A stretch of DNA of 64,000 bases from Erodium maritimum (taxonomy: Eukaryota; Streptophyta; Magnoliopsida; Geraniales; Geraniaceae), in NCBI GenBank assembly GCA_963921825.1, contig OY997588.1, positions 81,969,043 through 82,033,042 of the forward strand, written 5' to 3'. The notes under the pieces are model-generated. The model saw only the letters and a program-made list of their open reading frames with translations, was not told where the DNA came from and made no database searches. This document shows, piece after piece, positions 1-64,000 of the stretch (the first letter of the stretch is position 1; every line of letters begins with the position of its first letter). Both the position numbers and the translations under genes were made by a program.

Positions 1-530
1 TGAGGATAGTCCTCAAGTCTGAACGCAAAGAATATGTCCTTGACAAGGCTGTCTCTAAGACCATATCAGAGTTACATGAAGTGTCATTAACTGCTGAGAA
101 GAATATCTCAGGGATCTGGGATCCAAGGATATTCTGATGGTCAACAAGGGAATTGGAAGTGGCAAGGGCTGGGCCCATGCGCACTTGGCAGGAAAGATGA
201 GACACCTGAGAATGTCTGCTTCTACTGCCAACAGCCTGGTCATTGGAACCGGGATTACAGGAAGTTCACGGCTGATCTGAAGAAGGGCAGTGGGACTGCG
301 CCTTCATCAAATAGCCTGGATGATCTGAAGAAGGGCGGTAGGACTGCGCCTTCATCAGGAAACCTGGATGATCTAAGGAAGGGCGGTGGGACCGTGCCTT
401 CATTCGGTATTAACTCTATAGAGCTACATCTCTCTACTTCCAAAGATTCATGGGTATTAGATACCATGACTGAATCTCACACATGCACTAATATATGGTG
501 GCTGAAAGTAGGAGAGATTTGAAAAGCACG
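1..530 (+). pseudogene. copia E0 gag remnant, zinc knuckle and protease
   Basis: Only the extreme N-terminal part of gag is present (up to about 110). It then jumps directly to the CCHC zinc knuckle (CFYCQQPGHWNRDYRKF, about 216-266), so most of the gag body is missing and the frame shifts at the joint. Three copies of a roughly 17-residue Lys/Gly/Ser-rich unit (DLKKGxGTAPSS type) follow at 273-405. The protease active site reads DTM where copia proteases have DTG (about 460-470). E1 and E2 show the same gag loss and also lack the DTG glycine. Confidence 0.8.
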
Positions 531-532
531 AA

Positions 533-1810
533 ATGGACCTCAGAGTTGTGGCAACTATTGTAGGATCCATGAGTCTTGCTTTGCCAAGAGGCCTTGTCTT
601 AGTATTGTATAATGTATATTGCATACCTACTTTTAGTAGGAATATTATATCTGTATTCGTGTTTGACAAGGAAGGATATAATGTTAATATTGGAAATGGA
701 GTTTTCAATGTTCTATGCAATGATATGTTTTATACCAGTACTGACATGGTTGGAGGATTGTACATATTAGATATGGGTAACAATGCCTCAAGTTCTATAT
801 ATTCTGTTAATACCAAGAGGTCTAAATCCAACGATTTAAACCTAACTCTGTTATGGTACTGTCATTTGGGTCGCATAAACAAGAAGCGCCTATCAGCACT
901 TCAGTAGTGCGGGCTTTCAGGTTCATTCGAATTCCATTCGATCGATAGGTGCAAGGTTTGTTTGATGGGAAAAATGACTAAAGTGCCCTTTATTGATCGC
1001 GATGAAAGGGCGGGTGAATTATTGGGGCTGATACACTCGAATGTGTGTAGACCAATAAGTTCACTTGCCAGGAGGGGTTTTAGCTACTTTATCACCTGTA
1101 CTGATGATTACAGTAAATATGGTTATGTCTATTCGGTGAGACATAAGTCTGAAGCTTTTGATAAATTCAAAGAGTTTAAGACTATAGTAGAAAACCAGCT
1201 CGACAAAGGTATTAAGGCACTTCGATTGGATCGAGGTGGAAAATACTTGACCACAGAGTTATTAGATCATCTAAAAGAGAATGGGATCCTTTTGGAATGG
1301 ACTCCTCCTAGGTCACTGTAGTTGAAAGGTGTAGCCAAACGGAGAAATCGAACATTGTTAGACAATGGTCTGTTCCATGATTAGTTGGACTGATCTCCCA
1401 ATCTCTTTTAGGGGTTTTGCTCTAGAGACGACTGCATTCATAGTGAATCGGGCTTCGGCGAATGGTGTGGAAGGGACACCATTTTAAAAATGGTACGGGA
1501 TGATGCCCGCTTTGTCCTTCCTAAATATTTGTGGTTGCGAGGCTTATGTGAAACATTTGGTTTCGACTAAGCTCGAACCAAGATTTGAGATATGCACCTT
1601 CGTGTGGTATCCCAAAGCAACAAGGGGATACTATTTCTACAATCCCAGTGAGAACATGGTGTTCGTCGCTTGGGGTGGGGTCTTTATGGAAAAGAAGTTT
1701 TGTTTCCAAAGACGTCATTGGGAGGACTGTGCATCTCGAAGAAATTCAGGATGGTACAGATCTGTCTAAACCAATTGACAACCCATTAGAAAGGAGCCAG
1801 AGATTGTCGT
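533..1810 (+). pseudogene. copia E0 GAG-pre-integrase and integrase remnant
   Basis: The GAG-pre-integrase segment (LTLLWYCHLGRINKKRLSALQ, then the Cys pair of the HHCC finger near 950-965) leads into an rve-type integrase core. The core has the D-rich stretch FITCTDDYSKYG at about 1090-1125 and a second acidic segment (LRLDRGGKYLTTELL) at about 1220-1260. An in-frame TAG at 1318-1320 stops the core where related elements continue with the ERRNRTL segment. A further stop at about 906 and frame changes after 1320 break it up. The 1500-1770 part is the integrase C-terminal region (YVKHLVSTKLEPR, then YFYNPSENMVFVA). Confidence 0.8.
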
Positions 1811-1857
1811 AGAGTGAGAACCAATTCCTGTTACAATTCCGGAAGGTCCAAGGCGAT

Positions 1858-2850
1858 TTGAAAGGGTCAATCTTCCACCTCCAAGATATGGTATCCGGAG
1901 GTGACAATGAAGTCATGGTGGATCACGATGATCCAGCCACCTTTCAAGAAGTCGTGGATGGGCCCGACTCCGAGTTATGGCTGGGAGCCATGAGGGAGGA
2001 AATGCAATCCATGTCGGACAACCGAGTCTGGGAACCGGTTGATCCCATCAATGGTGTGAGGACCATCGGATGCAAATGGATCTTCAAGGTGAAGATGGAC
2101 ATGGACAACAACCCTCTGACCTACAAAGCTCAACTGGTGGCGAAAGGTTATAGGCAGATCCAATGGATTGACTATGAGGAAACCTTCTCCCTAGTGGCTA
2201 TGGTCAAAATCGATCCAAATTCTTCTTGACATAACTGCGTATCATAATTACGAGATATGGCAAGTGGATGTCAAAACCGCTTTCCTAAATAGAAATTTGA
2301 CTGAGTACGTTTGTATGTCTCGGCCCAAAGGTTTTGACGATCCGAAGAATACGGGAAAGATTTATAAGTCGTTGAAATCCATTTATGGATTGAAACGAAC
2401 TTCTCGGAGTTGGATCCTTCGTTTTGATGAAGTTGTAATTGGATTTGGCTTAATCAAGAACGAGGATGAATCTTGCGTTTATAAGAAGGCTAGTTGGAGC
2501 AAGATTACCTTTCTGGTTCTCATTGAAAACGACATCACAACCTTGCACGGGACTAAAGTTTGGTTGAGGAAGTGTTTTTCAATAAAGGACTTAGGCGATG
2601 CTTCTTATATCTTTAGGATTAAGATATGTAGAGATCGCACCAAGAGGGTCTTGGATTTAAGTCAGGGAACCTATGTGAACAAGGCATTGAGTAGGTTCTT
2701 AATGCTCGATTCAAAGAAAGGACTCTTACCCACTAGTCATGGCATTCATCTCAGCAAGACTCAGTGTCCTAAGACACCTGATGAGCTGAAAAGGATGATG
2801 AGAATCCTATGCGCCTGGGGGCAGGATCGATCATATATGCCATGACATGT
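1858..2850 (+). pseudogene. copia E0 reverse transcriptase, YVDD box missing
   Basis: RVT_2 domain: the N-terminal segment (WLGAMREEMQSM, then TIGCKWIFKVK and LVAKGYRQIQWIDYEETFS) spans 1970-2190. After a frame break, the motif MDVKTAFLN starts at 2264 and the segment YGLKRTSRSW follows at about 2380. Where copia RTs carry the catalytic YVDD (about 2518-2530) this copy reads FLVLIENDI, so the aspartate pair and neighbouring residues are absent without a frame change. The copy cannot encode an active polymerase. E1 and E2 have the same gap. Confidence 0.85.
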
Positions 2851-3295
2851 ATGAGACCGGCTGTCTCGTAAGCCTTATGTTGTACCAGTAGACATCAGTC
2901 TAACCCGGGAAAGATGATGTTGAACTAGTCGTCGAAGGATGAGTAGACGTTAGTTTTCCAAGACAAATCCAGATGACTTTAGAAGTCAGTCAGGATATGT
3001 GTTTATGCTGAATGGCAGAGCTTTAGCTGGGAGAGCGTAAAGCAAGATACCATTGCCGAATCTACAACAAAGCCCAAGTACATGGATGCTGCAGAGGCAG
3101 CTAAGGAGGCTATGTGGATTTGGAAATTCACGGCAGGGTTGGATGTAATTAAAAACCCATCCAGCCTGGTGAATCCATTTTGCGACAACACAAGGGCCAT
3201 TGCGCAAGCTAAAAGCCCAGATCGCATAACAAATCCAAACATGTACTACGGCGTATCCATCTAATCAGAGAAATACTGAATTGAGGTGAAGTGAA

Positions 3296-4983
3296 TGTTA
3301 GTCTTAGTGCCCGTAGTTCAATCCTAAATGTCCAAATGTATATATCATCGTTAGCAATAAAATTAAAGCGGCTTTATATTACTTATGTGTTGGAATAATA
3401 TATCGATGTGTGCTCTGATCTATGCCCACCATGCGAATAGAACCATAGATCGAGATAGATCACACTCGATGGGTCCCTAGTCAACAAAGCTTCACTAGAA
3501 GCGACTAGTATGAAATATGGCTCTTTATGGCTTACGTTCTGTTAGTCATTGGAATGAGATTCCGGAGTCTGATCATAGATATCATGTGGGACATGATATT
3601 GGACGACCCGCCCTGAATATGTGCCATAGATTAAGTCATGAACATATTCAGTGTTGTAGCTTGTCATGTATCCTTAGACCAAGGAGTCTTTGTGATCGCT
3701 ATGTAGTCAACAACTGAGTTTGACCTGAGCCTAACGTTGTCCGTAACAGGGCTTCCATAACGGCCAGGATTGGCTTGGGGACGGGCTACATGAGTGACAC
3801 GAAAGACGACTAAGGGATTTATCCTTCATACTAAGGTATGGGAAAGATATTGGTTCTCGACCACTTGATCGAGAGTGACTGGAAGAATAGCATGGCCATG
3901 CACATGATACTGGGTATCATATCTTTAGTCATCTCACATATCAAGGAACGGTGATTGAGAATAATAAGGATGACGGCTCTATGCCTTATCTCAATCAGGA
4001 TATCGGAGATAAAAGGATAATGACAGGGACGACGGAAAGGTTAGAATCGACAGGGTCGATTCGCTATGTAGTGTCAGGCAATACTAAAGTCTCGTTAGTT
4101 GCCACTTAAATAGGATCAAGTAAAATGGGATTTTACGTTGATCTATTGACATGCATAAACCTAAGGGTCACACCGGAGGATGAAACTCATTGACATATTT
4201 ATGGAGAATGGCCAAAAGGGAGTTGTCTCGGGACATGACCAAAACTGGGTTTTGGGTCATGTGCCCGTAAGTGAATAGGACTTTACGGATCGAGACAAGG
4301 CTTGGAGTCTTGGGATTGATCGCGTCGGATAATGTTGGACATTTCCGGTATGGAAGGCTTGGAGGCGATGAGCGAATCACGGGACCTCGTTGGAAATGGC
4401 CATGGGCCATGTTCCAAGAGGCCCATGAAAGGCCCATGCAACCAAGGCCCATGGAACTAATTAATCAAGTCTTGATTAATTAGTGCTAAGTAAGCAAGAC
4501 AAGGATTAAGGTGTTGGTGATTCACCACCTAACCCAATCTTGTCTTGCCATACTTTGTCCTATTTACACCTTACTTGACACCATACTTGTCCCATGCCTT
4601 TAGTTGGACAAGTATGGGTTTTGTTATGTTTAAGTCATCTTTTTTCAACATAACAAACACAAGACAAGAATAGGAAACACATTTTCTCTCCCTCTTCCAT
4701 GGCCATTTCGGGTTTGGCTAGTTTCCTCCTCCATTTTTGTGTTCTTGAGTCCTCAAAGAGAAGAACTACGTGTCTTTGATTCCCATGTGGATACGTAGGC
4801 GTCTTGGAGACTCAAGCCAATCATTCGTTAACCGGTGTTCTTGTTTTGGTAAGAACTACTGCTGAATTTTTCTCTTATGAATCCATTCTTTGTTAGTTGT
4901 TTCATGGTTTTAATCGTCTCTTGGTTTTCCTTGATTTTCCGCTGCGAATTGGTTCATCTCCAACCCTACCTCGAGACCCAACA
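3296..4983 (+). mobile_element. solo LTR of the E family (1688 bp), TSD GTGAA
   Basis: It starts TGTTAGTC and ends GACCCAACA, with no internal region on either side. The flanks 3291-3295 and 4984-4988 are both GTGAA, a perfect 5-bp target duplication. The empty site is visible in E1 and E2, where the two RNase H halves are continuous. It probably arose by LTR-LTR recombination. Confidence 0.93.
4401..4656 (+). promoter_or_regulatory. LTR block: clustered GGCCCATG motifs and four inverted repeats
   Basis: GGCCCATG occurs at 4420, 4431 and 4446, and reversed at 4401-4408. It resembles plant site II (TGGGCY) promoter elements. Four hairpin-capable repeats follow: a perfect 13-bp arm CTAATTAATCAAG (4457-4483), GCAAGACAAGGATT with a one-base bulge (4494-4549), CCATACTTGTCC (4581-4617) and TTGTTATGTT (4621-4656). 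The block recurs in the other LTR copies. A role in transcription or RNA 3' end formation is an inference. Confidence 0.55.
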
Positions 4984-5110
4984 GTGAAGATAACCTATAT
5001 TGCAACAGATGATAACATAGCCAACCCTTTGACTAAGGCGGTGTCGCTGCCTGAACATGTTAGACATGTAAAGTCGATGGGGACATATTGGAGTTTAGAT
5101 TGGAACTAGG

Positions 5111-5123
5111 GCAAGTGGGAGAT
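5111..5123 (+). other. polypurine tract of E0
   Basis: GCAAGTGGGAGAT lies directly before the 3' LTR start at 5124. It would be the second-strand primer in reverse transcription. The same tract is at 18497-18509 (E1) and 28050-28062 (E2) on the minus strand, and a similar one precedes 56149. Confidence 0.8.
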
Positions 5124-6811
5124 TGTTAGTCTTAGTGCCCATAGTTCAATCCTAAATGTCCAAATGTATATATCATCGTTAGCAATAAAATCAAAACGGC
5201 TTTATATTACTTATGTGTTGGAGTAATATATCGATGTGTACTCTGATCTATGCCCACCATGCGAATAGAACCATAGATTTAGATAGATCATACTCGATGG
5301 GTCCCTAGTCAACAAAGCTTCATTAGAAGCGACTAGTATGAAAGATGGCTCTTTATGGCTTACGTTCTGTTAGTCATTGGAATGGGATTCCAGAGTCTGA
5401 TCATAGATATCATGTGGGACATGATATTGGACGACCCACCCTGAATATGTGCCATAGATTAAGTCATGAACATATTCAGTATCGTAGCTTGTCATGTATC
5501 CTTAGACCAAGGAGTCTTTGTGATCGCTATGTAGTCAACAACTGAGTTTGACCTGAGCCTAACGTTGTCCGTAACAGGGCTTCCATAACGGCCAGGATTG
5601 GCTTGGGGACGGGCTACATGAGTGACACGAAAGACGGCTAAGGGATTTATCCCTCATACTGAGGTATGAGAAAGATATCGGTTTTCGGCCGCTTGATCGA
5701 GAGTGACTGAAAGAATAGCATGGCCATGCACATGATACTGGGTATCATATCTTTAGTCATCTCACATATCAAGGAACATTGATTGAGAATAATAAGGATG
5801 ACGGCTCTATGCCTTATCTCAATCAGGATATCGGAGATAAAAGGATAATGACAGGGATGACGGAAAGGTTAGAATCGACAGGGTCGATTCGTTATGCAGT
5901 GTCAGGAAATACTAAAGTCTCGTTAGTTGCCACTTAAATAGGATCAAGTAAAATGGGATTTTACGTTGATCTATTGACATGCATAAACCTAAGGGTCACA
6001 CCGGAGGATGAAACTCATTGACACATTTATGGAGAATGGCCAAAAGGGAGTTGTCTCGGGACATGACCAAAACTGTGTTTTGGGTCATGTGCCCGTAAGT
6101 GAATAGGACTTTACGGATCGAGACAAGGCTTGGAGTCTTGGGATTGATTGCGTCGGATAATGTTGGACATTTACGGTATGGAAGGCTTGGAGGCGATGAG
6201 CGAATCACGGGACCTCGTTGGAAATGGCCACGGGCCATGTTCCAAGAGGCCCATGAAAGGCCCATGCAACCAAGGCCCATGGAACTAATTAATCAAGTCT
6301 TGATTAATTAGTACTAAGCAAGCAAGACAAGGATTAAGGTGTTGGTGATTCACCACCTAACCCAATCTTGTCTTGCCATACTTTGTCCTATTTACACCTT
6401 ACTTGACACCATACTTGTCCCATGCCTTTAGTTGGACAAGTATGGGTTTTGTTATGTTTAAGTCATCTTTTTTCAACATAACAAACACAAGACAAGAATA
6501 GGAAACACAACTTCTCTCTCCCTTCCCTTGCAATTTCGGGTTTGGCAAGCTCCCACCTCCATTTTTGTGTTCTTGAGTCCTCAAAGAGAAGAACTACGTG
6601 GCTTTGATTCCCATGTGGATACGTAGGCGTCTTGGAGACTCAAGCCAATCATTCGTTACCCGGTGTTCTTGTTTTGGTAAGAACTAGTGCTGAATTTTTC
6701 TCTTGTGAATCCATTCTTTGTTAGTTGTTTCATGGTTTTAATCGTCTCTTGGTTTTCCTTGATTTTCCGCTGCGAGTTGGTTCATCTCCAACCCTACCTC
6801 GAGACCCAACA
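5124..6811 (+). repeat. 3' LTR of copia E0 (1688 bp)
   Basis: It has the same length and ends (TGTTAG ... CCCAACA) as the solo LTR at 3296-4983 and is preceded by the RNase H end and purine tract. It abuts LINE coding sequence at 6812. No target duplication can be tested because the other end is outside the window. Confidence 0.93.
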
Positions 6812-8115
6812 TGAACATCTGGAATGTGGGGAGCTAATCCAGGTCGAATGGGGCAAGTCGGGTGAGCGTCATATTAAGCATCATATTCATGATATAGGGA
6901 GGTCCTTAGATACGTGGGGGAAAACTGTATTCCGAGACACTGTTTATCAGATTCGGGCCTACTAACCGAAACTCGCTTATTTGAACGGACGGACAGACAG
7001 AAAAGGAATTAAGTATAGGATAGCAGCGCAAAAGTTGTACAATCGAGCCCTGTCACAACAAGAGTGATTCTGACGATAGCGGGCAAAACAACATTGGTTG
7101 GATGAGGGGGACCGGAATATGAAATTCTTCCAACGTCCGGCCACAAAGCGATGGGCGATGGATAAGATTATTGTGCTGGAAAACGATGTCGGGGTGGAAG
7201 CCTCGTGGAATACAGGTATGAGTGACCTTCTTTTGAATTACTTTAAATAGATGTTTACTGTTGTGCCAAATACGGACTTTGATCTCCCGATAGACATCCC
7301 CAGTATGACCTCCCCCGCTTAAAACGCTATCCTTACACGTGCGGTTACGGACGAGGAAGTCCGAGTAGCGGCTTTTTAGATGGGTCCATCAAAGTCCCCG
7401 GGGTCGGACGGGGTCAATCCCAAATTCTTTCAGCATTACTGGGATACTTTACGCCTTGATTTCACCGAATTCGTTCGGTCGGTCGTCTCCACGGGGCATA
7501 TTTATAGTGATATTAATATGACTACGCTGGTGTTGATCCCAAAGAAACTTTCGTCTAGGAAAGTCACAGATCTCCGCCGTATCGCTCTCTGCAGTGTAAT
7601 CTTCAGGATATTATCTAAGGTCTTGGTGAATCGCATTAAACCTATGCTAGACCCGATCATTTCTATGTCTCAGGGAGCGTTCGTCCCCAGCTGTGCAATT
7701 CAGGACGATATCTTTTATCTCGTACGAGATTATTCATGCACTCCATCGTCGAACTCAGGGCTCTAATGGTTTCATGACCATTAAGCTTGATATGAGAAAG
7801 GCATATGACTGTATGGAGTGTTCTTTTATCATATCCATAATGGAAGCATTTGGCTTCGGCCCAAGTTAGAGATCTCTGATGATTGCGTATATGCGATCTA
7901 TCCAGTACACGGTCAGCTCGAATGGTAAGAACACTACCCTGTTCATGGCTGGCATGGGTATCCGTCAGGGCGATCCGTTGACACCTTATTTGTTTCTATT
8001 CTGTATGGAGGGCTTGTCCCGTATGCTGGCTCAGGCAGAAAGGGAAGGGAATCTGCATGGGGCCTCGGTTGCCAGGGGGGTTGTTATCTCACATATTTTC
8101 TTCGCATATGACTGT
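6812..8115 (+). pseudogene. LINE ORF2 reverse transcriptase remnant, first part
   Basis: L1-type RT motifs appear in order: KSPGSDGVNPKFFQHYW (7392-7442), TLVLIPKK ... DLRRIALCSVIFRILSKVL (7525-7630), SQGAFVPSCAIQDDI (about 7670-7710), KLDMRKAYDCME (7785-7820), IRQGDPLTPYLF (7960-8000). The last motif, normally FADD, reads FAYD at about 8100-8112. Several stops are present. The piece is cut on the left by the E0 LTR and on the right at 8115 by the gypsy element. Translation resumes in frame at 36452, so this is one LINE split by the insertion. Confidence 0.88.
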
Positions 8116-8376
8116 TGTGAAGACCACCTCGGTACAATTAATTAAAATATAATTTTTATTCGTTTGGTTTGTTGTGATTGGAAAACGGGTTAAGTTTTTG
8201 GAGCAAACGCAATCGAAGAAGAAAAAAAAATCAAAGAAAAAGAAAAAAAAAAGGGAACCGGGTGGGGAGGACCAGACCCGACAAGGTGACCCGACCAGGC
8301 CAGGCCTGGTCCAGCCCCTCCTCTCACTTGGGACGTGCGGCCCACTCCGTCAGGCACGTGTATGCGCGGCCCGTGC

Positions 8377-8409
8377 TATATAAGCACATCTGAGGGTCCG
8401 AAACCCTAA
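8377..8409 (+). promoter_or_regulatory. gypsy LTR core promoter: TATATAA and telo-box-like AAACCCTAA
   Basis: TATATAA at 8377-8383 is followed 18 bp later by AAACCCTAA at 8401-8409, then a CT-rich tract. The 3' LTR has the same arrangement (TATATAA at 15998-16004, AAACCCTAA at 16022-16030). Telo boxes are typical of plant promoters for translation genes. The LTR's own transcription start is likely just past the TATA, near 8405. Confidence 0.6.
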
Positions 8410-10117
8410 TTTTCCCTCTTCTTCTTCACGCGCAGCAGCACTCCCGGCCCTCTCTCTCTCTCTCCTCCTTCCGCTCCGACCAGCCACCTCACCGTTCCCG
8501 ACTCTCTCTCCCTCTCTTCACCCTCGCCGAACCTGTCTCCCGCATCTCCTTCGAAATCAGCCCGCCGCCGCCCTCTTCAACTCCGATCCTCTCTCCCTTC
8601 GCCGCGCCACCGCCCTCATCTTCGACCTTCCTTCTCTCACCCGCCTCTCTCGCTTCCTCATCCTCTCCGTCCCGAGTTGCAGGCCGCCGCCGTCACCCTC
8701 ATCCGTCACTCTCTCCCTCGTCTCCCGACCTCTCCTTCTTCCCCCGCGTCGTCTAAGCCTTCCCCAACGCCGTCTCGCTCGCCGGATCTACGACGGGAAC
8801 CAGACGCGCCGTCCAGATCCGTTACGAGGAGCTTCGCCGTGCTCAACCACCTCACCGCCATCCGTCGCGTTTTCTCCCTACGGTGAGGCCTCGGCCGGCT
8901 ATGTCTTCACCGGTGGCCGACCGGGATGCAAATCCGGGCCTCCTTCTCCTTCTTTTCCCTTTTTTTTCTCGTCCCGGGCTCTTTTTGGATCTGGTTGACA
9001 CAAATTCTGTTCTGGATCTGGTTTGGGTGGATTCAAAACTAATGAAATTAAAAAGAAAATATTTTTATAACGAAAAATCAGTTTTAAGTAAAAAGGATTT
9101 AAATGGAAAGGGATTTAAAATAAAAGAAATTAAAATCAGTTTTGAATTAAGACGATTTTTGGACTATTGAACGAGAAACGTGAAACGACTAAACTAGACT
9201 GTAAAACGGACTTAGAACGGGACAAAAGTGGAACGCTGAATCGGTCACCTCGGGAATCGTATCACGAAACGTGTGCCTCAGTAATCGTGCCTCAAACCCT
9301 TGCCTCGGGAATCGTGCCACGAAACTCGTGCCTCGGTAACCGTTCCTCAAGAAACGTGCACCAGGTTCTATGCTCAGGGCTCGAGTACTCGAACCCGATT
9401 CGTCGTTTAATCCCGCTCTTAGCCCGCTCGAGTTTAAAAGGCAACTGTTGAACTTAAATCGAACCCATCGTAACTTTTAATTCGACTTTGGAACCGTTTT
9501 TGAGTTTGGCTTTCGTATTGTTTTAGAGTCCGGCTTCGATCGAAGAGAAGACCATAGGTAGCGAGCCAGGACGTCAGGAGCTAGAAGACGTAGTTGTTGT
9601 TCTTCGGTTGAGGTAGGGAAAGTAGTGAATACCGGTTCGATTGTGGAAAGTTACTAGTATGCATGCTAGGTAATAATAAAATTGGAACGAGCATTAGTGT
9701 GATAAAATAACCGGACGAGTCTTAGTAACATGTAGGATGTGATTCACTAGTGTAACCGCTTTCAATACTTGGGAACTTGTCGTGCTGGTAGAATGGCCAT
9801 GTCGAGCCGTAGGTTGTCTGCTGATTGATATGCCTGATCCGTTTGAGATGCATGTCGTGTGACTTAGGGTCGATAAGTTTAATGGTCAAGACTTGCATAT
9901 CCGGTGAGTATTTTGTTACTATGTGTGGGAAAGTGTGTCGTGACTATTGCTTGTGAACTCTTGGTTGAGATATGGTCGGGTGAGTGATAGATCGACGTGC
10001 TGTGTATTTGTGGTAAGATTGTTGGGCTTTGTGAGCCGTGTTTGATCTGTGGCATTCGTTGCGTGATATTAGCTTGTTGTGTGTTCCTTGAGGATGATAT
10101 TCCGGTTGTGATTGGGC

Positions 10118-10430
10118 TTACGGGTCGTGTTTGGGGCCGACGGGTCGGGCCGACAGGCCATAATGTGGTTGGGGCTTACGGGTCGTGTTGGGCCTACGGG
10201 TCGGAGCCGACATGCCATAGCATATCATCTTGCATCGGGCCGACGGGTCGGAGCCGACGGGCCACATCATATCATATTGCATAGGCTCGACGGGTCGGAG
10301 CCGACGGGCCATATCATATCATAATGAGCCTACGGGTTGTGGTTGGGCCTACGGGTAGTGGTTGGGCCTACGGGTCATGGTTGGGCCTGCGTGTCGTGGT
10401 TGGGCCTACGGGTCATGTTGGACACTAGGT
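10118..10430 (+). repeat. GC-rich minisatellite inside gypsy LTR
   Basis: Degenerate tandem units of the type TTGGGCCTACGGGTCG and GGGCCGACGGGTCGGAGCC. The second LTR carries the same array at about 35388-35730 with a different unit order. Open frames here on both strands are by-products of the repeat. Confidence 0.8.
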
Positions 10431-11154
10431 GCCGTGTTTCAGCCTCGATGATCTATGGTCCTTTGGAGATGTTTCCAAGGGTCCCGACGAATGCGTCCTC
10501 ATAGGGATGTTTCCGACATTCTCGACGTTATACGCCTTTGTGACGTTATGCGCCTCCTCTGGATCGAGAGGTAGTCCGATTGATACTTGACCTACCGCTT
10601 TGATATGATGATGTCGGGCTGTGTACAGTTGGCGGAGTTCAGGGATTGTAGTACGGGATGTGTGTGCCGATGGCTTATGTGTTTGATATGTTTGTTGTTT
10701 GGTTAAGGTTTTCTTGTGTGAAAGTTATCGTTAAGAGTATTGTAAATTTGGCTATGAACCCCGGTCGGCAGTTAGTCGTGATGTACTAGTATGCCCTAAT
10801 TGGATGGTTACTTGTGGTGGTGAGCCGATGTTCGTTACCTTAACTACTTTCTCTACTGGGCGAAAGCTCACCCCTTACTTTGTGGTGTTTTCAGGTATTG
10901 AGCGGGATTTATGCTAGCGGGACACAGCTGAGCTTGGGAGCTGGCGAGGGTCCTAGGCTAGTAGGTCTAGAGACGTACAATTGTTTTTGAATTAAACTTT
11001 GTGTATTGGATTAATGAGTTGTTGAGTTTTCCGTTCGATTTATTATTATTTTAAGTTGGGTTTTACTTCTTTAATTTATCCTTTTCCTTAATTATTTTGA
11101 ATTCAGATCTCACTTCTCGAGTCCGGTCTAAACCGGATTTGGGGCGGGACAATT

Positions 11155-11167
11155 TGGTATCAGAGCC
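11155..11167 (+). other. gypsy primer-binding site (tRNA-iMet)
   Basis: TGGTATCAGAGCC begins four bases after the LTR end and matches the usual plant initiator-Met tRNA 3' end complement. Confidence 0.85.
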
Positions 11168-12267
11168 TGGTTTTGTTTTGAAATGAGTTTTCAAAACCTC
11201 GGACCGTACGTCAACTAGGTGGGTAGAATTAGGTGGCTAAGGTCGTAGTGCTCGGTGACGCAAGTCGGAATTACCCTATGCGTAGAGTCGAAACGACGAG
11301 AGCCTCGTTTGTTAAGTGGGTGTTTAAGTTTTACCGTATTTGATTTGAAGCTTAATCGCTGGTTGTTGTACACCTCAGTGGATCCGTGATACCGATCGGT
11401 TGAGATCGAGGTTGGTTAACGAGCGATGCTCGGCTGCTTATGACGTGTTGGTTGTTTAATAGTTATATGAGTTACCGCCTTGATCGGCCGTTGTTTGATT
11501 GGTGAAACGTTCGGCCTAAGTGTCGTGGACTTTTAGTGAACTTGTGTGGTTTGTGATTGTTGTTTGAGTTGAACTGTTTCCAGGTATGGACTTAGCCGGG
11601 CGGTAATAGTGAGATTACCGAGACCCGAGGGGTAAGTTGAGATAATTTGCTGAGTGCTGAATTTGTGATTGAGTGTTGTGTGCAGGTAATGTTTGGTTGT
11701 TCCGCATAAGCGGATGGTTGACTTAATTTACGAACGGGTCATGCCCGATTTTCTGTAGAAACTGAAGTGTATGTACCATCACGATTCGGCTATATGGGCC
11801 ACTATAGCTGGACGTGAATGGGGGGATATCAAATGGTTGCAACGTAGTTCTGGGACGCCGGAACCAGGTTGTAACGACGTGATGTCAACATGAATGTTAT
11901 GTTAGAAAATGGATGTGCTAAGAAATTTAAACTTAAGTGATGTTGTCTACTGGGTGTTTGTGGTGCAATGATTGCATCGTGGAGTGATCGAATGAGTGTA
12001 GTCTCGCTGTCTGAACTTTGTGTTTATGCTGATGGGTGTAGATTTGTGTGTATCCGCTGCTTGTTTATGATCTGTGTGACACACTAGTATACGAACTTCT
12101 CTGTTGTGTTCTTTTGAGTGATTAATTTTTCACTGAGTATACTACTACTACTACTGCTACTAGTACTGTTGTCGTGGACTGTGTAGGGCGCTAGTTATTC
12201 TATCCACGTTGTTCTTTCCGAGTTTCGAAACTGAAACCGTGCATTATCTGTGCAGAGGTTTTACGTC
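11168..12267 (+). other. gypsy untranslated leader
   Basis: About 1.1 kb between primer site and gag start, without a convincing reading frame. It has a short (ACT)n run near 12143-12160. No other structure was recognised. Confidence 0.6.
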
Positions 12268-12429
12268 ATGGCCCGAACTTACGTTTCGCAAGGTACCAAG
12301 GATAGCCCGCTAGAGGCCGAGGACGATCACCGATCGCTAGGTCAGCAAGGGCGACTAGTGCCCAGGGTGCGCCCACTGAGGGGCACGAGAGGGCGGAGAC
12401 AGCCCAGGCGGTAGCTCTTGAGGAGCTGA
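12268..12429 (+). pseudogene. gypsy gag, N-terminal piece
   Basis: The ATG at 12268 opens the gag frame (MARTYVSQGTKDS). A stop is reached near 12411, while another frame continues as AETAQAVALEELM into the solo LTR insertion at 12430, so a frameshift lies upstream of the insertion. The rest of gag resumes at 14119. Confidence 0.65.
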
Positions 12430-14113
12430 TGTTAGTCTTAGTGCCCGCAGTTCAATCCCAAATGTCCAAATGTATATATCATCGTTAGCAATAAAATTAA
12501 AGCGGCTTTATATTACTTATGTGTTGGAGTAATATATCAATGTGTGCTCTGATCTATGCCCACCATGCGAATAGAACCATAGATCGAGATAGATCACACT
12601 CGATGGGTCCCTAGTCAACAAAGCTTCACTCGAAGCGACTAGTATGAAAGATGGCTCTTTATGGCTTACATTCTGTTAGTCATTGGAATGGGATTCTGGA
12701 GTCCATAGATATCATGTGGGACATGATATTGGACGACCCGCCCTGAATATGTGCCATAGATTAAGTCATGAACATATTCAGTGTCGTAGCTTGTCATGTA
12801 TCCTTAGACCAAGGAGTCTTTGTGATCGCTATGTAGTCAACAAGTGAGTTTGACCTGAGCCTAACGTTGTCCGTAACAGGGCTTCCATAACGGACAGGAT
12901 TGGCTTGGGGACGGGCTACATGAGTGACACGAAAGACGGCTAAGGGATTTATCCCTCATACTGAGGTATGAGAAAGATATTGGTTTTCGGCCGCTTGATC
13001 GAGAGTGACTGAAAGAATAGCATGGCCATGCACATGATACTGGGTATCATATCTTTAGTCATCTCACATATCAAGGAACATTGATTGAGAATAATAAGGA
13101 TGACGGCTCTATGCCTTATCTCAATCAGGATATCGGAGATAAAAGGATAATGACAGGGATGACGGAAATGTTAGAATCGACAGGGTTGATTCGTTATGCA
13201 GTGTCAGGAAATACTAAAGTCTCGTTAGTTGCCACTTAAATAGGATCAAGTAAAATGGGATTTTACGTTGATCTATTAACATGCATAAACCTAAGGGTCA
13301 CACCGGAGGATGAAACTCATTGACACATTTATGGAGAATGGCCAAAAGGGAGTTGTCTCGGGACATGACCAAAACTGGGTTTTGGGTCATGTGCCCGTAA
13401 GTGAATAGGACTTTACGGATCGAGACAAGGCTTGGAGTCTTGGGATTGATCGCGTCGGATAATGTTGGACATTTCCGATATGGAAGGCTTGGAGGCGATG
13501 AGCGAATCATGGGACCTCGTTGGAAATGGTCACGGGCCATGTTCCAAGAGGCCCATGAAAGGGCCATGCAACCAAGGCCCATGGAACTAATTAATCAAGT
13601 CTTGATTAATTAGTACTAAGTAAGCAAGACAAGGATTAAGGTGTTGGTGATTCACCACCTAACTCAATCTTGTCTTGCCATATTTTGTCCTATTTACACC
13701 TTACTTGACACCATACTTGTCCCATGCCTTTAGTTGGACAAGTATGGGGTTTGTTATGTTTAAGTCATCTTTTTTCAACATAACAAACACAAGACAAGAA
13801 TAGGAAACACAACTTCTCTTCCCCTTCCCTTGCAATTTCGGGTTTGGCAAGTTCCCACCTCCATTTTTGTGTTCTTGAGTCATCAAAGAGAAGAACTACG
13901 TGGCTTTGATTCCCATGTGGATACGTAGGCGTCTTGGAGACTCAAGCCAATCATTCGTTAACCGGTTTTCTTGTTTTGGTAAGAGATAGTGCTGAATTTT
14001 TCTCTTGTGAATCCATTCTTTGTTAGTTGTTTCATGGTTTTAATCGTCTCTTGGTTTTTATTGATTTTCCGCTGCGAGTTGGTTCATCTCCAACCCTACC
14101 TCGAGACCCAACA
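12430..14113 (+). mobile_element. solo LTR of the E family in gypsy gag, TSD GCTGA/GATGA
   Basis: It begins TGTTAGTC and ends CCCAACA, 1684 bp. The 5-bp flanks are GCTGA (12425-12429) and GATGA (14114-14118), one mismatch. No internal region is present. It lies inside the gypsy gag gene, so it is younger than the gypsy insertion. Confidence 0.9.
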
Positions 14114-14118
14114 GATGA

Positions 14119-15385
14119 CCCGCACTTTTTAGGGTTTGGTGGCAGCCCTGGCACAGAGAGAGGATACAGCTCCGACACCAGAGGTTGTGCCTGCTGCCAC
14201 TGCAGCCGAGACCTTTAGGCCTAGTCAGTTCGACAGTCACACCGCTCAGGCACTACGAGACTTCCGCAAGCTGGGCACACCAGTGTTTTCCGGGGAGCCA
14301 GACCCCGAGGCAGCCGAGAGATGGTTGGAGCGGGTGACCCGCAACCTGGACACTTCAGGAGTACTGGATGCCAGTATGAGAGTGTCCTTTGCAGCATTTC
14401 TGCTGGAGGGGGATGCTTATCATTGGTGGCAGCGCGAGTAGACGCGTGTGGGGGATGACTTCTCGTTGTTTGGACAACATTTCCTTGAGCAGTTTTTTCC
14501 TCAGTCAGTTTTGGATGACAGGCACCAGTAGTTCGTGGAGCTGCGCCAGGAGAGTATGATGGTCTACGAGTACGAGTTGAGGTTCACCTCCTTGTCTCGG
14601 TTTGCTCGGTAGATGGTAGCGACGGAAGTTCTTCGTTGCCGACGATTTGAGGCAGGTCTCAGTCCCGAGATCGTGGAACGAGTCGCTGCTATGAGGACCC
14701 GGGTTTATTCAGACTTGGTGGACCAGGCACTGGCCATGGAGTGATGCCTCCGCGAGACGGCTAGAGAGCGGGAGGTCAGGCAGAGGCCGACCAGCTTCCT
14801 GAGGCCTTCTGAGGCCCGTGATCCGAGGAGGCAGTGGACCTCGGGATCATTCCAGCCCCAGGCACAGTGGAGAGGGACGCGACATGCCGGATCGGTAGCT
14901 TCCGTCACACCTGCACCGACAGAGCGAGCATGTTTTCGGTGTGGGCAGTAGGGCCACACGGTTCGAGATTGTCCGAGGGACAGTCCTGAGGGGAGACAGA
15001 GTGCTGGGCCACTGTTATGCCACCAGTGCGAACGACCTACACACTTCATGGCTAGATGTCCTGATCGAGTTGGAGAGATGTCAGTCCCGCGACACCAACA
15101 GTCGCAGACTGTATAGTCGCCTCAGCTCCAGCAGCGTCAGGATCAGACGCAGAGAGCTCCGTGGCAGGCAGCGAGCGCGCCAGCACCGAGACAAAGAGCT
15201 ACGCAGCAGGTGGCACTTCCACCACCTCCTAGAGGCGGACCTCTGTTGCGGCAGGGTCGGGTGTATGTTGTCGTCGATTCACGGGTAGAGAGACAGGACT
15301 ACGATCATGGGATCGCTCATGATCTCGAGCACGCTACAGAGTAGAGGACATCGCGGAGCACGAGACTAGCGAGAGTTCGGGAGCT
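14119..15385 (+). pseudogene. gypsy gag: capsid domain and two zinc knuckles
   Basis: A Retrotrans_gag-type domain (FRKLGTPVFSGEPDPEAAER, then FLLEGDAYHWWQRE and FGQHFLEQFFP) lies at about 14260-14500. A basic/Gln-rich stretch and two CCHC motifs follow: CFRCGQ-x-GHTVRDC (14932-14975) and CHQCERPTHFMARC (15015-15060). In-frame stops occur at about 14439, 14529, 14610, 14743 and within the first knuckle. No DTG protease, RT or integrase follows before the 3' LTR at 15751. Confidence 0.82.
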
Positions 15386-15750
15386 GCTTCTGTTTTGACT
15401 TTAGAACTGTGTTTTCTTTTTGAGACTTGTGTTTGACTCGTTGTGGTTTTATTACTTTTAGTTTTGTTGCGACTTTTGAGCTTGCGTTTCGTTTAAGTCG
15501 TTTTCCGTTATTTCTGAGTTCGCGCCCCGAGTTTGGCCAAGTGACGATGGGATCAGAGTGGCGCAGCGGAAGCGTGGTGGGACGTCTCTATTGACGGAGG
15601 TTTCAGGTATCGACTAACTGGTTTAAGTGTTTTCCGTGGACTCGAGGGAGGATGGACTGGGAGTTTTATTCGTATGTCCCCTGAGATAGGGTTAAGCGGA
15701 ACGCGTTCGTTTTAAATTTCGAGGATGAAATTCTTTTAAGGAGGGTAGAT
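15386..15750 (+). other. gypsy 3' untranslated part and polypurine tract
   Basis: No reading frame was recognised. It ends with TTTTAAGGAGGGTAGAT (15734-15750), a polypurine tract directly before the 3' LTR. Confidence 0.65.
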
Positions 15751-17492
15751 TGTGAAGACCACCTCGGTACAATTAATTAAAATATTATTTTTATTCATTT
15801 GGTTTGACGTGATTGGAAAGCGGGTTAAGTTTTTAGAGCAAACGCAATCGAAGAAGAAAAGAAAATCAAAGAAAAAGAAAACAAAAAGGAACTGTGTCGG
15901 GCGGACCAGGCTCGACCAGGCCAGGCCCGTTCCAGCCCCTCCTCTCACTTGGGCCGTGCAGCCCACTCCGCTAGGCCCGTGTACGCGCGGCCCGTGCTAT
16001 ATAAGCACATCTGAGGGTCTGAAACCCTAATTTCACTCTTCGTCTTCACGCGCAGCAGCACTCCCAGCCCTCTCTCTCTCCTCCTTCCGCTCCGACCAGC
16101 CACCTCACCGTTCCCGACTCTCTCTCCCTCTCTTCACCCTCGCCGAACTTGTCTCCCGTTTCTTCTTCAAAATCAGCCAGCCGCCGCTCTTCAACTCCGA
16201 TCCTCTCTCCCTTCGTCGCGCCACCTCCCTCATCTCCGACCCTTTCTCTCTCACCTGCCTATCTCGCTTCTTCATCCTCTCCGTCCCGATTTGCAGGCCA
16301 CCACCGTCACCCTCATCCGTCACTCTCTCCCTCGTCTCCCGACCTCTCCTTCTTCCACCGCGTCGTCCAAGCCTTCCCCAACGCCGTCTCGCTCGTCGGA
16401 TCTGAGACGGAAACCTGACGAGCCGCTCAGATCCGTTACGAGGAGCTTCGCCGTGCTCCACCGTGCTCAACCACCTCACTGCCAGCCGTCGCGTTTTCTC
16501 CCTACGGTGAGGCCCCGGCCGGCTATGTCTTTGCCGGTGGCCGGCCGGGATGCAAATCCGGGCCTCCTTCTCCTTCTTTTTCCTTTTGTTTCTCGTCCCG
16601 AGCTATTCTTGGATCGGGTTGAAACAAATTATGTTCTGGATTTGGTTTGGGTGGATTCGAAACTAAGCAAATTAAAAAGAAAAGATTTTTTAAAACGAAA
16701 AACCAGTTTTAAATAAAAAGGATTTAAATGGAAAGGGATTTAAAATAACAGAAATTAAAATCAGTTTTGAATTAAGACGATTTTTGGACTGTTGAAAGAG
16801 AAACGTGAAACGAATAAACCGGACTATAAAACGGCACAAAAATGGAACACCGATTCGCCCACCTCGGGAATCGCACCATAAAACCCATACATCGGAAGTG
16901 TGCCTCGAAACTCGTGCACCAGGAAGCGCGCCACGAAAATCACGCCTCGGGATCCACGCTTCAAGATCCATGCCTCGGGAAACGTGCCTCGGGAAACGTG
17001 CACCGGGTTCTGTGCTCGGGGCTCGAGTACTCGAACCCTTGTTCGTCGTTTATCCCGCTCTTAGCCCGCTCGATTTTAAAAGGCGACTGTTGAACTTAAA
17101 TCGAACCCGTCGTAACTTTTAATTCGACTTTGGAACCGTTTTTTAGTTTGGTTTTCATATTGTTTTAGAGTCCGGCTTCGATCGAAGAGAAGACGGTAGC
17201 GAGCCAGGACGTCAGGAGCTAGGAGACGTAGCTGCTTTTCTTCGGTTGAGGTAGGGAAAGTTGCGAATATCGGTTCGATTGTGGAAAGTTACTAGTATGC
17301 ATGCTAGGTAATAATAAAACTGGAACGAGCATTAGTATGATAAAATAACCGGACGAGTCTTAGTAACATGTAGGATGTGATTCACTAGTGTAGCCGCTTT
17401 CAATACTTGGGAACTTGTCGTGCTGGTAGAATGGTCATGTCGAGCCGTTGGTTGTGTGCTGATTGATATGCATGATCCGTTTGAGATGCATG
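15751..17492 (+). repeat. 3' LTR of gypsy element, left part
   Basis: Starts TGTGAAGACC and matches 8116-9855 of the 5' LTR. It is cut at 17492 after GCATG by copia E1. The remainder follows at 35129-36446. Confidence 0.92.
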
Positions 17493-18496
17493 TGTTGGGT
17501 CTCGAGGTAGGGTTGGAGATGAACCAACTCGTAGCGGAAAATCAGTGAAAACCAAGAGACGATTAAACCATGGAACAACTAACAAAGAATGGATTCACAA
17601 GAGAAAAATTCAGCACTATTTCTTACCAAAACAAGAACACCGGTTACGAATGATTGACTTGAGTCTTCAATACGCCTACGTATCCAATTGGGAATCAAAG
17701 CCACGTAGTTCTTCTCTTTGAGGACTCAAGAACACAAAAATAGAGGTGGGAGCTTGCCAAACCCGAAATTGCAAGGGAAATGGGAGATAAGTTGTGTTTC
17801 CTATTCTTGTCTTGTGTTTGTTATGTTGAAAAAAGATGACTTAAACATAACAAAACTCATACTTGTCCAACTAAAGGCATGGGACAAGCATGGTGACAAG
17901 TAAGGTGTAAATAGGACAAAGTATGGCAAGACAAGATTGGGTTAGGTGGTGAATCACCAACACCTTAATCCTTGTCTTGCTTACTTAGTACTAATTAATC
18001 AAGACTTGATTAATTAGTTCCATGGGCCTTGGTTGCATGGTCCTTTCATGGGCCTCTTGTAACATGGCCCGTGGCCGTTATGGAAACCCTGTTACGGACA
18101 ACGTTAGGCTCAGGTCAAACTCAGTTGTTGACTACATAGCAATCACAAAGACTCCTTGGTCTAAGGATACATGACAAGCTACGACACTGAATGTGTTCAT
18201 GACTTAATCTATGGCACATATTCAGGGCAGGTCGTCCAATATCATGTCCCACATGATATCTATGATCAGAACCATCTTTCATATTAGTCGCTTCTAGTAA
18301 AGCTTTGTTGACTAGGGACCCATCGAGTGTGATCTATCTCGATCTATGGTTCTATTCGCATTGTGGGCATAGATAAGAGCACACATCGATATATTACTAC
18401 AACCCAAAAGTAATATAAAGCCGCTTTAATTTTATTGCTAACGGTGATATATACATTTGGACATTTAGGATTGAACTATGGGCACTAAGAATAACA
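17493..18496 (-). repeat. 3' LTR of E1 with internal deletions (1004 bp)
   Basis: Both LTR ends are present, but about 680 bp are missing against the 1688-bp form. The main junction is at about 18076, where GTGGCC is joined directly to GTTATGG. TGGCC occurs at both original edges, so this is a microhomology deletion. A second loss of about 48 bp lies near 18268. Confidence 0.88.
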
Positions 18497-18519
18497 ATCT
18501 CCCACTTGCCCTAGTTCCA

Positions 18520-18876
18520 ATCTAAACTCCAATATGTCCCCCATCGACTTTACATGTCTAACATGTTCAGGCAGCAACACCGCCTTAGTCAAAGGGTTGG
18601 CTATGTTATCATCTGTTGCAATATAGGTTATCTTCACTTCACCTCAATTCAGTATTTCTCTGATTAGGTGGATACGCCGTAGTACATGTTTGGATTTGTT
18701 ATGCGATCTGCGCTTTTAGCTTGCGCAATGGCCCTTGTGTTGTCGCAAAATGGATTCACCGGGCTGGATGGGTTTTTAATTACACCCAACCCTGCCGTGA
18801 ATTTCCAAATCCACATAGCCTCCTTAGCTGCCTCTGCAGCATCCATGTACTTGGCCTCTGTCGTAGATTCTGCCAT
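18520..18876 (-). pseudogene. copia E1 RNase H remnant
   Basis: Minus-strand AESTTEAKYMDAAEAAKEAM ... FCDNTRAIAQAK matches the copia RNase H tail. Here the region is continuous with the segment up to the purine tract, and so shows the empty site of the solo LTR found in E0. Confidence 0.78.
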
Positions 18877-18998
18877 TCAGCATAAACACATATCCTGACT
18901 GACTTCTAAAGTCATCTGGATTTGTCTTGGAAAACTAGCGTCTACTCATCCTTCGACGACTAGTTCAGCATCATCTTTCCCCCGGGTTAGACTGATGT

Positions 18999-20060
18999 CT
19001 ACTGGTACAACATAAGGCTTACGAGACGTCCGGTCTCATACATGTCATGGCATATATGATCGATCCTGCCCCAGGCGCATAGAATTCTAATCATCCTTTT
19101 CATCTCATCAAGTGTCTTATGACACTGAGTCTTGCTGAGATGAATGCCATGACTAGTGGGTAAGAGTCCTTTCTTTGAATCGAGCATTAAGAACCTACTC
19201 AATGCCTTGTTCACATAGGTTCCCTGACTTAAATCCAAGACCCTCTTGGTGCGATCTCTACATATCTTAATCCTTAAGATATAAGAAGCATCGCCTAAGT
19301 CTTTTATTGAAAAACACTTCCTCAACCAAGCTTTAGTCTCGTGCAAGGTTGGGATGTCGTTTTCAATGAGAACCAGAAAGGTAATCTTGCTCCCACTAGA
19401 CTTCTTATAAACGCAAGATTCAACCTCGTAATTGATTAAGCCAAATCCAATTACAGCTTCATCAAAACGAAGGATCCAACTCCGAGAAGTTCGTTTCAAT
19501 CCATAAATGGATTTCAACAACTTATAAATATTTCCCTTATTCTTCGGATCGTCAAAACCTTTGGGCCGAGACATACAAACGTACTCAGTCAAATTTCCAT
19601 TTAGGAAAGCGGTTTTAACATCCACTTGCCATATCTCGTAATTATGATACGCAGTTATGTCAAAAAAAATTTGGATCGATTTTGACCATAGCCACTAGGG
19701 AGAAGGTTTCCTCATAGTCAATCCATTGGATCTGCCTATAACCTTTCGCCACCAGTTGAGCTTTGTAGGTCAGTGGGTTGCCGTCCATGTCCATCTTCAC
19801 CCTGAATATCCATTTGCATCCGATGGTCCTCACATCATTGATGGGATCAACCGGTTCCAAGACTCGATTGTCCGACATGGATTGCATTTCCTCCCTCATG
19901 GCTCCCAGCCATAACTCGGAGTCGTGCCCATCCACGACTTCTTGAAAAGAGGCTGGATCATCGTGATCCACCATGACTTCATTGTCACCTCCGGATACCA
20001 TATCTTGGAGGTGGAATATTGATCCTTTCAAATCGCCTTGGACCTTCCGGAATTGTAATA
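18999..20060 (-). pseudogene. copia E1 reverse transcriptase, YVDD box missing
   Basis: Minus-strand RVT_2 in two frames: WLGAMREEMQSM ... LVAKGYRQIQWIDYEETFS (20031-19660) and MDVKTAFLNGNLTEYVCM ... YGLKRTSRSW (19625-19480). The catalytic region reads FLVLIENDI (about 19375-19350) and lacks YVDD, as in E0 and E2. From about 19430 to 20389 the sequence is nearly identical to E2 (29024-29983), unlike both flanks. Confidence 0.85.
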
Positions 20061-20339
20061 GGAATTGGTTCTTACTCTACGACAATCTCTGGCTCCTTTC
20101 TACTGGGTTGTCAATTGGTTTAGACATATCTGTACCATCCTGAATTTCTTCGAGATGCACAGTCCTCCCAATGACGTCTTTGGAAACAAAACTCCTTTTC
20201 CATAAAGACCCCACCCTAAGCGACGAACACCATGTTCTCACTGGGATTGTAGAAGTAGTATCCCCTTGTTGCTTTGGGATACCACACGAAGGTGCATATC
20301 TCAGATCTTGGTTTGAGCTTAGTCGAAACCAAATGTTTC

Positions 20340-21164
20340 ACATAAGCCTCGCAACCACAAATCTTTAGGAAGGACAAAGCGGGCATCATCTCGTACCATT
20401 TTTAAAATGGTGTGCCTTCCACACCGTTCGTCGAAGACCGATTCACTATGAATGCGATTGTCTCTAGAGCATAACCCCTGAAAGAGATTGGGAGATCAGT
20501 CCAACTAATCATGGAACGGACTATTGTCTAACAATGTCTGATTTCTCCGTTTGGCTACACCTTTCAACTACAGTGTCCCAGGAGGAGTCCATTCCTAAAG
20601 ATTCCCATTCTCTTTTAGATGATCTAATAACTCTGTGGTCAAGTATTTTCCACCTCGATCCAATCGAAGTGCCTTAATACCTTTGTCGAGCTGGTTTTCT
20701 ACTTTAGTCTTAAACTCTTTAAATTTATCAAAAACTTCAGACTTATGTCTCACTGAATAGACATAACCATATTTACTGTAATCATCAGTAAATGTGATAA
20801 AGTAGCTAAAACCCCTCACGGCAAGTGAACTTATTGGTCTACACACATTCGAATGTATCAGCCCCAATAATTCACCCGCCCTTTCATCGCAATCGATAAA
20901 GTGCACTTTAGTCATTTTTCCCATCAAACAAACCTTGCACCTATCGATCGAATGGAATTCGAATGAACCCGAAAGACCGCACTTCTGAAGTGCTGATAGG
21001 CGCTTCTTGTTTATGAGGCCCCAATGACAGTGCCATAACAGAGTTAGGTTTAAATCGTTGGATTTAGACCTCTTGGTATTAACGTAATATATATAACTTG
21101 AGGCATTGTTACCCATATCTAATATGTACAATCCTCCAACCAAGTCAGTACTGGTATAAAACAT
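20340..21164 (-). pseudogene. copia E1 integrase remnant
   Basis: Minus-strand GAG-pre-integrase and integrase core (LTLLWHCHWGLINKKRLSALQ, CKVCLMGKMTK, FITFTDDYSKYGYVY, LRLDRGGKYLTTELL). The core ends in a TAG at the same position as in E0. The finger His region is changed (HCHWG instead of HCHLG). Confidence 0.78.
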
Positions 21165-21400
21165 ATCATTGCATAGAACATTGAAAACTCAATTTCCAAT
21201 ATTAACATTATATCCTTCCTTGTCAAACACGGATACAGATATAATATTCCTACTAAAAGTAGATATGCAATATACATTATACAATGCTAAGACAATTCCA
21301 CTTGGCAAAGCAAGACTCATGGATCCTACAGCAGTTGCCACCACTCTAAGGTCCACTTCGTGCTTTCCAAACCTCTCCTACTTTCAGCCACCATATATTA

Positions 21401-21985
21401 GTGCATGTGTGCGATTCAGTCCTGATATCTAATACAAATGAATCTTTGGAAGTAGAAAGATGTATCTCTATAGAGTTAATACCAGATGAAGGCACGGTCC
21501 CACCGCCCTTCCTTAGTTTATCCAGGTTTCCTGATGAAGGCGCAGTCCTACTGCCCTTCTTCAGATCATCCAGGCTATTTGATGAAGGCGCAGTCCCACT
21601 GCCCTTCTTCAGATCAGCCGTGAACTTCCTGTAATCCCGGTTCCAATGACTAGGCTGTTGGCAGTAGAAGCAGACATTCTCAGGTGTCTCATCTTTCCTG
21701 CCAAGTGCGCATGGGCCCAGCCCTTGCCACTTCCAATTCCCTTGTTGACCATCAGAATATCCTTGGATCCCAGATCCCTGAGATATTCTTCTCAGCAGTT
21801 AATGACACTTCATGTATCTCTGATATGGTCTTAGAGACAGCCTTGTCAAGGACATATTCTTTGCGTTCAGACTTGAGGACTATCCTCAAAATTCTGTACC
21901 TGTCCAAATAGTTTGTCCCATTTAGCTTGACCCTGTCAAGAATGGTTTTTAATGACAAACTATTAATGTTCGCTGAATTTGCCAT
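21401..21985 (-). pseudogene. copia E1 truncated gag, zinc knuckle and protease region
   Basis: Minus strand: the gag N-terminus MANSANINSLSLKTILDRVK begins at 21985, and within about 75 codons joins the zinc-knuckle region by the same deletion as in E0 and E2. The protease site reads DIR instead of DTG. The Lys/Gly/Ser repeat unit is present. Confidence 0.78.
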
Positions 21986-23527
21986 TTGATCTACAACAGA
22001 TAAAATTCAATCAGTAAACTGAATAAATTTTATGAAGATCAAGCTTAAACACCAACAATCAATTCTAAACCTTTAGAATCTGAAACCAAGATCCTTGATT
22101 CACTCGATTAAGCTGAACTAATGCTCACCACTTAATCGAGCTATGTAGGTAGGACTCCATCCAATCACATCCAATGTGACTCTTGGCTAGGGTATGCACT
22201 TATGTACACGGCTTACCCTATCTGTTACCCTAGCTCAACCTCAGGCTGAGAATCGTAGTCGGGTCCACCAATTTTCAACTATAACCCGTCACTATGTAGG
22301 TGCTCCGCTAATGCGCACGACACCCACATATGTCGTCCAAACCTACTACCCCGCTTTCCCATGGATGCTCTGCTAATAAGCACGAAACCCATAGGACGGG
22401 GAGGTAGTAAGGTGTTGATAATTGGGAGGTATCGGACATGACCTGTTTTTACTTGTCCGGTTGTGTTTAAAACTTTGACACATCCTAGATGCGATGAGCA
22501 CATCAACTACATTCCAAATGCAATGATGCCTCAAATTACATCCAATGTAATTCTTCCTTCGAACTCGTCAAATACATCCAATGTAATGACGATTCTAAGG
22601 GCTCACACACAAGGATTAAAATTCCAATTTTATCTTTGAATGTGAGGTGATATGCTCGGTAAATAAAGTTAAGCATGCAATTCTAAAACACATAGAATTA
22701 GTCATGCATAAATTAAACCAAGCATAAAGCGATAAATGTGCACATAATAGCCCCCTAAACTAACTCCCACTAGCTTCTTGAGCTCCACCGACTCCAAGCC
22801 GATGCAAACACCCGAAAAGCCACCAAATGACATTTTCGCCATTTCTTCGTCTTGAGTAAAATATTACAATTTAATACACGACTCACAGGTCGGGAATAAA
22901 TAAATATTACAAACAAGTGGTTCGACGACCACACCTTGAAATAATAATTACACGCTAACTCTAACGGCTCACAGGCCGTGAAAAGCGATAAATAATTAAA
23001 TCGAGCTTGGGGCTATTATGTACACCATGCCAACATCACATCACACATCGTGTTATTAAACAATCATGTTATCAAACATCATGCGATTTTCCGGTTTTAT
23101 TTAATAGCCAAGTTTCTAAAAATTTTGATGCTCGGTTTATCGAAACCGTTCAAAAATGAAACTTTTGAACATTTGATCTTCGAGTTCGTCATGACGGTTC
23201 CAAACTCTTCATAACTAACAAAACGGTTTAGCCTTGGCATATACACCATCCAATGGTCATGCTTGGCCTAGCTCCATCCAACGGAGCCCCGTTCGGTCCC
23301 GGTTTCGGCTCCCCGAGAGTCCCGCTCCCGAGACCCGAAAAATCAAATTTTTTTCAAAATTTCTAGATTTGAAATAATTTTCAAAAATTCATTTTACATG
23401 CATTAAATCCATAAACAAGAATTTAAAACATGTTATCAAACAATTTAGCAAAACAAGATGCCAAAAACGAAACTTTCAAGCAAAACCGAAACTTTGAACA
23501 CCGTCTTGTGAATCCCTAAGGTAGCAC
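21986..23527 (-). other. copia E1 leader with small hairpins
   Basis: About 1.5 kb between primer site and gag, without a reading frame of note. It contains hairpins with a 3-nt loop: TCACAT-CCA-ATGTGA (22165-22179), AATTACAT-CCA-ATGTAATT (22534-22552) and TACAT-CCA-ATGTA (22573-22585). A duplicated GGTGCTCCGCTAA-type unit lies near 22298-22385. Confidence 0.65.
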
Positions 23528-23540
23528 GGCTCTGATACCA
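23528..23540 (-). other. primer-binding site of E1 (tRNA-iMet)
   Basis: The minus-strand sequence TGGTATCAGAGCC lies one base from the LTR end at 23542. E2 has the same site at 32911-32923. Confidence 0.85.
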
Positions 23541-23541
23541 C

Positions 23542-24685
23542 TGTTGGGTCTCGAGGTAAGGTTGGAGATGAACCAACTCGCAGCGGAAAATCAATGAAAA
23601 CCAAGAGACGATTAAACCATGAAACAACTAACAAAGAATGAATTCACAAGTGAAAAATTCAGCATTATTTCTTACCAAAACAAGAACACCGGTTAACGAA
23701 TGATTGGCTTGAGTCTCCAAGACGCCTACGTAACCACATGGGAATCAAAGCCACGTAGATCTTCTCTTTGAGGACTCAAGAACACAAAAATGGAGGTGGG
23801 AGCTTGCCAAACCCGAAATTGCAAGGGAAGGGGGAGAGAAGTTGTGTTTTCTATTCTTGTCTTGTGTTTGTTATGTTGAAAAAAGATGACTTGAATATTA
23901 AAAAAATCATAATTGTCCAACTAAAGGCATGGGACAAGCATGGTGACAAGTAAGGTGTAAATAGGACAAAGTATGGCAAGACAAGATTGGGTTAGGTGGT
24001 GAATCACCAACACCTTAATCCTTGTCTTGCTTACTTAGTACTAATTAATCAAGACTTGATTAATTAGTTCCATGGGCCTTGGTTGCATGGGCCTGTCATG
24101 GGCCTCTTGGAACATGGCCCGTGGCCATTTTCAATGAGGTCACGTGATTCGCTCATCGCCTCCAAGCCTTCCATACCGGAAAAGTCCAACATTATCCGCC
24201 GCGATCAATCCTAAGACTACAAGCCTTGTCTCGATCCGTAAAGTCCTATTCACTTATGGGCGCATGACCCAAAACCCAGTTTTGGTCATGTCCCGAGACA
24301 ACTCCTTTTTGGTCATTCTCCATAAATGTGTCAATGAGTTTCATCCTCCGGTGTGACCCTTAGGTTTATGCATGTCAATAGATCAACGTAAAATCCCATC
24401 TTACTTGATCCTATTCAAGTGGCAACTAAAGAGACTTTAGTATTGCCTGACACTGCATAACGAATCGACCCTATCCATTCTAACCTTTCTGTCATCCCTG
24501 TCATTATCCTTTTATCTCCGATATCTTGATTGAGATAAGGCATAGAACCGACATCCTTATTATTCTCAATCACTGTTCCTTGATATGTGAGATGACTGAA
24601 GATATGATACCCAGTATCATGTGCATGGCCATGCTATTCTTTCAGTCACTCTCGATCAAGCGGCCGAGAACTGATATCTTTCCCA
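23542..24685 (-). repeat. 5' LTR of E1, first part
   Basis: Starts with the LTR's 3' end (TGTTGGGTCTCGAGG on the plus strand). It is interrupted after TCCCA (24681-24685) by E2 and continues at 34586-35128. Together the two parts give a full-length LTR of about 1687 bp. Confidence 0.9.
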
Positions 24686-27600
24686 TGTTGGGTCTCGAGG
24701 TAAGGTTGGAGATGAACCAACTCACAGCGGAAAATCAATGAAAACCAAAAGACGATTAAACCATGAAACAACTAACAAAGAATGGATTCACAAGAGAAAA
24801 ATTCAGCATTATTTCTTATCAAAACAAGAACACCGGTTAACGAATGATTGGCTTGAGTCTCCAAGACGCCTACGTATCCACATGGGAATCAAAGCTACAT
24901 ATTTCTTCTCTTTGAGGACTCAAGAACACAAAATTGGAGGTGGGTGTTAGTCTTAGTGCCCGTAGCTCAATCATAAATGTCCAAATGTATATATCATCGT
25001 TAGCAATAAAATTAAAGCGGCTTTATATTACTTATGTGTTGGAGTAATATATCGATGTGTGCTCTGATCTATGCCCACCATGCGAATAGAACCATAGATC
25101 GAGATAGATCACACTCGATGGGTCCCTAGTCAACAAAGCTTCACTAAAAGCGACTAGTATGAAAGATGGCTCTTTATGGCTTACGTTCTGTTAGTCATTG
25201 GAATGGGATTCCGGAGTCTGATCATAGATATCATATGGGACATGATATTGGACGACCCGCCCTGAATATGTGCCATAGATTAAGTCATGAACATATTCAG
25301 TGTTGTAGCTTGTCATGTATCCTTAGACCAAGGAGTCTTTGTGATCGCTATGTAGTCAACAACTGAGTTTGACCTGAGCCTAACGTTGTCCGTAACAGGG
25401 CTTCCATAACGGCCAGGATTGGCTTGGGGACGGGCTACATGAGTGACACGAAAGGCGGCTAAGGGATTTATCCCTCATACTGAGGTATGGGAAAGATATC
25501 GGTTCTCGGCCGCTTGATCGAGAGTGACTGAAAGAATAGCATGGCCATGCACATGATACTGGGTATCATATCTTCAGTCATCTCACATATCAAGGAACGG
25601 TGATTGAGAATAATAAGGATGACGGCTCTATGCCTTATCTCAATTAGGATATCGGAGATAAAAGGATAATGACAGGGACGACGGAAAGGTTAGAATCGAC
25701 AGGGTCGATTCGTTATGTAGTGTCAGGCAATACTAAAGTCTCGTTAGTTGCCACTTAAATAGGATCAAGTAAAATGGGATTTTACGTTGATCTATTGACA
25801 TGCATAAACCTAAGGGTCACACCGGAGGATGAAACTCATTGACACATTTATGGAGAATGGCCAAAAGGGAGTTGTCTTGGGACATGACCAAAACTGGGTT
25901 TTGGATCATGTGCCCGTAAGTGAATAGGACTTTACGGATCGAGACAAGGCTTGGAGTCTTGGGATTGATCGCGTCGGATAATGTTGGACATTTCCGGTAT
26001 GGAAGGCATGGAGGCGATGAGCGAATCACGGGACCTCGTTGGAAATGGCCACGGGCCATGTTCCAAGAGGCCCATGAAAGGCCCATGCAACCAAGGCCCA
26101 TGGAACTAATTAATCAAGTCTTGATTAATTAGTACTAAGTAAGCAAGACAAGGATTAAGGTGTTGGTGATTCACCACCTAACCCAATCTTGTCTTGCCAT
26201 ACTTTGTCCTATTTACACCTTACTTGACACCATACTTGTCCCATGCCTTTAGTTGGACAAGTATGGGTTTTGTTATGTTTAAGTCATCTTTTTTCAACAT
26301 AACAAAGACAAGACAAGAATAGGAAACACATTTTCTCTCCCTCTTCCATGGCCATTTCGGGTTTGGCTAGTTTCCACCTCCATTTTTGTGTTCTTGAGTC
26401 CTCAAAGAGAAGAACTACGTGGCTTTGATTCCCATGTGGATACGTAGGCGTCTTGGAGACTCAAGCCAATCATTCGTTAACCGGTGTTCTTGTTTTGGTA
26501 AGAAATAGTGCTGAATTTTTCTCTTGTGAATCCATTCTTTGTTAGTTGTTTCATGGTTTAATCGTCTCTTGGTTTTCATTGATTTTCTGCTGCGAGTTGG
26601 TTCATCTCCAACCCTACCTCGAGACCCAACAGTGGGAGCTTGCCAAACCCGAAATTGCAAGGGAAGGGGGAGAGAAGTTGTGTTTTCTATTCTTGTCTTG
26701 TGTTTGTTATGTTGAAAAAAGATGACTTGAATATAACAAAACCCATACTTGTCCAACTAAAGGCATGGGACAAGCATGGTGACAAGTAAGGTGTAAATAG
26801 GACAAAGTATGGTAAGACAAGATTGGGTTAGGTGGTGAATCACCAACATCTTAATCCTTGTCTTGCTTACTTAGTACTAATTAATCAAGACTTGATTAAT
26901 TACTTCTATGGGCCTTTCATGGGCCTCTTGGAACATGGCCCGTGGCCATTTCCAATGAGGTCCCGTGATTCGCTCATCACCTCCAAGCCTTCCATACCGG
27001 AAATGTCCAACATTATCCGACGCGATCAATCCCAAGACTCCAAGCCTTGTCTCGATCCGTAAAGTCCTATTCACTTACAGACACATGACCCAAAACCCAG
27101 TTTTGGTCATGTCCCGAGGAAACTCCCTTTTGGTCATTCTCCATAAATGTGTCAATGAGTTTCATCCTCCGGTGTGACCCTTAGGTTTATGCATGTCAAT
27201 AGATCAACGTAAAATCCCATTTTACTTGATCCTCTTTAAGTGGCAACTAACGAGACTTTAGTATTCCCTGACACTGCATAACGAATCGACCCTGTCGGTT
27301 CTAACCTTTCCGTCGTCCCTGTCATTATCCTTTTATCTCCGATATCCTGATTAAGATAAGGCATAGAGCCGTCATCCTTATTATTCTCAATCACTGTTCC
27401 TTGATATGTGAGATGACTGAAGATATGATACCCAGTATCATGTGCATGGCCATGCTATTCTTTCAGTCACTCTCGATCAAGCGGCCGAGAACCGATATCT
27501 TTCCCATACCGTAGTATGTGGGATAAATCCCTTAGCCGTCTTTCGTGTCACTCATGTAGCCCATCCCCAAGCCAATCCTGACCGTTATGGAAGCCCTGTT

Positions 27601-28049
27601 ACGGACAACGTTAGGCTCAGGTCAAACTCAGTTGTTGACTACATAGCAATCACAAAGACTCCTTGGTCTAAGGATACATGACAAGGTACGACACCGAATA
27701 TGTTCATGACTTAATCTATGGCACATATTCAGGGCGGGTCGTCCAATACCATGTCCCACATGATATCTATGATCAGACTCCGGAATCTCATTCCAATGAC
27801 TAACAGAACGTAAACCATAAAGAGTCATCTTTTATACTAGTTGCTCCTAGTGAAGCTTTGTTGACGAGGGACCCATCGATTGTGATCTATCTCGATCTAT
27901 GGTTCTATTCGCATTGTGGGCATAGATAAGAGCACACATCGATATATTACTACAACACAAAAGTAATATAAAGCCGCTTTAATTTTATTGCTAACGATGA
28001 TATATACATTTGAACATTTAGGATTGAACTACGCGCACTAAGACTAACA
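24686..28049 (-). repeat. 3' LTR of E2, split by a solo LTR
   Basis: Parts 24686-24944 and 26637-28049 join into one LTR with short losses (for example around 26905, where part of the GGCCCATG cluster is missing). The solo LTR at 24945-26631 lies between them. Confidence 0.9.
24945..26631 (+). mobile_element. solo LTR of the E family inside E2's 3' LTR, TSD GTGGG
   Basis: A plus-strand LTR of 1687 bp, TGTTAG ... CCCAACA, in the opposite direction to its host LTR. The flanks 24940-24944 and 26632-26636 are both GTGGG. It is the innermost level of the nest and so among the youngest insertions here. Confidence 0.94.
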
Positions 28050-28099
28050 ATCTCCCACTTGCCCTAGTTCCAATCTAAACTCCAATATGTCCCGATCGA

Positions 28100-28477
28100 C
28101 TTTACATGTCTAATATGTTTAGGCAGCGACAGTGCCTTAGTCAAAGGGTTGGCTATGTTATCATCTGTTGCAATATAGGTTATCTTCACTTCACCTCAGT
28201 TCAGTATTTCTCTGATTAGGTGGATACGTCGTAGTACATGTTTGGATTTGTTATGCGATCTGGGCTTTTAGCTTGCGCAATGGACCTTGTGTTGTCGCAA
28301 AATGGATTCACCGGGCTAGATTGGTTTTTAATTACACCCAACCCCGCCGTGAATTTCCAAATCCACATAGCCTTCTTAGCTACCTCTACAGCATGCATGT
28401 ACTTGGCCTCTGTCGTAGATTCGGCAATGGTATCTTGCTTTACGCTCTCCCAGCTAAAGCTATGTCATTCAGCATAA
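28100..28477 (-). pseudogene. copia E2 RNase H remnant
   Basis: Minus-strand CDNTRSIAQAKSPDRI with upstream EVAKKAMWIWKFTAGLG identifies the RNase H tail (28398-28216). The adjoining end near the purine tract is uninterrupted. Stops occur downstream. Confidence 0.75.
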
Positions 28478-28688
28478 AACACATATCCTGACTGACTTCT
28501 AAAGTCATCTGTATTCGTCTTGGAAAACTAGCGTCTACTCATCATTCGACGACTAGTTCAGCATCATCTTTCCCCCAGGTTAGGCTGATGTCTACTGGTA
28601 CAACATAAGGCTTACGAGACGTTCGGTCTCATACATGTCATGGCATATATGATCGATCCTACCCCCAAGCGCATAGGATTCTCATCAT

Positions 28689-29650
28689 CTAATTCAGCTC
28701 ATCAGGTGTCTTAGGACACTGAGTATTGCTGAGATGAATGCCATGACTAGTGGGTAAGAGTCCTTTCTTTGAATCGAGCATTAAGAACCTACTCAATGCC
28801 TTGTTCACATAGGTTCCCTGACTTAAATCCAAGACCCTCTTGGTGCGATCTCTACATATCTTAATCCTTAAGATATAAGAAGCATCGCCTAAATCCTTTG
28901 TTGAAAAACACTTCCTCAACCAAGCTTTAGTCTCGTGCAAGGTTGGGATGTCGTTTTCAATGAGAACCAGAAAGGAAATCTTGCTCCCATTAGCCTTCTT
29001 ATAAACGCAAGATTCATCCTCGTTCTTGATTAAGCCAAATCCAATTACAGCTTCATCAAAACGAAGGATCCAACTCCGAGAAGTTCGTTTCAATCCATAA
29101 ATGGATTTCAACAACTTATAAATATTTCCCTTATTCTTCGGATCGTCAAAACCTTTGGGCCGAGACATACAAACGTACTCAGTCAAATTTCCATTTAGGA
29201 AAGCGGTTTTAACATCCACTTGCCATATCTCGTAATTATGATACGCAGTTATGTCAAAAAAAATTTGGATCGATTTTGACCATAGCCACTAGGGAGAAGG
29301 TTTCCTCATAGTCAATCCATTGGATCTGCCTATAACCTTTCGCCACCAGTTGAGCTTTGTAGGTCAGTGGGTTGCCGTCCATGTCCATCTTCACCCTGAA
29401 GATCCATTTGCATCCGATGGTCCTCACATCATTGATGGGATCAACCGGTTCCAAGACTCGATTGTCCGACATGGATTGCATTTCCTCCCTCATGGCTCCC
29501 AGCCATAACTCGGAGTCGTGCCCATCCACGACTTCTTGAAAAGAGGCTGGATCATCGTGATCCACCATGACTTCATTGTCACCTCCGGATACCATATCTT
29601 GGAGGTGGAATATTGATCCTTTCAAATCGCCTTGGACCTTCCGGAATTGT
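28689..29650 (-). pseudogene. copia E2 reverse transcriptase, YVDD box missing
   Basis: Minus-strand RVT_2 motifs as in E1; the stretch 29625-29254 is identical at protein level to E1 20031-19660. The catalytic region reads FLVLIENDIPTLHETKAWL, with YVDD absent. The RT is split into two frames at about 29230-29260. Confidence 0.85.
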
Positions 29651-29949
29651 AATAGGAATTGGTTCTTACTCTACGACAATCTCTGGCTCCTTTCTACTGG
29701 GTTGTCAATTGGTTTAGACATATCTGTACCATCCTGAATTTCTTCGAGATGCACAGTCCTCCCAATGACGTCTTTGGAAACAAAACTCCTTTTCCATAAA
29801 GACCCCACCCTAAGCGACGAACACCATGTTCTCACTGGGATTGTAGAAGTAGTATCCCCTTGTTGCTTTGGGATACCACACGAAGGTGCATATCTCAGAT
29901 CTTGGTTTGAGCTTAGTCGAAACCAAATGTTTCACATAAGCCTCGCAAC

Positions 29950-30765
29950 CACAAATCTTTAGGAAGGACAAAGCGGGCATCATCCCGTACCATTTTTAAA
30001 ATGGTGTCCCTTCCACACCCTTCGTCGAAGCCCCATTCACTATGAATGTGGTCGTCTCTAGAGCCTAACCCCAGAAAGAGATTGAGAGATCACTCCAACT
30101 AATCATGGAACGGACCATTGTCTAACAATGTCTGATTTCTCCGTTTGGCTACACCTTTCAACTATAGTGTCCCAGGAGGAGTCCATTCCAAAAGGATCCC
30201 ATTCTCTTTTACATGATCTAATAACTCTATGGTCAAGTATTTTCCACCTCGATCCAATCGAAGTACCTTAATACCTTTGTCGAGCTGGTTTTCTACTTTA
30301 GTCTTAAACTCTTTGAATTTATCAAAAGCTTCAGACTTATGTCTCACCGAATAGACATAACCATATTTACTGTAATCATCGGTAAATGTGATAAAGTAGC
30401 TAAAACCCCTCCTGGCAAGTGAACTTATTGGTCTACACACATTCGAATGTATCAGCCCCAATAATTCACCCGCCCTTTCATCGGGATCGATAAAGGGCAC
30501 TTTAGTCATTTTTCCCATCAAACAAACCTTGCACCTATCGATCGAATGAAATTCGAATGAACCCGAAAGCCCGCACTTCTGAAGTGCCGATAGGCGCTTC
30601 TTGTTTATGCGGCCCAAATGACAGTGCCATATGCCATAACAGAGTTATGTTTAAATCGTTGGATTTAGACTTCTTGGTATTAACGTAATATATAGAAATT
30701 GAGGCATTGTTACCCATATCTAATATGTACAATCCTCCAACCAAGTTAGTACTTGTATAAAACAT
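29950..30765 (-). pseudogene. copia E2 integrase remnant
   Basis: Minus-strand GRINKKRLSALQ, CKVCLMGKMTK, FITFTDDYSKYGYVY and LRLDRGGKYLTIELL. The TAG stop (at about 30164) falls at the site shared with E0 and E1. The upstream pre-integrase part (30765-30600) is in another frame. Confidence 0.78.
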
Positions 30766-30877
30766 ATCATTGCATAGAACATTGAAAACTCCATTTCAAA
30801 TATTAACATTATATCCTTCCTTGTCAAACACGGATACAAATATAATATTCCTACTAAAAGTAGGTATGCAATATACA

Positions 30878-31586
30878 TTATACAATACTAAGACAAGGCC
30901 ACTTGGCAAAGCAAGTCTCATGGATCCTACAGCAGTTGCCACAACTCTGAGGTCCACTTCCTGCTTTCCAAACCTCTCCTACTTTCAGCCACCATATATT
31001 AGTGCATGTGTGAGATTCAGTCCTGGTATCTAATACCCATGAATCTTTGGAAGTAGAGAGATGTAGCTCTATAGAGTTAATACCGGATGAAGGCACGGTC
31101 CCACCACCTTTCCTTAGATCATCCAGGTTTCCTGATGAAGGCGCAGTCCTACTGCCCTTCTTCAGATCATCCAGGCTATTTGATGAAGGCATAGTCCCAC
31201 TACCCTTCTTCAGATCAGCCGTGAACTTCCTGTAATTCCGGTTCCAATGATCAGGCTGTTGGTAGTAGAAGCAGACATTCTCAGGTGTCTCATCTTTCCT
31301 GCCAAGTGCGCATGGGCCCCACCCTTGCCGCTTCCAATTCCCTTGTTGACCATCAGAATATCCTTGGATCCCAGATCCCTGATATATTCTTCTCAGCAAT
31401 TATTGACACTTCATGTAACTCTGATATGATCTTAGAGACAACCTTGTCAAGGAAGTATTCTTTGCGTTCAGACTTGAGGACTATCCTCAAAATTCTGTAC
31501 CAGTCCAAATAGTTTGTCCCATTTAGTTTGACCCTGTCAAGAATGGTTTTTAATGATAAACTATTAATGTTCGCTGAATTTGCCAT
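30878..31586 (-). pseudogene. copia E2 truncated gag, zinc knuckle and protease region
   Basis: Minus-strand gag start MANSANINSLSL at 31586, the same internal gag loss as in E1 and E0, a zinc-knuckle-like CFYYQQPDHWNRNYRKF in which one Cys is replaced, and protease DTR instead of DTG. Confidence 0.78.
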
Positions 31587-32910
31587 TTGATCTACAACAG
31601 ATAAAATTCAATCAGTAAACTGAATAAATTTTATGAAGATCAAGCTTAAACATCAACAATCGATTCTATACCTTTAGAATCTAAAACCAAGATCATTGAT
31701 TCACTCGATCAAGCTGAACGAAGGCTCACCACTCAATCGAGCTATGTAGGTAGGACCCCGTCCAATCACATCCAATGTGACTCTTGGCTAGGGTATGTAC
31801 TTAAGTACACGGCTTACCCTATCTGATACCCTAGCTCAACCCTAGCTGAGAATCGTAGTCGGGTCCACCAATTTTCAACTATGACCCGCCACTATGTAGG
31901 TGCTCCGCTAAGGCGCACGACACCCACATATGTCGTCCAAACCTACTACCTCGCTTTCCCATGGATGCTCCGCTAAGGCGCACGACACCCATAGGACGGG
32001 GAGGTAGTAAGGTGTTGAGAATTGAGAGGTATCGGACATGACCCGTTTTTACTTGTCCGGTTGTGTTTAAAACTTTTGGCACATCCTAGATGCGATGAGC
32101 ACATCAACTACATTCCAAATGTAATGATGCCTCCAATTACATCCAATGTAATTCTTCCTTCGAACCCGTCAACTACATCTAATGTAATGATGGTTCTAAG
32201 GGCTCACAAACAAGGATTAAAACCAATTTTATCTTTTCATGTGAGGTGATATGCTCGGTAAATAAAGTTAAGCATGCAATTCTAAAACACATATAATTAA
32301 TCATGCATAAAATAAACCAAGCATAAAGCGATAAATGTGCACATAATAGCCCCCTAAACTAACTCCCACTAGCTTCTTGAGCTCCACCGACTCAAAGCCG
32401 ATGCCAACACCCGAAAAGCCACCAAATTACCTTTTCGCCCTTTCTTCGTCTTGAGCAAAAAAGTTACAAATTAATACACGACTCGCAGGTCGGGAATAAA
32501 TAAATATTACAAACAAGTGGTTCGACGACCACACCTTGAAAGAATAATTACAAGCTAACTCTAACGGCTCGCAGGCCGTGAAAAGCGATAAATAATTAAA
32601 TCGAGCTCAGGGCTATAATGTGCACCATGCCAACATCACATCACACGTCGTGTTATCAAACAATCATGCTATCAAACATCATGTGATTTTTCGGTTTTAT
32701 TTAATAGCCAAGTTTCGAAATTTTTTGATGCTCGGTTCCAAACTCGTCATAGCTAAAAAAACGGTTTAGCCTTAGCATAGCAACCATCCAATGGTCATGG
32801 TTGGCCTAGGTCCGTCCAATGGAGCCCCGTTCGGTCCCAGTTTCGGCTCCCCGAGAGTCCCTAAGGTAGCACGGCTCTGAACACCGTCTTGTGAATCCCT
32901 AAGGTAGCAC
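31587..32910 (-). other. copia E2 leader with small hairpins and a short duplication
   Basis: Shorter than the E1 leader because of a deletion near 32860; CCCTAAGGTAGCACGGCTCTGA is present twice (from about 32858 and 32898). Hairpins: TCACAT-CCA-ATGTGA (31766-31780), TACATT-CCA-AATGTA (32109-32123), AATTACAT-CCA-ATGTAATT (32135-32153), TACAT-CTA-ATGTA (32174-32186). Confidence 0.65.
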
Positions 32911-32924
32911 GGCTCTGATACCAC

Positions 32925-34580
32925 TGTTGGGTCTCGAGGTAAGGTTGGAGATGAACCAACTCGCAGCGGAAAATCAATGAAAACCAAGAGACGATTAAAC
33001 CATGAAACAACTAACAAAGAATGAATTCACAAGAGAAAAATTCAGCATTATTTCTTACCAAAACAAGAACACCGGTTAACGAATGATTGGCTTGAGTCTC
33101 CAAGACGCCTACGTAACCACATGGGAATCAAAGCCACGTAGATCTTCTCTTTGAGGACTCAAGAACACAAAAATGGAGGTGGGAGCTTGCCAAACCCGAA
33201 ATTGCAAGGGAAGGGGGAGAGAAGTTGTGTTTTCTATTCTTGTCTTGTGTTTGTTATGTTGAAAAAAGATGACTTGAATATAAAAAAACTCATACTTGTC
33301 CAACTAAAGGCATGGGACAAGCATGGTGACAAGTAAGGTGTAAATAGGACAAAGTATGACAAGACAAGATTGGGTTAGGTGGTGAATCACCAACACCTTA
33401 ATCCTTGTCTTGCTTACTTAGTACTAATTAATCAAGACTTGATTAATTAGTTCCATGGGCCTTGGTTGCATGGGCCTTTCATGGGCCTCTTGGAAAATGG
33501 CCCGTGTCCTTTTCCAACGAGGTCCCGTGATTCGCTCATCGCCTTCAAGCCTTCCATACCGGAAATGTCCAACATTATCTGACGCGATCAATCCCAAGAC
33601 TCCAAGCCTTGTCTCGATCCGTAAAGTCCTATTTACTTACGGGCACATGACCCAAAACCCAGTTTTGGTCATGTCCCAAGACAACTCCCTTTTGGCCATT
33701 CTCCATAAATGTGTCAATGAGTTTCATCCTCCGGTGTGACCCTTAGGTTTATGCATGTCAATAGATCAACGTAAAATCCCATTTTACTTTATCCTCTTTA
33801 AGTGGCAACTAACGAATCGACCCTGTCGATTCTAACCTTTCCGTCGTCCCTGTCATTATCCTTTTATCTCCGATATCCTTATTGAGATAAGGCATAGAGC
33901 CGTCATCCTTATTATTCTCAATCACTGTTCCTTGATATGTGAGATGACTGAAGATATGATACCCAGTATCATGTGCATGGCCATGCTATTCTTTCAGTCA
34001 CTCTCGATCAAACGGCCGAGAACCGATATTTTTCCCATACCGTAGTATGAGGGATAAATCCCTTAGCCGTCTTTTGTGTCACTCATGTATCCCGTCCGCA
34101 AGCCAATCCTGGCCGTTATGGAAGCCTTGTTACGGAAAACGTTAGGCTCAGGTCAAACTCACTTGTTGACTACATAGCGATCACAAAGACTCTTTGGTCT
34201 AAAGATACATGACATGCTACGACACCGAATATGTTCATGACTTAATCTATGGCACATATTCAGGGCGGGTCGTCCAATACCATGTCCCACATGATATCTA
34301 TGATCAGACTCCGGAATCTCATTCCAATGACTAACAGAACGTAAGCCATAAAGAGCCATCTTTCATATTAGTCGCTTCTAGTAAAGCTTTGTTGACTAGG
34401 GACCCATCGAGTGTGATCTATCTCGATCTATGGTTCTATTCGCATTGTGGGCATAGATAAGAGCACACATCGATATATTACTACAACACAAAAGTAATAT
34501 AAAGCCGCTTTAATTTTATTGCTAACGATGATATATACATTTGAATATTTAGGATTGAACTACGGGCACTAAGACTAACA
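32925..34580 (-). repeat. 5' LTR of E2 (1656 bp)
   Basis: A full LTR with both ends, directly after the primer site. It has lost a short segment near 33810 between two AACGA repeats. Confidence 0.9.
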
Positions 34581-35128
34581 TCCCATACCTCAGTATGAGG
34601 GATAAATCCCTTAGCCGTCTTTCGTGTCACTCATGTAGCCCGTCCCCAAGCCAATCATGGCCATTATGGAAGCCCTGTTATGGACAACGTTAGGCTCAAG
34701 TCAAACTCAGTTGTTGACTACATAGTGATCACAAAGACTCCTTGGTCTAAGGATACATGACAAGCTACGACACTGAATATGTTCATGACTTAATCTGTGG
34801 CACATATTCAGGGCGGGTCGTCCAATATCATGTCCCACATGATATCTATGATCAGACTCCGGAATCCCATTCCAATGACTAACAGAACGTAACCCATAAA
34901 GAGCCATCTTTCATACTAGTCGCTTCTAATGAAGCTTTGTTGACTAGGGACCCATCGAGTGTGATCTATCTCAATCTATGGTTCTATTCGCATGCTGGGC
35001 ATAGATCAGAGCACACATCGATATATTACTCCAACACCTAAGTAAAATAAAGCCGCTTTAATTTTATTTCTAATGATGATATATACATTTGGACATGTAG
35101 GATTGAACTATGGGCACTAAGACTAACA
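34581..35128 (-). repeat. 5' LTR of E1, second part
   Basis: Begins with the second TCCCA copy and runs to ACTAACA at 35128. It is the outer end of E1 inside the gypsy 3' LTR. Confidence 0.9.
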
Positions 35129-36446
35129 ACATGTTGTGTGACTTAGGGTCGATAAGTTTAATGGTCAAGACTTGCATATCTGGTGAGTATGTTGTTACTA
35201 TGTGTGGGCAAGTGTGCCGTGAATGTTGCTAGTGAACTCTTGGTTGAGATATGGTCGGGTGAGTGATAGACCGACGTGCTGTGTATTTGTGGTAAGATTG
35301 TTGGGCTTGGTGAGCCGTGTTTGATCTGTGGCTTTCGTTGCGTGATATTAGCTTGTTATGTGTTCCTTGAGGATGGTATTCCGATAGTGATTGGGCCTAC
35401 GGGTCGTGTTTGGGGTCGACGGGTCGGGCCGACGGGCCATAATGTGGTTGGGGCCTACGGGTCGTGTTGGGCCTACGGGTCGTATTGGGCCGACGGATCG
35501 GAGCCGACGGGCCATAGCATATCATCTTGCATCGGGCCGACGGGTCGGAGCCGACGGGCCACATCATATCATATTGCATAGGGCCGACGGGTCGGAGCCG
35601 ACGGGTCATATCATATCATAGTGGGCCTACGAGTCGTGGTTGGGCCTACGACTCGTGGTTGGGCATGTGGGTCGTGGTTGGGCCTGCGGGTCATGGTTGG
35701 GCCTATGGGTCGTGTTGGGCACTGGGTGCCGTGTTTCAGCCTCGATGATCTATGGTCATTTGGAGAAGTTTCCGAGGGTCCCGACGAATGCGTCCTCATA
35801 GGGATGTTTCTGGCATTCTCGACGTTATACATGTTTGTGACGTTATGCGCCTCCTCTGGATCGAGAGGTAGTCCGATTGATACTTGACCTACCGTTTTAT
35901 ATGATGATGTCGGGTTGTGTACAGTTGGCGGAGTTCAGGGGTTGTAGTACGGGATGTGTGTGCTGATGGCTTCTGTGTTTGATACGTTTGTTGTTTGGTT
36001 AAGGTTTTCTTGTGTGAAAGTTATTGTTAAGAGTATTGTAAATTTGGCTATGAACCTCGGTCGACAGTTAGTCGTGATGTACTAGTATGCCCTAATTGGA
36101 CGGTTACTCGTGGTGGTGAGCCGATGTCCGTTACCTTAACTACTTTCTCTACTGGGTGAAAGCTCACCCTTACTTTGTGGTGTTTTCAGGTATTGAGCGG
36201 GATTTATGCTAGCGGGACATAGCTGAGCTTGGGAGTTGGCGAGGGTCCTAGGCTAGTAGGTCTAGAGATGTACAGTTGTTTTTGAATTAAACTTTGTGTA
36301 TTGGATTAATGAGTTGTTGAGTTTTCCGTTCGATTTATTATTATTTTAAGTTGAGTTTTACTTCTTTAATTTATCCTTTTCCTTAATTATTTTAAATTCA
36401 AAGCTCACGTCTCGAGTCCGGTCTAAACCGGATTTGGGGCGTGACA
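35129..36446 (+). repeat. 3' LTR of gypsy element, right part
   Basis: Matches 9856-11151 of the 5' LTR, including the minisatellite (35388-35730), and ends GTGACA before the TSD ACTGT. Confidence 0.92.
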
Positions 36447-36451
36447 ACTGT

Positions 36452-37762
36452 TATATATTCTATAGGGCGAACAACAAAGAGGTCGATCATTTACTCACCT
36501 TCTTACGGCTTTTGGGGACATGTTAGGGAAAGTCATCAACAAGGTCAAGTCATCTATTTTCTTCAGGTTCCAACATATCCCCGACTGATCGAGTTATCTG
36601 GTGTGCAACTCTTGGCATCCAGGAAATATCGCAACCATCGATGTACTTAGGGGTCCCCAACATGTTGGGGAGACGCAAGGGGAAAAGTATCAAATTTGTC
36701 TGTGACCGGCTTGTGACGAAGATTGGAACATGGGACAGGTAGATGCTATCTACGGGTGGTAAGGAGGTAATGGTTCGTTCAGTCCTACAAGATGTGTCGA
36801 TATAAGCTATGAGGGTGTTCTTTTTTCCACAGGAATCCGTAAATCAGATATATGTTGCATTAGCCCGATATTGGTGGGCGGGTATTTCTCGTGAGAAGAA
36901 ACTGATTATCTGGAAAGATTGGGAAAAACTGTGCCAGCCCAAGGAGGACGGTGGTATGGCCTTTAGGGACATGCAGGACATGAATCTCGCTTTACTGGAA
37001 AATATGGGTTGGAAATTTCTCACTCAAGTAGTATCCGATATGGGCTTCCTTAGTGCAGGTGGGGGTCGTAATCCGAGCCACATATGGACGGGGGTGCGGG
37101 CTACCCAGAACCTCTTGCGTCAGGGCCTACGCCAGACAACCGGGTATGGCCGTTCCACTCTAATGGAAGGAATCATGTGGCTAATGGGGAGCTCCCCTAC
37201 CATTCTTATTCATACCTCCACCACGCCAGATCTACTGGTATTAGATCAGGTTACTCCACAGGGAGATGCATGGGACGAACAAATGACCATCAAAATTTCC
37301 ATCACGGGATAGTGGGGGATATATTGTAGGTACCTACCCCTTAGCTCACCATGCTGATAGATGGTTCTAAACGCACAATGTGCGTGGAGTATACACAGTT
37401 AAAGCAGGGTACAAGGCTGTCTCTCGGGACAACGACAGATGGCACCATACTAGGGGGGTCACGGTTTGGACAGGCATCTAGGACCTGGACACTCAACCCC
37501 GTATCAAAATTTTCCTAAGGCGGGCACTCTCGGGGACACTCCAAGTAGCGGCAAATCTTCGAACCAAATATGTTCCCTGTTCGTCAGGTCAGGGAGGAAA
37601 CTACTTCGCATCTTCTTCTGCATTGTCCCTCTGCTCAGGTCGTCTGGGCTCTAGATGGATTACAGATTTCGATCATCTCCCATTACTCTCTAGTGGATTG
37701 GTTGACTTTGATCCTTGTTGCTTTATGCAAGGTTTTCTCCCATCACATGTCGCGGGATTGAA
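36452..37762 (+). pseudogene. LINE ORF2 remnant, second part (post-RT and zinc-finger region)
   Basis: Continues the LINE frame of 6812-8115 (YRANNKEVDHLL after the FAYD motif). The typical post-RT segment YWWAGISREKK ... WEKLCQPKEDGGMAFRDM and NLALLENMGWKFL lies at 36870-37030. A decayed zf-RVT-like region follows (37480-37750). It is joined at about 37762 to an unrelated LTR primer site. Confidence 0.85.
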
Positions 37763-37933
37763 GGCTCTGATACCACTTGTTACAGTTATATTTTGAGCTG
37801 AATCGCTTAATAAGACCAAGAATGAGAACAGATTCGGTATTGAATTTCTTAGGAAATGATTTACAGAGTCTATGTAAGGAAGAACAAAGATGATAAACTC
37901 GAATTCCTAAGAAAAACAAAACAATAATCCAAA
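37763..37933 (-). repeat. primer site and LTR end of another LTR element
   Basis: GGCTCTGATACCA (37763-37775) is the minus-strand tRNA-iMet primer site. TGTTACAG at 37778 would be an LTR end. The LTR continues past the hAT element from 39430, but its far end was not found. No partner LTR is in the window. Confidence 0.45.
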
Positions 37934-37941
37934 TCTTAGAC

Positions 37942-39421
37942 CAGGGCCGGCCAAATGATTATTTAGGCCTCAAGCGAGAATTTGATCGATAACTTTTTTT
38001 CTTATGAAAGAATATAATAGGAAAATAAGTAAACTCTCTCATATAAGAACATTATACTAGATTATATTAAGAAAATGAGCTTCAACGTATATTTATAACA
38101 CTATAAAATCTCAAATGGATGGTGGATATTAATTTATAACTAGGCACCCTCGATGGATAAGCTTTACCATCTAGAATTTTATACAAAAATCCAAATATTT
38201 AAGTATTCACATTTATCCCTAAATAAGATATATTCATGTCATGTTCGGATGTGATAGGTTCATAATAATTCTATAAAATTGCACTAAATTATCTAGAATA
38301 TATGTGACGTCGTGTATGACTAGCTATTTTCATTATCTTTTAAAAAAATTCACACACAAAATAACTTTTAAATACTAAATATGAGTTTTAATTATAATCA
38401 ATCAAGTATAAACAAAAATAAGAAACCTATCAGAACTTAGAATAACGGTGCAATGTAATAGGTAGGTGAGAGCTTTCAAGAACTAAGGGTATTCGTTATT
38501 GAAACTCACTGTTTATTGGACAAACCCAACACATTCTCCTGGTTACCTCATGGCATATGTCCAACTTCATTTAATTGTTGTTTCTCTCTAAAGATTAAAA
38601 GCACTTATAAAAAAACTCATATTTATTGATCCTTTTGATTATGGACTAAGGAATCATAAATAAATCATCATTCACGGTCATGTACTCAAATATTTGCCCT
38701 CCATTGAGTATTTTCATGTCAACGGTTGGGAATCATCTCCTTCTCCAACGAGTGAATCATTTTCTTAGAGTTTGAACAATAAAATTTCATGTGACATAGG
38801 TATATATATAAAGTCAACTCTACTTATTATCTTGATTAATCATGAAATGAAACTTTCGTAATACCTTTTTTATTGCAATAAGTTTTGAAGAGTTTTTCTT
38901 TCTCTTGACAACTTACTTTCTCATATTATTTTGGTTTAAACATTTTCGTAATAAGTTGATAATTTACTTTAAACAAACACTGTAGTGTGTATATAAATAT
39001 TACACCTTTTTTGTTCCATTCTTTTGGTTGATCCCTATTTTTAGTTCACTAATCACTGGTAAATTGAACTTAAATGTTTTGCTTCGTTAAAGATGGTTTT
39101 TACTGCTAAAATATATCCAGAGTTGTTAGTATGTTTAACAATCAAGAAAAATTGTCTTCTTTTTGGATGAGAATTATTTTTTTCTAAGAAAAAATTGAAC
39201 TGAGATCAAAATTAGCACAACTAGTGAAAAATTTTAATTTGAAAATTAGAAGTCTAATATTTTTAGTTTGATTAGATTTGATCAAATAGTAACATATCTT
39301 TAAATTTTGGGACGTTTTTCGATCCAAAGCCTTAAAAGGCTGATTATTTAATTTTATGAAGATTTTTCGATATGAAGCTTTAAGCGGTTGTTTAACTCGC
39401 TTAAAGCTTGAGACGGCCCTG
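37942..39421. mobile_element. non-autonomous hAT-like element (1480 bp), TSD TCTTAGAC
   Basis: Terminal repeats CAGGGCCG ... CGGCCCTG, with subterminal CAAGCG/CGCTTAA motifs at both ends. The flanks 37934-37941 and 39422-39429 are both TCTTAGAC, a perfect 8-bp duplication, the hAT signature. The AT-rich interior has no transposase frame, so a transposase in trans is needed. Confidence 0.88.
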
Positions 39422-39429
39422 TCTTAGAC

Positions 39430-40116
39430 AAGGACAAAATGGACAGCCACGTTCTTCATACAATACGCGTCTTCCATCAATGTTGTTGTTGAGCTCGGGA
39501 CCACAAGGTAGTGTGCCTCTCACGCAACGCTACAACGAGCGAAGGAAGAAAAAAGAGGCATGTGCCAAGCACGCAGATGCTCACGTACTCTAAACGCACC
39601 ATATTGCTTATTCAAACAGAAAAAGAGAGTCAGTTACCTTGACTCGCAAGGTAACATGACACCATCCTATTGTTGTAATCAAAACTCTGCTCAACTGAAA
39701 ATAAACCAACTTGCGGTTTCCCTGAATCACCATTCCTTCTCCACTTCCTGATGGTTCTAGTTACATTCTTAATCACCTTCCAAGTCTTTGATGTAGGTTT
39801 ATCGATAATGGAACCACCACAAAGAAGTTCCACCTTGGTTGATGTGCCACCTTACCTCTCTTTGTACAGGCATATGATTGGTTAGGACCGGTAGTGATTC
39901 TATAGACAGAGGCTTCAAGATGTTTGTTAAATGAGACAACATCCACATCTACTATATGTAAGGTTGTAACAATGATAATTCGATTAAAATATTAACGTGA
40001 CTGTATGCTGAAAAAAGAACAGTGCATCATCTAGTGGAATGTCTGATATGATATACAAGTAAACAAATCACATGATATTTCAATATATGTATATGTCTAC
40101 TGAAATGTTGTAGGTA
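39430..40116. other. unassigned stretch between hAT element and SPO11-1
   Basis: The left part probably belongs to the LTR remnant split by the hAT element. The right part (to 40116) includes the 3' UTR of SPO11-1. No coding signal was recognised. Confidence 0.4.
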
Positions 40117-43100
40117 TCATATGTATACTCCACCTTGGATTTTGGATGGTATGTAAGCTTCTGATAAAAATGACAGGGAACGCACGGACAATGCCTCAAT
40201 CTCAAATTTTACACCCCTCTGTAGCATTATCTCTAGTTCCAACCTTCATGGAAAAAGTCATATTGTCGGTATTTTTGAAGTCTAATCAATAAAGAGAGAA
40301 GTATTAGGGTAAATTACGTTGACATACCCCGTACTATACGCGTTTAACGGATAAATACTCCAAAATTATTTACTAACGAAAACATACCCCGAACCAACAC
40401 TTAGTAACAACATCCCCACTCCATCCATTTTTAGGGTTAGATTTAGGTTTTTAGAGAGAATTAGGGTTGGATTTGGGGTTGAAGTTGGTTTTAGGATTGT
40501 AACACTTATAGTTTCGGAATTTCTTAAAAAATGAACAATAAATGGACGGAAAAATGGATGAAATGGGGGATGTTACTAAGTGTTAGTTCGGGGTATGTTT
40601 TCGTTACGAAATAACTTTGGGGTATTTATCCGTTAAACGCGTATAGTACGGGGTATGTCAACGTAATTTCCCCAAAGTATTATTACCTCCACTACTAATA
40701 TCAGATAAAGACAGTATTATTACCTCCACTCCAGCTCTTCTCGTTGCAGATAGCATCTCAGTAAGATGGCCTCAGCTTTCTTCTTATCTGACAGGAAATG
40801 CTAGAGTTATCATGGAAAAGAAAGGTCGAAACCAAAACTAAGATCATTTGAGAAGACACTAAGCAAATCTGATGCTAAACCTTCTGCTGTCAAAGGAAGG
40901 AGACAGTGTTGTGGAAGATCGAACTTGTCAGAATCTGAAGGGAAAGCTCCAAGCCAACGTATCTCTGGGACACGTAGGAATTTGGCATCATATGCCATTT
41001 GCTTGCATAATAAGTGAGGACAACTCAAAGTTTATTAACAGGTAACATGACTTGAAAACATAATCACATATTTATCATTGTTTTCTGTTTAAATTGGAAC
41101 CAGCAACTGCATTCCATACTTCACCCACGAACCTTGGTGGATTGGATTAAGAATTAGATGGTAAAATCGAGAGGCCTTACCATAGAACCAAAACGATATG
41201 TTGTCAGAATGTCAAAGCCATATGGGTCACAATCTACCAAGCAATAGGCCGGCAAATGCAGCTTCTCAATAAGAAGGCGCAAAAACCTGATACAGTCAAA
41301 CGGATTTGGAAAAGTGATCCCATAAGAAAAGGATGGTTCAGGCAATTAGATAGTAAAGCAGACTTTGTCTCTTTTCAGAATTATGAGTGTTTTTTACCTT
41401 CTGGTAGGTATATCTGGATAGCCTCTTCCCTGCGAAAAAGAATTCTTATTAAGTGACTAATGGTTTAGGCAAGAAGTTGAAGTGATTTCTACTTACTGTG
41501 ATGACGATGCACCTGTTTGTTCTACAAAATTTGTCATTTGCCAAGCGCTGAAACACTGCATGCCAATTGTTTAAAGTAACTGTCTTGTCAATAACAACAC
41601 ACTTCGATATTATTAGTGTCAAATTTAAATCCTTGCCGATCCCTAAGTGCTGCAGGCAGGAAGTTTACCTGATTCTTTCTCTACAACAAGTATATACTGA
41701 GCAACACTTACAATATCTGCATGAGAACCGCAGCAAATGTCAAATTCTCATGAACCATATTTGTCAACGTGATTACAGATTTAATGAAACAGCAAGTTAG
41801 ATCTATAGTTTCATAAAACCCTATATATGATTCTAGAAACATGCCAACAGTGTATAATGGACTATACATCAGAGATTAAGATAATCTATGAAAATAACCA
41901 TAGCATTCCTTCAGAAAGGACTGAATTCTGTGACCACTAGCCACACATGCTAATTCAAGGTTCCTGATGCATGTGTGTTGAGGTTTACTTTGTGGGTCAT
42001 TTTAGGTCAACCAAGCATAACTATATAATGCTTATTTGAAAAAGAGAGCTGATCGTCAATTTATCAGTTTACAATACTGTGTCATTTGGGATACCTTCAA
42101 CCTCTTCAACATGCACAGGAATAGGGTGAGCCTGCAAGTGATGCAAATCATACGTTTTTAGTTTAGATACTGATGTGTCATAAATCCACAAATACAGTCT
42201 TCCATCCTCACAATGTTTAGATTATTTATGCAATCATATTTCCTTCCAGCTTCTAGGAATCTTAACCATCCCATCACAAACCTGTAGCATAAATATACAA
42301 AAGAAATTTTATAAGAGGATGATCTATATGCAAAAGGTAGCTTCAGAGAAAACGGTAAGAATATTTCAATTGAACGCATGTTAAAGGTGATACCAGAACA
42401 ATGTACTAGTATGAATCAGACATGACATAGCCACCTGACCGTAACTCTTTTACTACATCTTGTCACTCATTCCTTTTTCGTACAGTCCCTTTCACATACA
42501 GTTTGGTTCAATTCTAAAACTTATCTCTGGATGCCATAAGCTGCATGGGAAAGTTAGCCCCCATTTGCCAACCCAGCAATGATAAAGCCTATTTTATTTT
42601 ATTACTCATAGCACATGTACCTTTTGTGTTGACTGGTTAATATACAGAAAGAGAAAAGAAATAAGATCTCAGCGATCAGCGTAAAATCATTCTTGACATG
42701 CATACAGCTAGAATTGCTCAGAAATAGTAAATATGCAGCATCCAGTAACACCATCACTGTCATAGGGATGATGTACCAGTAAACCGAAAACATAAATAGA
42801 TCACAGATGAGAAATACAAATTAATATTTCAATAAAATAATCTATCATGAGCTCAATTATTTTCTTATCTTCCAAGAACTGACATAATGTGAAGTACCCA
42901 CCCATTTCCAACAGACACCTGCCAACAGGAGACATGTTAGTGGGAATCCCCAAACAACAATGCATATAACCTCTAGCATAAAGCAAACAATACAAATATC
43001 CAAAATATGTTAGGGAACCATGAACAGAACTCTCTGTAATGCTTTAACCTGAATACTACTAATTCTCTGAGGGAAAAAAGAGCGTGTTGACTTATTCCAG

Positions 43101-44914
43101 TTAGACCAAGTTGATAAAGATTATTGCAAACAAAACGATGTGTCCAAGCAACAATCTACGGAACAAACTTATAATCACATTATGCATGTGTCATACATTG
43201 GTATGTGTATGCAATGTAATTCATGCGCAGAGAGTTTTAAGTCACTAAAGAGACTGGCCCCTTGCATCTTTAGCACTGTTCATATGCAAGCAAAGACTTG
43301 ATGTCCCTATCTTACATTAAAAAAATATTAAGAAACAATAAAATTAAGTCCACGAATAATCACTATAACCTAACTTCAATTTGCTTGTCCATTTTGTCCG
43401 AGTATTGATTCGAGAAACAGTGCTTCATGTGGTATAGTTTATGCACGCCAGACACTATTCAGTCCTATATTTGACCAAAGAAAAGGAAACAAAAGAGGAG
43501 GGAAATGAATATCATACGGTAAGTGCTTACAACATTTAGGTTGTGGCGACTGCACTGCAGAAGGATGCATATATCATTGATTGCACGATCAACCACTGAT
43601 TGGTCTATTGTGCAACACAAACATAGAAATTAGAGCAAGTGACAGAAAAAAAAAACATTGAAGCTTTGACATCTTTAGGAGAGGACAAGTTGATAGGTAA
43701 CTTAAAGAGAAGATGTATAACCATCCTCAGCAAAATTGTAATTTATATATAATAAAAATTAAGACTGAGTGCAACTAAGAGTACCTTGAAATACAGACGG
43801 ATTCATGTAATATATATCCCTCTTGGACCCATGTCTATTTTCTTGCAGAAGTTGCTGAACAATAAGAAGTACCCTCAGCAAGACATCTAGAAGCAAATTC
43901 CGAGACAAGGTAAGTGTTAGTGATCAACTGCTTCCTTACCATTTGTAAGAGAAAGCCAGTGAGTAAGTACTTGATCAGTTCATAAGATTCATGAACAACA
44001 AGGTGTATAAAGTGTAAATCACAGAGAAACCCACCGATTCTGTGCACGTGACATTCTTTTTGAAGTGTGATAATCTCTTTCCCTTTGGAGAAGTCAGAGC
44101 TGCAGCAGCTGCAAACAAACACAATACGACAACAAATGACTTCCATTATAGGCTCTCTTGACATAAAACTGTATGCCTTGTACACATATTCTAGTTTTTG
44201 AAGCTATAACCCTGCATTACTTGAGCAAGAGGACACTAATTTCCATATTTGCAAACAGAAGGCTTTAGATAATGGAAAATATCATCCATTGCAACCAAGA
44301 TGAATTCCTATTCCATATCAGACCATGCAACAAGAAGATTTACACAGAACTCAACAAATTACCATCCCAACCACTCAATACTGATACAACAGTTTATTTC
44401 CCAAATAGAAAGGAACTAAGATAAATCATCTATATATACACAAATCCATGAAAGTTCCCTCAAAACTTAAACAAATAGTCATACACAGAGTTCAGAATCC
44501 CACAGTTCTGTATATAATTGGGCCAAGGAAATAAAAATCCGGATCCAATTGAAATGAACTTCTCAATCTACCACCAAAATAGCAAATCAGAACACTCAGA
44601 TCTCATTCCTCGAGCTAAGATATAGAAGAAGGAAAAATAAAATCAACGTTGCAGAGGAATCGGACCAGTTAGCTTTGGGATCGGAGCAGTAGTTTCGAAA
44701 CCGATCTATGGCGATTGCTGGAGAGCGTCCTTTACTGAGAGCTTCGACGGCGGATCGAGTAAGTTCTGAAAGTGAAGGAGCAAGAGATAATGGAATCGAA
44801 AACGCGAAATAAGAATAGAAAGATGGAGAGGTTGGGGTTTCTCCGACCTCTGATCTTCGCTAACAAATCGCTGGACGTTGTTCTAGGACGAGTTCCCGCC
44901 ATTTCCATCGCCAT
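40117..44914 (-). CDS. SPO11-1: SPO11-1, meiotic double-strand-break protein (topoisomerase VI A type)
   Basis: It cuts DNA in meiosis through a tyrosine link to start recombination, working with SPO11-2 and MTOPVIB in the nucleus. Fifteen exons (minus): 44914-44848, 44765-44666, 44108-44035, 43886-43785, 43604-43531, 42918-42902, 42281-42212, 42131-42095, 41716-41669, 41555-41497, 41429-41398, 41286-41181, 41001-40881, 40787-40724, 40243-40117. They sum to 1098 nt, 365 residues plus TGA, about the Arabidopsis length (362). All introns are GT-AG and all frames join. Key parts: the catalytic tyrosine pair in KRDIYYMNP (Tyr106/107), the Toprim glutamate in VVEKE (Glu193), and DCDPYGFDIL (Asp245, Asp247). 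The C-terminus is GVKFEIEALSVRSLSFLSEA. No stop or frameshift was seen. ATGs at 44914, 44908 and 44902 are all in frame. A MITE lies in intron 14. The exon 2 donor and exon 3 acceptor are the least certain borders. Confidence 0.93.
40307..40673. mobile_element. Mutator-like MITE in the last SPO11-1 intron
   Basis: 367 bp with long inverted arms of about 120 bp (GGGTAAATTACGTTGAC on the left, reverse complement of GGGGAAATTACGTTGAC on the right). The 9-bp flanks GAAGTATTA (40298-40306) and AAAGTATTA (40674-40682) differ at one base. The middle has TTAGGGTTAG-like repeats. No coding capacity. Without it the intron would be about 104 bp. Confidence 0.82.
42902..42918 (-). CDS. SPO11-1: SPO11-1 micro-exon 6 (17 nt)
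   Basis: GTGTCTGTTGGAAATGG, preceded by an AG acceptor and followed by the donor GTGGGT. It supplies VSVGNG between exons 5 and 7 and is required to keep the frame. Confidence 0.85.
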
Positions 44915-44937
44915 GAGAGAGTATCAAAACTCGGATG

Positions 44938-44945
44938 TATTTATA
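44938..44945 (-). promoter_or_regulatory. possible TATA box of SPO11-1
   Basis: TATAAATA on the minus strand ends only 24 bp before the first in-frame ATG (44914). With a usual TATA-to-start spacing, transcription would begin near or after that ATG, which would favour the ATGs at 44908 or 44902. Confidence 0.4.
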
Positions 44946-45309
44946 GTTGGAAACGGAGCTTTTGCGGGCTGATCGGAGGTCTTATTTACGGGCCCAATCT
45001 GAAGTGGTTTGGACATTGGATCATAACCTGCCCAGCCTGTCCTTATTGGGCTGGTATCCACTACCCAAATAGGATGTCGTTAAAAATTAGATGAAAGTTT
45101 GGATGTCGCTAAAAATATAAAGTTTAGTATGTATTCCTTAAAAAAACTTTAAGGTGTGTATTTGTTAACCGCAACAAGTTGAAGGTGTGTAAATATAGTT
45201 TATCCTTAAAGACGTATGTTAAAGCCCAATCCAACCCAAAAACTCTAACTGATGGGTGGAGGCACTAATATGCTTATCAAGCGTTCAATTTGTCCATACA
45301 CTTTCTATG
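44946..45309. other. intergenic, SPO11-1 upstream region
   Basis: No gene or repeat recognised. Confidence 0.5.
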
Positions 45310-45620
45310 TGTGACTAAAAGCTCAAGCTGATAATTGAAGGCCCAATTATAGTTATATTCTAACACGGACCCTCACAGACGCACCCTCACAGACAAGCCC
45401 GTTTACGGGTTTGGAGGTGAATTTTTTAGAAGAGAAAGATGAGCCCATTGAGAATAGTGATAAGGGCTAGCCAATTTTGATAAATAGAGATCAAATTAGA
45501 ATTTTTGTTGAGAGTGGGGTTTGATCCCGTGTCCGTGAGGTGTCAAGCTCTGATATCATATTAGAGGACCAACTCAACTAAAAGTTTAAGTTGATAGTTG
45601 AAGACCCAATTATATATAGA
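45310..45620 (-). mobile_element. TRIM-like LTR mini-element
   Basis: Minus strand: two related terminal parts (RC of 45313-45365 and of about 45570-45620, both with an AATTGGG...CTTCAA and CTTTTAGT core). TGATATCAGAGCTTGA next to the 5' copy (45545-45560) is a primer-site-like sequence, and GTGAGGGTCCG lies before the TGTTAG of the 3' copy. No coding region. The outer end of the 5' copy is not sharply defined. Confidence 0.55.
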
Positions 45621-46023
45621 CAGCTACTATGAATAGACGAGACCGACATTAATGTTTCATCTCCTTAGCTGCATATCCTCACGCAAGGAGATAAATTATT
45701 GCTCCTCACACAATTTGTTAGGACTGCCTAAGCTAATAGGCTTTATTTAAGTTAGAATAATTAAGCCGAAAATTATTTGAAGTCCATATTGAGTTTGTCT
45801 TATTTTTTTCGTCTCCTTTTGTTGGTCCTTGCTGTTATTCTTCGTTTTCTTCTCGTCGTTAGATACTAGATCTGTATAGGAGATCTATGGAGAAGTCATC
45901 CATTTATCTCTTTCCTTTAGATTTCTACAAAATTGAAAAAGATAAAGGTACTTTTGTCTTTATGAATGTTTTCCATCCATTTACACTAAGGGTACTTCGA
46001 TTCTTAGTCCAATCGGAGAGTCA
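45621..46023. other. intergenic, nothing recognised
   Basis: AT-rich sequence without a convincing frame or repeat. Confidence 0.5.
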
Positions 46024-46237
46024 TTTGCATATCTTAACTGTGTTCTACCTTTTGTAACAGATTCTAACAAAAAGGTGGTACACGTTTACAAAAAAGTAAC
46101 AAACACTTCTAAAATAATTATGAAAAAAGTTGTGTCCCTTCTAAAAAAATACCATTTTTATGTTATTTCTTGTAACAAAATACCACCTTTAATTTAGGAT
46201 TTGTCACAAAAGGTTGAACACGGTTAGGATGTGCAAA
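46024..46237. mobile_element. foldback MITE-like inverted repeat
   Basis: TTTGCATATCTTAACTGTG at the left pairs, with a few mismatches, with the inverse of the right end (TTTGCACATCCTAACCGTG). The arms extend about 57 bp, to GGTGGTA. No target duplication could be fixed. Confidence 0.5.
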
Positions 46238-46798
46238 GTGTAGTAATACAAAATAAAAATTAAAAAGTGTAACATGATAAGAATTGAATATGTGTGATAA
46301 CATGATTAAATTGTATAGTTGATATAAAAAATCCTATTAATTTATTGAATCACAATCGAATTCGATCTATTCATAGTTCTTTTTCAATCAAATTTGAGCA
46401 TGATAGTTTCAAGATGACCCATATTCAACAGAAAGAAAGTGACATGGGTCGACCGAGAGTGAATGACCCAAAATTGGCTCTAACTCTTTGCTATTCAATT
46501 ACTTCACTCCCACTCCATCTCTTCTTTCTGCCTCTTTCCTTATACTATGTAACTAAACCCTCAGTCACCATCAATTCTGTACCACAAACACAGTTCTTGG
46601 GGAACAAATCGAGAAATTGCTCAGTAGCTTCTTATAGCTCAAATCCTCCAAAAATGGATGTCTGTGAGTGGCCAATAGCCATTTTTGCTCATTGGGTGGC
46701 TACTGATTGATTCACTTTTACTGTACCACACTTCTCTGTTTTGTATGTTGCATGAAGCTGCCAGGAAACTTCACTCACTAATCAACTCAGCTGAGCAT

Positions 46799-46813
46799 TT
46801 AATTATATATACT
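46799..46813 (+). promoter_or_regulatory. probable TATA box of first TPK gene
   Basis: TTTAATTATATATAC lies about 75 bp before the 5' UTR intron donor at 46887, in the position expected of a core promoter. Confidence 0.5.
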
Positions 46814-46886
46814 CCACAATCCATCGGTCTTCACTCACCCCAACCGCTCCTCTTGTCTGCTCTTCCTCAAGCTCACAACGTGTTCG

Positions 46887-47933
46887 GTAAATTGCCTCAC
46901 TGAAAACTTTTCTTTCTTGTTCAAGTTTTATCGGTTCGAATATCAGATTGTAGCTGCATTGGGTCACTTGGTGTGCATTTGGGCATAGACCCTTTTGGTT
47001 GTTTTAGTTGTTCTTTAGAAATTGCCTTGAAAGACCATGGTTTTCAAGTCTTGAAGCTTTGAATTTCTCGTTTCACCTATCTTTTTACCGGTTTTATTGT
47101 TGCAAATGTAGTGAGTAACTTAGTGTTGAGGTTCTGGTCATTGGATTCAGAAAGTATAGGCAATATTTTTGTTAGAGTTCTACGTCTAAAAACGTGAATC
47201 TTGTCACCTCAGGATATCCGCCTATTACTGGCTTGAATGATGTTAGAGTTTTAGGTTAGTCGAGTTTTAACATAATAACACAGTTTGGTCTTTCTTCTGA
47301 CTTGTACCCAAGCCAAAGGCAAGTCACATGTAACAAATCGAAGAAAATGAACCAATGATGATCTTGTATTAATGCATCTCAATATGCAAATTCGAAAACC
47401 ATGAAGCTTCTATTTTCTTGCTGTCCAATAGAATCAATCGGGTTTTTACTTCTATTCAGTGATAAGTTTGCACAATAAGGGTAACTTCATTGATACTCCC
47501 TTTGATCATTGTTTCTAACATACACACGGTAAAGGTGGGGTGTTATCAGGAACACGTTGCCACCTTTCATTTATCAACAAAAACACTCGGATTTGGGTCA
47601 TTTCATCCCAAAAAACCACTGATAAATGAGAAGGGTGACAATGTGTTCCGGATAAAAACCAATCATCTTTTCTGTGTAAGTCCAAGTGTTTTTAATTAAT
47701 ATGAAATGTGACACTGTGTTATTCATAACTCCTCGTGGATATGTTAATAACGTTTTCCCTAAATGATACTCTTCTGATGTAAGTACATGCTCCTAAGTAA
47801 GAAGTCATATTTGCATACTCTTTGCATATAGAAGCTGACATGCTTTTGTCCTAGTTTCAAAGCTAATACTAGATTAGATGAAAAGAGAGTCATTAGTAAT
47901 GTGAACAACTTGCTGTGTTGTATCGAATTGCAG
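46887..47933 (+). other. 5' UTR intron of first TPK gene
   Basis: Donor GTAAATTGC at 46887, acceptor AATTGCAG ending at 47933, 36 bases before the start codon. The second TPK gene has the same donor sequence and arrangement (57672-58282), which supports both. Confidence 0.65.
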
Positions 47934-47969
47934 GTTTCGATCTGCGAGTCTCTTCTGGGAATCCACACT

Positions 47970-49088
47970 ATGGACATTGATGGTACAAAGTTATCTCCAA
48001 GGCCAGCACCTAAAGATAGCAATATCAAGGCTAGGAAAAGATTTGGGAAGAGCGGTGCAGACATGATTGACTTAGCTACAGAGTCCAAGTACTGGAAGCC
48101 TCACCCAAGCTTTAAGAACGTTGGCACCCTTTTGTCTCTGTATCTAGGCCTCGGCACAGTGTGCTTCTACCTCGTCAGGACCCAAATCAAAGGGAAGAAG
48201 ACCAACGGAGTTCTTGATGCAGTCTATTTCTGCATTGTAACCATGACCACTGTTGGGTACGGAGACCTCGTGCCCTCCAGCATCCTCACAAAGCTACTGG
48301 CCTGCGCGTTTGTCTTCTCTGGAATGGCGCTGGTGGCGTTGATCCTGAGCAAAGCAGCCGATTACCTGGTGGAGAAGCAAGAGAGGTTGTTGGTCAAAGC
48401 CTTGAGTAAGAAGAAAGTTGAGGATGAGATGAGTGTTGTCAAGCACAAGAGTTACATTGCAGTGACTCTTCTCGTTGTCCTCGTGTTGGTCGGGACAGTG
48501 TTTTTAGCTCTAGTGGAGGAGTTCACCTTCTTGGACGCGTTCTATTGTGTCTGTTCAACCATAACGACACTTGGTTATGGAGACAAGACCTTCTCAACCG
48601 CGGGCGGGCGGGTTTTTGCAGTGTTTTGGATTCTGACCAGTACTCTTTGTTTAGGCCAAATCTATTTCTACATAGCTGAGTACAACACAGAAGTGAGGCA
48701 AAAGGAATTGGTCAAGTGGGTTCTTACACGGAGGATCACAGATGTTGATCTGGAGGATGTTGATGTTGACCACGACGGGGAAATTGGGTAAGTTGAAAGT
48801 TCTTCCTTCAATTCACAACGGTCTTTATGTATGTTTCCAAACAAATGTATTCTAACCAGGCCGACCCAAGTGGACAATTTACAACGATCTTGATCTATCA
48901 TGTTGTTTCTTTATTACTGCAGGGCCGCGGACTTTGCCATATACAAACTCAAAGAAATGGGAAAGATCAGCGAACAAGACATTGCGCTCGCGATGAGAGA
49001 GTTTGACATACTTGATGCGGATCACTCGGGTGTGCTATCTGTAGCTGATCTTAAGGTTTCACTGTACAGGTGCCAAGGCCATGTTTGA
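47970..49088 (+). CDS. TPK: two-pore K+ channel, TPK1-type paralog
   Basis: A K+-selective channel, expected in the tonoplast by family, where it releases vacuolar K+ and responds to Ca2+. Two exons (47970-48787, 48923-49088) give 327 residues. Two pore loops with GYGD selectivity filters lie at residues 96-99 (TMTTVGYGDLVP) and 202-205 (TITTLGYGDK), each between two membrane helices. There are two EF-hand loops at the C-terminus: Asp265-Asp276 (the intron falls inside it, after codon Ile272) and Asp304-Asp315. The start at 47970 was chosen because the upstream in-frame codons lie before a 5' UTR splice acceptor. The N-terminus is short and lacks the RxxSxP 14-3-3 site seen in the downstream paralog. 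The linker after the second helix is also shorter. Possible poly(A) signal AATAAA at 49283. Confidence 0.93.
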
Positions 49089-49456
49089 GTGATCATTCAG
49101 GAAACAGAACAATAAGGACGAGCGATCTTTCTGATTAGTGTTCCTTGTGGTTGTCGTTGATTAGAGTAGAGTTGTAAAGTCGTTGCCCTTGTCGTGCCTC
49201 TCTCGTTATTGTAAATTATATTGTTTCTCTGGCCACTGCTTCTGATGTGTTTATCTCCTTCTAACTCTGCTCTGTTTATTCAAATAAACCTAGCCAATTT
49301 TGTACCAATATTTCTATTACTTATTGTTACTACTTGTTCTAATAAATTTAGCCAATTCAGAACACAGTCTCTTTTGTAGATCAATGAGTGTCCTAAAAAC
49401 AGTTATGTCCACAGTAGATGTTGGAAGTTGGAGTGATGGTGGCGTTATGCCCACAG
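49089..49456 (+). other. 3' UTR and downstream of first TPK gene
   Basis: Includes AATAAA at about 49283. Near 49400-49456 the motif TTATG(T/C)CCACAG is duplicated; the second copy is the copia insertion site. Confidence 0.5.
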
Positions 49457-49843
49457 TGTTGGGTTTGCCCTAGGCCCAATCGGGTTTCAAGCCCAATTGC
49501 GTCTTGGACCCAATAATTAGAAGTATATAAATAGATAATTAGGGTTAAGAGAGATCATTATCATAATATTCTCTACAACCACTTTTTATATATTCTCTCC
49601 CAAACAACCAAAAGAAGAATTGTTCTTCTCCATAGCCGTCTCAATCGTTGAAAACATTAAAGATCGTTACTCGGTGTGGATACACTAGAGGCTTCGTAGT
49701 TTCGGAGCTATATCGGTTTTGCTCTACATATCAAGTAAGTAAACCATTTATTGTTTTAACATTGATTCAAATGCAAATAGATCGTTTTGGATCGAATCCT
49801 TTTATTCCGCTGCGAACATATGATGTTTGTTTTCGATCCTTCA
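49457..49843 (+). repeat. 5' LTR of copia B
   Basis: TGTTGGGTTTGCCC ... GATCCTTCA, 387 bp. The TATATAAATA at about 49525 may be its TATA box. Confidence 0.93.
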
Positions 49844-49845
49844 AT

Positions 49846-49858
49846 TGGTATCAGAGCC
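49846..49858 (+). other. primer-binding site of copia B (tRNA-iMet)
   Basis: TGGTATCAGAGCC two bases after the LTR end. Confidence 0.88.
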
Positions 49859-50478
49859 TTGGATTTTTTGCATTTAAATCATATGTGAAATTGGATTTGT
49901 TGTTGATGTGGTTTTGTATCCGTATATGACGATCAAAGTATTTGATTGTTTAATGGCTTTAATATGTTTGTTCTTGGACAAAAACCTAGCCGTAAATACT
50001 AGTTAATTGTATCAATAGACTGTTCGTTGCCGATTGGTTGATGATAAGCAGCTCATACCGTGCTTAATTTTGTGTTGTTTCATCAAAAAGTATGCATGAT
50101 ACTGATACGAGGAACTGAATGGTGTATTAAAGCTTGATATTAATTATATACTTGGTTGACATGTATTAATACACATGATCATATCAACATGTGTACCTTT
50201 TACGAGGCTTAAAAACATAATGGAATTAGGTTCCCTTTTATGCCTTTTACCCGTAAAACATGTTTGGTATATAAGTTCTTTTTTTATATATAATTTTGTG
50301 TATGGTTTATCCTACCATAACAAAAAAAAGGTTGTATTAAAATTGTTTTAATACATATAAATTTTGGATTTTTTTTATTAAAATTATTGAGTTTTAATTG
50401 ATCAAATATGAGTTATTTTATCAAAGGCTTTTCCATCTAAGTAGATAAATAAAATTGTTATTCGTTTACAAGGAACGA

Positions 50479-50936
50479 CCTGACTACCAGGGGACTTGTA
50501 GTTCGGAATAATTATTTTTATTTTTGTTTACAAGGAACGACCTGACTACCAGGGGACTTGTAGTTCAAAGATAAATATATATTTTTCCTCTTATTTGCAT
50601 ACGATGCAGGTACATAGAAATTATTTAATGTTAGTACTTATAGTCTGGACTACCCAGAGGGTATAACTTTAATTAATTTTCAAGAGGAAGTAATTTTGTC
50701 TATTGCATGTGATGCGTGAGTGAAGAAGAAATTATTTGATGTTACACTTATAGTCTGGACTACCCAGAGGGTGTAATATTAACTGATTTTATGTCACTAG
50801 GATGGATAAACTCAAATATACTAATAGGATCGACCTGACAACCAGGTGACTATGTAGTATATAGCCTGTTGTGGTTTTATATGATAAAATCAATAAAAAA
50901 CTTTAATTATGTGTGAGAAACGACTTGACAACCAAG
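50479..50936 (+). repeat. array of six hairpins with ACWAC loops in copia B leader
   Basis: CCTG-ACTAC-CAGG (50479-50491, 50541-50553), TCTGG-ACTAC-CCAGA (50644-50658, 50754-50768), ACCTG-ACAAC-CAGGT (50833-50847), CTTG-ACAAC-CAAG (50924-50936). The stems differ in sequence but keep pairing, and the loop stays ACTAC or ACAAC. The first two units lie in a 62-bp direct repeat; the next two in a 110-bp one. A role in RNA packaging or dimerisation is inference. Confidence 0.7.
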
Positions 50937-51041
50937 GGGCTCATTCATGTTTTAAAGTTTGTATTATCATTTTGATGAATCGTATGTCTTAATGATGTGT
51001 GTTTGTGCTATTGTTGTTTTCCTTTACAATAACTTTCTGAA

Positions 51042-52019
51042 ATGGCTACTATCTCACTGCGTGGCATACTTGATGCTAACAAATTGTCTGGTAACAATTT
51101 TGATGACTGGTACCGGAACTTGAGAATTGTTCTCATGCATGAAAAACTTATCGATGTGATCGATAACCCCATGATGGAAGCTCCCGCTGAGGGAGTGACT
51201 GATGTAGTTGCATTAGATGCATATTCGAAGTACCAGGAAAGAAGTACTACTGCTCAGTGCATCATTTTGGCTTCCATGAGTCCTGATCTTCAGAGGCAAC
51301 ATGAGACTATGAATCCACCACAGATCATAGAGCATCTTAAGAAGATGTATGGGTCTCAGAGTAGGACTGCAAGATATCAGATATCTAAGTCCTTGTTCAA
51401 ATCTGAACTGAAACCCAAGGAACCAGTTCGCACCCATGTTCTAAAGATGATTGATCTTGTAGAACGGCTTGAGAAGCAAGGCTGCACACTTGGTAAGGAG
51501 TTATCGCAGGATTTGATCTTGCAATCTCTTGATGACACTTTTTCACCGTTCATTGTTAATTATAACATGAACAAGATGGATTGTGATCTTCATGAATTGC
51601 TCAATTTGTTGATCGATTTTGAGAATCAAATCACATTTGGGAAGGTGAAAGTGTCGGGATCTGCGAACCTGATCGGTAGCTCTTCTAAGGGCAAGTGGAA
51701 AAATGCGAGGAAATCTAAGAAAAATCCACTTGGCCCAAAGAATTATGTTTTGAACAAGTTCAAGAAAATGAAGTTGAGCACTGGTCAGGAGGATGCTGAA
51801 TGTTTCTTCTGCAAGAAGAAAGGACATTGGAGGAGGAATTGTCAAGAGTATTTGGCTACTCCGAAGGACAAGAGACAAGGTAAGGCATTAATGAAAAATG
51901 TTTTCATGATTACTTTGACATCTATTGATGCTTCGAAATGGGTATTGGATACCGGAAGTGGTTTTAACATCTGCAATATGTTGCAGGGGCTAAAAATCAA
52001 TAGGGTGTTGAAGAAATGA
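51042..52019 (+). CDS. copia B gag with zinc knuckle and protease start
   Basis: 325 residues, open from ATG to TGA. The gag N-terminus (ILDANKLSGNNFDDWYRNLR) and a UBN2-type body come first. The CCHC knuckle CFFCKKKGHWRRNC is at about residues 250-263, and the protease motif WVLDTGSGFNICN lies near residue 300, with DTG intact. The TGA at 52017 cuts the polyprotein soon after the protease site, whereas copia elements usually have one gag-pol frame. Structural proteins would form the cytoplasmic particle. Confidence 0.85.
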   Translation: MATISLRGILDANKLSGNNFDDWYRNLRIVLMHEKLIDVIDNPMMEAPAEGVTDVVALDAYSKYQERSTTAQCIILASMSPDLQRQHETMNPPQIIEHLKKMYGSQSRTARYQISKSLFKSELKPKEPVRTHVLKMIDLVERLEKQGCTLGKELSQDLILQSLDDTFSPFIVNYNMNKMDCDLHELLNLLIDFENQITFGKVKVSGSANLIGSSSKGKWKNARKSKKNPLGPKNYVLNKFKKMKLSTGQEDAECFFCKKKGHWRRNCQEYLATPKDKRQGKALMKNVFMITLTSIDASKWVLDTGSGFNICNMLQGLKINRVLKK

Positions 52020-53550
52020 GAGGTCAACATACAAGTTGGAAATAAAGCAAGTGTTGCTGCCCTAGCTGTAGGGACTATGACTCTTGTAATGCCTACTGGA
52101 AAGACTTTATTGTTGGAGGATTGTTATTACATTCCTACGTTTCATTAAAACATAATTTCTGTTTCATATTTGGTTGAACATGGATTTCGTTTGGATATTC
52201 GTGGTAATCATTGTTCTATATTTCATGGTGGTGAATTATATGTCAATGTTTACAAACAATATGGTCTTTATGTCTTGCCTGAATTAGTTACTTGTCCTGC
52301 TATGACTATTTCTGGCCGAAAGAGGAAGAGAAATAATCAAGTAAATCAAAGTTACCTTTGGCACTGTAGGCTTGGTCATATCGGTGAGAAAAGAATAAAC
52401 AAGTTGCATAAGACGGGGTGTCTTGGGCTGTATGATTATGAATCATACGATACTTGTGAATCTTGTCTCATTGGAAAAATGACATAATCTCCTTTTAATG
52501 GAACTGGAGAAAGAGCCAGTGAACTTTTGGGACTCATACATAGTGATGTGTGTGGACCAATGAAAGTTCAAGCAAAAGGTGGATATTCTTACTTTATCAC
52601 CTTCACTGACGATAAGTCGAGATATGGTTTCGTATATCTCATGAGACATAAGTCGGAATCTTTTGAAATGTTCAAAAGGTTTAGAAGTGAAGTTGAGAAA
52701 CAAACCGGTAAGAATATCAAGGCACTGAGATCTGACCGTGGGGGTGAGTATCTCACAGATGATTTTATTGATTATTTATCACAAGATGGAATCCTATCAC
52801 AATGGACTCCTCCTGGGACACCACAACACAACGGTGTTTCTGAGAGGCGAAATCGTACCTTATTAGATATGGTACGATCGATGATGGGGTTCACAGATCT
52901 TCCTATCTTCCTATGGGGATATGCTTTAGAAGCTGCTGCATATTTGTTAAATAAGGTTCCCACTAAGGCAGTTGCTGAAACACCATATGAGATATGGAAA
53001 GACGGAAAGCCAGCCTTAAACATCTAAGGGTTTGGGGTTGTCCAGCCTATGTTAAGCGACTGCAATCAGACAAGCTTGAGGCTAAGTCTACCAAATGCAG
53101 ATTTGTTGGTTATCCCAAGGAGACTATGAGATACTATTTCTACCATCCTTCTGAACACAAAGTGTTTGTGGCTAGGAACGCGACCTTTTTAGAAATGGAG
53201 TTCCTAGATGCTGGAAAAACTGGAGTAGAAATAGATCTTGATGAAATACAAGATACCAATGAGTCAGCACCGACTCAAGAGCATGAGATGCATATTGAGC
53301 AACCTTTTCTTGATGTCTTACAGTTGCCACCGAGGGTTCCAACCTCAAACGTTGAGGTAAATGATTTGGTTAATGAACCAGTTCAGGAACAAGGGCAACA
53401 ACAGAATCAAGAAGTACAAGAGCCTCCTAGAAGATCAATTAGAGAACGTCGTGCACCAAATAGGATGAATCTATTAGTGTGCAATAATGAGGATAATCAT
53501 ATTGATGATGACCTTGTTATTGAAGGCGATCCTAAGTGTTAACAAGAGGC
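52020..53550 (+). pseudogene. copia B protease end and integrase, broken
   Basis: The GAG-pre-integrase finger (LWHCRLGHIGEKRINKLH ... CESCLIGKMT) ends in TAA at about 52485. The integrase core follows at 52527-53027 with FITFTDDKSRYG, LRSDRGGEYLTDDF and HNGVSERRNRTLLD; the D,D,E acidic residues are present. A frameshift near 53010 moves translation to the frame starting at 52994 (LKHLRVWGCPAYVKRL), which ends in TAA at 53540. An earlier TAA is at about 52146. Confidence 0.85.
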
Positions 53551-53551
53551 G

Positions 53552-54560
53552 ATGGCTAGTCCAGACCATGAGAAATGGCTTGCTGCCATGGAATCCGAAA
53601 TGGAGTCAATGAAAATCAATAAAGTGTGGACTTTAGTTGATGACTCTAATGACTTAAAACCTATTGGGTGTAAATGGGTTTTTAAGAGAAAGATTGGAGC
53701 GGATGGTAAGGTTGAGACCTTTAAAGCCCGTCTGGTTGCTAAGGGTTATAATCAAAAGGAAGGTATTGATTATGAAGAAACGTTCTCCCCTGTTGCAATG
53801 CTCAAATCTGTTCGGATTTTGCTAGCTATAGCTGCATACTATGATTATGAGATTTGGCAAATGGATGTGAAAACGGCTTTCCTTAATGGTGAGCTCAAGG
53901 AGGATGTCTATATGACTCAACCTGAAGGTTTCACATTGTCATCTGCTCCTAATAAAGTATGTAAGCTACGACTTTATGCGTTGTGAAGAGGAGCCATGTG
54001 TGTACAAAAAGGTTAGTGGGAGCATAGTTATTTTCCTATTGTTGTATGTAGATGACATATTGCTAATAGGAAATGATGTGTCAGCCATGCAAGAAACAAA
54101 GGTTTGGCTATCTGAAAACTTCTCCATGAAAGATATGGGAGAAGCAACTTATATTCTTGGAATAAAGGTCTATAGAGATAGATCAAGGAAGTTGCTTGGA
54201 ATCTCCCAATCTACGTACATTGATACTATCTTAAGGAAGTATCACATGGATAATTCCAAAAAGGGTTACTTACCTATTGGAACTGGAGTTTCTCTTTCTA
54301 GGGAGGATAGTCCTAAGACCCTAGAGGAAAGAGAACGCATGAGTAGAATCCCATATGCTAACGCAGTGGGAGCTATCATGTATACCATGACATGTACTAG
54401 ACCGGATGTTGCCTATGCGCTAGGAGTAGCAAGTAGGTACCAAGGGAATCCGGGTGAGGCACATTGGAAAGTTGTCAAAACTATTCTTAAGTACTTGAGA
54501 AGAACTAAAGACCAATTCCTCATATATGGAGAGAATGAGCTTAAATTGTAAGGCCATACC
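53552..54560 (+). pseudogene. copia B reverse transcriptase with internal deletion
   Basis: RVT_2: WLAAMESEMESMKINKVW, CKWVFKRK and MDVKTAFLNGELKEDVYM are intact up to KVCKL at about 53967. A frame-changing deletion of roughly 70-80 nt then removes the segment that normally holds YGLKQASR. The rest resumes at 53976, with the catalytic LLLYVDDILLIGND present at about 54030-54075. A stop at 54549 separates it from RNase H. Confidence 0.87.
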
Positions 54561-55031
54561 GATGCAAGTTTTGCATCAGATAAGGATGATAGCAAATCTA
54601 CTTCTGGTTATGTCTTTACCTTGAATGGTGGAGCAGTGAGTTGTAAGAGTTCCAAACAAGCTACAGTAGCTGATTCAGTAACCGAAGCAGAATACATAGC
54701 GGCATGTGACGCTGCTAAGGAAGCTGTATGGATAAGGAAGTTCTTAACTGAGCTTGGTGTGGTTCCTTTAGCGAAGGAAAGTGTTCCTTTATTTTGTGAC
54801 AATACGGGAGCTATTGCACAAGCCAAAGAGCCGAGATCACATCAGAAATCCAAACACGTTCTTCGGAAGTTTCATCTAATTAGAGAAATAGTTGAACGTG
54901 GAGACGTTCAAATTCTAAAGGTAGAAGGAAAAGAGAACGTTGCAGATCCTTTCACTAAAGCACTTGGTTCAAAGGAGTTTGACAAGCATAAGTGGAATAT
55001 AGGATTGAGGTTCATGAATGGCTGGCTTTAG
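54561..55031 (+). pseudogene. copia B RNase H
   Basis: [20 protein letters not shown], then [36 protein letters not shown] and [11 protein letters not shown]: a full copia-type RNase H tail. Its only visible break is the upstream stop at 54549. Confidence 0.83.
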
Positions 55032-56148
55032 ATTAAATGCTAATCTTTATGCAACATTATTATTAGCACATTTTTGAACTATGGATTGTGGTTAATTAAG
55101 AATTAATGCAATGTTTTATTGTTATCATATATGAATATTTATTGATATTGTAATATGATAAGTCCTTGATTAAACTGTTATACTTGTCATCATAATGAGG
55201 ATTATGATAATGAGAGTCAAGTATTATAGAGTTTTATCTAAAAGTGTTCTTGGTCATAGGATCATCCTACAGGGACTAAGGTGATCCGAATGGACCAATA
55301 TATGTATAACAGTACTCATTGGATGAGTATTAATGGATCTCATTCATTAAGTTATAATATAGATGATACATATAGTGGATATGATCATTGAACTGACCAA
55401 ACGTGAGATTTCCAAATGGTTGATTTTACCTATACTGTCAATGTGGAAATTTTCTTAAGGAACAAATGCATATTGTTTTGTCCTTTGACCTGAGATCACC
55501 ATAGTGGTTAATAGAATGCTTGTTATACTTTGATACCAAACACCTAGTGTGTAAAAATGCTAGTTGAAAGGTCATTGGGTATAATTGAGTACCTATATAA
55601 TCAAGGGCGAGTCAAGAGGGGATCCATCAACTCAAGGTAATGAGTTTGAACTCTATGTTGTTGTGAATCTTATGGTTGGAAAAGATCCTTGGCCAAGGCA
55701 GAAGAATGATTTAAGAAAAGAGTTTCTTAAAGTCATTCAACAACCAGTAACGATCAACATGAAACATAGTGGTTATCTGTTAGGGTTTGACAGTCAAACC
55801 ATACCCTAGGATAATCCGGAGTTGGAAAGATGGAAGGAAAACGATTCATCGTCCTTAAACCAGGTTCGTCTTTATTGGATATTGATATTCACGCTATCCG
55901 GCCGTCGAGGAGTGTTGTTAGACGCCAACCTCGATTAGTAGTTAATGAGCCTAATTACTACCGGTTTAGCGTTGAACCTATGTGGTCACACACTTACGGG
56001 TGACGTTTGATGTTTAAGATCATTTAATTTATTATGAGATGATTTATTGAAATAATCTAGATTGCATATTTGTTATACCTTCTGCTAACACAGAAATGTA
56101 ATAAATATTGGAGTTCTTGACAGATTGGATCTAGGTCAAGTGGGAGAT
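55032..56148 (+). other. copia B 3' non-coding part and purine tract
   Basis: 1.1 kb without a convincing gene; the frame at 55585-55809 has no recognised domain. It ends in CAAGTGGGAGAT (56137-56148), the polypurine tract. Confidence 0.6.
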
Positions 56149-56535
56149 TGTTGGGTTTGCCCTAGGCCCAATCGGGTTTCAAGCCCAATTGCGTCTTGGA
56201 CCCAATAATTAGAAGTATATAAATAGATAATTAGGGTTAAGAGAGATCATTATCATAATATTCTCTGCAGCCACTTTTTATATATTCTCTCCCAAACAAC
56301 CAAAAGAAGAATCGTTCTTCTCCATAGCCGTCTCAATCGTTGAAAGCATCAAAGATCGTTACTCGGTGTGGATACACTAGAGGCTTCGTAGTTTCGGAGC
56401 TATATCGGTTTTGCTCTACATATCAAGTAAGTAAACCTTTTATTGTTTTAACATTGATTCAAATGCAAATAGATCGTTTTGGATCGAATCATTTTATTCC
56501 GCTGCGAACATATGATGTTTGTTTTCGATCCTTCA
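56149..56535 (+). repeat. 3' LTR of copia B
   Basis: 387 bp; differs from the 5' LTR at about 7 sites, for example CTGCAGCC for CTACAACC near 56265. Confidence 0.93.
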
Positions 56536-56540
56536 CACAG

Positions 56541-57480
56541 TAGATGTTATTTTCCACTCCGGCATCGGATTGTGGCAGCGCATCTTGCTCAGGATTAGTA
56601 AAAATAAAGCCACATTTCTTTCTTTTCTTTTCTTCTTATAAATGGACTTGCCATGATCACAATTCTGTTTGAAAATGCATGGATTTTTGGACGCCATAAT
56701 GGGCGAGCAGAGGGAGGTGAGTTTGTTCCATAACACATCTGATACAAAAGGAGCGACATCACAAGTCAACAACCACCCATCTAACTAGACAAGTCTATTC
56801 ATTGAACTGATTGATTATGATTAGAGGAATTATGTTAGACAAGTAAGTTTGTAAAATTGACAGCTGAATTTGTATTGTTTATAGTTTGTACTTAATGCTT
56901 GTAAAATTAGCAAGTGTGTATGAATGATTGCATTTGACCAAATGATGAGTACACTGATACCAACTTAATCAGTTAAGCATTTACCTATTATCTTGACCTC
57001 AAAAAAATTGATCAGAAAACAAACAATTGTCACAAAATTAACAATCAAATAAATGAATTTTAAAATATTTTATGATGATGAGGATAGAGAGTTGAAGTAT
57101 ACCTGTGTTCACACCAAGCACCGGGTATCGCACGATACCCCACCTAATATCATTAACGTTGCTTGGTAGGGTTTTTCCGTCTTCATCCATCAAGATCGAG
57201 TTTTGAATTAGATTATATTTTAGCATAACATTTCTTTTCGAAGAATTGATAATGATGACTAGATATGATATCTATAAACTAGCTAGTGACATGTAATACA
57301 TAACTGCCGGAATTGATAGGTGACGAATTACATGATATTGATAAAATAATAACGTGAATTAGATCACCGACATAAGTGTGACAATCCCTCAGTCTCAGGT
57401 ATGAACTAAAATGCATTAATAAAAAATGTCAAAGCCAATTAAAGAATGACGCAGACCAAAGACTGAGCAAGTGGCTCGTG
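56541..57480. other. intergenic, upstream of second TPK gene
   Basis: AT-rich. A short minus-strand frame (57226-57038) was seen, but no family was recognised. Confidence 0.5.
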
Positions 57481-57494
57481 AGTTGTGGCAGTAG

Positions 57495-57536
57495 ATATAT
57501 ATATATATATATATATATGCAGAGAGAGAGAGAGAG
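57495..57536 (+). repeat. (AT)12 and (AG)8 microsatellite at TPK1 5' end
   Basis: (AT)n at 57495-57518 and (AG)n at 57521-57536, just upstream of or within the 5' UTR exon of the second TPK gene. Confidence 0.9.
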
Positions 57537-57671
57537 TCGCTGTGGCATTGGATCCAAAGGTTTGGAACTCACTCTGCAATTTCTGATTCCAACTGCAAAT
57601 TCGACTCAATTTCTCGGAAAATCTGCAAATATAATCAACAATTCGCCATCATCTGAACACGAAGAATTTGG

Positions 57672-58282
57672 GTAAATTGCTATTTTACAAGTATATGCTC
57701 GATTGCATTTCTATATTCAGTATGAAGTTGGTTATGTTCTTCCTCAGATTCAACTTGTTGTGCTAATTGTATCGGATTGTTTCGATTAATTAATCCTACT
57801 TGGTTTAGGGTTTTAAGGAACCTCAACATCAAACACTCACTGTTTCGACAAATATGCTTTGGTTGATTTAGTTTATCAGATAAATTTCTTGATTTGGTAT
57901 TGAACTGAGTTTTGAATTTTACTTCTGTGTATGGAGAAATCTGCTTGACCTACCTTCTTCTGTGCTTTAGTGTCTGAATATATGTGTTTTTTAGGAAAAA
58001 GTTATAGTGTAAAAAGGAACTAGATAGTTTCCATAATATGGCTGGATATTTGGATAGGGATTTGGGGCTTTTTCGGTATAGAAATCTTGTGGCATGGTTG
58101 CTTTTCTCTTCTCATGATCCCGAATTAGGTATGCCCGATTCAGATGCTCTCTAGTTTTCGTTGCGGTTAGCTAGGTAATATTTTTGCTGTGAAGTTCTTA
58201 TACAATGTAAAAAGTTCCAATTTGGGTAGGAGCCCAATTTGTGTTTAAGAATTTGTCTGAATCGATATTTGATGACTGACAG
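57672..58282 (+). other. 5' UTR intron of second TPK gene
   Basis: Donor GTAAATTGC after GAATTTGG, acceptor GACTGACAG ending at 58282, 32 bases before the ATG. Same donor nonamer as in the first TPK gene. Confidence 0.65.
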
Positions 58283-58314
58283 GTTCTTAGTACCGATATA
58301 ATTCCCCTCATTTG

Positions 58315-59476
58315 ATGGATGCTAATGGTGTAAACGAGCCCTTGCTTCCAGAACCAGCAGATCCGACGCGTCAAAGCACAAAAAAGTTAGCGCTCCGACG
58401 AAAAAGATGCCGACGAATTAGAAGCAATCCCGATTTACTTCTCGCTGACATACATGCCTTTCGGTCAGTTCCACTTTCTGGATCTATTTTGGGCAGACTT
58501 CGCTCAAATTTTAGAACCTTGGCTCTCTTCTTGTCAATATACCTAGGCGTGGGAACTATTTGCTTCTACCTTTCAAGCAACCAAATCAAGGGGAAGAAAT
58601 CCGATGGCATTATTGATGCTCTTTACTTCTGCATTGTAACAATGACCACCGTTGGGTACGGAGACCTCGTGCCCGATACCATCCTCACGAAGCTACTTGC
58701 TTGTGCTTTTGTCTTCACGGGAATGGCACTAATTGCGCTGACATTGAGCAAAGCAGCCGACTATCTGGTGGAGAAGCAAGAGATATTGCTGATCAAGGCC
58801 TTAAATGCTCATCAAAAGTTTGGCCCGACCGAGATGTTGAAGGAGATCGAGACCAAAAGAGTGAGGTACAAGACTGCAGTCACGTTTGCCGTTCTTTTGG
58901 TCCTAATAGTTGTGGGGACTGTCTTCCTAGTTGTGGTTGAGGACTTGGACCTTATTGATGCATTCTATTGTGTTTGCTCAACTATCACGACCTTGGGTTA
59001 TGGAGACGAGAGCTTCTCAACTCCGGCTGGGCGTGCATTTGCTGTAGTGTGGATTCTGACGAGTACTGTGTGTCTTGCTCAGTTCTACCTCTACGTAGCT
59101 GAGCTGAATACAGAAGAGAGACAGAGATCATTGGCCAAGTGGGCTCTTACTCGAAGGGTGACGAACGAGGATCTCGAGGCTGCTGATCTCGATAGCGATG
59201 GTGTTGTTGAGTAAGTTGGAGCATATAATCACACATTTGTGTGTAAAATTATATCCTCTGGGTTTATACTAACCAGTTGTTCTTAATGTTGATTTAGTTT
59301 TGTTTGGCTTGTGCAGCGCTGCAGAGTTCATTGTATATAAACTGAAGGAGATAGGGAAGGTGACGGAAGAAGATATAGCGCTCATAATGGAGGAGTTTGA
59401 AGATCTTGATAATGATCTTTCTGGGACTTTGACAGCATCTGATATAATGATCGCTCAGTCTCAAAAGGACCGTTAA
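58315..59476 (+). CDS. TPK1: two-pore K+ channel TPK1
   Basis: A tonoplast K+ channel of the TPK1/KCO1 type. Two exons (58315-59210, 59317-59476) give 351 residues, close to Arabidopsis TPK1 (363). N-terminus: a dileucine-like EPLLPEP (8-14), as in many vacuolar membrane proteins, and a basic stretch with RIRSNP (34-39), which fits an RxxSxP 14-3-3 site at Ser37. GYGD filters at 114-117 and 228-231; four membrane helices (about 68-86, 122-144, 187-209, 239-261). The linker FGPTEMLKEIET is typical of TPK1. EF-hand loops at 291-302 (split by the intron) and 330-341, both with the usual Asp/Gly positions. The start is the first ATG after the 5' UTR splice acceptor. The exon pattern is shared with the upstream paralog. 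Confidence 0.95.
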
Positions 59477-60007
59477 AAGTGATTCTCATGCTACTGTAAG
59501 CATATTTTTCCTCTTTTTTTTTCTAGTACTATAGTTGGTATGGGTGATAGCACTTGTATAACAAAAATGTGATGTATGCTCTAAAGCTGGTTTGATTTTG
59601 TCAGGAAATTTATGATAGTATGATGGTACTTGTATAACAGAACGGTGATGATATGGTTTCAGGCTGCTTATACAATTTTATGTTTGATCATTCTTTCTTT
59701 AGTTGACAGAATATCATAAGCAGAATTTAACCATATATGCTTCTTAATATGCCACACTGATTTCATGTTTAATTACTTTTTGTACTCTTTTTGTTCGTTT
59801 CAAAAAAAATATATATCTTTTTGTTTTGTAATCTTAAAACATAATCACGTATTTGGTCGCTAATTTGTACGAGGAAAAAATAGTAGAATGATGTGAAATT
59901 TCCATTTTATCCTTCAGCATTTGAATTTAAATTCATATATTTCAAATAAAAGACCATTGTATCCCTTTTATTACATCTTTTTTCGTTAATTAATTCCTTA
60001 ATATGTC
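59477..60007 (+). other. 3' UTR and downstream of TPK1
   Basis: AT-rich, no further gene. The 3' UTR end is not defined. Confidence 0.5.
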
Positions 60008-60490
60008 ATTTTTTTTACTAAAAAGTGCAAAATTTTATTAATAACATGAGAGCCAGTACAAATAAAGAGTTTCCGAAAAATTCAACACATAATTCTAAGA
60101 TAAAATAATCGTTATAGACGACATCGAACTCTACATAAACAGGAAGGAAGGGTGGGTGTTGAAAAACGTAACTAGGAGTATTGCTAAAGGTATTGTTTAA
60201 ACGTTGCATAAGGGGTGCGAAGCGACCGAACCTGAACTCCTCAGTAGTAGGAGGCATGACTTTCACTAGGGATTCCTCCTGAAGCCAGTCTTTGAAGCCA
60301 AAGTGGCCTAACATTCCTCCTGGTAACGCTGTTTACCAGCTTCGCCTGATCATCACGGGGTTCTCCAGCTGACCCCCTCCTCACGCCTCCAGATCCATTC
60401 GGAAAGTAACCTGAAACTTCGATTTTCTTGTCACTAGAGAGCTGGCCGTCCACCAAGTTTTTCCATCCGGGATCACCTCTCCCAACTTAG
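60008..60490 (-). mobile_element. possible 5'-truncated LINE 3' end
   Basis: The minus strand ends with AATAAAATTTTGCACTTTTT, then a short A-run (RC of 60008-60015), the usual look of plant LINE 3' ends. The frame upstream (60456-60018) has no recognised domain and no target duplication was found. Confidence 0.35.
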
Positions 60491-61196
60491 ATACCTACCC
60501 GTAGTTATGTACCGTTAGGTACAGTGTTCGAGATACTATCGGGCCTCTGCCTCGAGGTGAGGCGCTTTTAGGTACAGTATTCGGAGACAAAAACCCGAAA
60601 CCTGGTGGAACTTCTGGACAAGGGCCAAAAACCTAATAAGGGGACAAGGGACATGAGCTGGTAATGTTCTTGAATGAATTATGCTTGATCTTGATTTTAT
60701 TGGAATGAACTAATTTCAGTTAGTTTATTTTAAGGTTGCAAGTTTCATGAATGAATTGAAACATTTTAGGAATTATTTTCTACTACTTTTGTTTGAAATT
60801 ATTTATTTCTTGCTCAACGATTTAATTTGCTTAATACTCTTATTCCCTTAGAGTAATTATTCGAGCAGATCAAATTGACTTATGGCCACATGTATACGGG
60901 AACGACGACACCTCAAGAAGAAGGATTGATCATTCAACACCCCGCCGATCCGATGATGGATAACCCCAACATCTCTAACATCCGAGACAAACCAACTTCT
61001 TACGAAAAGAAAAGAAGAGGCGTCTTGGAAATGAAAGTCAAAGTCAACAAGTTGGAAGGGAAGCACACACCATTAACATATGAGGATGTCAGCCTAACAT
61101 TTATTCTACACTAATTGAAGTTGAGAAGAGGACTTTATACAACTCAATCCATATTTTTTATCACAGAAAAATAAATATATCAACTACATGCAAAGT
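60491..61196. other. intergenic, nothing firm recognised
   Basis: Short similar motifs TTAGGTACAGT(G/A)TTCG at about 60512 and 60568. A small frame at 60875-61114 has no recognised family. Confidence 0.4.
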
Positions 61197-61209
61197 ACAA
61201 AGCGGAAAA

Positions 61210-61852
61210 TCCCAGTATTCTCTCGTCTCACCGGTGTGGTGGTACTTCCTCCAGGTTCTGACGGCGTGCTGATGTGGGTAGATCTTGTGCCGGTGGTCGG
61301 ACGGTGGTGGTCAGACGATGGTGGTCGTCTTCTTTTTGCGCTCCGGTTGGTCGCGGTTCCAGATCTGGCAATTAGTCATTAGATCTGAATAATTGGAGTC
61401 GATGAGATTCGTCTCCGGCGTCCGATTCAATCTCGCCAGAAGCTTAAAGCGGGTTTTGTTGTATGCTTTCATTTTCTTGTTGATTTATCTTTTGGTTTTG
61501 GTTTGGTCGAGTTGGGTTTAACCCAAATAACTGCACTTGTTGCAGCTTGGTGTGCATCGGCTGCACGTTTGTTTGCACCAATTATACTTTGGTGTGCCCG
61601 TTATGTGGCACTTATGGTGTGCACTTTTTGCACTTTTGGCGTGCACGGTTTGGTTGCACGTTCTGGGCGCATTATGTTGCGTTGTAGGTTTTGATTAGGG
61701 GTCAGTAATATTATGGTCTAGCTTGTCTGGAGGCTGTAATACTTATCGTTGTGTTTGTGCGATCAACGGTTGTAAGTTAGTGAATGATCATTTGTATGTC
61801 TTCACCGAATGATATGTAAAATCCAACAATACTCCTTTCCTCAAAAAAAAAA
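61210..61852 (+). mobile_element. 5'-truncated LINE-like retroposon with 13-bp TSD
   Basis: ACAAAGCGGAAAA is found at 61197-61209 and again at 61853-61865. The insert ends in an A-run (61843-61852) after ACTCCTTTCCTC. This is the pattern of target-primed reverse transcription. No RT is retained. Confidence 0.8.
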
Positions 61853-61865
61853 ACAAAGCGGAAAA

Positions 61866-62269
61866 CCCTAAACCCAAAAGTGAGGAAGGAAAAAAAACAC
61901 TAACACAGTAAAAAGGTACTCACGTGACGAGGAGAAATCAGCTAGAAACTCATCTTATCCTAAAAACTGTGTGAACCAATTCAAGTCACACACACACCTA
62001 AGATCTAACATTCACCATGATGCCACATCATCACCCCAATTCCACCTAAATTCACGCCACTTTCATCATTTCTCACACAAGCAAGGGCATAATTGTAATA
62101 ACATGGTGCCATGTGGACAAGTGTCCATTTTTTTCTTAACTAATTCACTAATTTAATATTTCCCGATTCGTTTGACCTCCGATTAGCTTCAAACTTGCGC
62201 CAATATTTTTCTTTTTCCAAGGGCTTTAAATCAAGATCAGTCACGAACATATTTTGAAACACAAAAATA
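61866..62269. other. intergenic, nothing recognised
   Basis: No convincing frame, RNA or repeat was seen. Confidence 0.5.
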
Positions 62270-63152
62270 AAAAGTTATATTGGGGTGATAAAAACAATAT
62301 TGAGTGTTGATAAATCTTCACTAATAAATTTTTTATATCGGGGTATCAAACTAGTGCTAAATGTCGATAAAAAAACATGCACTGTGGTGATAAAAAACAG
62401 ATAATGACGTGATAAAAATCATGTTCAATTAAAAATAAGGGTGATAAAGTAGAGTTTAGTGTTAATACAAAAAACATGTGGTGAGATGATAAAAACACAT
62501 GTAATTTAATGATAAACATAGTGTTTAGTGTTGATAAAACTAGTGCTTAGTGTTCATAAAAAAACATGTGATGTAATAAAAATCATGTTCAATTTTGGAA
62601 AATGAGGTGATAAAACTAATGTTCAGTGTTGATAAACCTAGTGTATAGTGTTGATAAAAATTACTCAGACTTAACTTTTTTTAAAAATCATCCCCGAAAT
62701 AAGGGTGATAAACTAGAGTTTAGTGTCGATAAAAAAAACATGTGATGGGATGATAAAAACACATGCAATTTAATGATAAATATAGTGTTTAGTGTTGATA
62801 AAACTAGTGCTTAGTGTTCATAAAAAAACATGTGATGACGTGATAAAAATCATGTTCGATTTTGGAAAATGAGGTGATAAAACTAGTGTTTACTGTTGAT
62901 AAACCCAGTGTATAGTGTTGATAAAAATTACTCAGACTTAACTTTTTTTAAAAATCAGCCCCGAAATAAGGGTGATAAACTAGAGTTTAGTGTTGATAAA
63001 AAAACATGTGATGGGATGATAAAAACACATGCGATTTAATGATAAATATAGTGTTTAGTGTTGATAAAACTAGTGCTTAGTGTTCATAAAAAAACATGTG
63101 ATGGTGTGATAAAAATCATGTTCGATTTTGGAAAATGAGGTGATAAAACTAG
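62270..63152. repeat. GATAAA-rich tandem repeat with ~265-bp higher-order unit
   Basis: Short units of the type AGTGTTGATAAA and GTGATAAAACTAGTG repeat throughout. A longer unit recurs: TAAGGGTGATAAA lies at 62436, 62700 and 62967 (spacing 264 and 267). The last unit is cut off at about 63152. All frames are stop-rich. Confidence 0.85.
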
Positions 63153-63461
63153 TGTTATAGGCTCACTGTAGCAATACTCTCTCTAGCTCTACAGTAATGC
63201 CACTGTAGCATCTTCAACACATTCAACATTCAACCACAAGATCTTCAAGGAACAAGCCTCTGATGAAGAACAACTGAGATCAACAAACCAACTGAACCTG
63301 AAATGGTGTAGTGTCCAAGATGATTTATTATAAAACATCGGACCACCATTGCTGCATCACCACCTCTACAACTTCGGTTACAGTCTATCTCTGATTAACT
63401 GTGTCTCTGACCTTACTCTCTTGAATTTGCACCAAAGGCTTCTCTTACTACGTATACCAGC

Positions 63462-64000
63462 ATGGAAGGACATATTGGAGCAGCCCTTTCTGCCCAAGAC
63501 CAATGTGGATCACTAGAGCATCAACATGGAAGGTTTTCTAAGGCATTGGTCTCTGTTCAGCCATCATCCACACACATTTCCTCCTTTAGAAAAGGCTCCA
63601 AAAGGCTTGGGAAAAAGAAAAGAGCACATTCAATCTCCTCTTCAGACAAGACTCAACAATACTCTCCAAGAGGAAAGACCAAATGGCTAGATGGCCAGAA
63701 AATGTTTTATGATAAACACTTCCAACCTCTCAATTCTGACACTGATCAAACACCTACATTTGAGGAAAGGGGAAGACTACAGGTTAGAGCAGAAGGTAGA
63801 TTGGATGGAAGGCTTCTTAAGCTCAAAGGTACAGCTGAAATTGAATTTACTCATCACCCTCAAGAATCCTCCTCAATGGGATATCCTCCACCAGGGTTTG
63901 AAAAGGTGACTCCATTACATCAAGACAAAGAGCTCTATACAGGTTTTTTTTGCAACATACCTCCTGGTTTGGACAAAGATTGGCTAGAGCATACTTTTGG
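63462..64000 (+). CDS. partial open frame running off the window, possible RRM protein or LINE ORF1
   Basis: Open from an ATG at 63462 to the window end (179 codons, no stop; the preceding in-frame stop is TGA at 63408). The first about 85 residues are Ser/Lys/Gln-rich (FRKGSKRLGKKKRAHS), then a mixed region with PPPGFEKVTPLHQD. The last residues, YTGFFCNIPPGLDKDWLEHT, look like the start of an RRM (RNP2 and helix 1). RRMs are found in ORF1 of some plant LINEs as well as in host RNA-binding proteins. The abrupt end of the tandem repeat just upstream favours a mobile element. No function is certain. Confidence 0.5.
   Translation, partial: MEGHIGAALSAQDQCGSLEHQHGRFSKALVSVQPSSTHISSFRKGSKRLGKKKRAHSISSSDKTQQYSPRGKTKWLDGQKMFYDKHFQPLNSDTDQTPTFEERGRLQVRAEGRLDGRLLKLKGTAEIEFTHHPQESSSMGYPPPGFEKVTPLHQDKELYTGFFCNIPPGLDKDWLEHTF

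Follow-up and report, generated by a model that had tools for sequence, protein, structure and literature searches.

A high-copy, non-autonomous copia family of Erodium maritimum that retains most of pol and was very probably mobilised in trans

Introduction

Three copia elements (E0, E1 and E2) in a window of the Erodium maritimum genome (the whole stretch of 64 kb analysed here) carry the same disabling lesions, which raises the question of how elements with broken catalytic sites came to be inserted separately. The original prediction proposed that a dead source copy was amplified in trans by an autonomous relative, giving a non-autonomous family that still carries most of pol. Here, we examined the insertions, their copies and their intact relatives throughout the genome.

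Results

Three separate insertions in the window

The earlier observation of three copia copies with common lesions was confirmed, and all three are separate insertions. The elements, which belong to what we call the deleted family, and the solo LTRs are arranged as follows (TSD, target site duplication).

1..6811, plus strand: E0, copia, deleted family; TSD TGAAC/TGAAC; LTR-pair K2P 0.0059
Upstream of the window, L009 6722-8409: E0 5' LTR
5124..6811, plus strand: E0 3' LTR
3296..4983, plus strand: solo LTR A, inside E0, ~135 bp ahead of the E0 3' LTR; TSD GTGAA/GTGAA
12430..14113, plus strand: solo LTR C; flanks GCTGA/GATGA, 4/5 matching
17493..35128, minus strand: E1, outer span; TSD GCATG/ACATG, one mismatch
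17493-18496, minus strand: E1 3' LTR, with internal deletions
18497-23541, minus strand: E1 internal part
23542-24685 and 34581-35128, minus strand: E1 5' LTR, interrupted by E2
24686..34580, minus strand: E2, nested within the E1 5' LTR; TSD TCCCA/TCCCA; LTR-pair K2P 0.039
32924-34580, minus strand: E2 5' LTR
26637-28049 and 24686-24944, minus strand: E2 3' LTR, interrupted by solo LTR D
24945..26631, plus strand: solo LTR D, inside the E2 3' LTR; TSD GTGGG/GTGGG

E1 (LTR-pair K2P 0.057 over 1004 sites) and E2 are separate insertions as claimed, each with its own TSD (that of E1 with one mismatch) and with E2 nested in the 5' LTR of E1; in a related repeat, at 8115-11152, the E1 target site is empty. 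One detail had to be corrected: E0 had been described as closed by the LTR at 3296, which is a nested solo LTR, its own 3' LTR lying at 5124-6811. The elements, ~8.5 kb long with most of pol present, show the Ty1/copia hallmarks, i.e. TG...CA LTRs, a 5-bp target duplication, the domain order protease, integrase, RT and RNase H and, adjoining the LTRs, what we take to be the PBS (presumably of the initiator-Met type) and the PPT. When ten pieces of E0, E1 and E2 were compared with Pfam, RVT_2 was matched in six, rve in three (one over the cut-off) and gag_pre-integrs in one; the search with the gag-protease piece of E2 gave no domain match.

Shared lesions of the deleted family

The lesions lie at the following positions.

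51..64, plus strand: E0 gag joint, ~410 nt of gag missing compared with YVDD relatives
21825..21838, minus strand: E1 gag joint
31426..31439, minus strand: E2 gag joint
217..258, plus strand: E0 zinc knuckle, last Cys changed to Tyr
454..468, plus strand: E0 protease site, VLDTM
21421..21435, minus strand: E1 protease site, VLDIR
31022..31036, minus strand: E2 protease site, VLDTR
1034..1045, plus strand: E0 integrase, first catalytic Asp changed to Asn
1235..1246, plus strand: E0 integrase, catalytic Glu changed to Lys
20643..20654, minus strand: E1 integrase, catalytic Glu changed to Lys (HSNV at 20844-20855)
30237..30248, minus strand: E2 integrase, catalytic Glu changed to Lys (HSNV at 30438-30449)
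1319..1321, plus strand: E0 integrase TAG stop
2510..2536, plus strand: E0 RT joint, FLVLIENDI
19353..19379, minus strand: E1 RT joint, FLVLIENDI
28947..28973, minus strand: E2 RT joint, FLVLIENDI

As originally described, the YVDD box of RT is gone from all three elements, which read FLVLIENDI instead with all 27 nt identical (a net in-frame loss of 21 nt where YVDD belongs), the protease DTG is absent (DTM in E0, DIR in E1, DTR in E2), the gag body is lost at one joint with a single substitution in E2, and an in-frame TAG stands at the same integrase site. Two integrase catalytic residues, D to N and E to K, are also changed in all three. In a comparison of 35 deleted copies the RT gap was present in 35/35, 32 of which had been picked via the joint itself; among the copies covered at each site, integrase Asp was lost in 32/32, integrase Glu in 32/32 and protease Gly in 5/5, and the TAG site held a stop in 31/32. 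The deleted family thus lacks what marks a copia element as autonomous, namely an open gag-pol frame together with the protease DTG, the integrase D,D,E and the YVDD box of RT.

Copy number and recent movement

Pattern counts were made with up to 3 mismatches tolerated, and the reversed-pattern control gave 0 for each pattern. The RT joint was found at 4,773 places (2386 and 2387 by strand), the gag joint at 4,619 (2333 and 2286) and a degenerate YVDD pattern of the relatives at 810 (385 and 425), so that the genome holds thousands of gap copies and hundreds of YVDD relatives, as predicted, and the proposal of a non-autonomous family that kept most of pol in its ~8.5-kb copies held up. Anchors placed outside the RT joint occurred with the deleted spacing at 1,514 places (751 and 763) and with a 12-40 nt spacing at 0. 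Tandem or ectopic recombination accounts for part of the copy number; among 100 places listed, 6 same-strand neighbours were 6.77-6.78 kb apart. Aligning the RT joint, which had been suggested as a route to the progenitor, gave one identical nucleotide-level joint in E0, E1 and E2, not the differing junctions that would have spoken against a common source. No intact copy with the pol type of the deleted lineage itself was found, so the direct progenitor was not seen.

Both ends could be read in 7 deleted elements, and their TSDs all differ. The TSDs are perfect in six of them (E0, E2, L072, L073 and copies at 24.0 Mb and 11.87 Mb) and have one mismatch in E1. Neither L072 nor L073 shows a single difference within its LTR pair (100% identity across 1688 and 1690 bp, respectively), and together with their perfect TSDs (AGCAC and GTCGG) this indicates that the deleted family moved very recently. 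The 24.0 Mb and 11.87 Mb copies had been picked by the gag joint, and the RT gap is present in both (K2P 0.011 and 0.003; TSDs GTCAA and TAAGG); in a third such pick, at 6.83 Mb, neither the 3' LTR nor the RT joint was found at the expected place. With LTR pairs dated in 7 deleted and 2 intact elements, young copies occur in both families.

Order of the lesions

Early-joint places numbered 33. Four early-joint copies carry fewer or different integrase lesions. L083 has the RT gap and the gag joint, yet its DTG and its integrase D and E are intact; its pol is stopped by TAA at the TAG site and by TAG at codon 673, and its age is very rough, 77 bp of the 5' LTR being covered. In L088 and L089 integrase D is intact and E is changed to K, without the TAG in the former and with it in the latter, while L087 has D changed to N, the TAG and a stop at the Glu codon. 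The RT gap would thus have preceded at least part of the integrase lesions, which suggests stepwise decay, in an order that, given the stops of L083 and the Glu-codon stop of L087, is read from few, decayed copies. In view of the early-joint copies, the proposed dead source copy is better taken as several such sources following one another.

Conflict between the histories of U3 and pol

The YVDD relative L070 has a single open frame of 1350 aa with DTG, integrase D and E and YVDD, Pfam matches to Retrotran_gag_2, zf-CCHC, gag_pre-integrs, rve and RVT_2, an LTR pair 99.9% identical and the TSD CCGAG. Identity between deleted and intact elements ranges by region from ~80% (gag pieces) to ~96% (U3). 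Between L073 and L070 it is 94-99% per 100 columns over LTR columns 1-1200 and 62-84% over the remaining LTR, 94.9% in the leader and 87.3% in INT-RT-RH.

Two older YVDD relatives, L053 and L064, are nearer to L070 in pol (74/1013 and 62/1016 mismatches, vs 111/907 for L073) but further from it in U3 (49/440 and 32/440, vs 16/440), which indicates that the U3 similarity of L073 is recent and not ancestral. The contrast between U3 and pol is marked for L073 against L053 and L064 (Fisher p 1.3e-6 and 2.3e-4) and remains, weaker, when L073 is replaced by old E1 (p 3.3e-5 and 0.0022) or old E2 (p 0.0014 and 0.037), although in U3 E2 (33/440) is no nearer to L070 than L064 is. U3 and pol histories thus conflict against these two relatives, and R-U5 does not follow L070. 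Judging from this conflict, the dead lineage probably captured the promoter and leader of its helper. In the YVDD-type element L048, a deleted-family-like U5 adjoins (97% over 447 bp).

Selection and mutation spectrum

Nonsynonymous to synonymous counts (N:S) were 47:28 for variants found in at least 3 deleted copies and 202:79 for singletons, a difference that leans to fewer N but is not significant (p=0.16). For fixed differences to the intact family N:S was 140:88 (p=0.014 vs singletons, p=0.89 vs shared variants). These counts do not prove that selection was relaxed while the family amplified. Nor did dN/dS separate the families (0.54 among deleted copies, 0.49 among intact ones). Fixed differences, taken from intact to deleted (239 in total), comprised 61 G>A, 40 C>T, 39 A>G and 26 T>C, and singletons 85, 60, 21 and 12, respectively; 8 other copia loci tried as outgroup gave no nucleotide match, and these spectra therefore stand without a proper outgroup.

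Other origins of the shared lesions

Segmental duplication of a single dead locus, as the origin of the copies, would fit the tandem arrays that some of them form. TSDs differ in all 7 deleted elements read, however, E2 sits in the middle of an LTR of E1, and a related repeat is empty at the target site of E1; on TSDs and nesting we reject duplication as the main cause and give it hardly any credence. Gene conversion among neighbours, spreading the lesions in place of amplification of a lesioned source, draws on a stretch in which E1 and E2 differ by 0/300 and 1/300 in two consecutive windows, compared with ~2-11% elsewhere. Local conversion between E1 and E2 is likely there, but the stretch (~19689-20289 and ~29279-29879) stops ~300 bp short of the RT joint, on its upstream side, and contains none of the named lesions. 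The same joints recur at thousands of places, and the RT gap is present in young copies at other places that have TSDs of their own; these young copies rule out conversion as the main cause, and we regard it as very improbable. A single burst of strand-specific hypermutation of a source copy during reverse transcription is comparably improbable: several key lesions (protease and both integrase residues) are indeed G-to-A on the coding strand, but the spectrum of fixed differences is near that of singletons, with no strand bias past ordinary decay (no proper outgroup being at hand), on which ground we reject it, and the stepwise series of early-joint copies opposes one burst.

More weight, although we consider it unlikely, goes to a helper from another copia lineage, with the likeness in U3 and leader an older common trait. 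The strong difference in R-U5 between the deleted and YVDD families makes a different helper possible, the U5 of L048 indicates that exchange may involve several lineages, and a single candidate family was examined closely. Against this stand L053 and L064, nearer to L070 in pol but further in U3 than the young L073, and the young insertions in both the deleted and the YVDD families.

Discussion

It is very likely, judging from sequence comparisons, that the copies make up a single non-autonomous copia family, long-lived and high in copy number, that was mobilised in trans, most likely by the related intact family. The founder would have been left without gag body and without the catalytic box of RT, and the family RNA would since have relied for packaging, copying and integration on proteins acting in trans, the most likely supplier being a related autonomous copia family still intact in the genome. 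Later source copies would have gained the protease and integrase lesions one by one and handed them on. U3 and the untranslated leader would have been swapped for the helper type, pol and R-U5 keeping older sequence of their own, and this exchange would have kept the family compatible with its helper. From the sequences we infer that the helper is the YVDD relative, that template switching between co-packaged RNAs took place, and that its direction was from helper to dead lineage. The original prediction of a dead source amplified in trans found support, with several sources in succession in place of a single one.

We lean somewhat towards a fuller account, in which a lineage that lost its RT and Gag functions first, and those of protease and integrase only afterwards, may have lived for millions of years as a parasite of its autonomous sister family, which it outnumbers ~6 to 1 by pattern counts. 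Template switching would have given it the U3 and packaging leader of its helper and so kept it mobile, with R-U5 and pol remaining its own, and the steps of its decay would persist in the genome as fossils.

Several known types differ. LARDs are without pol-derived sequence and TRIMs are very short, whereas the Erodium element is ~8.5 kb and retains most of pol; BARE-2 has lost the gag start with the remaining pol conserved, whereas in Erodium the damage extends to the gag body, protease, integrase and RT alike. Dasheng is a gypsy element without pol, Athila is gypsy-type, and the non-autonomous soybean SNRE reportedly amplified after gaining the LTRs of another element.

The closest published case that we found is wheat RLC_Angela. 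Its non-autonomous copia sub-families are near autonomous size, have degenerate coding sequence and are >85% identical to the autonomous elements, and a conflict between LTR tree and internal tree is read by its authors as a change of helper (PMC9744471). The Erodium family is likewise similar in size to its partner, >85% identical and degenerate in ways common to many copies, and LTR history follows the partner while the internal part does not, here in U3 only. Unlike in RLC_Angela as described there, the conflict falls inside the LTR (U3 with the helper, R-U5 not), the leader also follows the helper, and early-joint copies order the lesions. LTR swapping between soybean SNRE and its partner (Du et al. 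2010, cited in PMC3701649) concerns a different element; in Erodium U3 and leader follow the helper and R-U5 does not. In rice, too, a non-autonomous element of high copy number, Dasheng, has a putative autonomous partner, RIRE2 (PMC3701649), but the Erodium copia family retains most of pol as dead sequence. In non-autonomous grass pararetroviruses recombination homogenises noncoding regulatory sequence, by which the defective elements keep up with their partners (PMC5491270); those are endogenous pararetroviruses and the Erodium family is an LTR retrotransposon. Arabidopsis Athila includes non-autonomous families, recombination among distant families and many non-autonomous elements with intact frames under purifying selection (PMC2410132), of which the Erodium family gives no clear sign.

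For annotation, a copia element with most of pol does not imply an autonomous one. The family offers a clean natural case of elements that, without intact RT, integrase and protease sites, still multiplied into the thousands, in part recently. Within one genome it makes testable which cis-sequences a parasite must share (U3 and leader, apparently not R-U5) and in which order functions are lost once proteins arrive in trans.

Anatomy of the three copies

Self-comparison of the window, which comes from a source genome of 763 Mb in 40 contigs, and reading of its boundaries resolved three copia copies (E0, E1 and E2) together with solo LTRs. The LTR of this deleted family is ~1688 bp long, starts with TGTTAG and ends with CAACA.

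Elements in the window (window coordinates, strand, target duplication (TSD))
Upstream of the window to 6811, + strand: E0, TSD TGAAC/TGAAC
3296-4983: solo LTR nested in E0, TSD GTGAA
12430-14113: further solo LTR, flanks agreeing at 4/5 positions
17493-35128, - strand: E1, TSD GCATG/ACATG
24686-34580, - strand: E2, inside the 5' LTR of E1, TSD TCCCA/TCCCA
24945-26631, + strand: solo LTR inside the 3' LTR of E2, TSD GTGGG/GTGGG

As originally predicted, E1 and E2 are separate insertions, each with its own TSD. E2 is nested in the 5' LTR of E1. The target of E1 is a repeat family present at 8115-11152, 15750-17493 and 35130-36447; the copy at 8115-11152 is related to E1's target, lacks E1 and shows the empty site. 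At 14136-14441 an open frame resembling Gag was noted by eye only; it belongs to another element, probably of gypsy type. The window also holds a tandem-like repeat of three copies with a period of about 265 bp (62433-63156).

Shared lesions

The disabling lesions named in the original prediction were all recovered. YVDD is absent from the RT of all three copies at a joint identical to the letter, the gag body is lost at one common joint, the protease lacks DTG, as confirmed by reading the sites, and TAG stands at the same position inside the integrase. In addition, Tyr replaces the last Cys of the zinc knuckle (E2 is without a second Cys too), and the integrase reads HSNV and GGKY where YVDD-carrying relatives have Asp and Glu. 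The lesions were then scored in 35 deleted copies: the three of the window, two young copies fetched whole (L072 and L073) and 30 loci from an exact-flank search with the RT joint. Among covered copies, the integrase Asp and Glu were each lost in 32/32, the TAG site was a stop in 31/32, and the protease Gly was absent in 5/5. At seven codons, read in the frame of the intact relative L070, a stop of one and the same kind recurs; the number of copies with it ranges by codon from 26 to 34 out of 35. The RT gap was present in 35/35, largely by construction, 32 copies having been found via the joint itself.

Copy number and age

The genome search by the RT junction, proposed as a check of the original prediction, gave thousands of places with the gap versus 810 with the YVDD pattern (a degenerate 35-mer). 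The joint with exact flanks occurs at 1737+1712 places, with the deleted spacing at all 100 listed; allowing up to 3 mismatches gave 4,773 places, and the gag joint 4,619. These are pattern counts rather than element counts, the YVDD pattern being more permissive and some places lying in tandem arrays. The family would occupy ~40 Mb at the most, assuming a full-length element of ~8.5 kb at each of the 4,773 places. Anchors outside the RT joint found the deleted spacing at 1,514 places and a spacing of 12-40 nt at 0 places genome-wide; an earlier search for undeleted spacing, also with 0 matches, is less telling. Tandem arrays were seen in the deleted family (G000:C1:14735609-14749191, C1:42503055-42528951 and others; LTR and internal part repeating with a period of ~6.77 kb) and in the YVDD family (C1:51259446-51266744, period 7264), as expected of recombination between LTRs.

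LTR pairs differ by K2P 0.0059 in E0, 0.039 in E2 and 0.057 in E1 (over 1004 sites). Those of L072 and L073 show zero differences, these two having been chosen by exact matches and thus biased to young copies; of three copies selected through the gag joint, two gave 0.011 and 0.003 and one was unreadable. At the grass rate of 1.3e-8 substitutions per site and year, the dated deleted copies span 0 to about 2.2 million years. In a young deleted copy at 24.0 Mb each LTR is missing ~98 bp close to its end (L079 ~1772, L080 ~2633), and therefore this LTR variant is itself mobile.

Probable order of the losses

An earlier form of the RT joint was found at 5 of the 100 places listed in the outside-anchor search for the deleted spacing, and the earliest form has 33 occurrences spread over nine contigs. 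L083, one of these copies, has the common gag joint and the RT gap, yet keeps the protease Gly and the integrase Asp and Glu. Three further copies were selected by the earliest joint and fetched over the integrase stretch, their gag joints lying outside it: L088 has Glu to Lys alone, L089 has Glu to Lys plus TAG, and L087 has TAG plus Asp to Asn, its Glu codon itself now being a stop. Read from sequence, the lesions of L088, L089 and L087 form a nested order. At the TAG site L083 carries TAA, a different stop form that we take as independent; its stop at codon 673 (TAG, where 27 later copies have TAA) may already be common to the later copies. In a tree built without the lesion columns (28 sequences, about 900 columns), the YVDD clade is followed by L083, then by L084 and then by the rest of the deleted copies, with supports of 1.00, 0.999 and 0.938. 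The LTR ends of L083 differ at 11/77 sites, so by a rough estimate it is old. Stepwise loss is read from few copies, four with the early joint, and decay after insertion can mimic such steps.

Intact relatives and a mosaic of two families

Intact copies of the YVDD family exist in the genome. The 1350-aa open frame of L070 includes DTG, YVDD and the integrase residues; its product contains the Pfam domains gag, zinc knuckle, integrase and RT. L071 also carries YVDD in a broken frame. Their LTR pairs are 99.9% and 99.2% identical and their TSDs perfect (CCGAG and ATCGG, respectively).

L073 and L070 share 94-99% identity per 100 columns over LTR columns 1-1200 and 62-84% over the remainder, the drop having a sharp onset and ending at the PBS; the leader is 94.9% identical and INT-RT-RH 87.3%. 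Because synonymous divergence between the two families is 0.255, U3 (here the LTR part before the identity break, defined by the break rather than by a mapped R start) and leader would have diverged much further under neutral evolution had they descended together with pol. The likeness of U3 is not explained by constraint alone, since the YVDD-type copies L053 and L064 are nearer to L070 than L073 is in pol and further from it in U3 (p 1.3e-6 and 2.3e-4), in a comparison of old, decayed copies with a young one. With old copies replacing L073 the contrast persists, weaker (E2, p 0.0014 and 0.037; E1, p 3.3e-5 and 0.0022). The L064 leader is 93.9% identical to L070 (505 bp) and 92.5% to L073 (453 bp). 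On the simplest reading, both U3 and leader would have passed from the intact family to the dead lineage by capture, a direction that we infer. If, at the first strand transfer of reverse transcription, the R-U5 of one template were joined to the U3 of another, a break of this kind inside the LTR would result. The untranslated leader, ~1.3-1.55 kb from PBS to gag start (8410-9943 in L009, the upstream locus with E0's 5' LTR; window 21889-23541 and 31490-32923), is strongly conserved across both families. In the YVDD-type copy L048 (L076 1585-2099) a deleted-family-like U5 immediately precedes the final 68 bp of the leader, and this copy is perhaps a recombinant.

More locally, two consecutive windows show 0/300 and 1/300 differences between E1 and E2, forming a near-identical stretch of ~600 bp (about 19689-20289 in E1 and 29279-29879 in E2) that stops ~300 bp before the RT joint, on its upstream side. 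Both insertions are old yet near-identical there, so gene conversion between E1 and the nested E2 is likely. The named lesions lie outside this stretch. E1 and E0 differ at 3/300, 2/156 and 2/300 positions over the leader end and gag start.

Probable amplification in trans

Comparison cases include soybean SNRE and rice Dasheng/RIRE2, both cited in PMC3701649. Wheat RLC_Angela (PMC9744471) presents nearly the same situation, and PMC5491270 and PMC2410132 describe the same principle in other kinds of element. Among titles and abstract openings on YVDD loss in non-autonomous elements and partner systems, none described the deleted family, which leaves its absence from the literature unproven. 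N:S counts, a weak test that leaned slightly the other way, showed no selection on the remaining frames of the deleted copies.

An element without YVDD, with both integrase residues changed and without a gag body can neither copy nor integrate itself. The young insertions with clean TSDs therefore point to help in trans, and the original prediction of a dead source copy amplified by an autonomous relative into a non-autonomous family keeping most of pol is supported, the YVDD family being the candidate helper. The deleted copies keep PBS, PPT and LTR ends, as expected of a passenger RNA.
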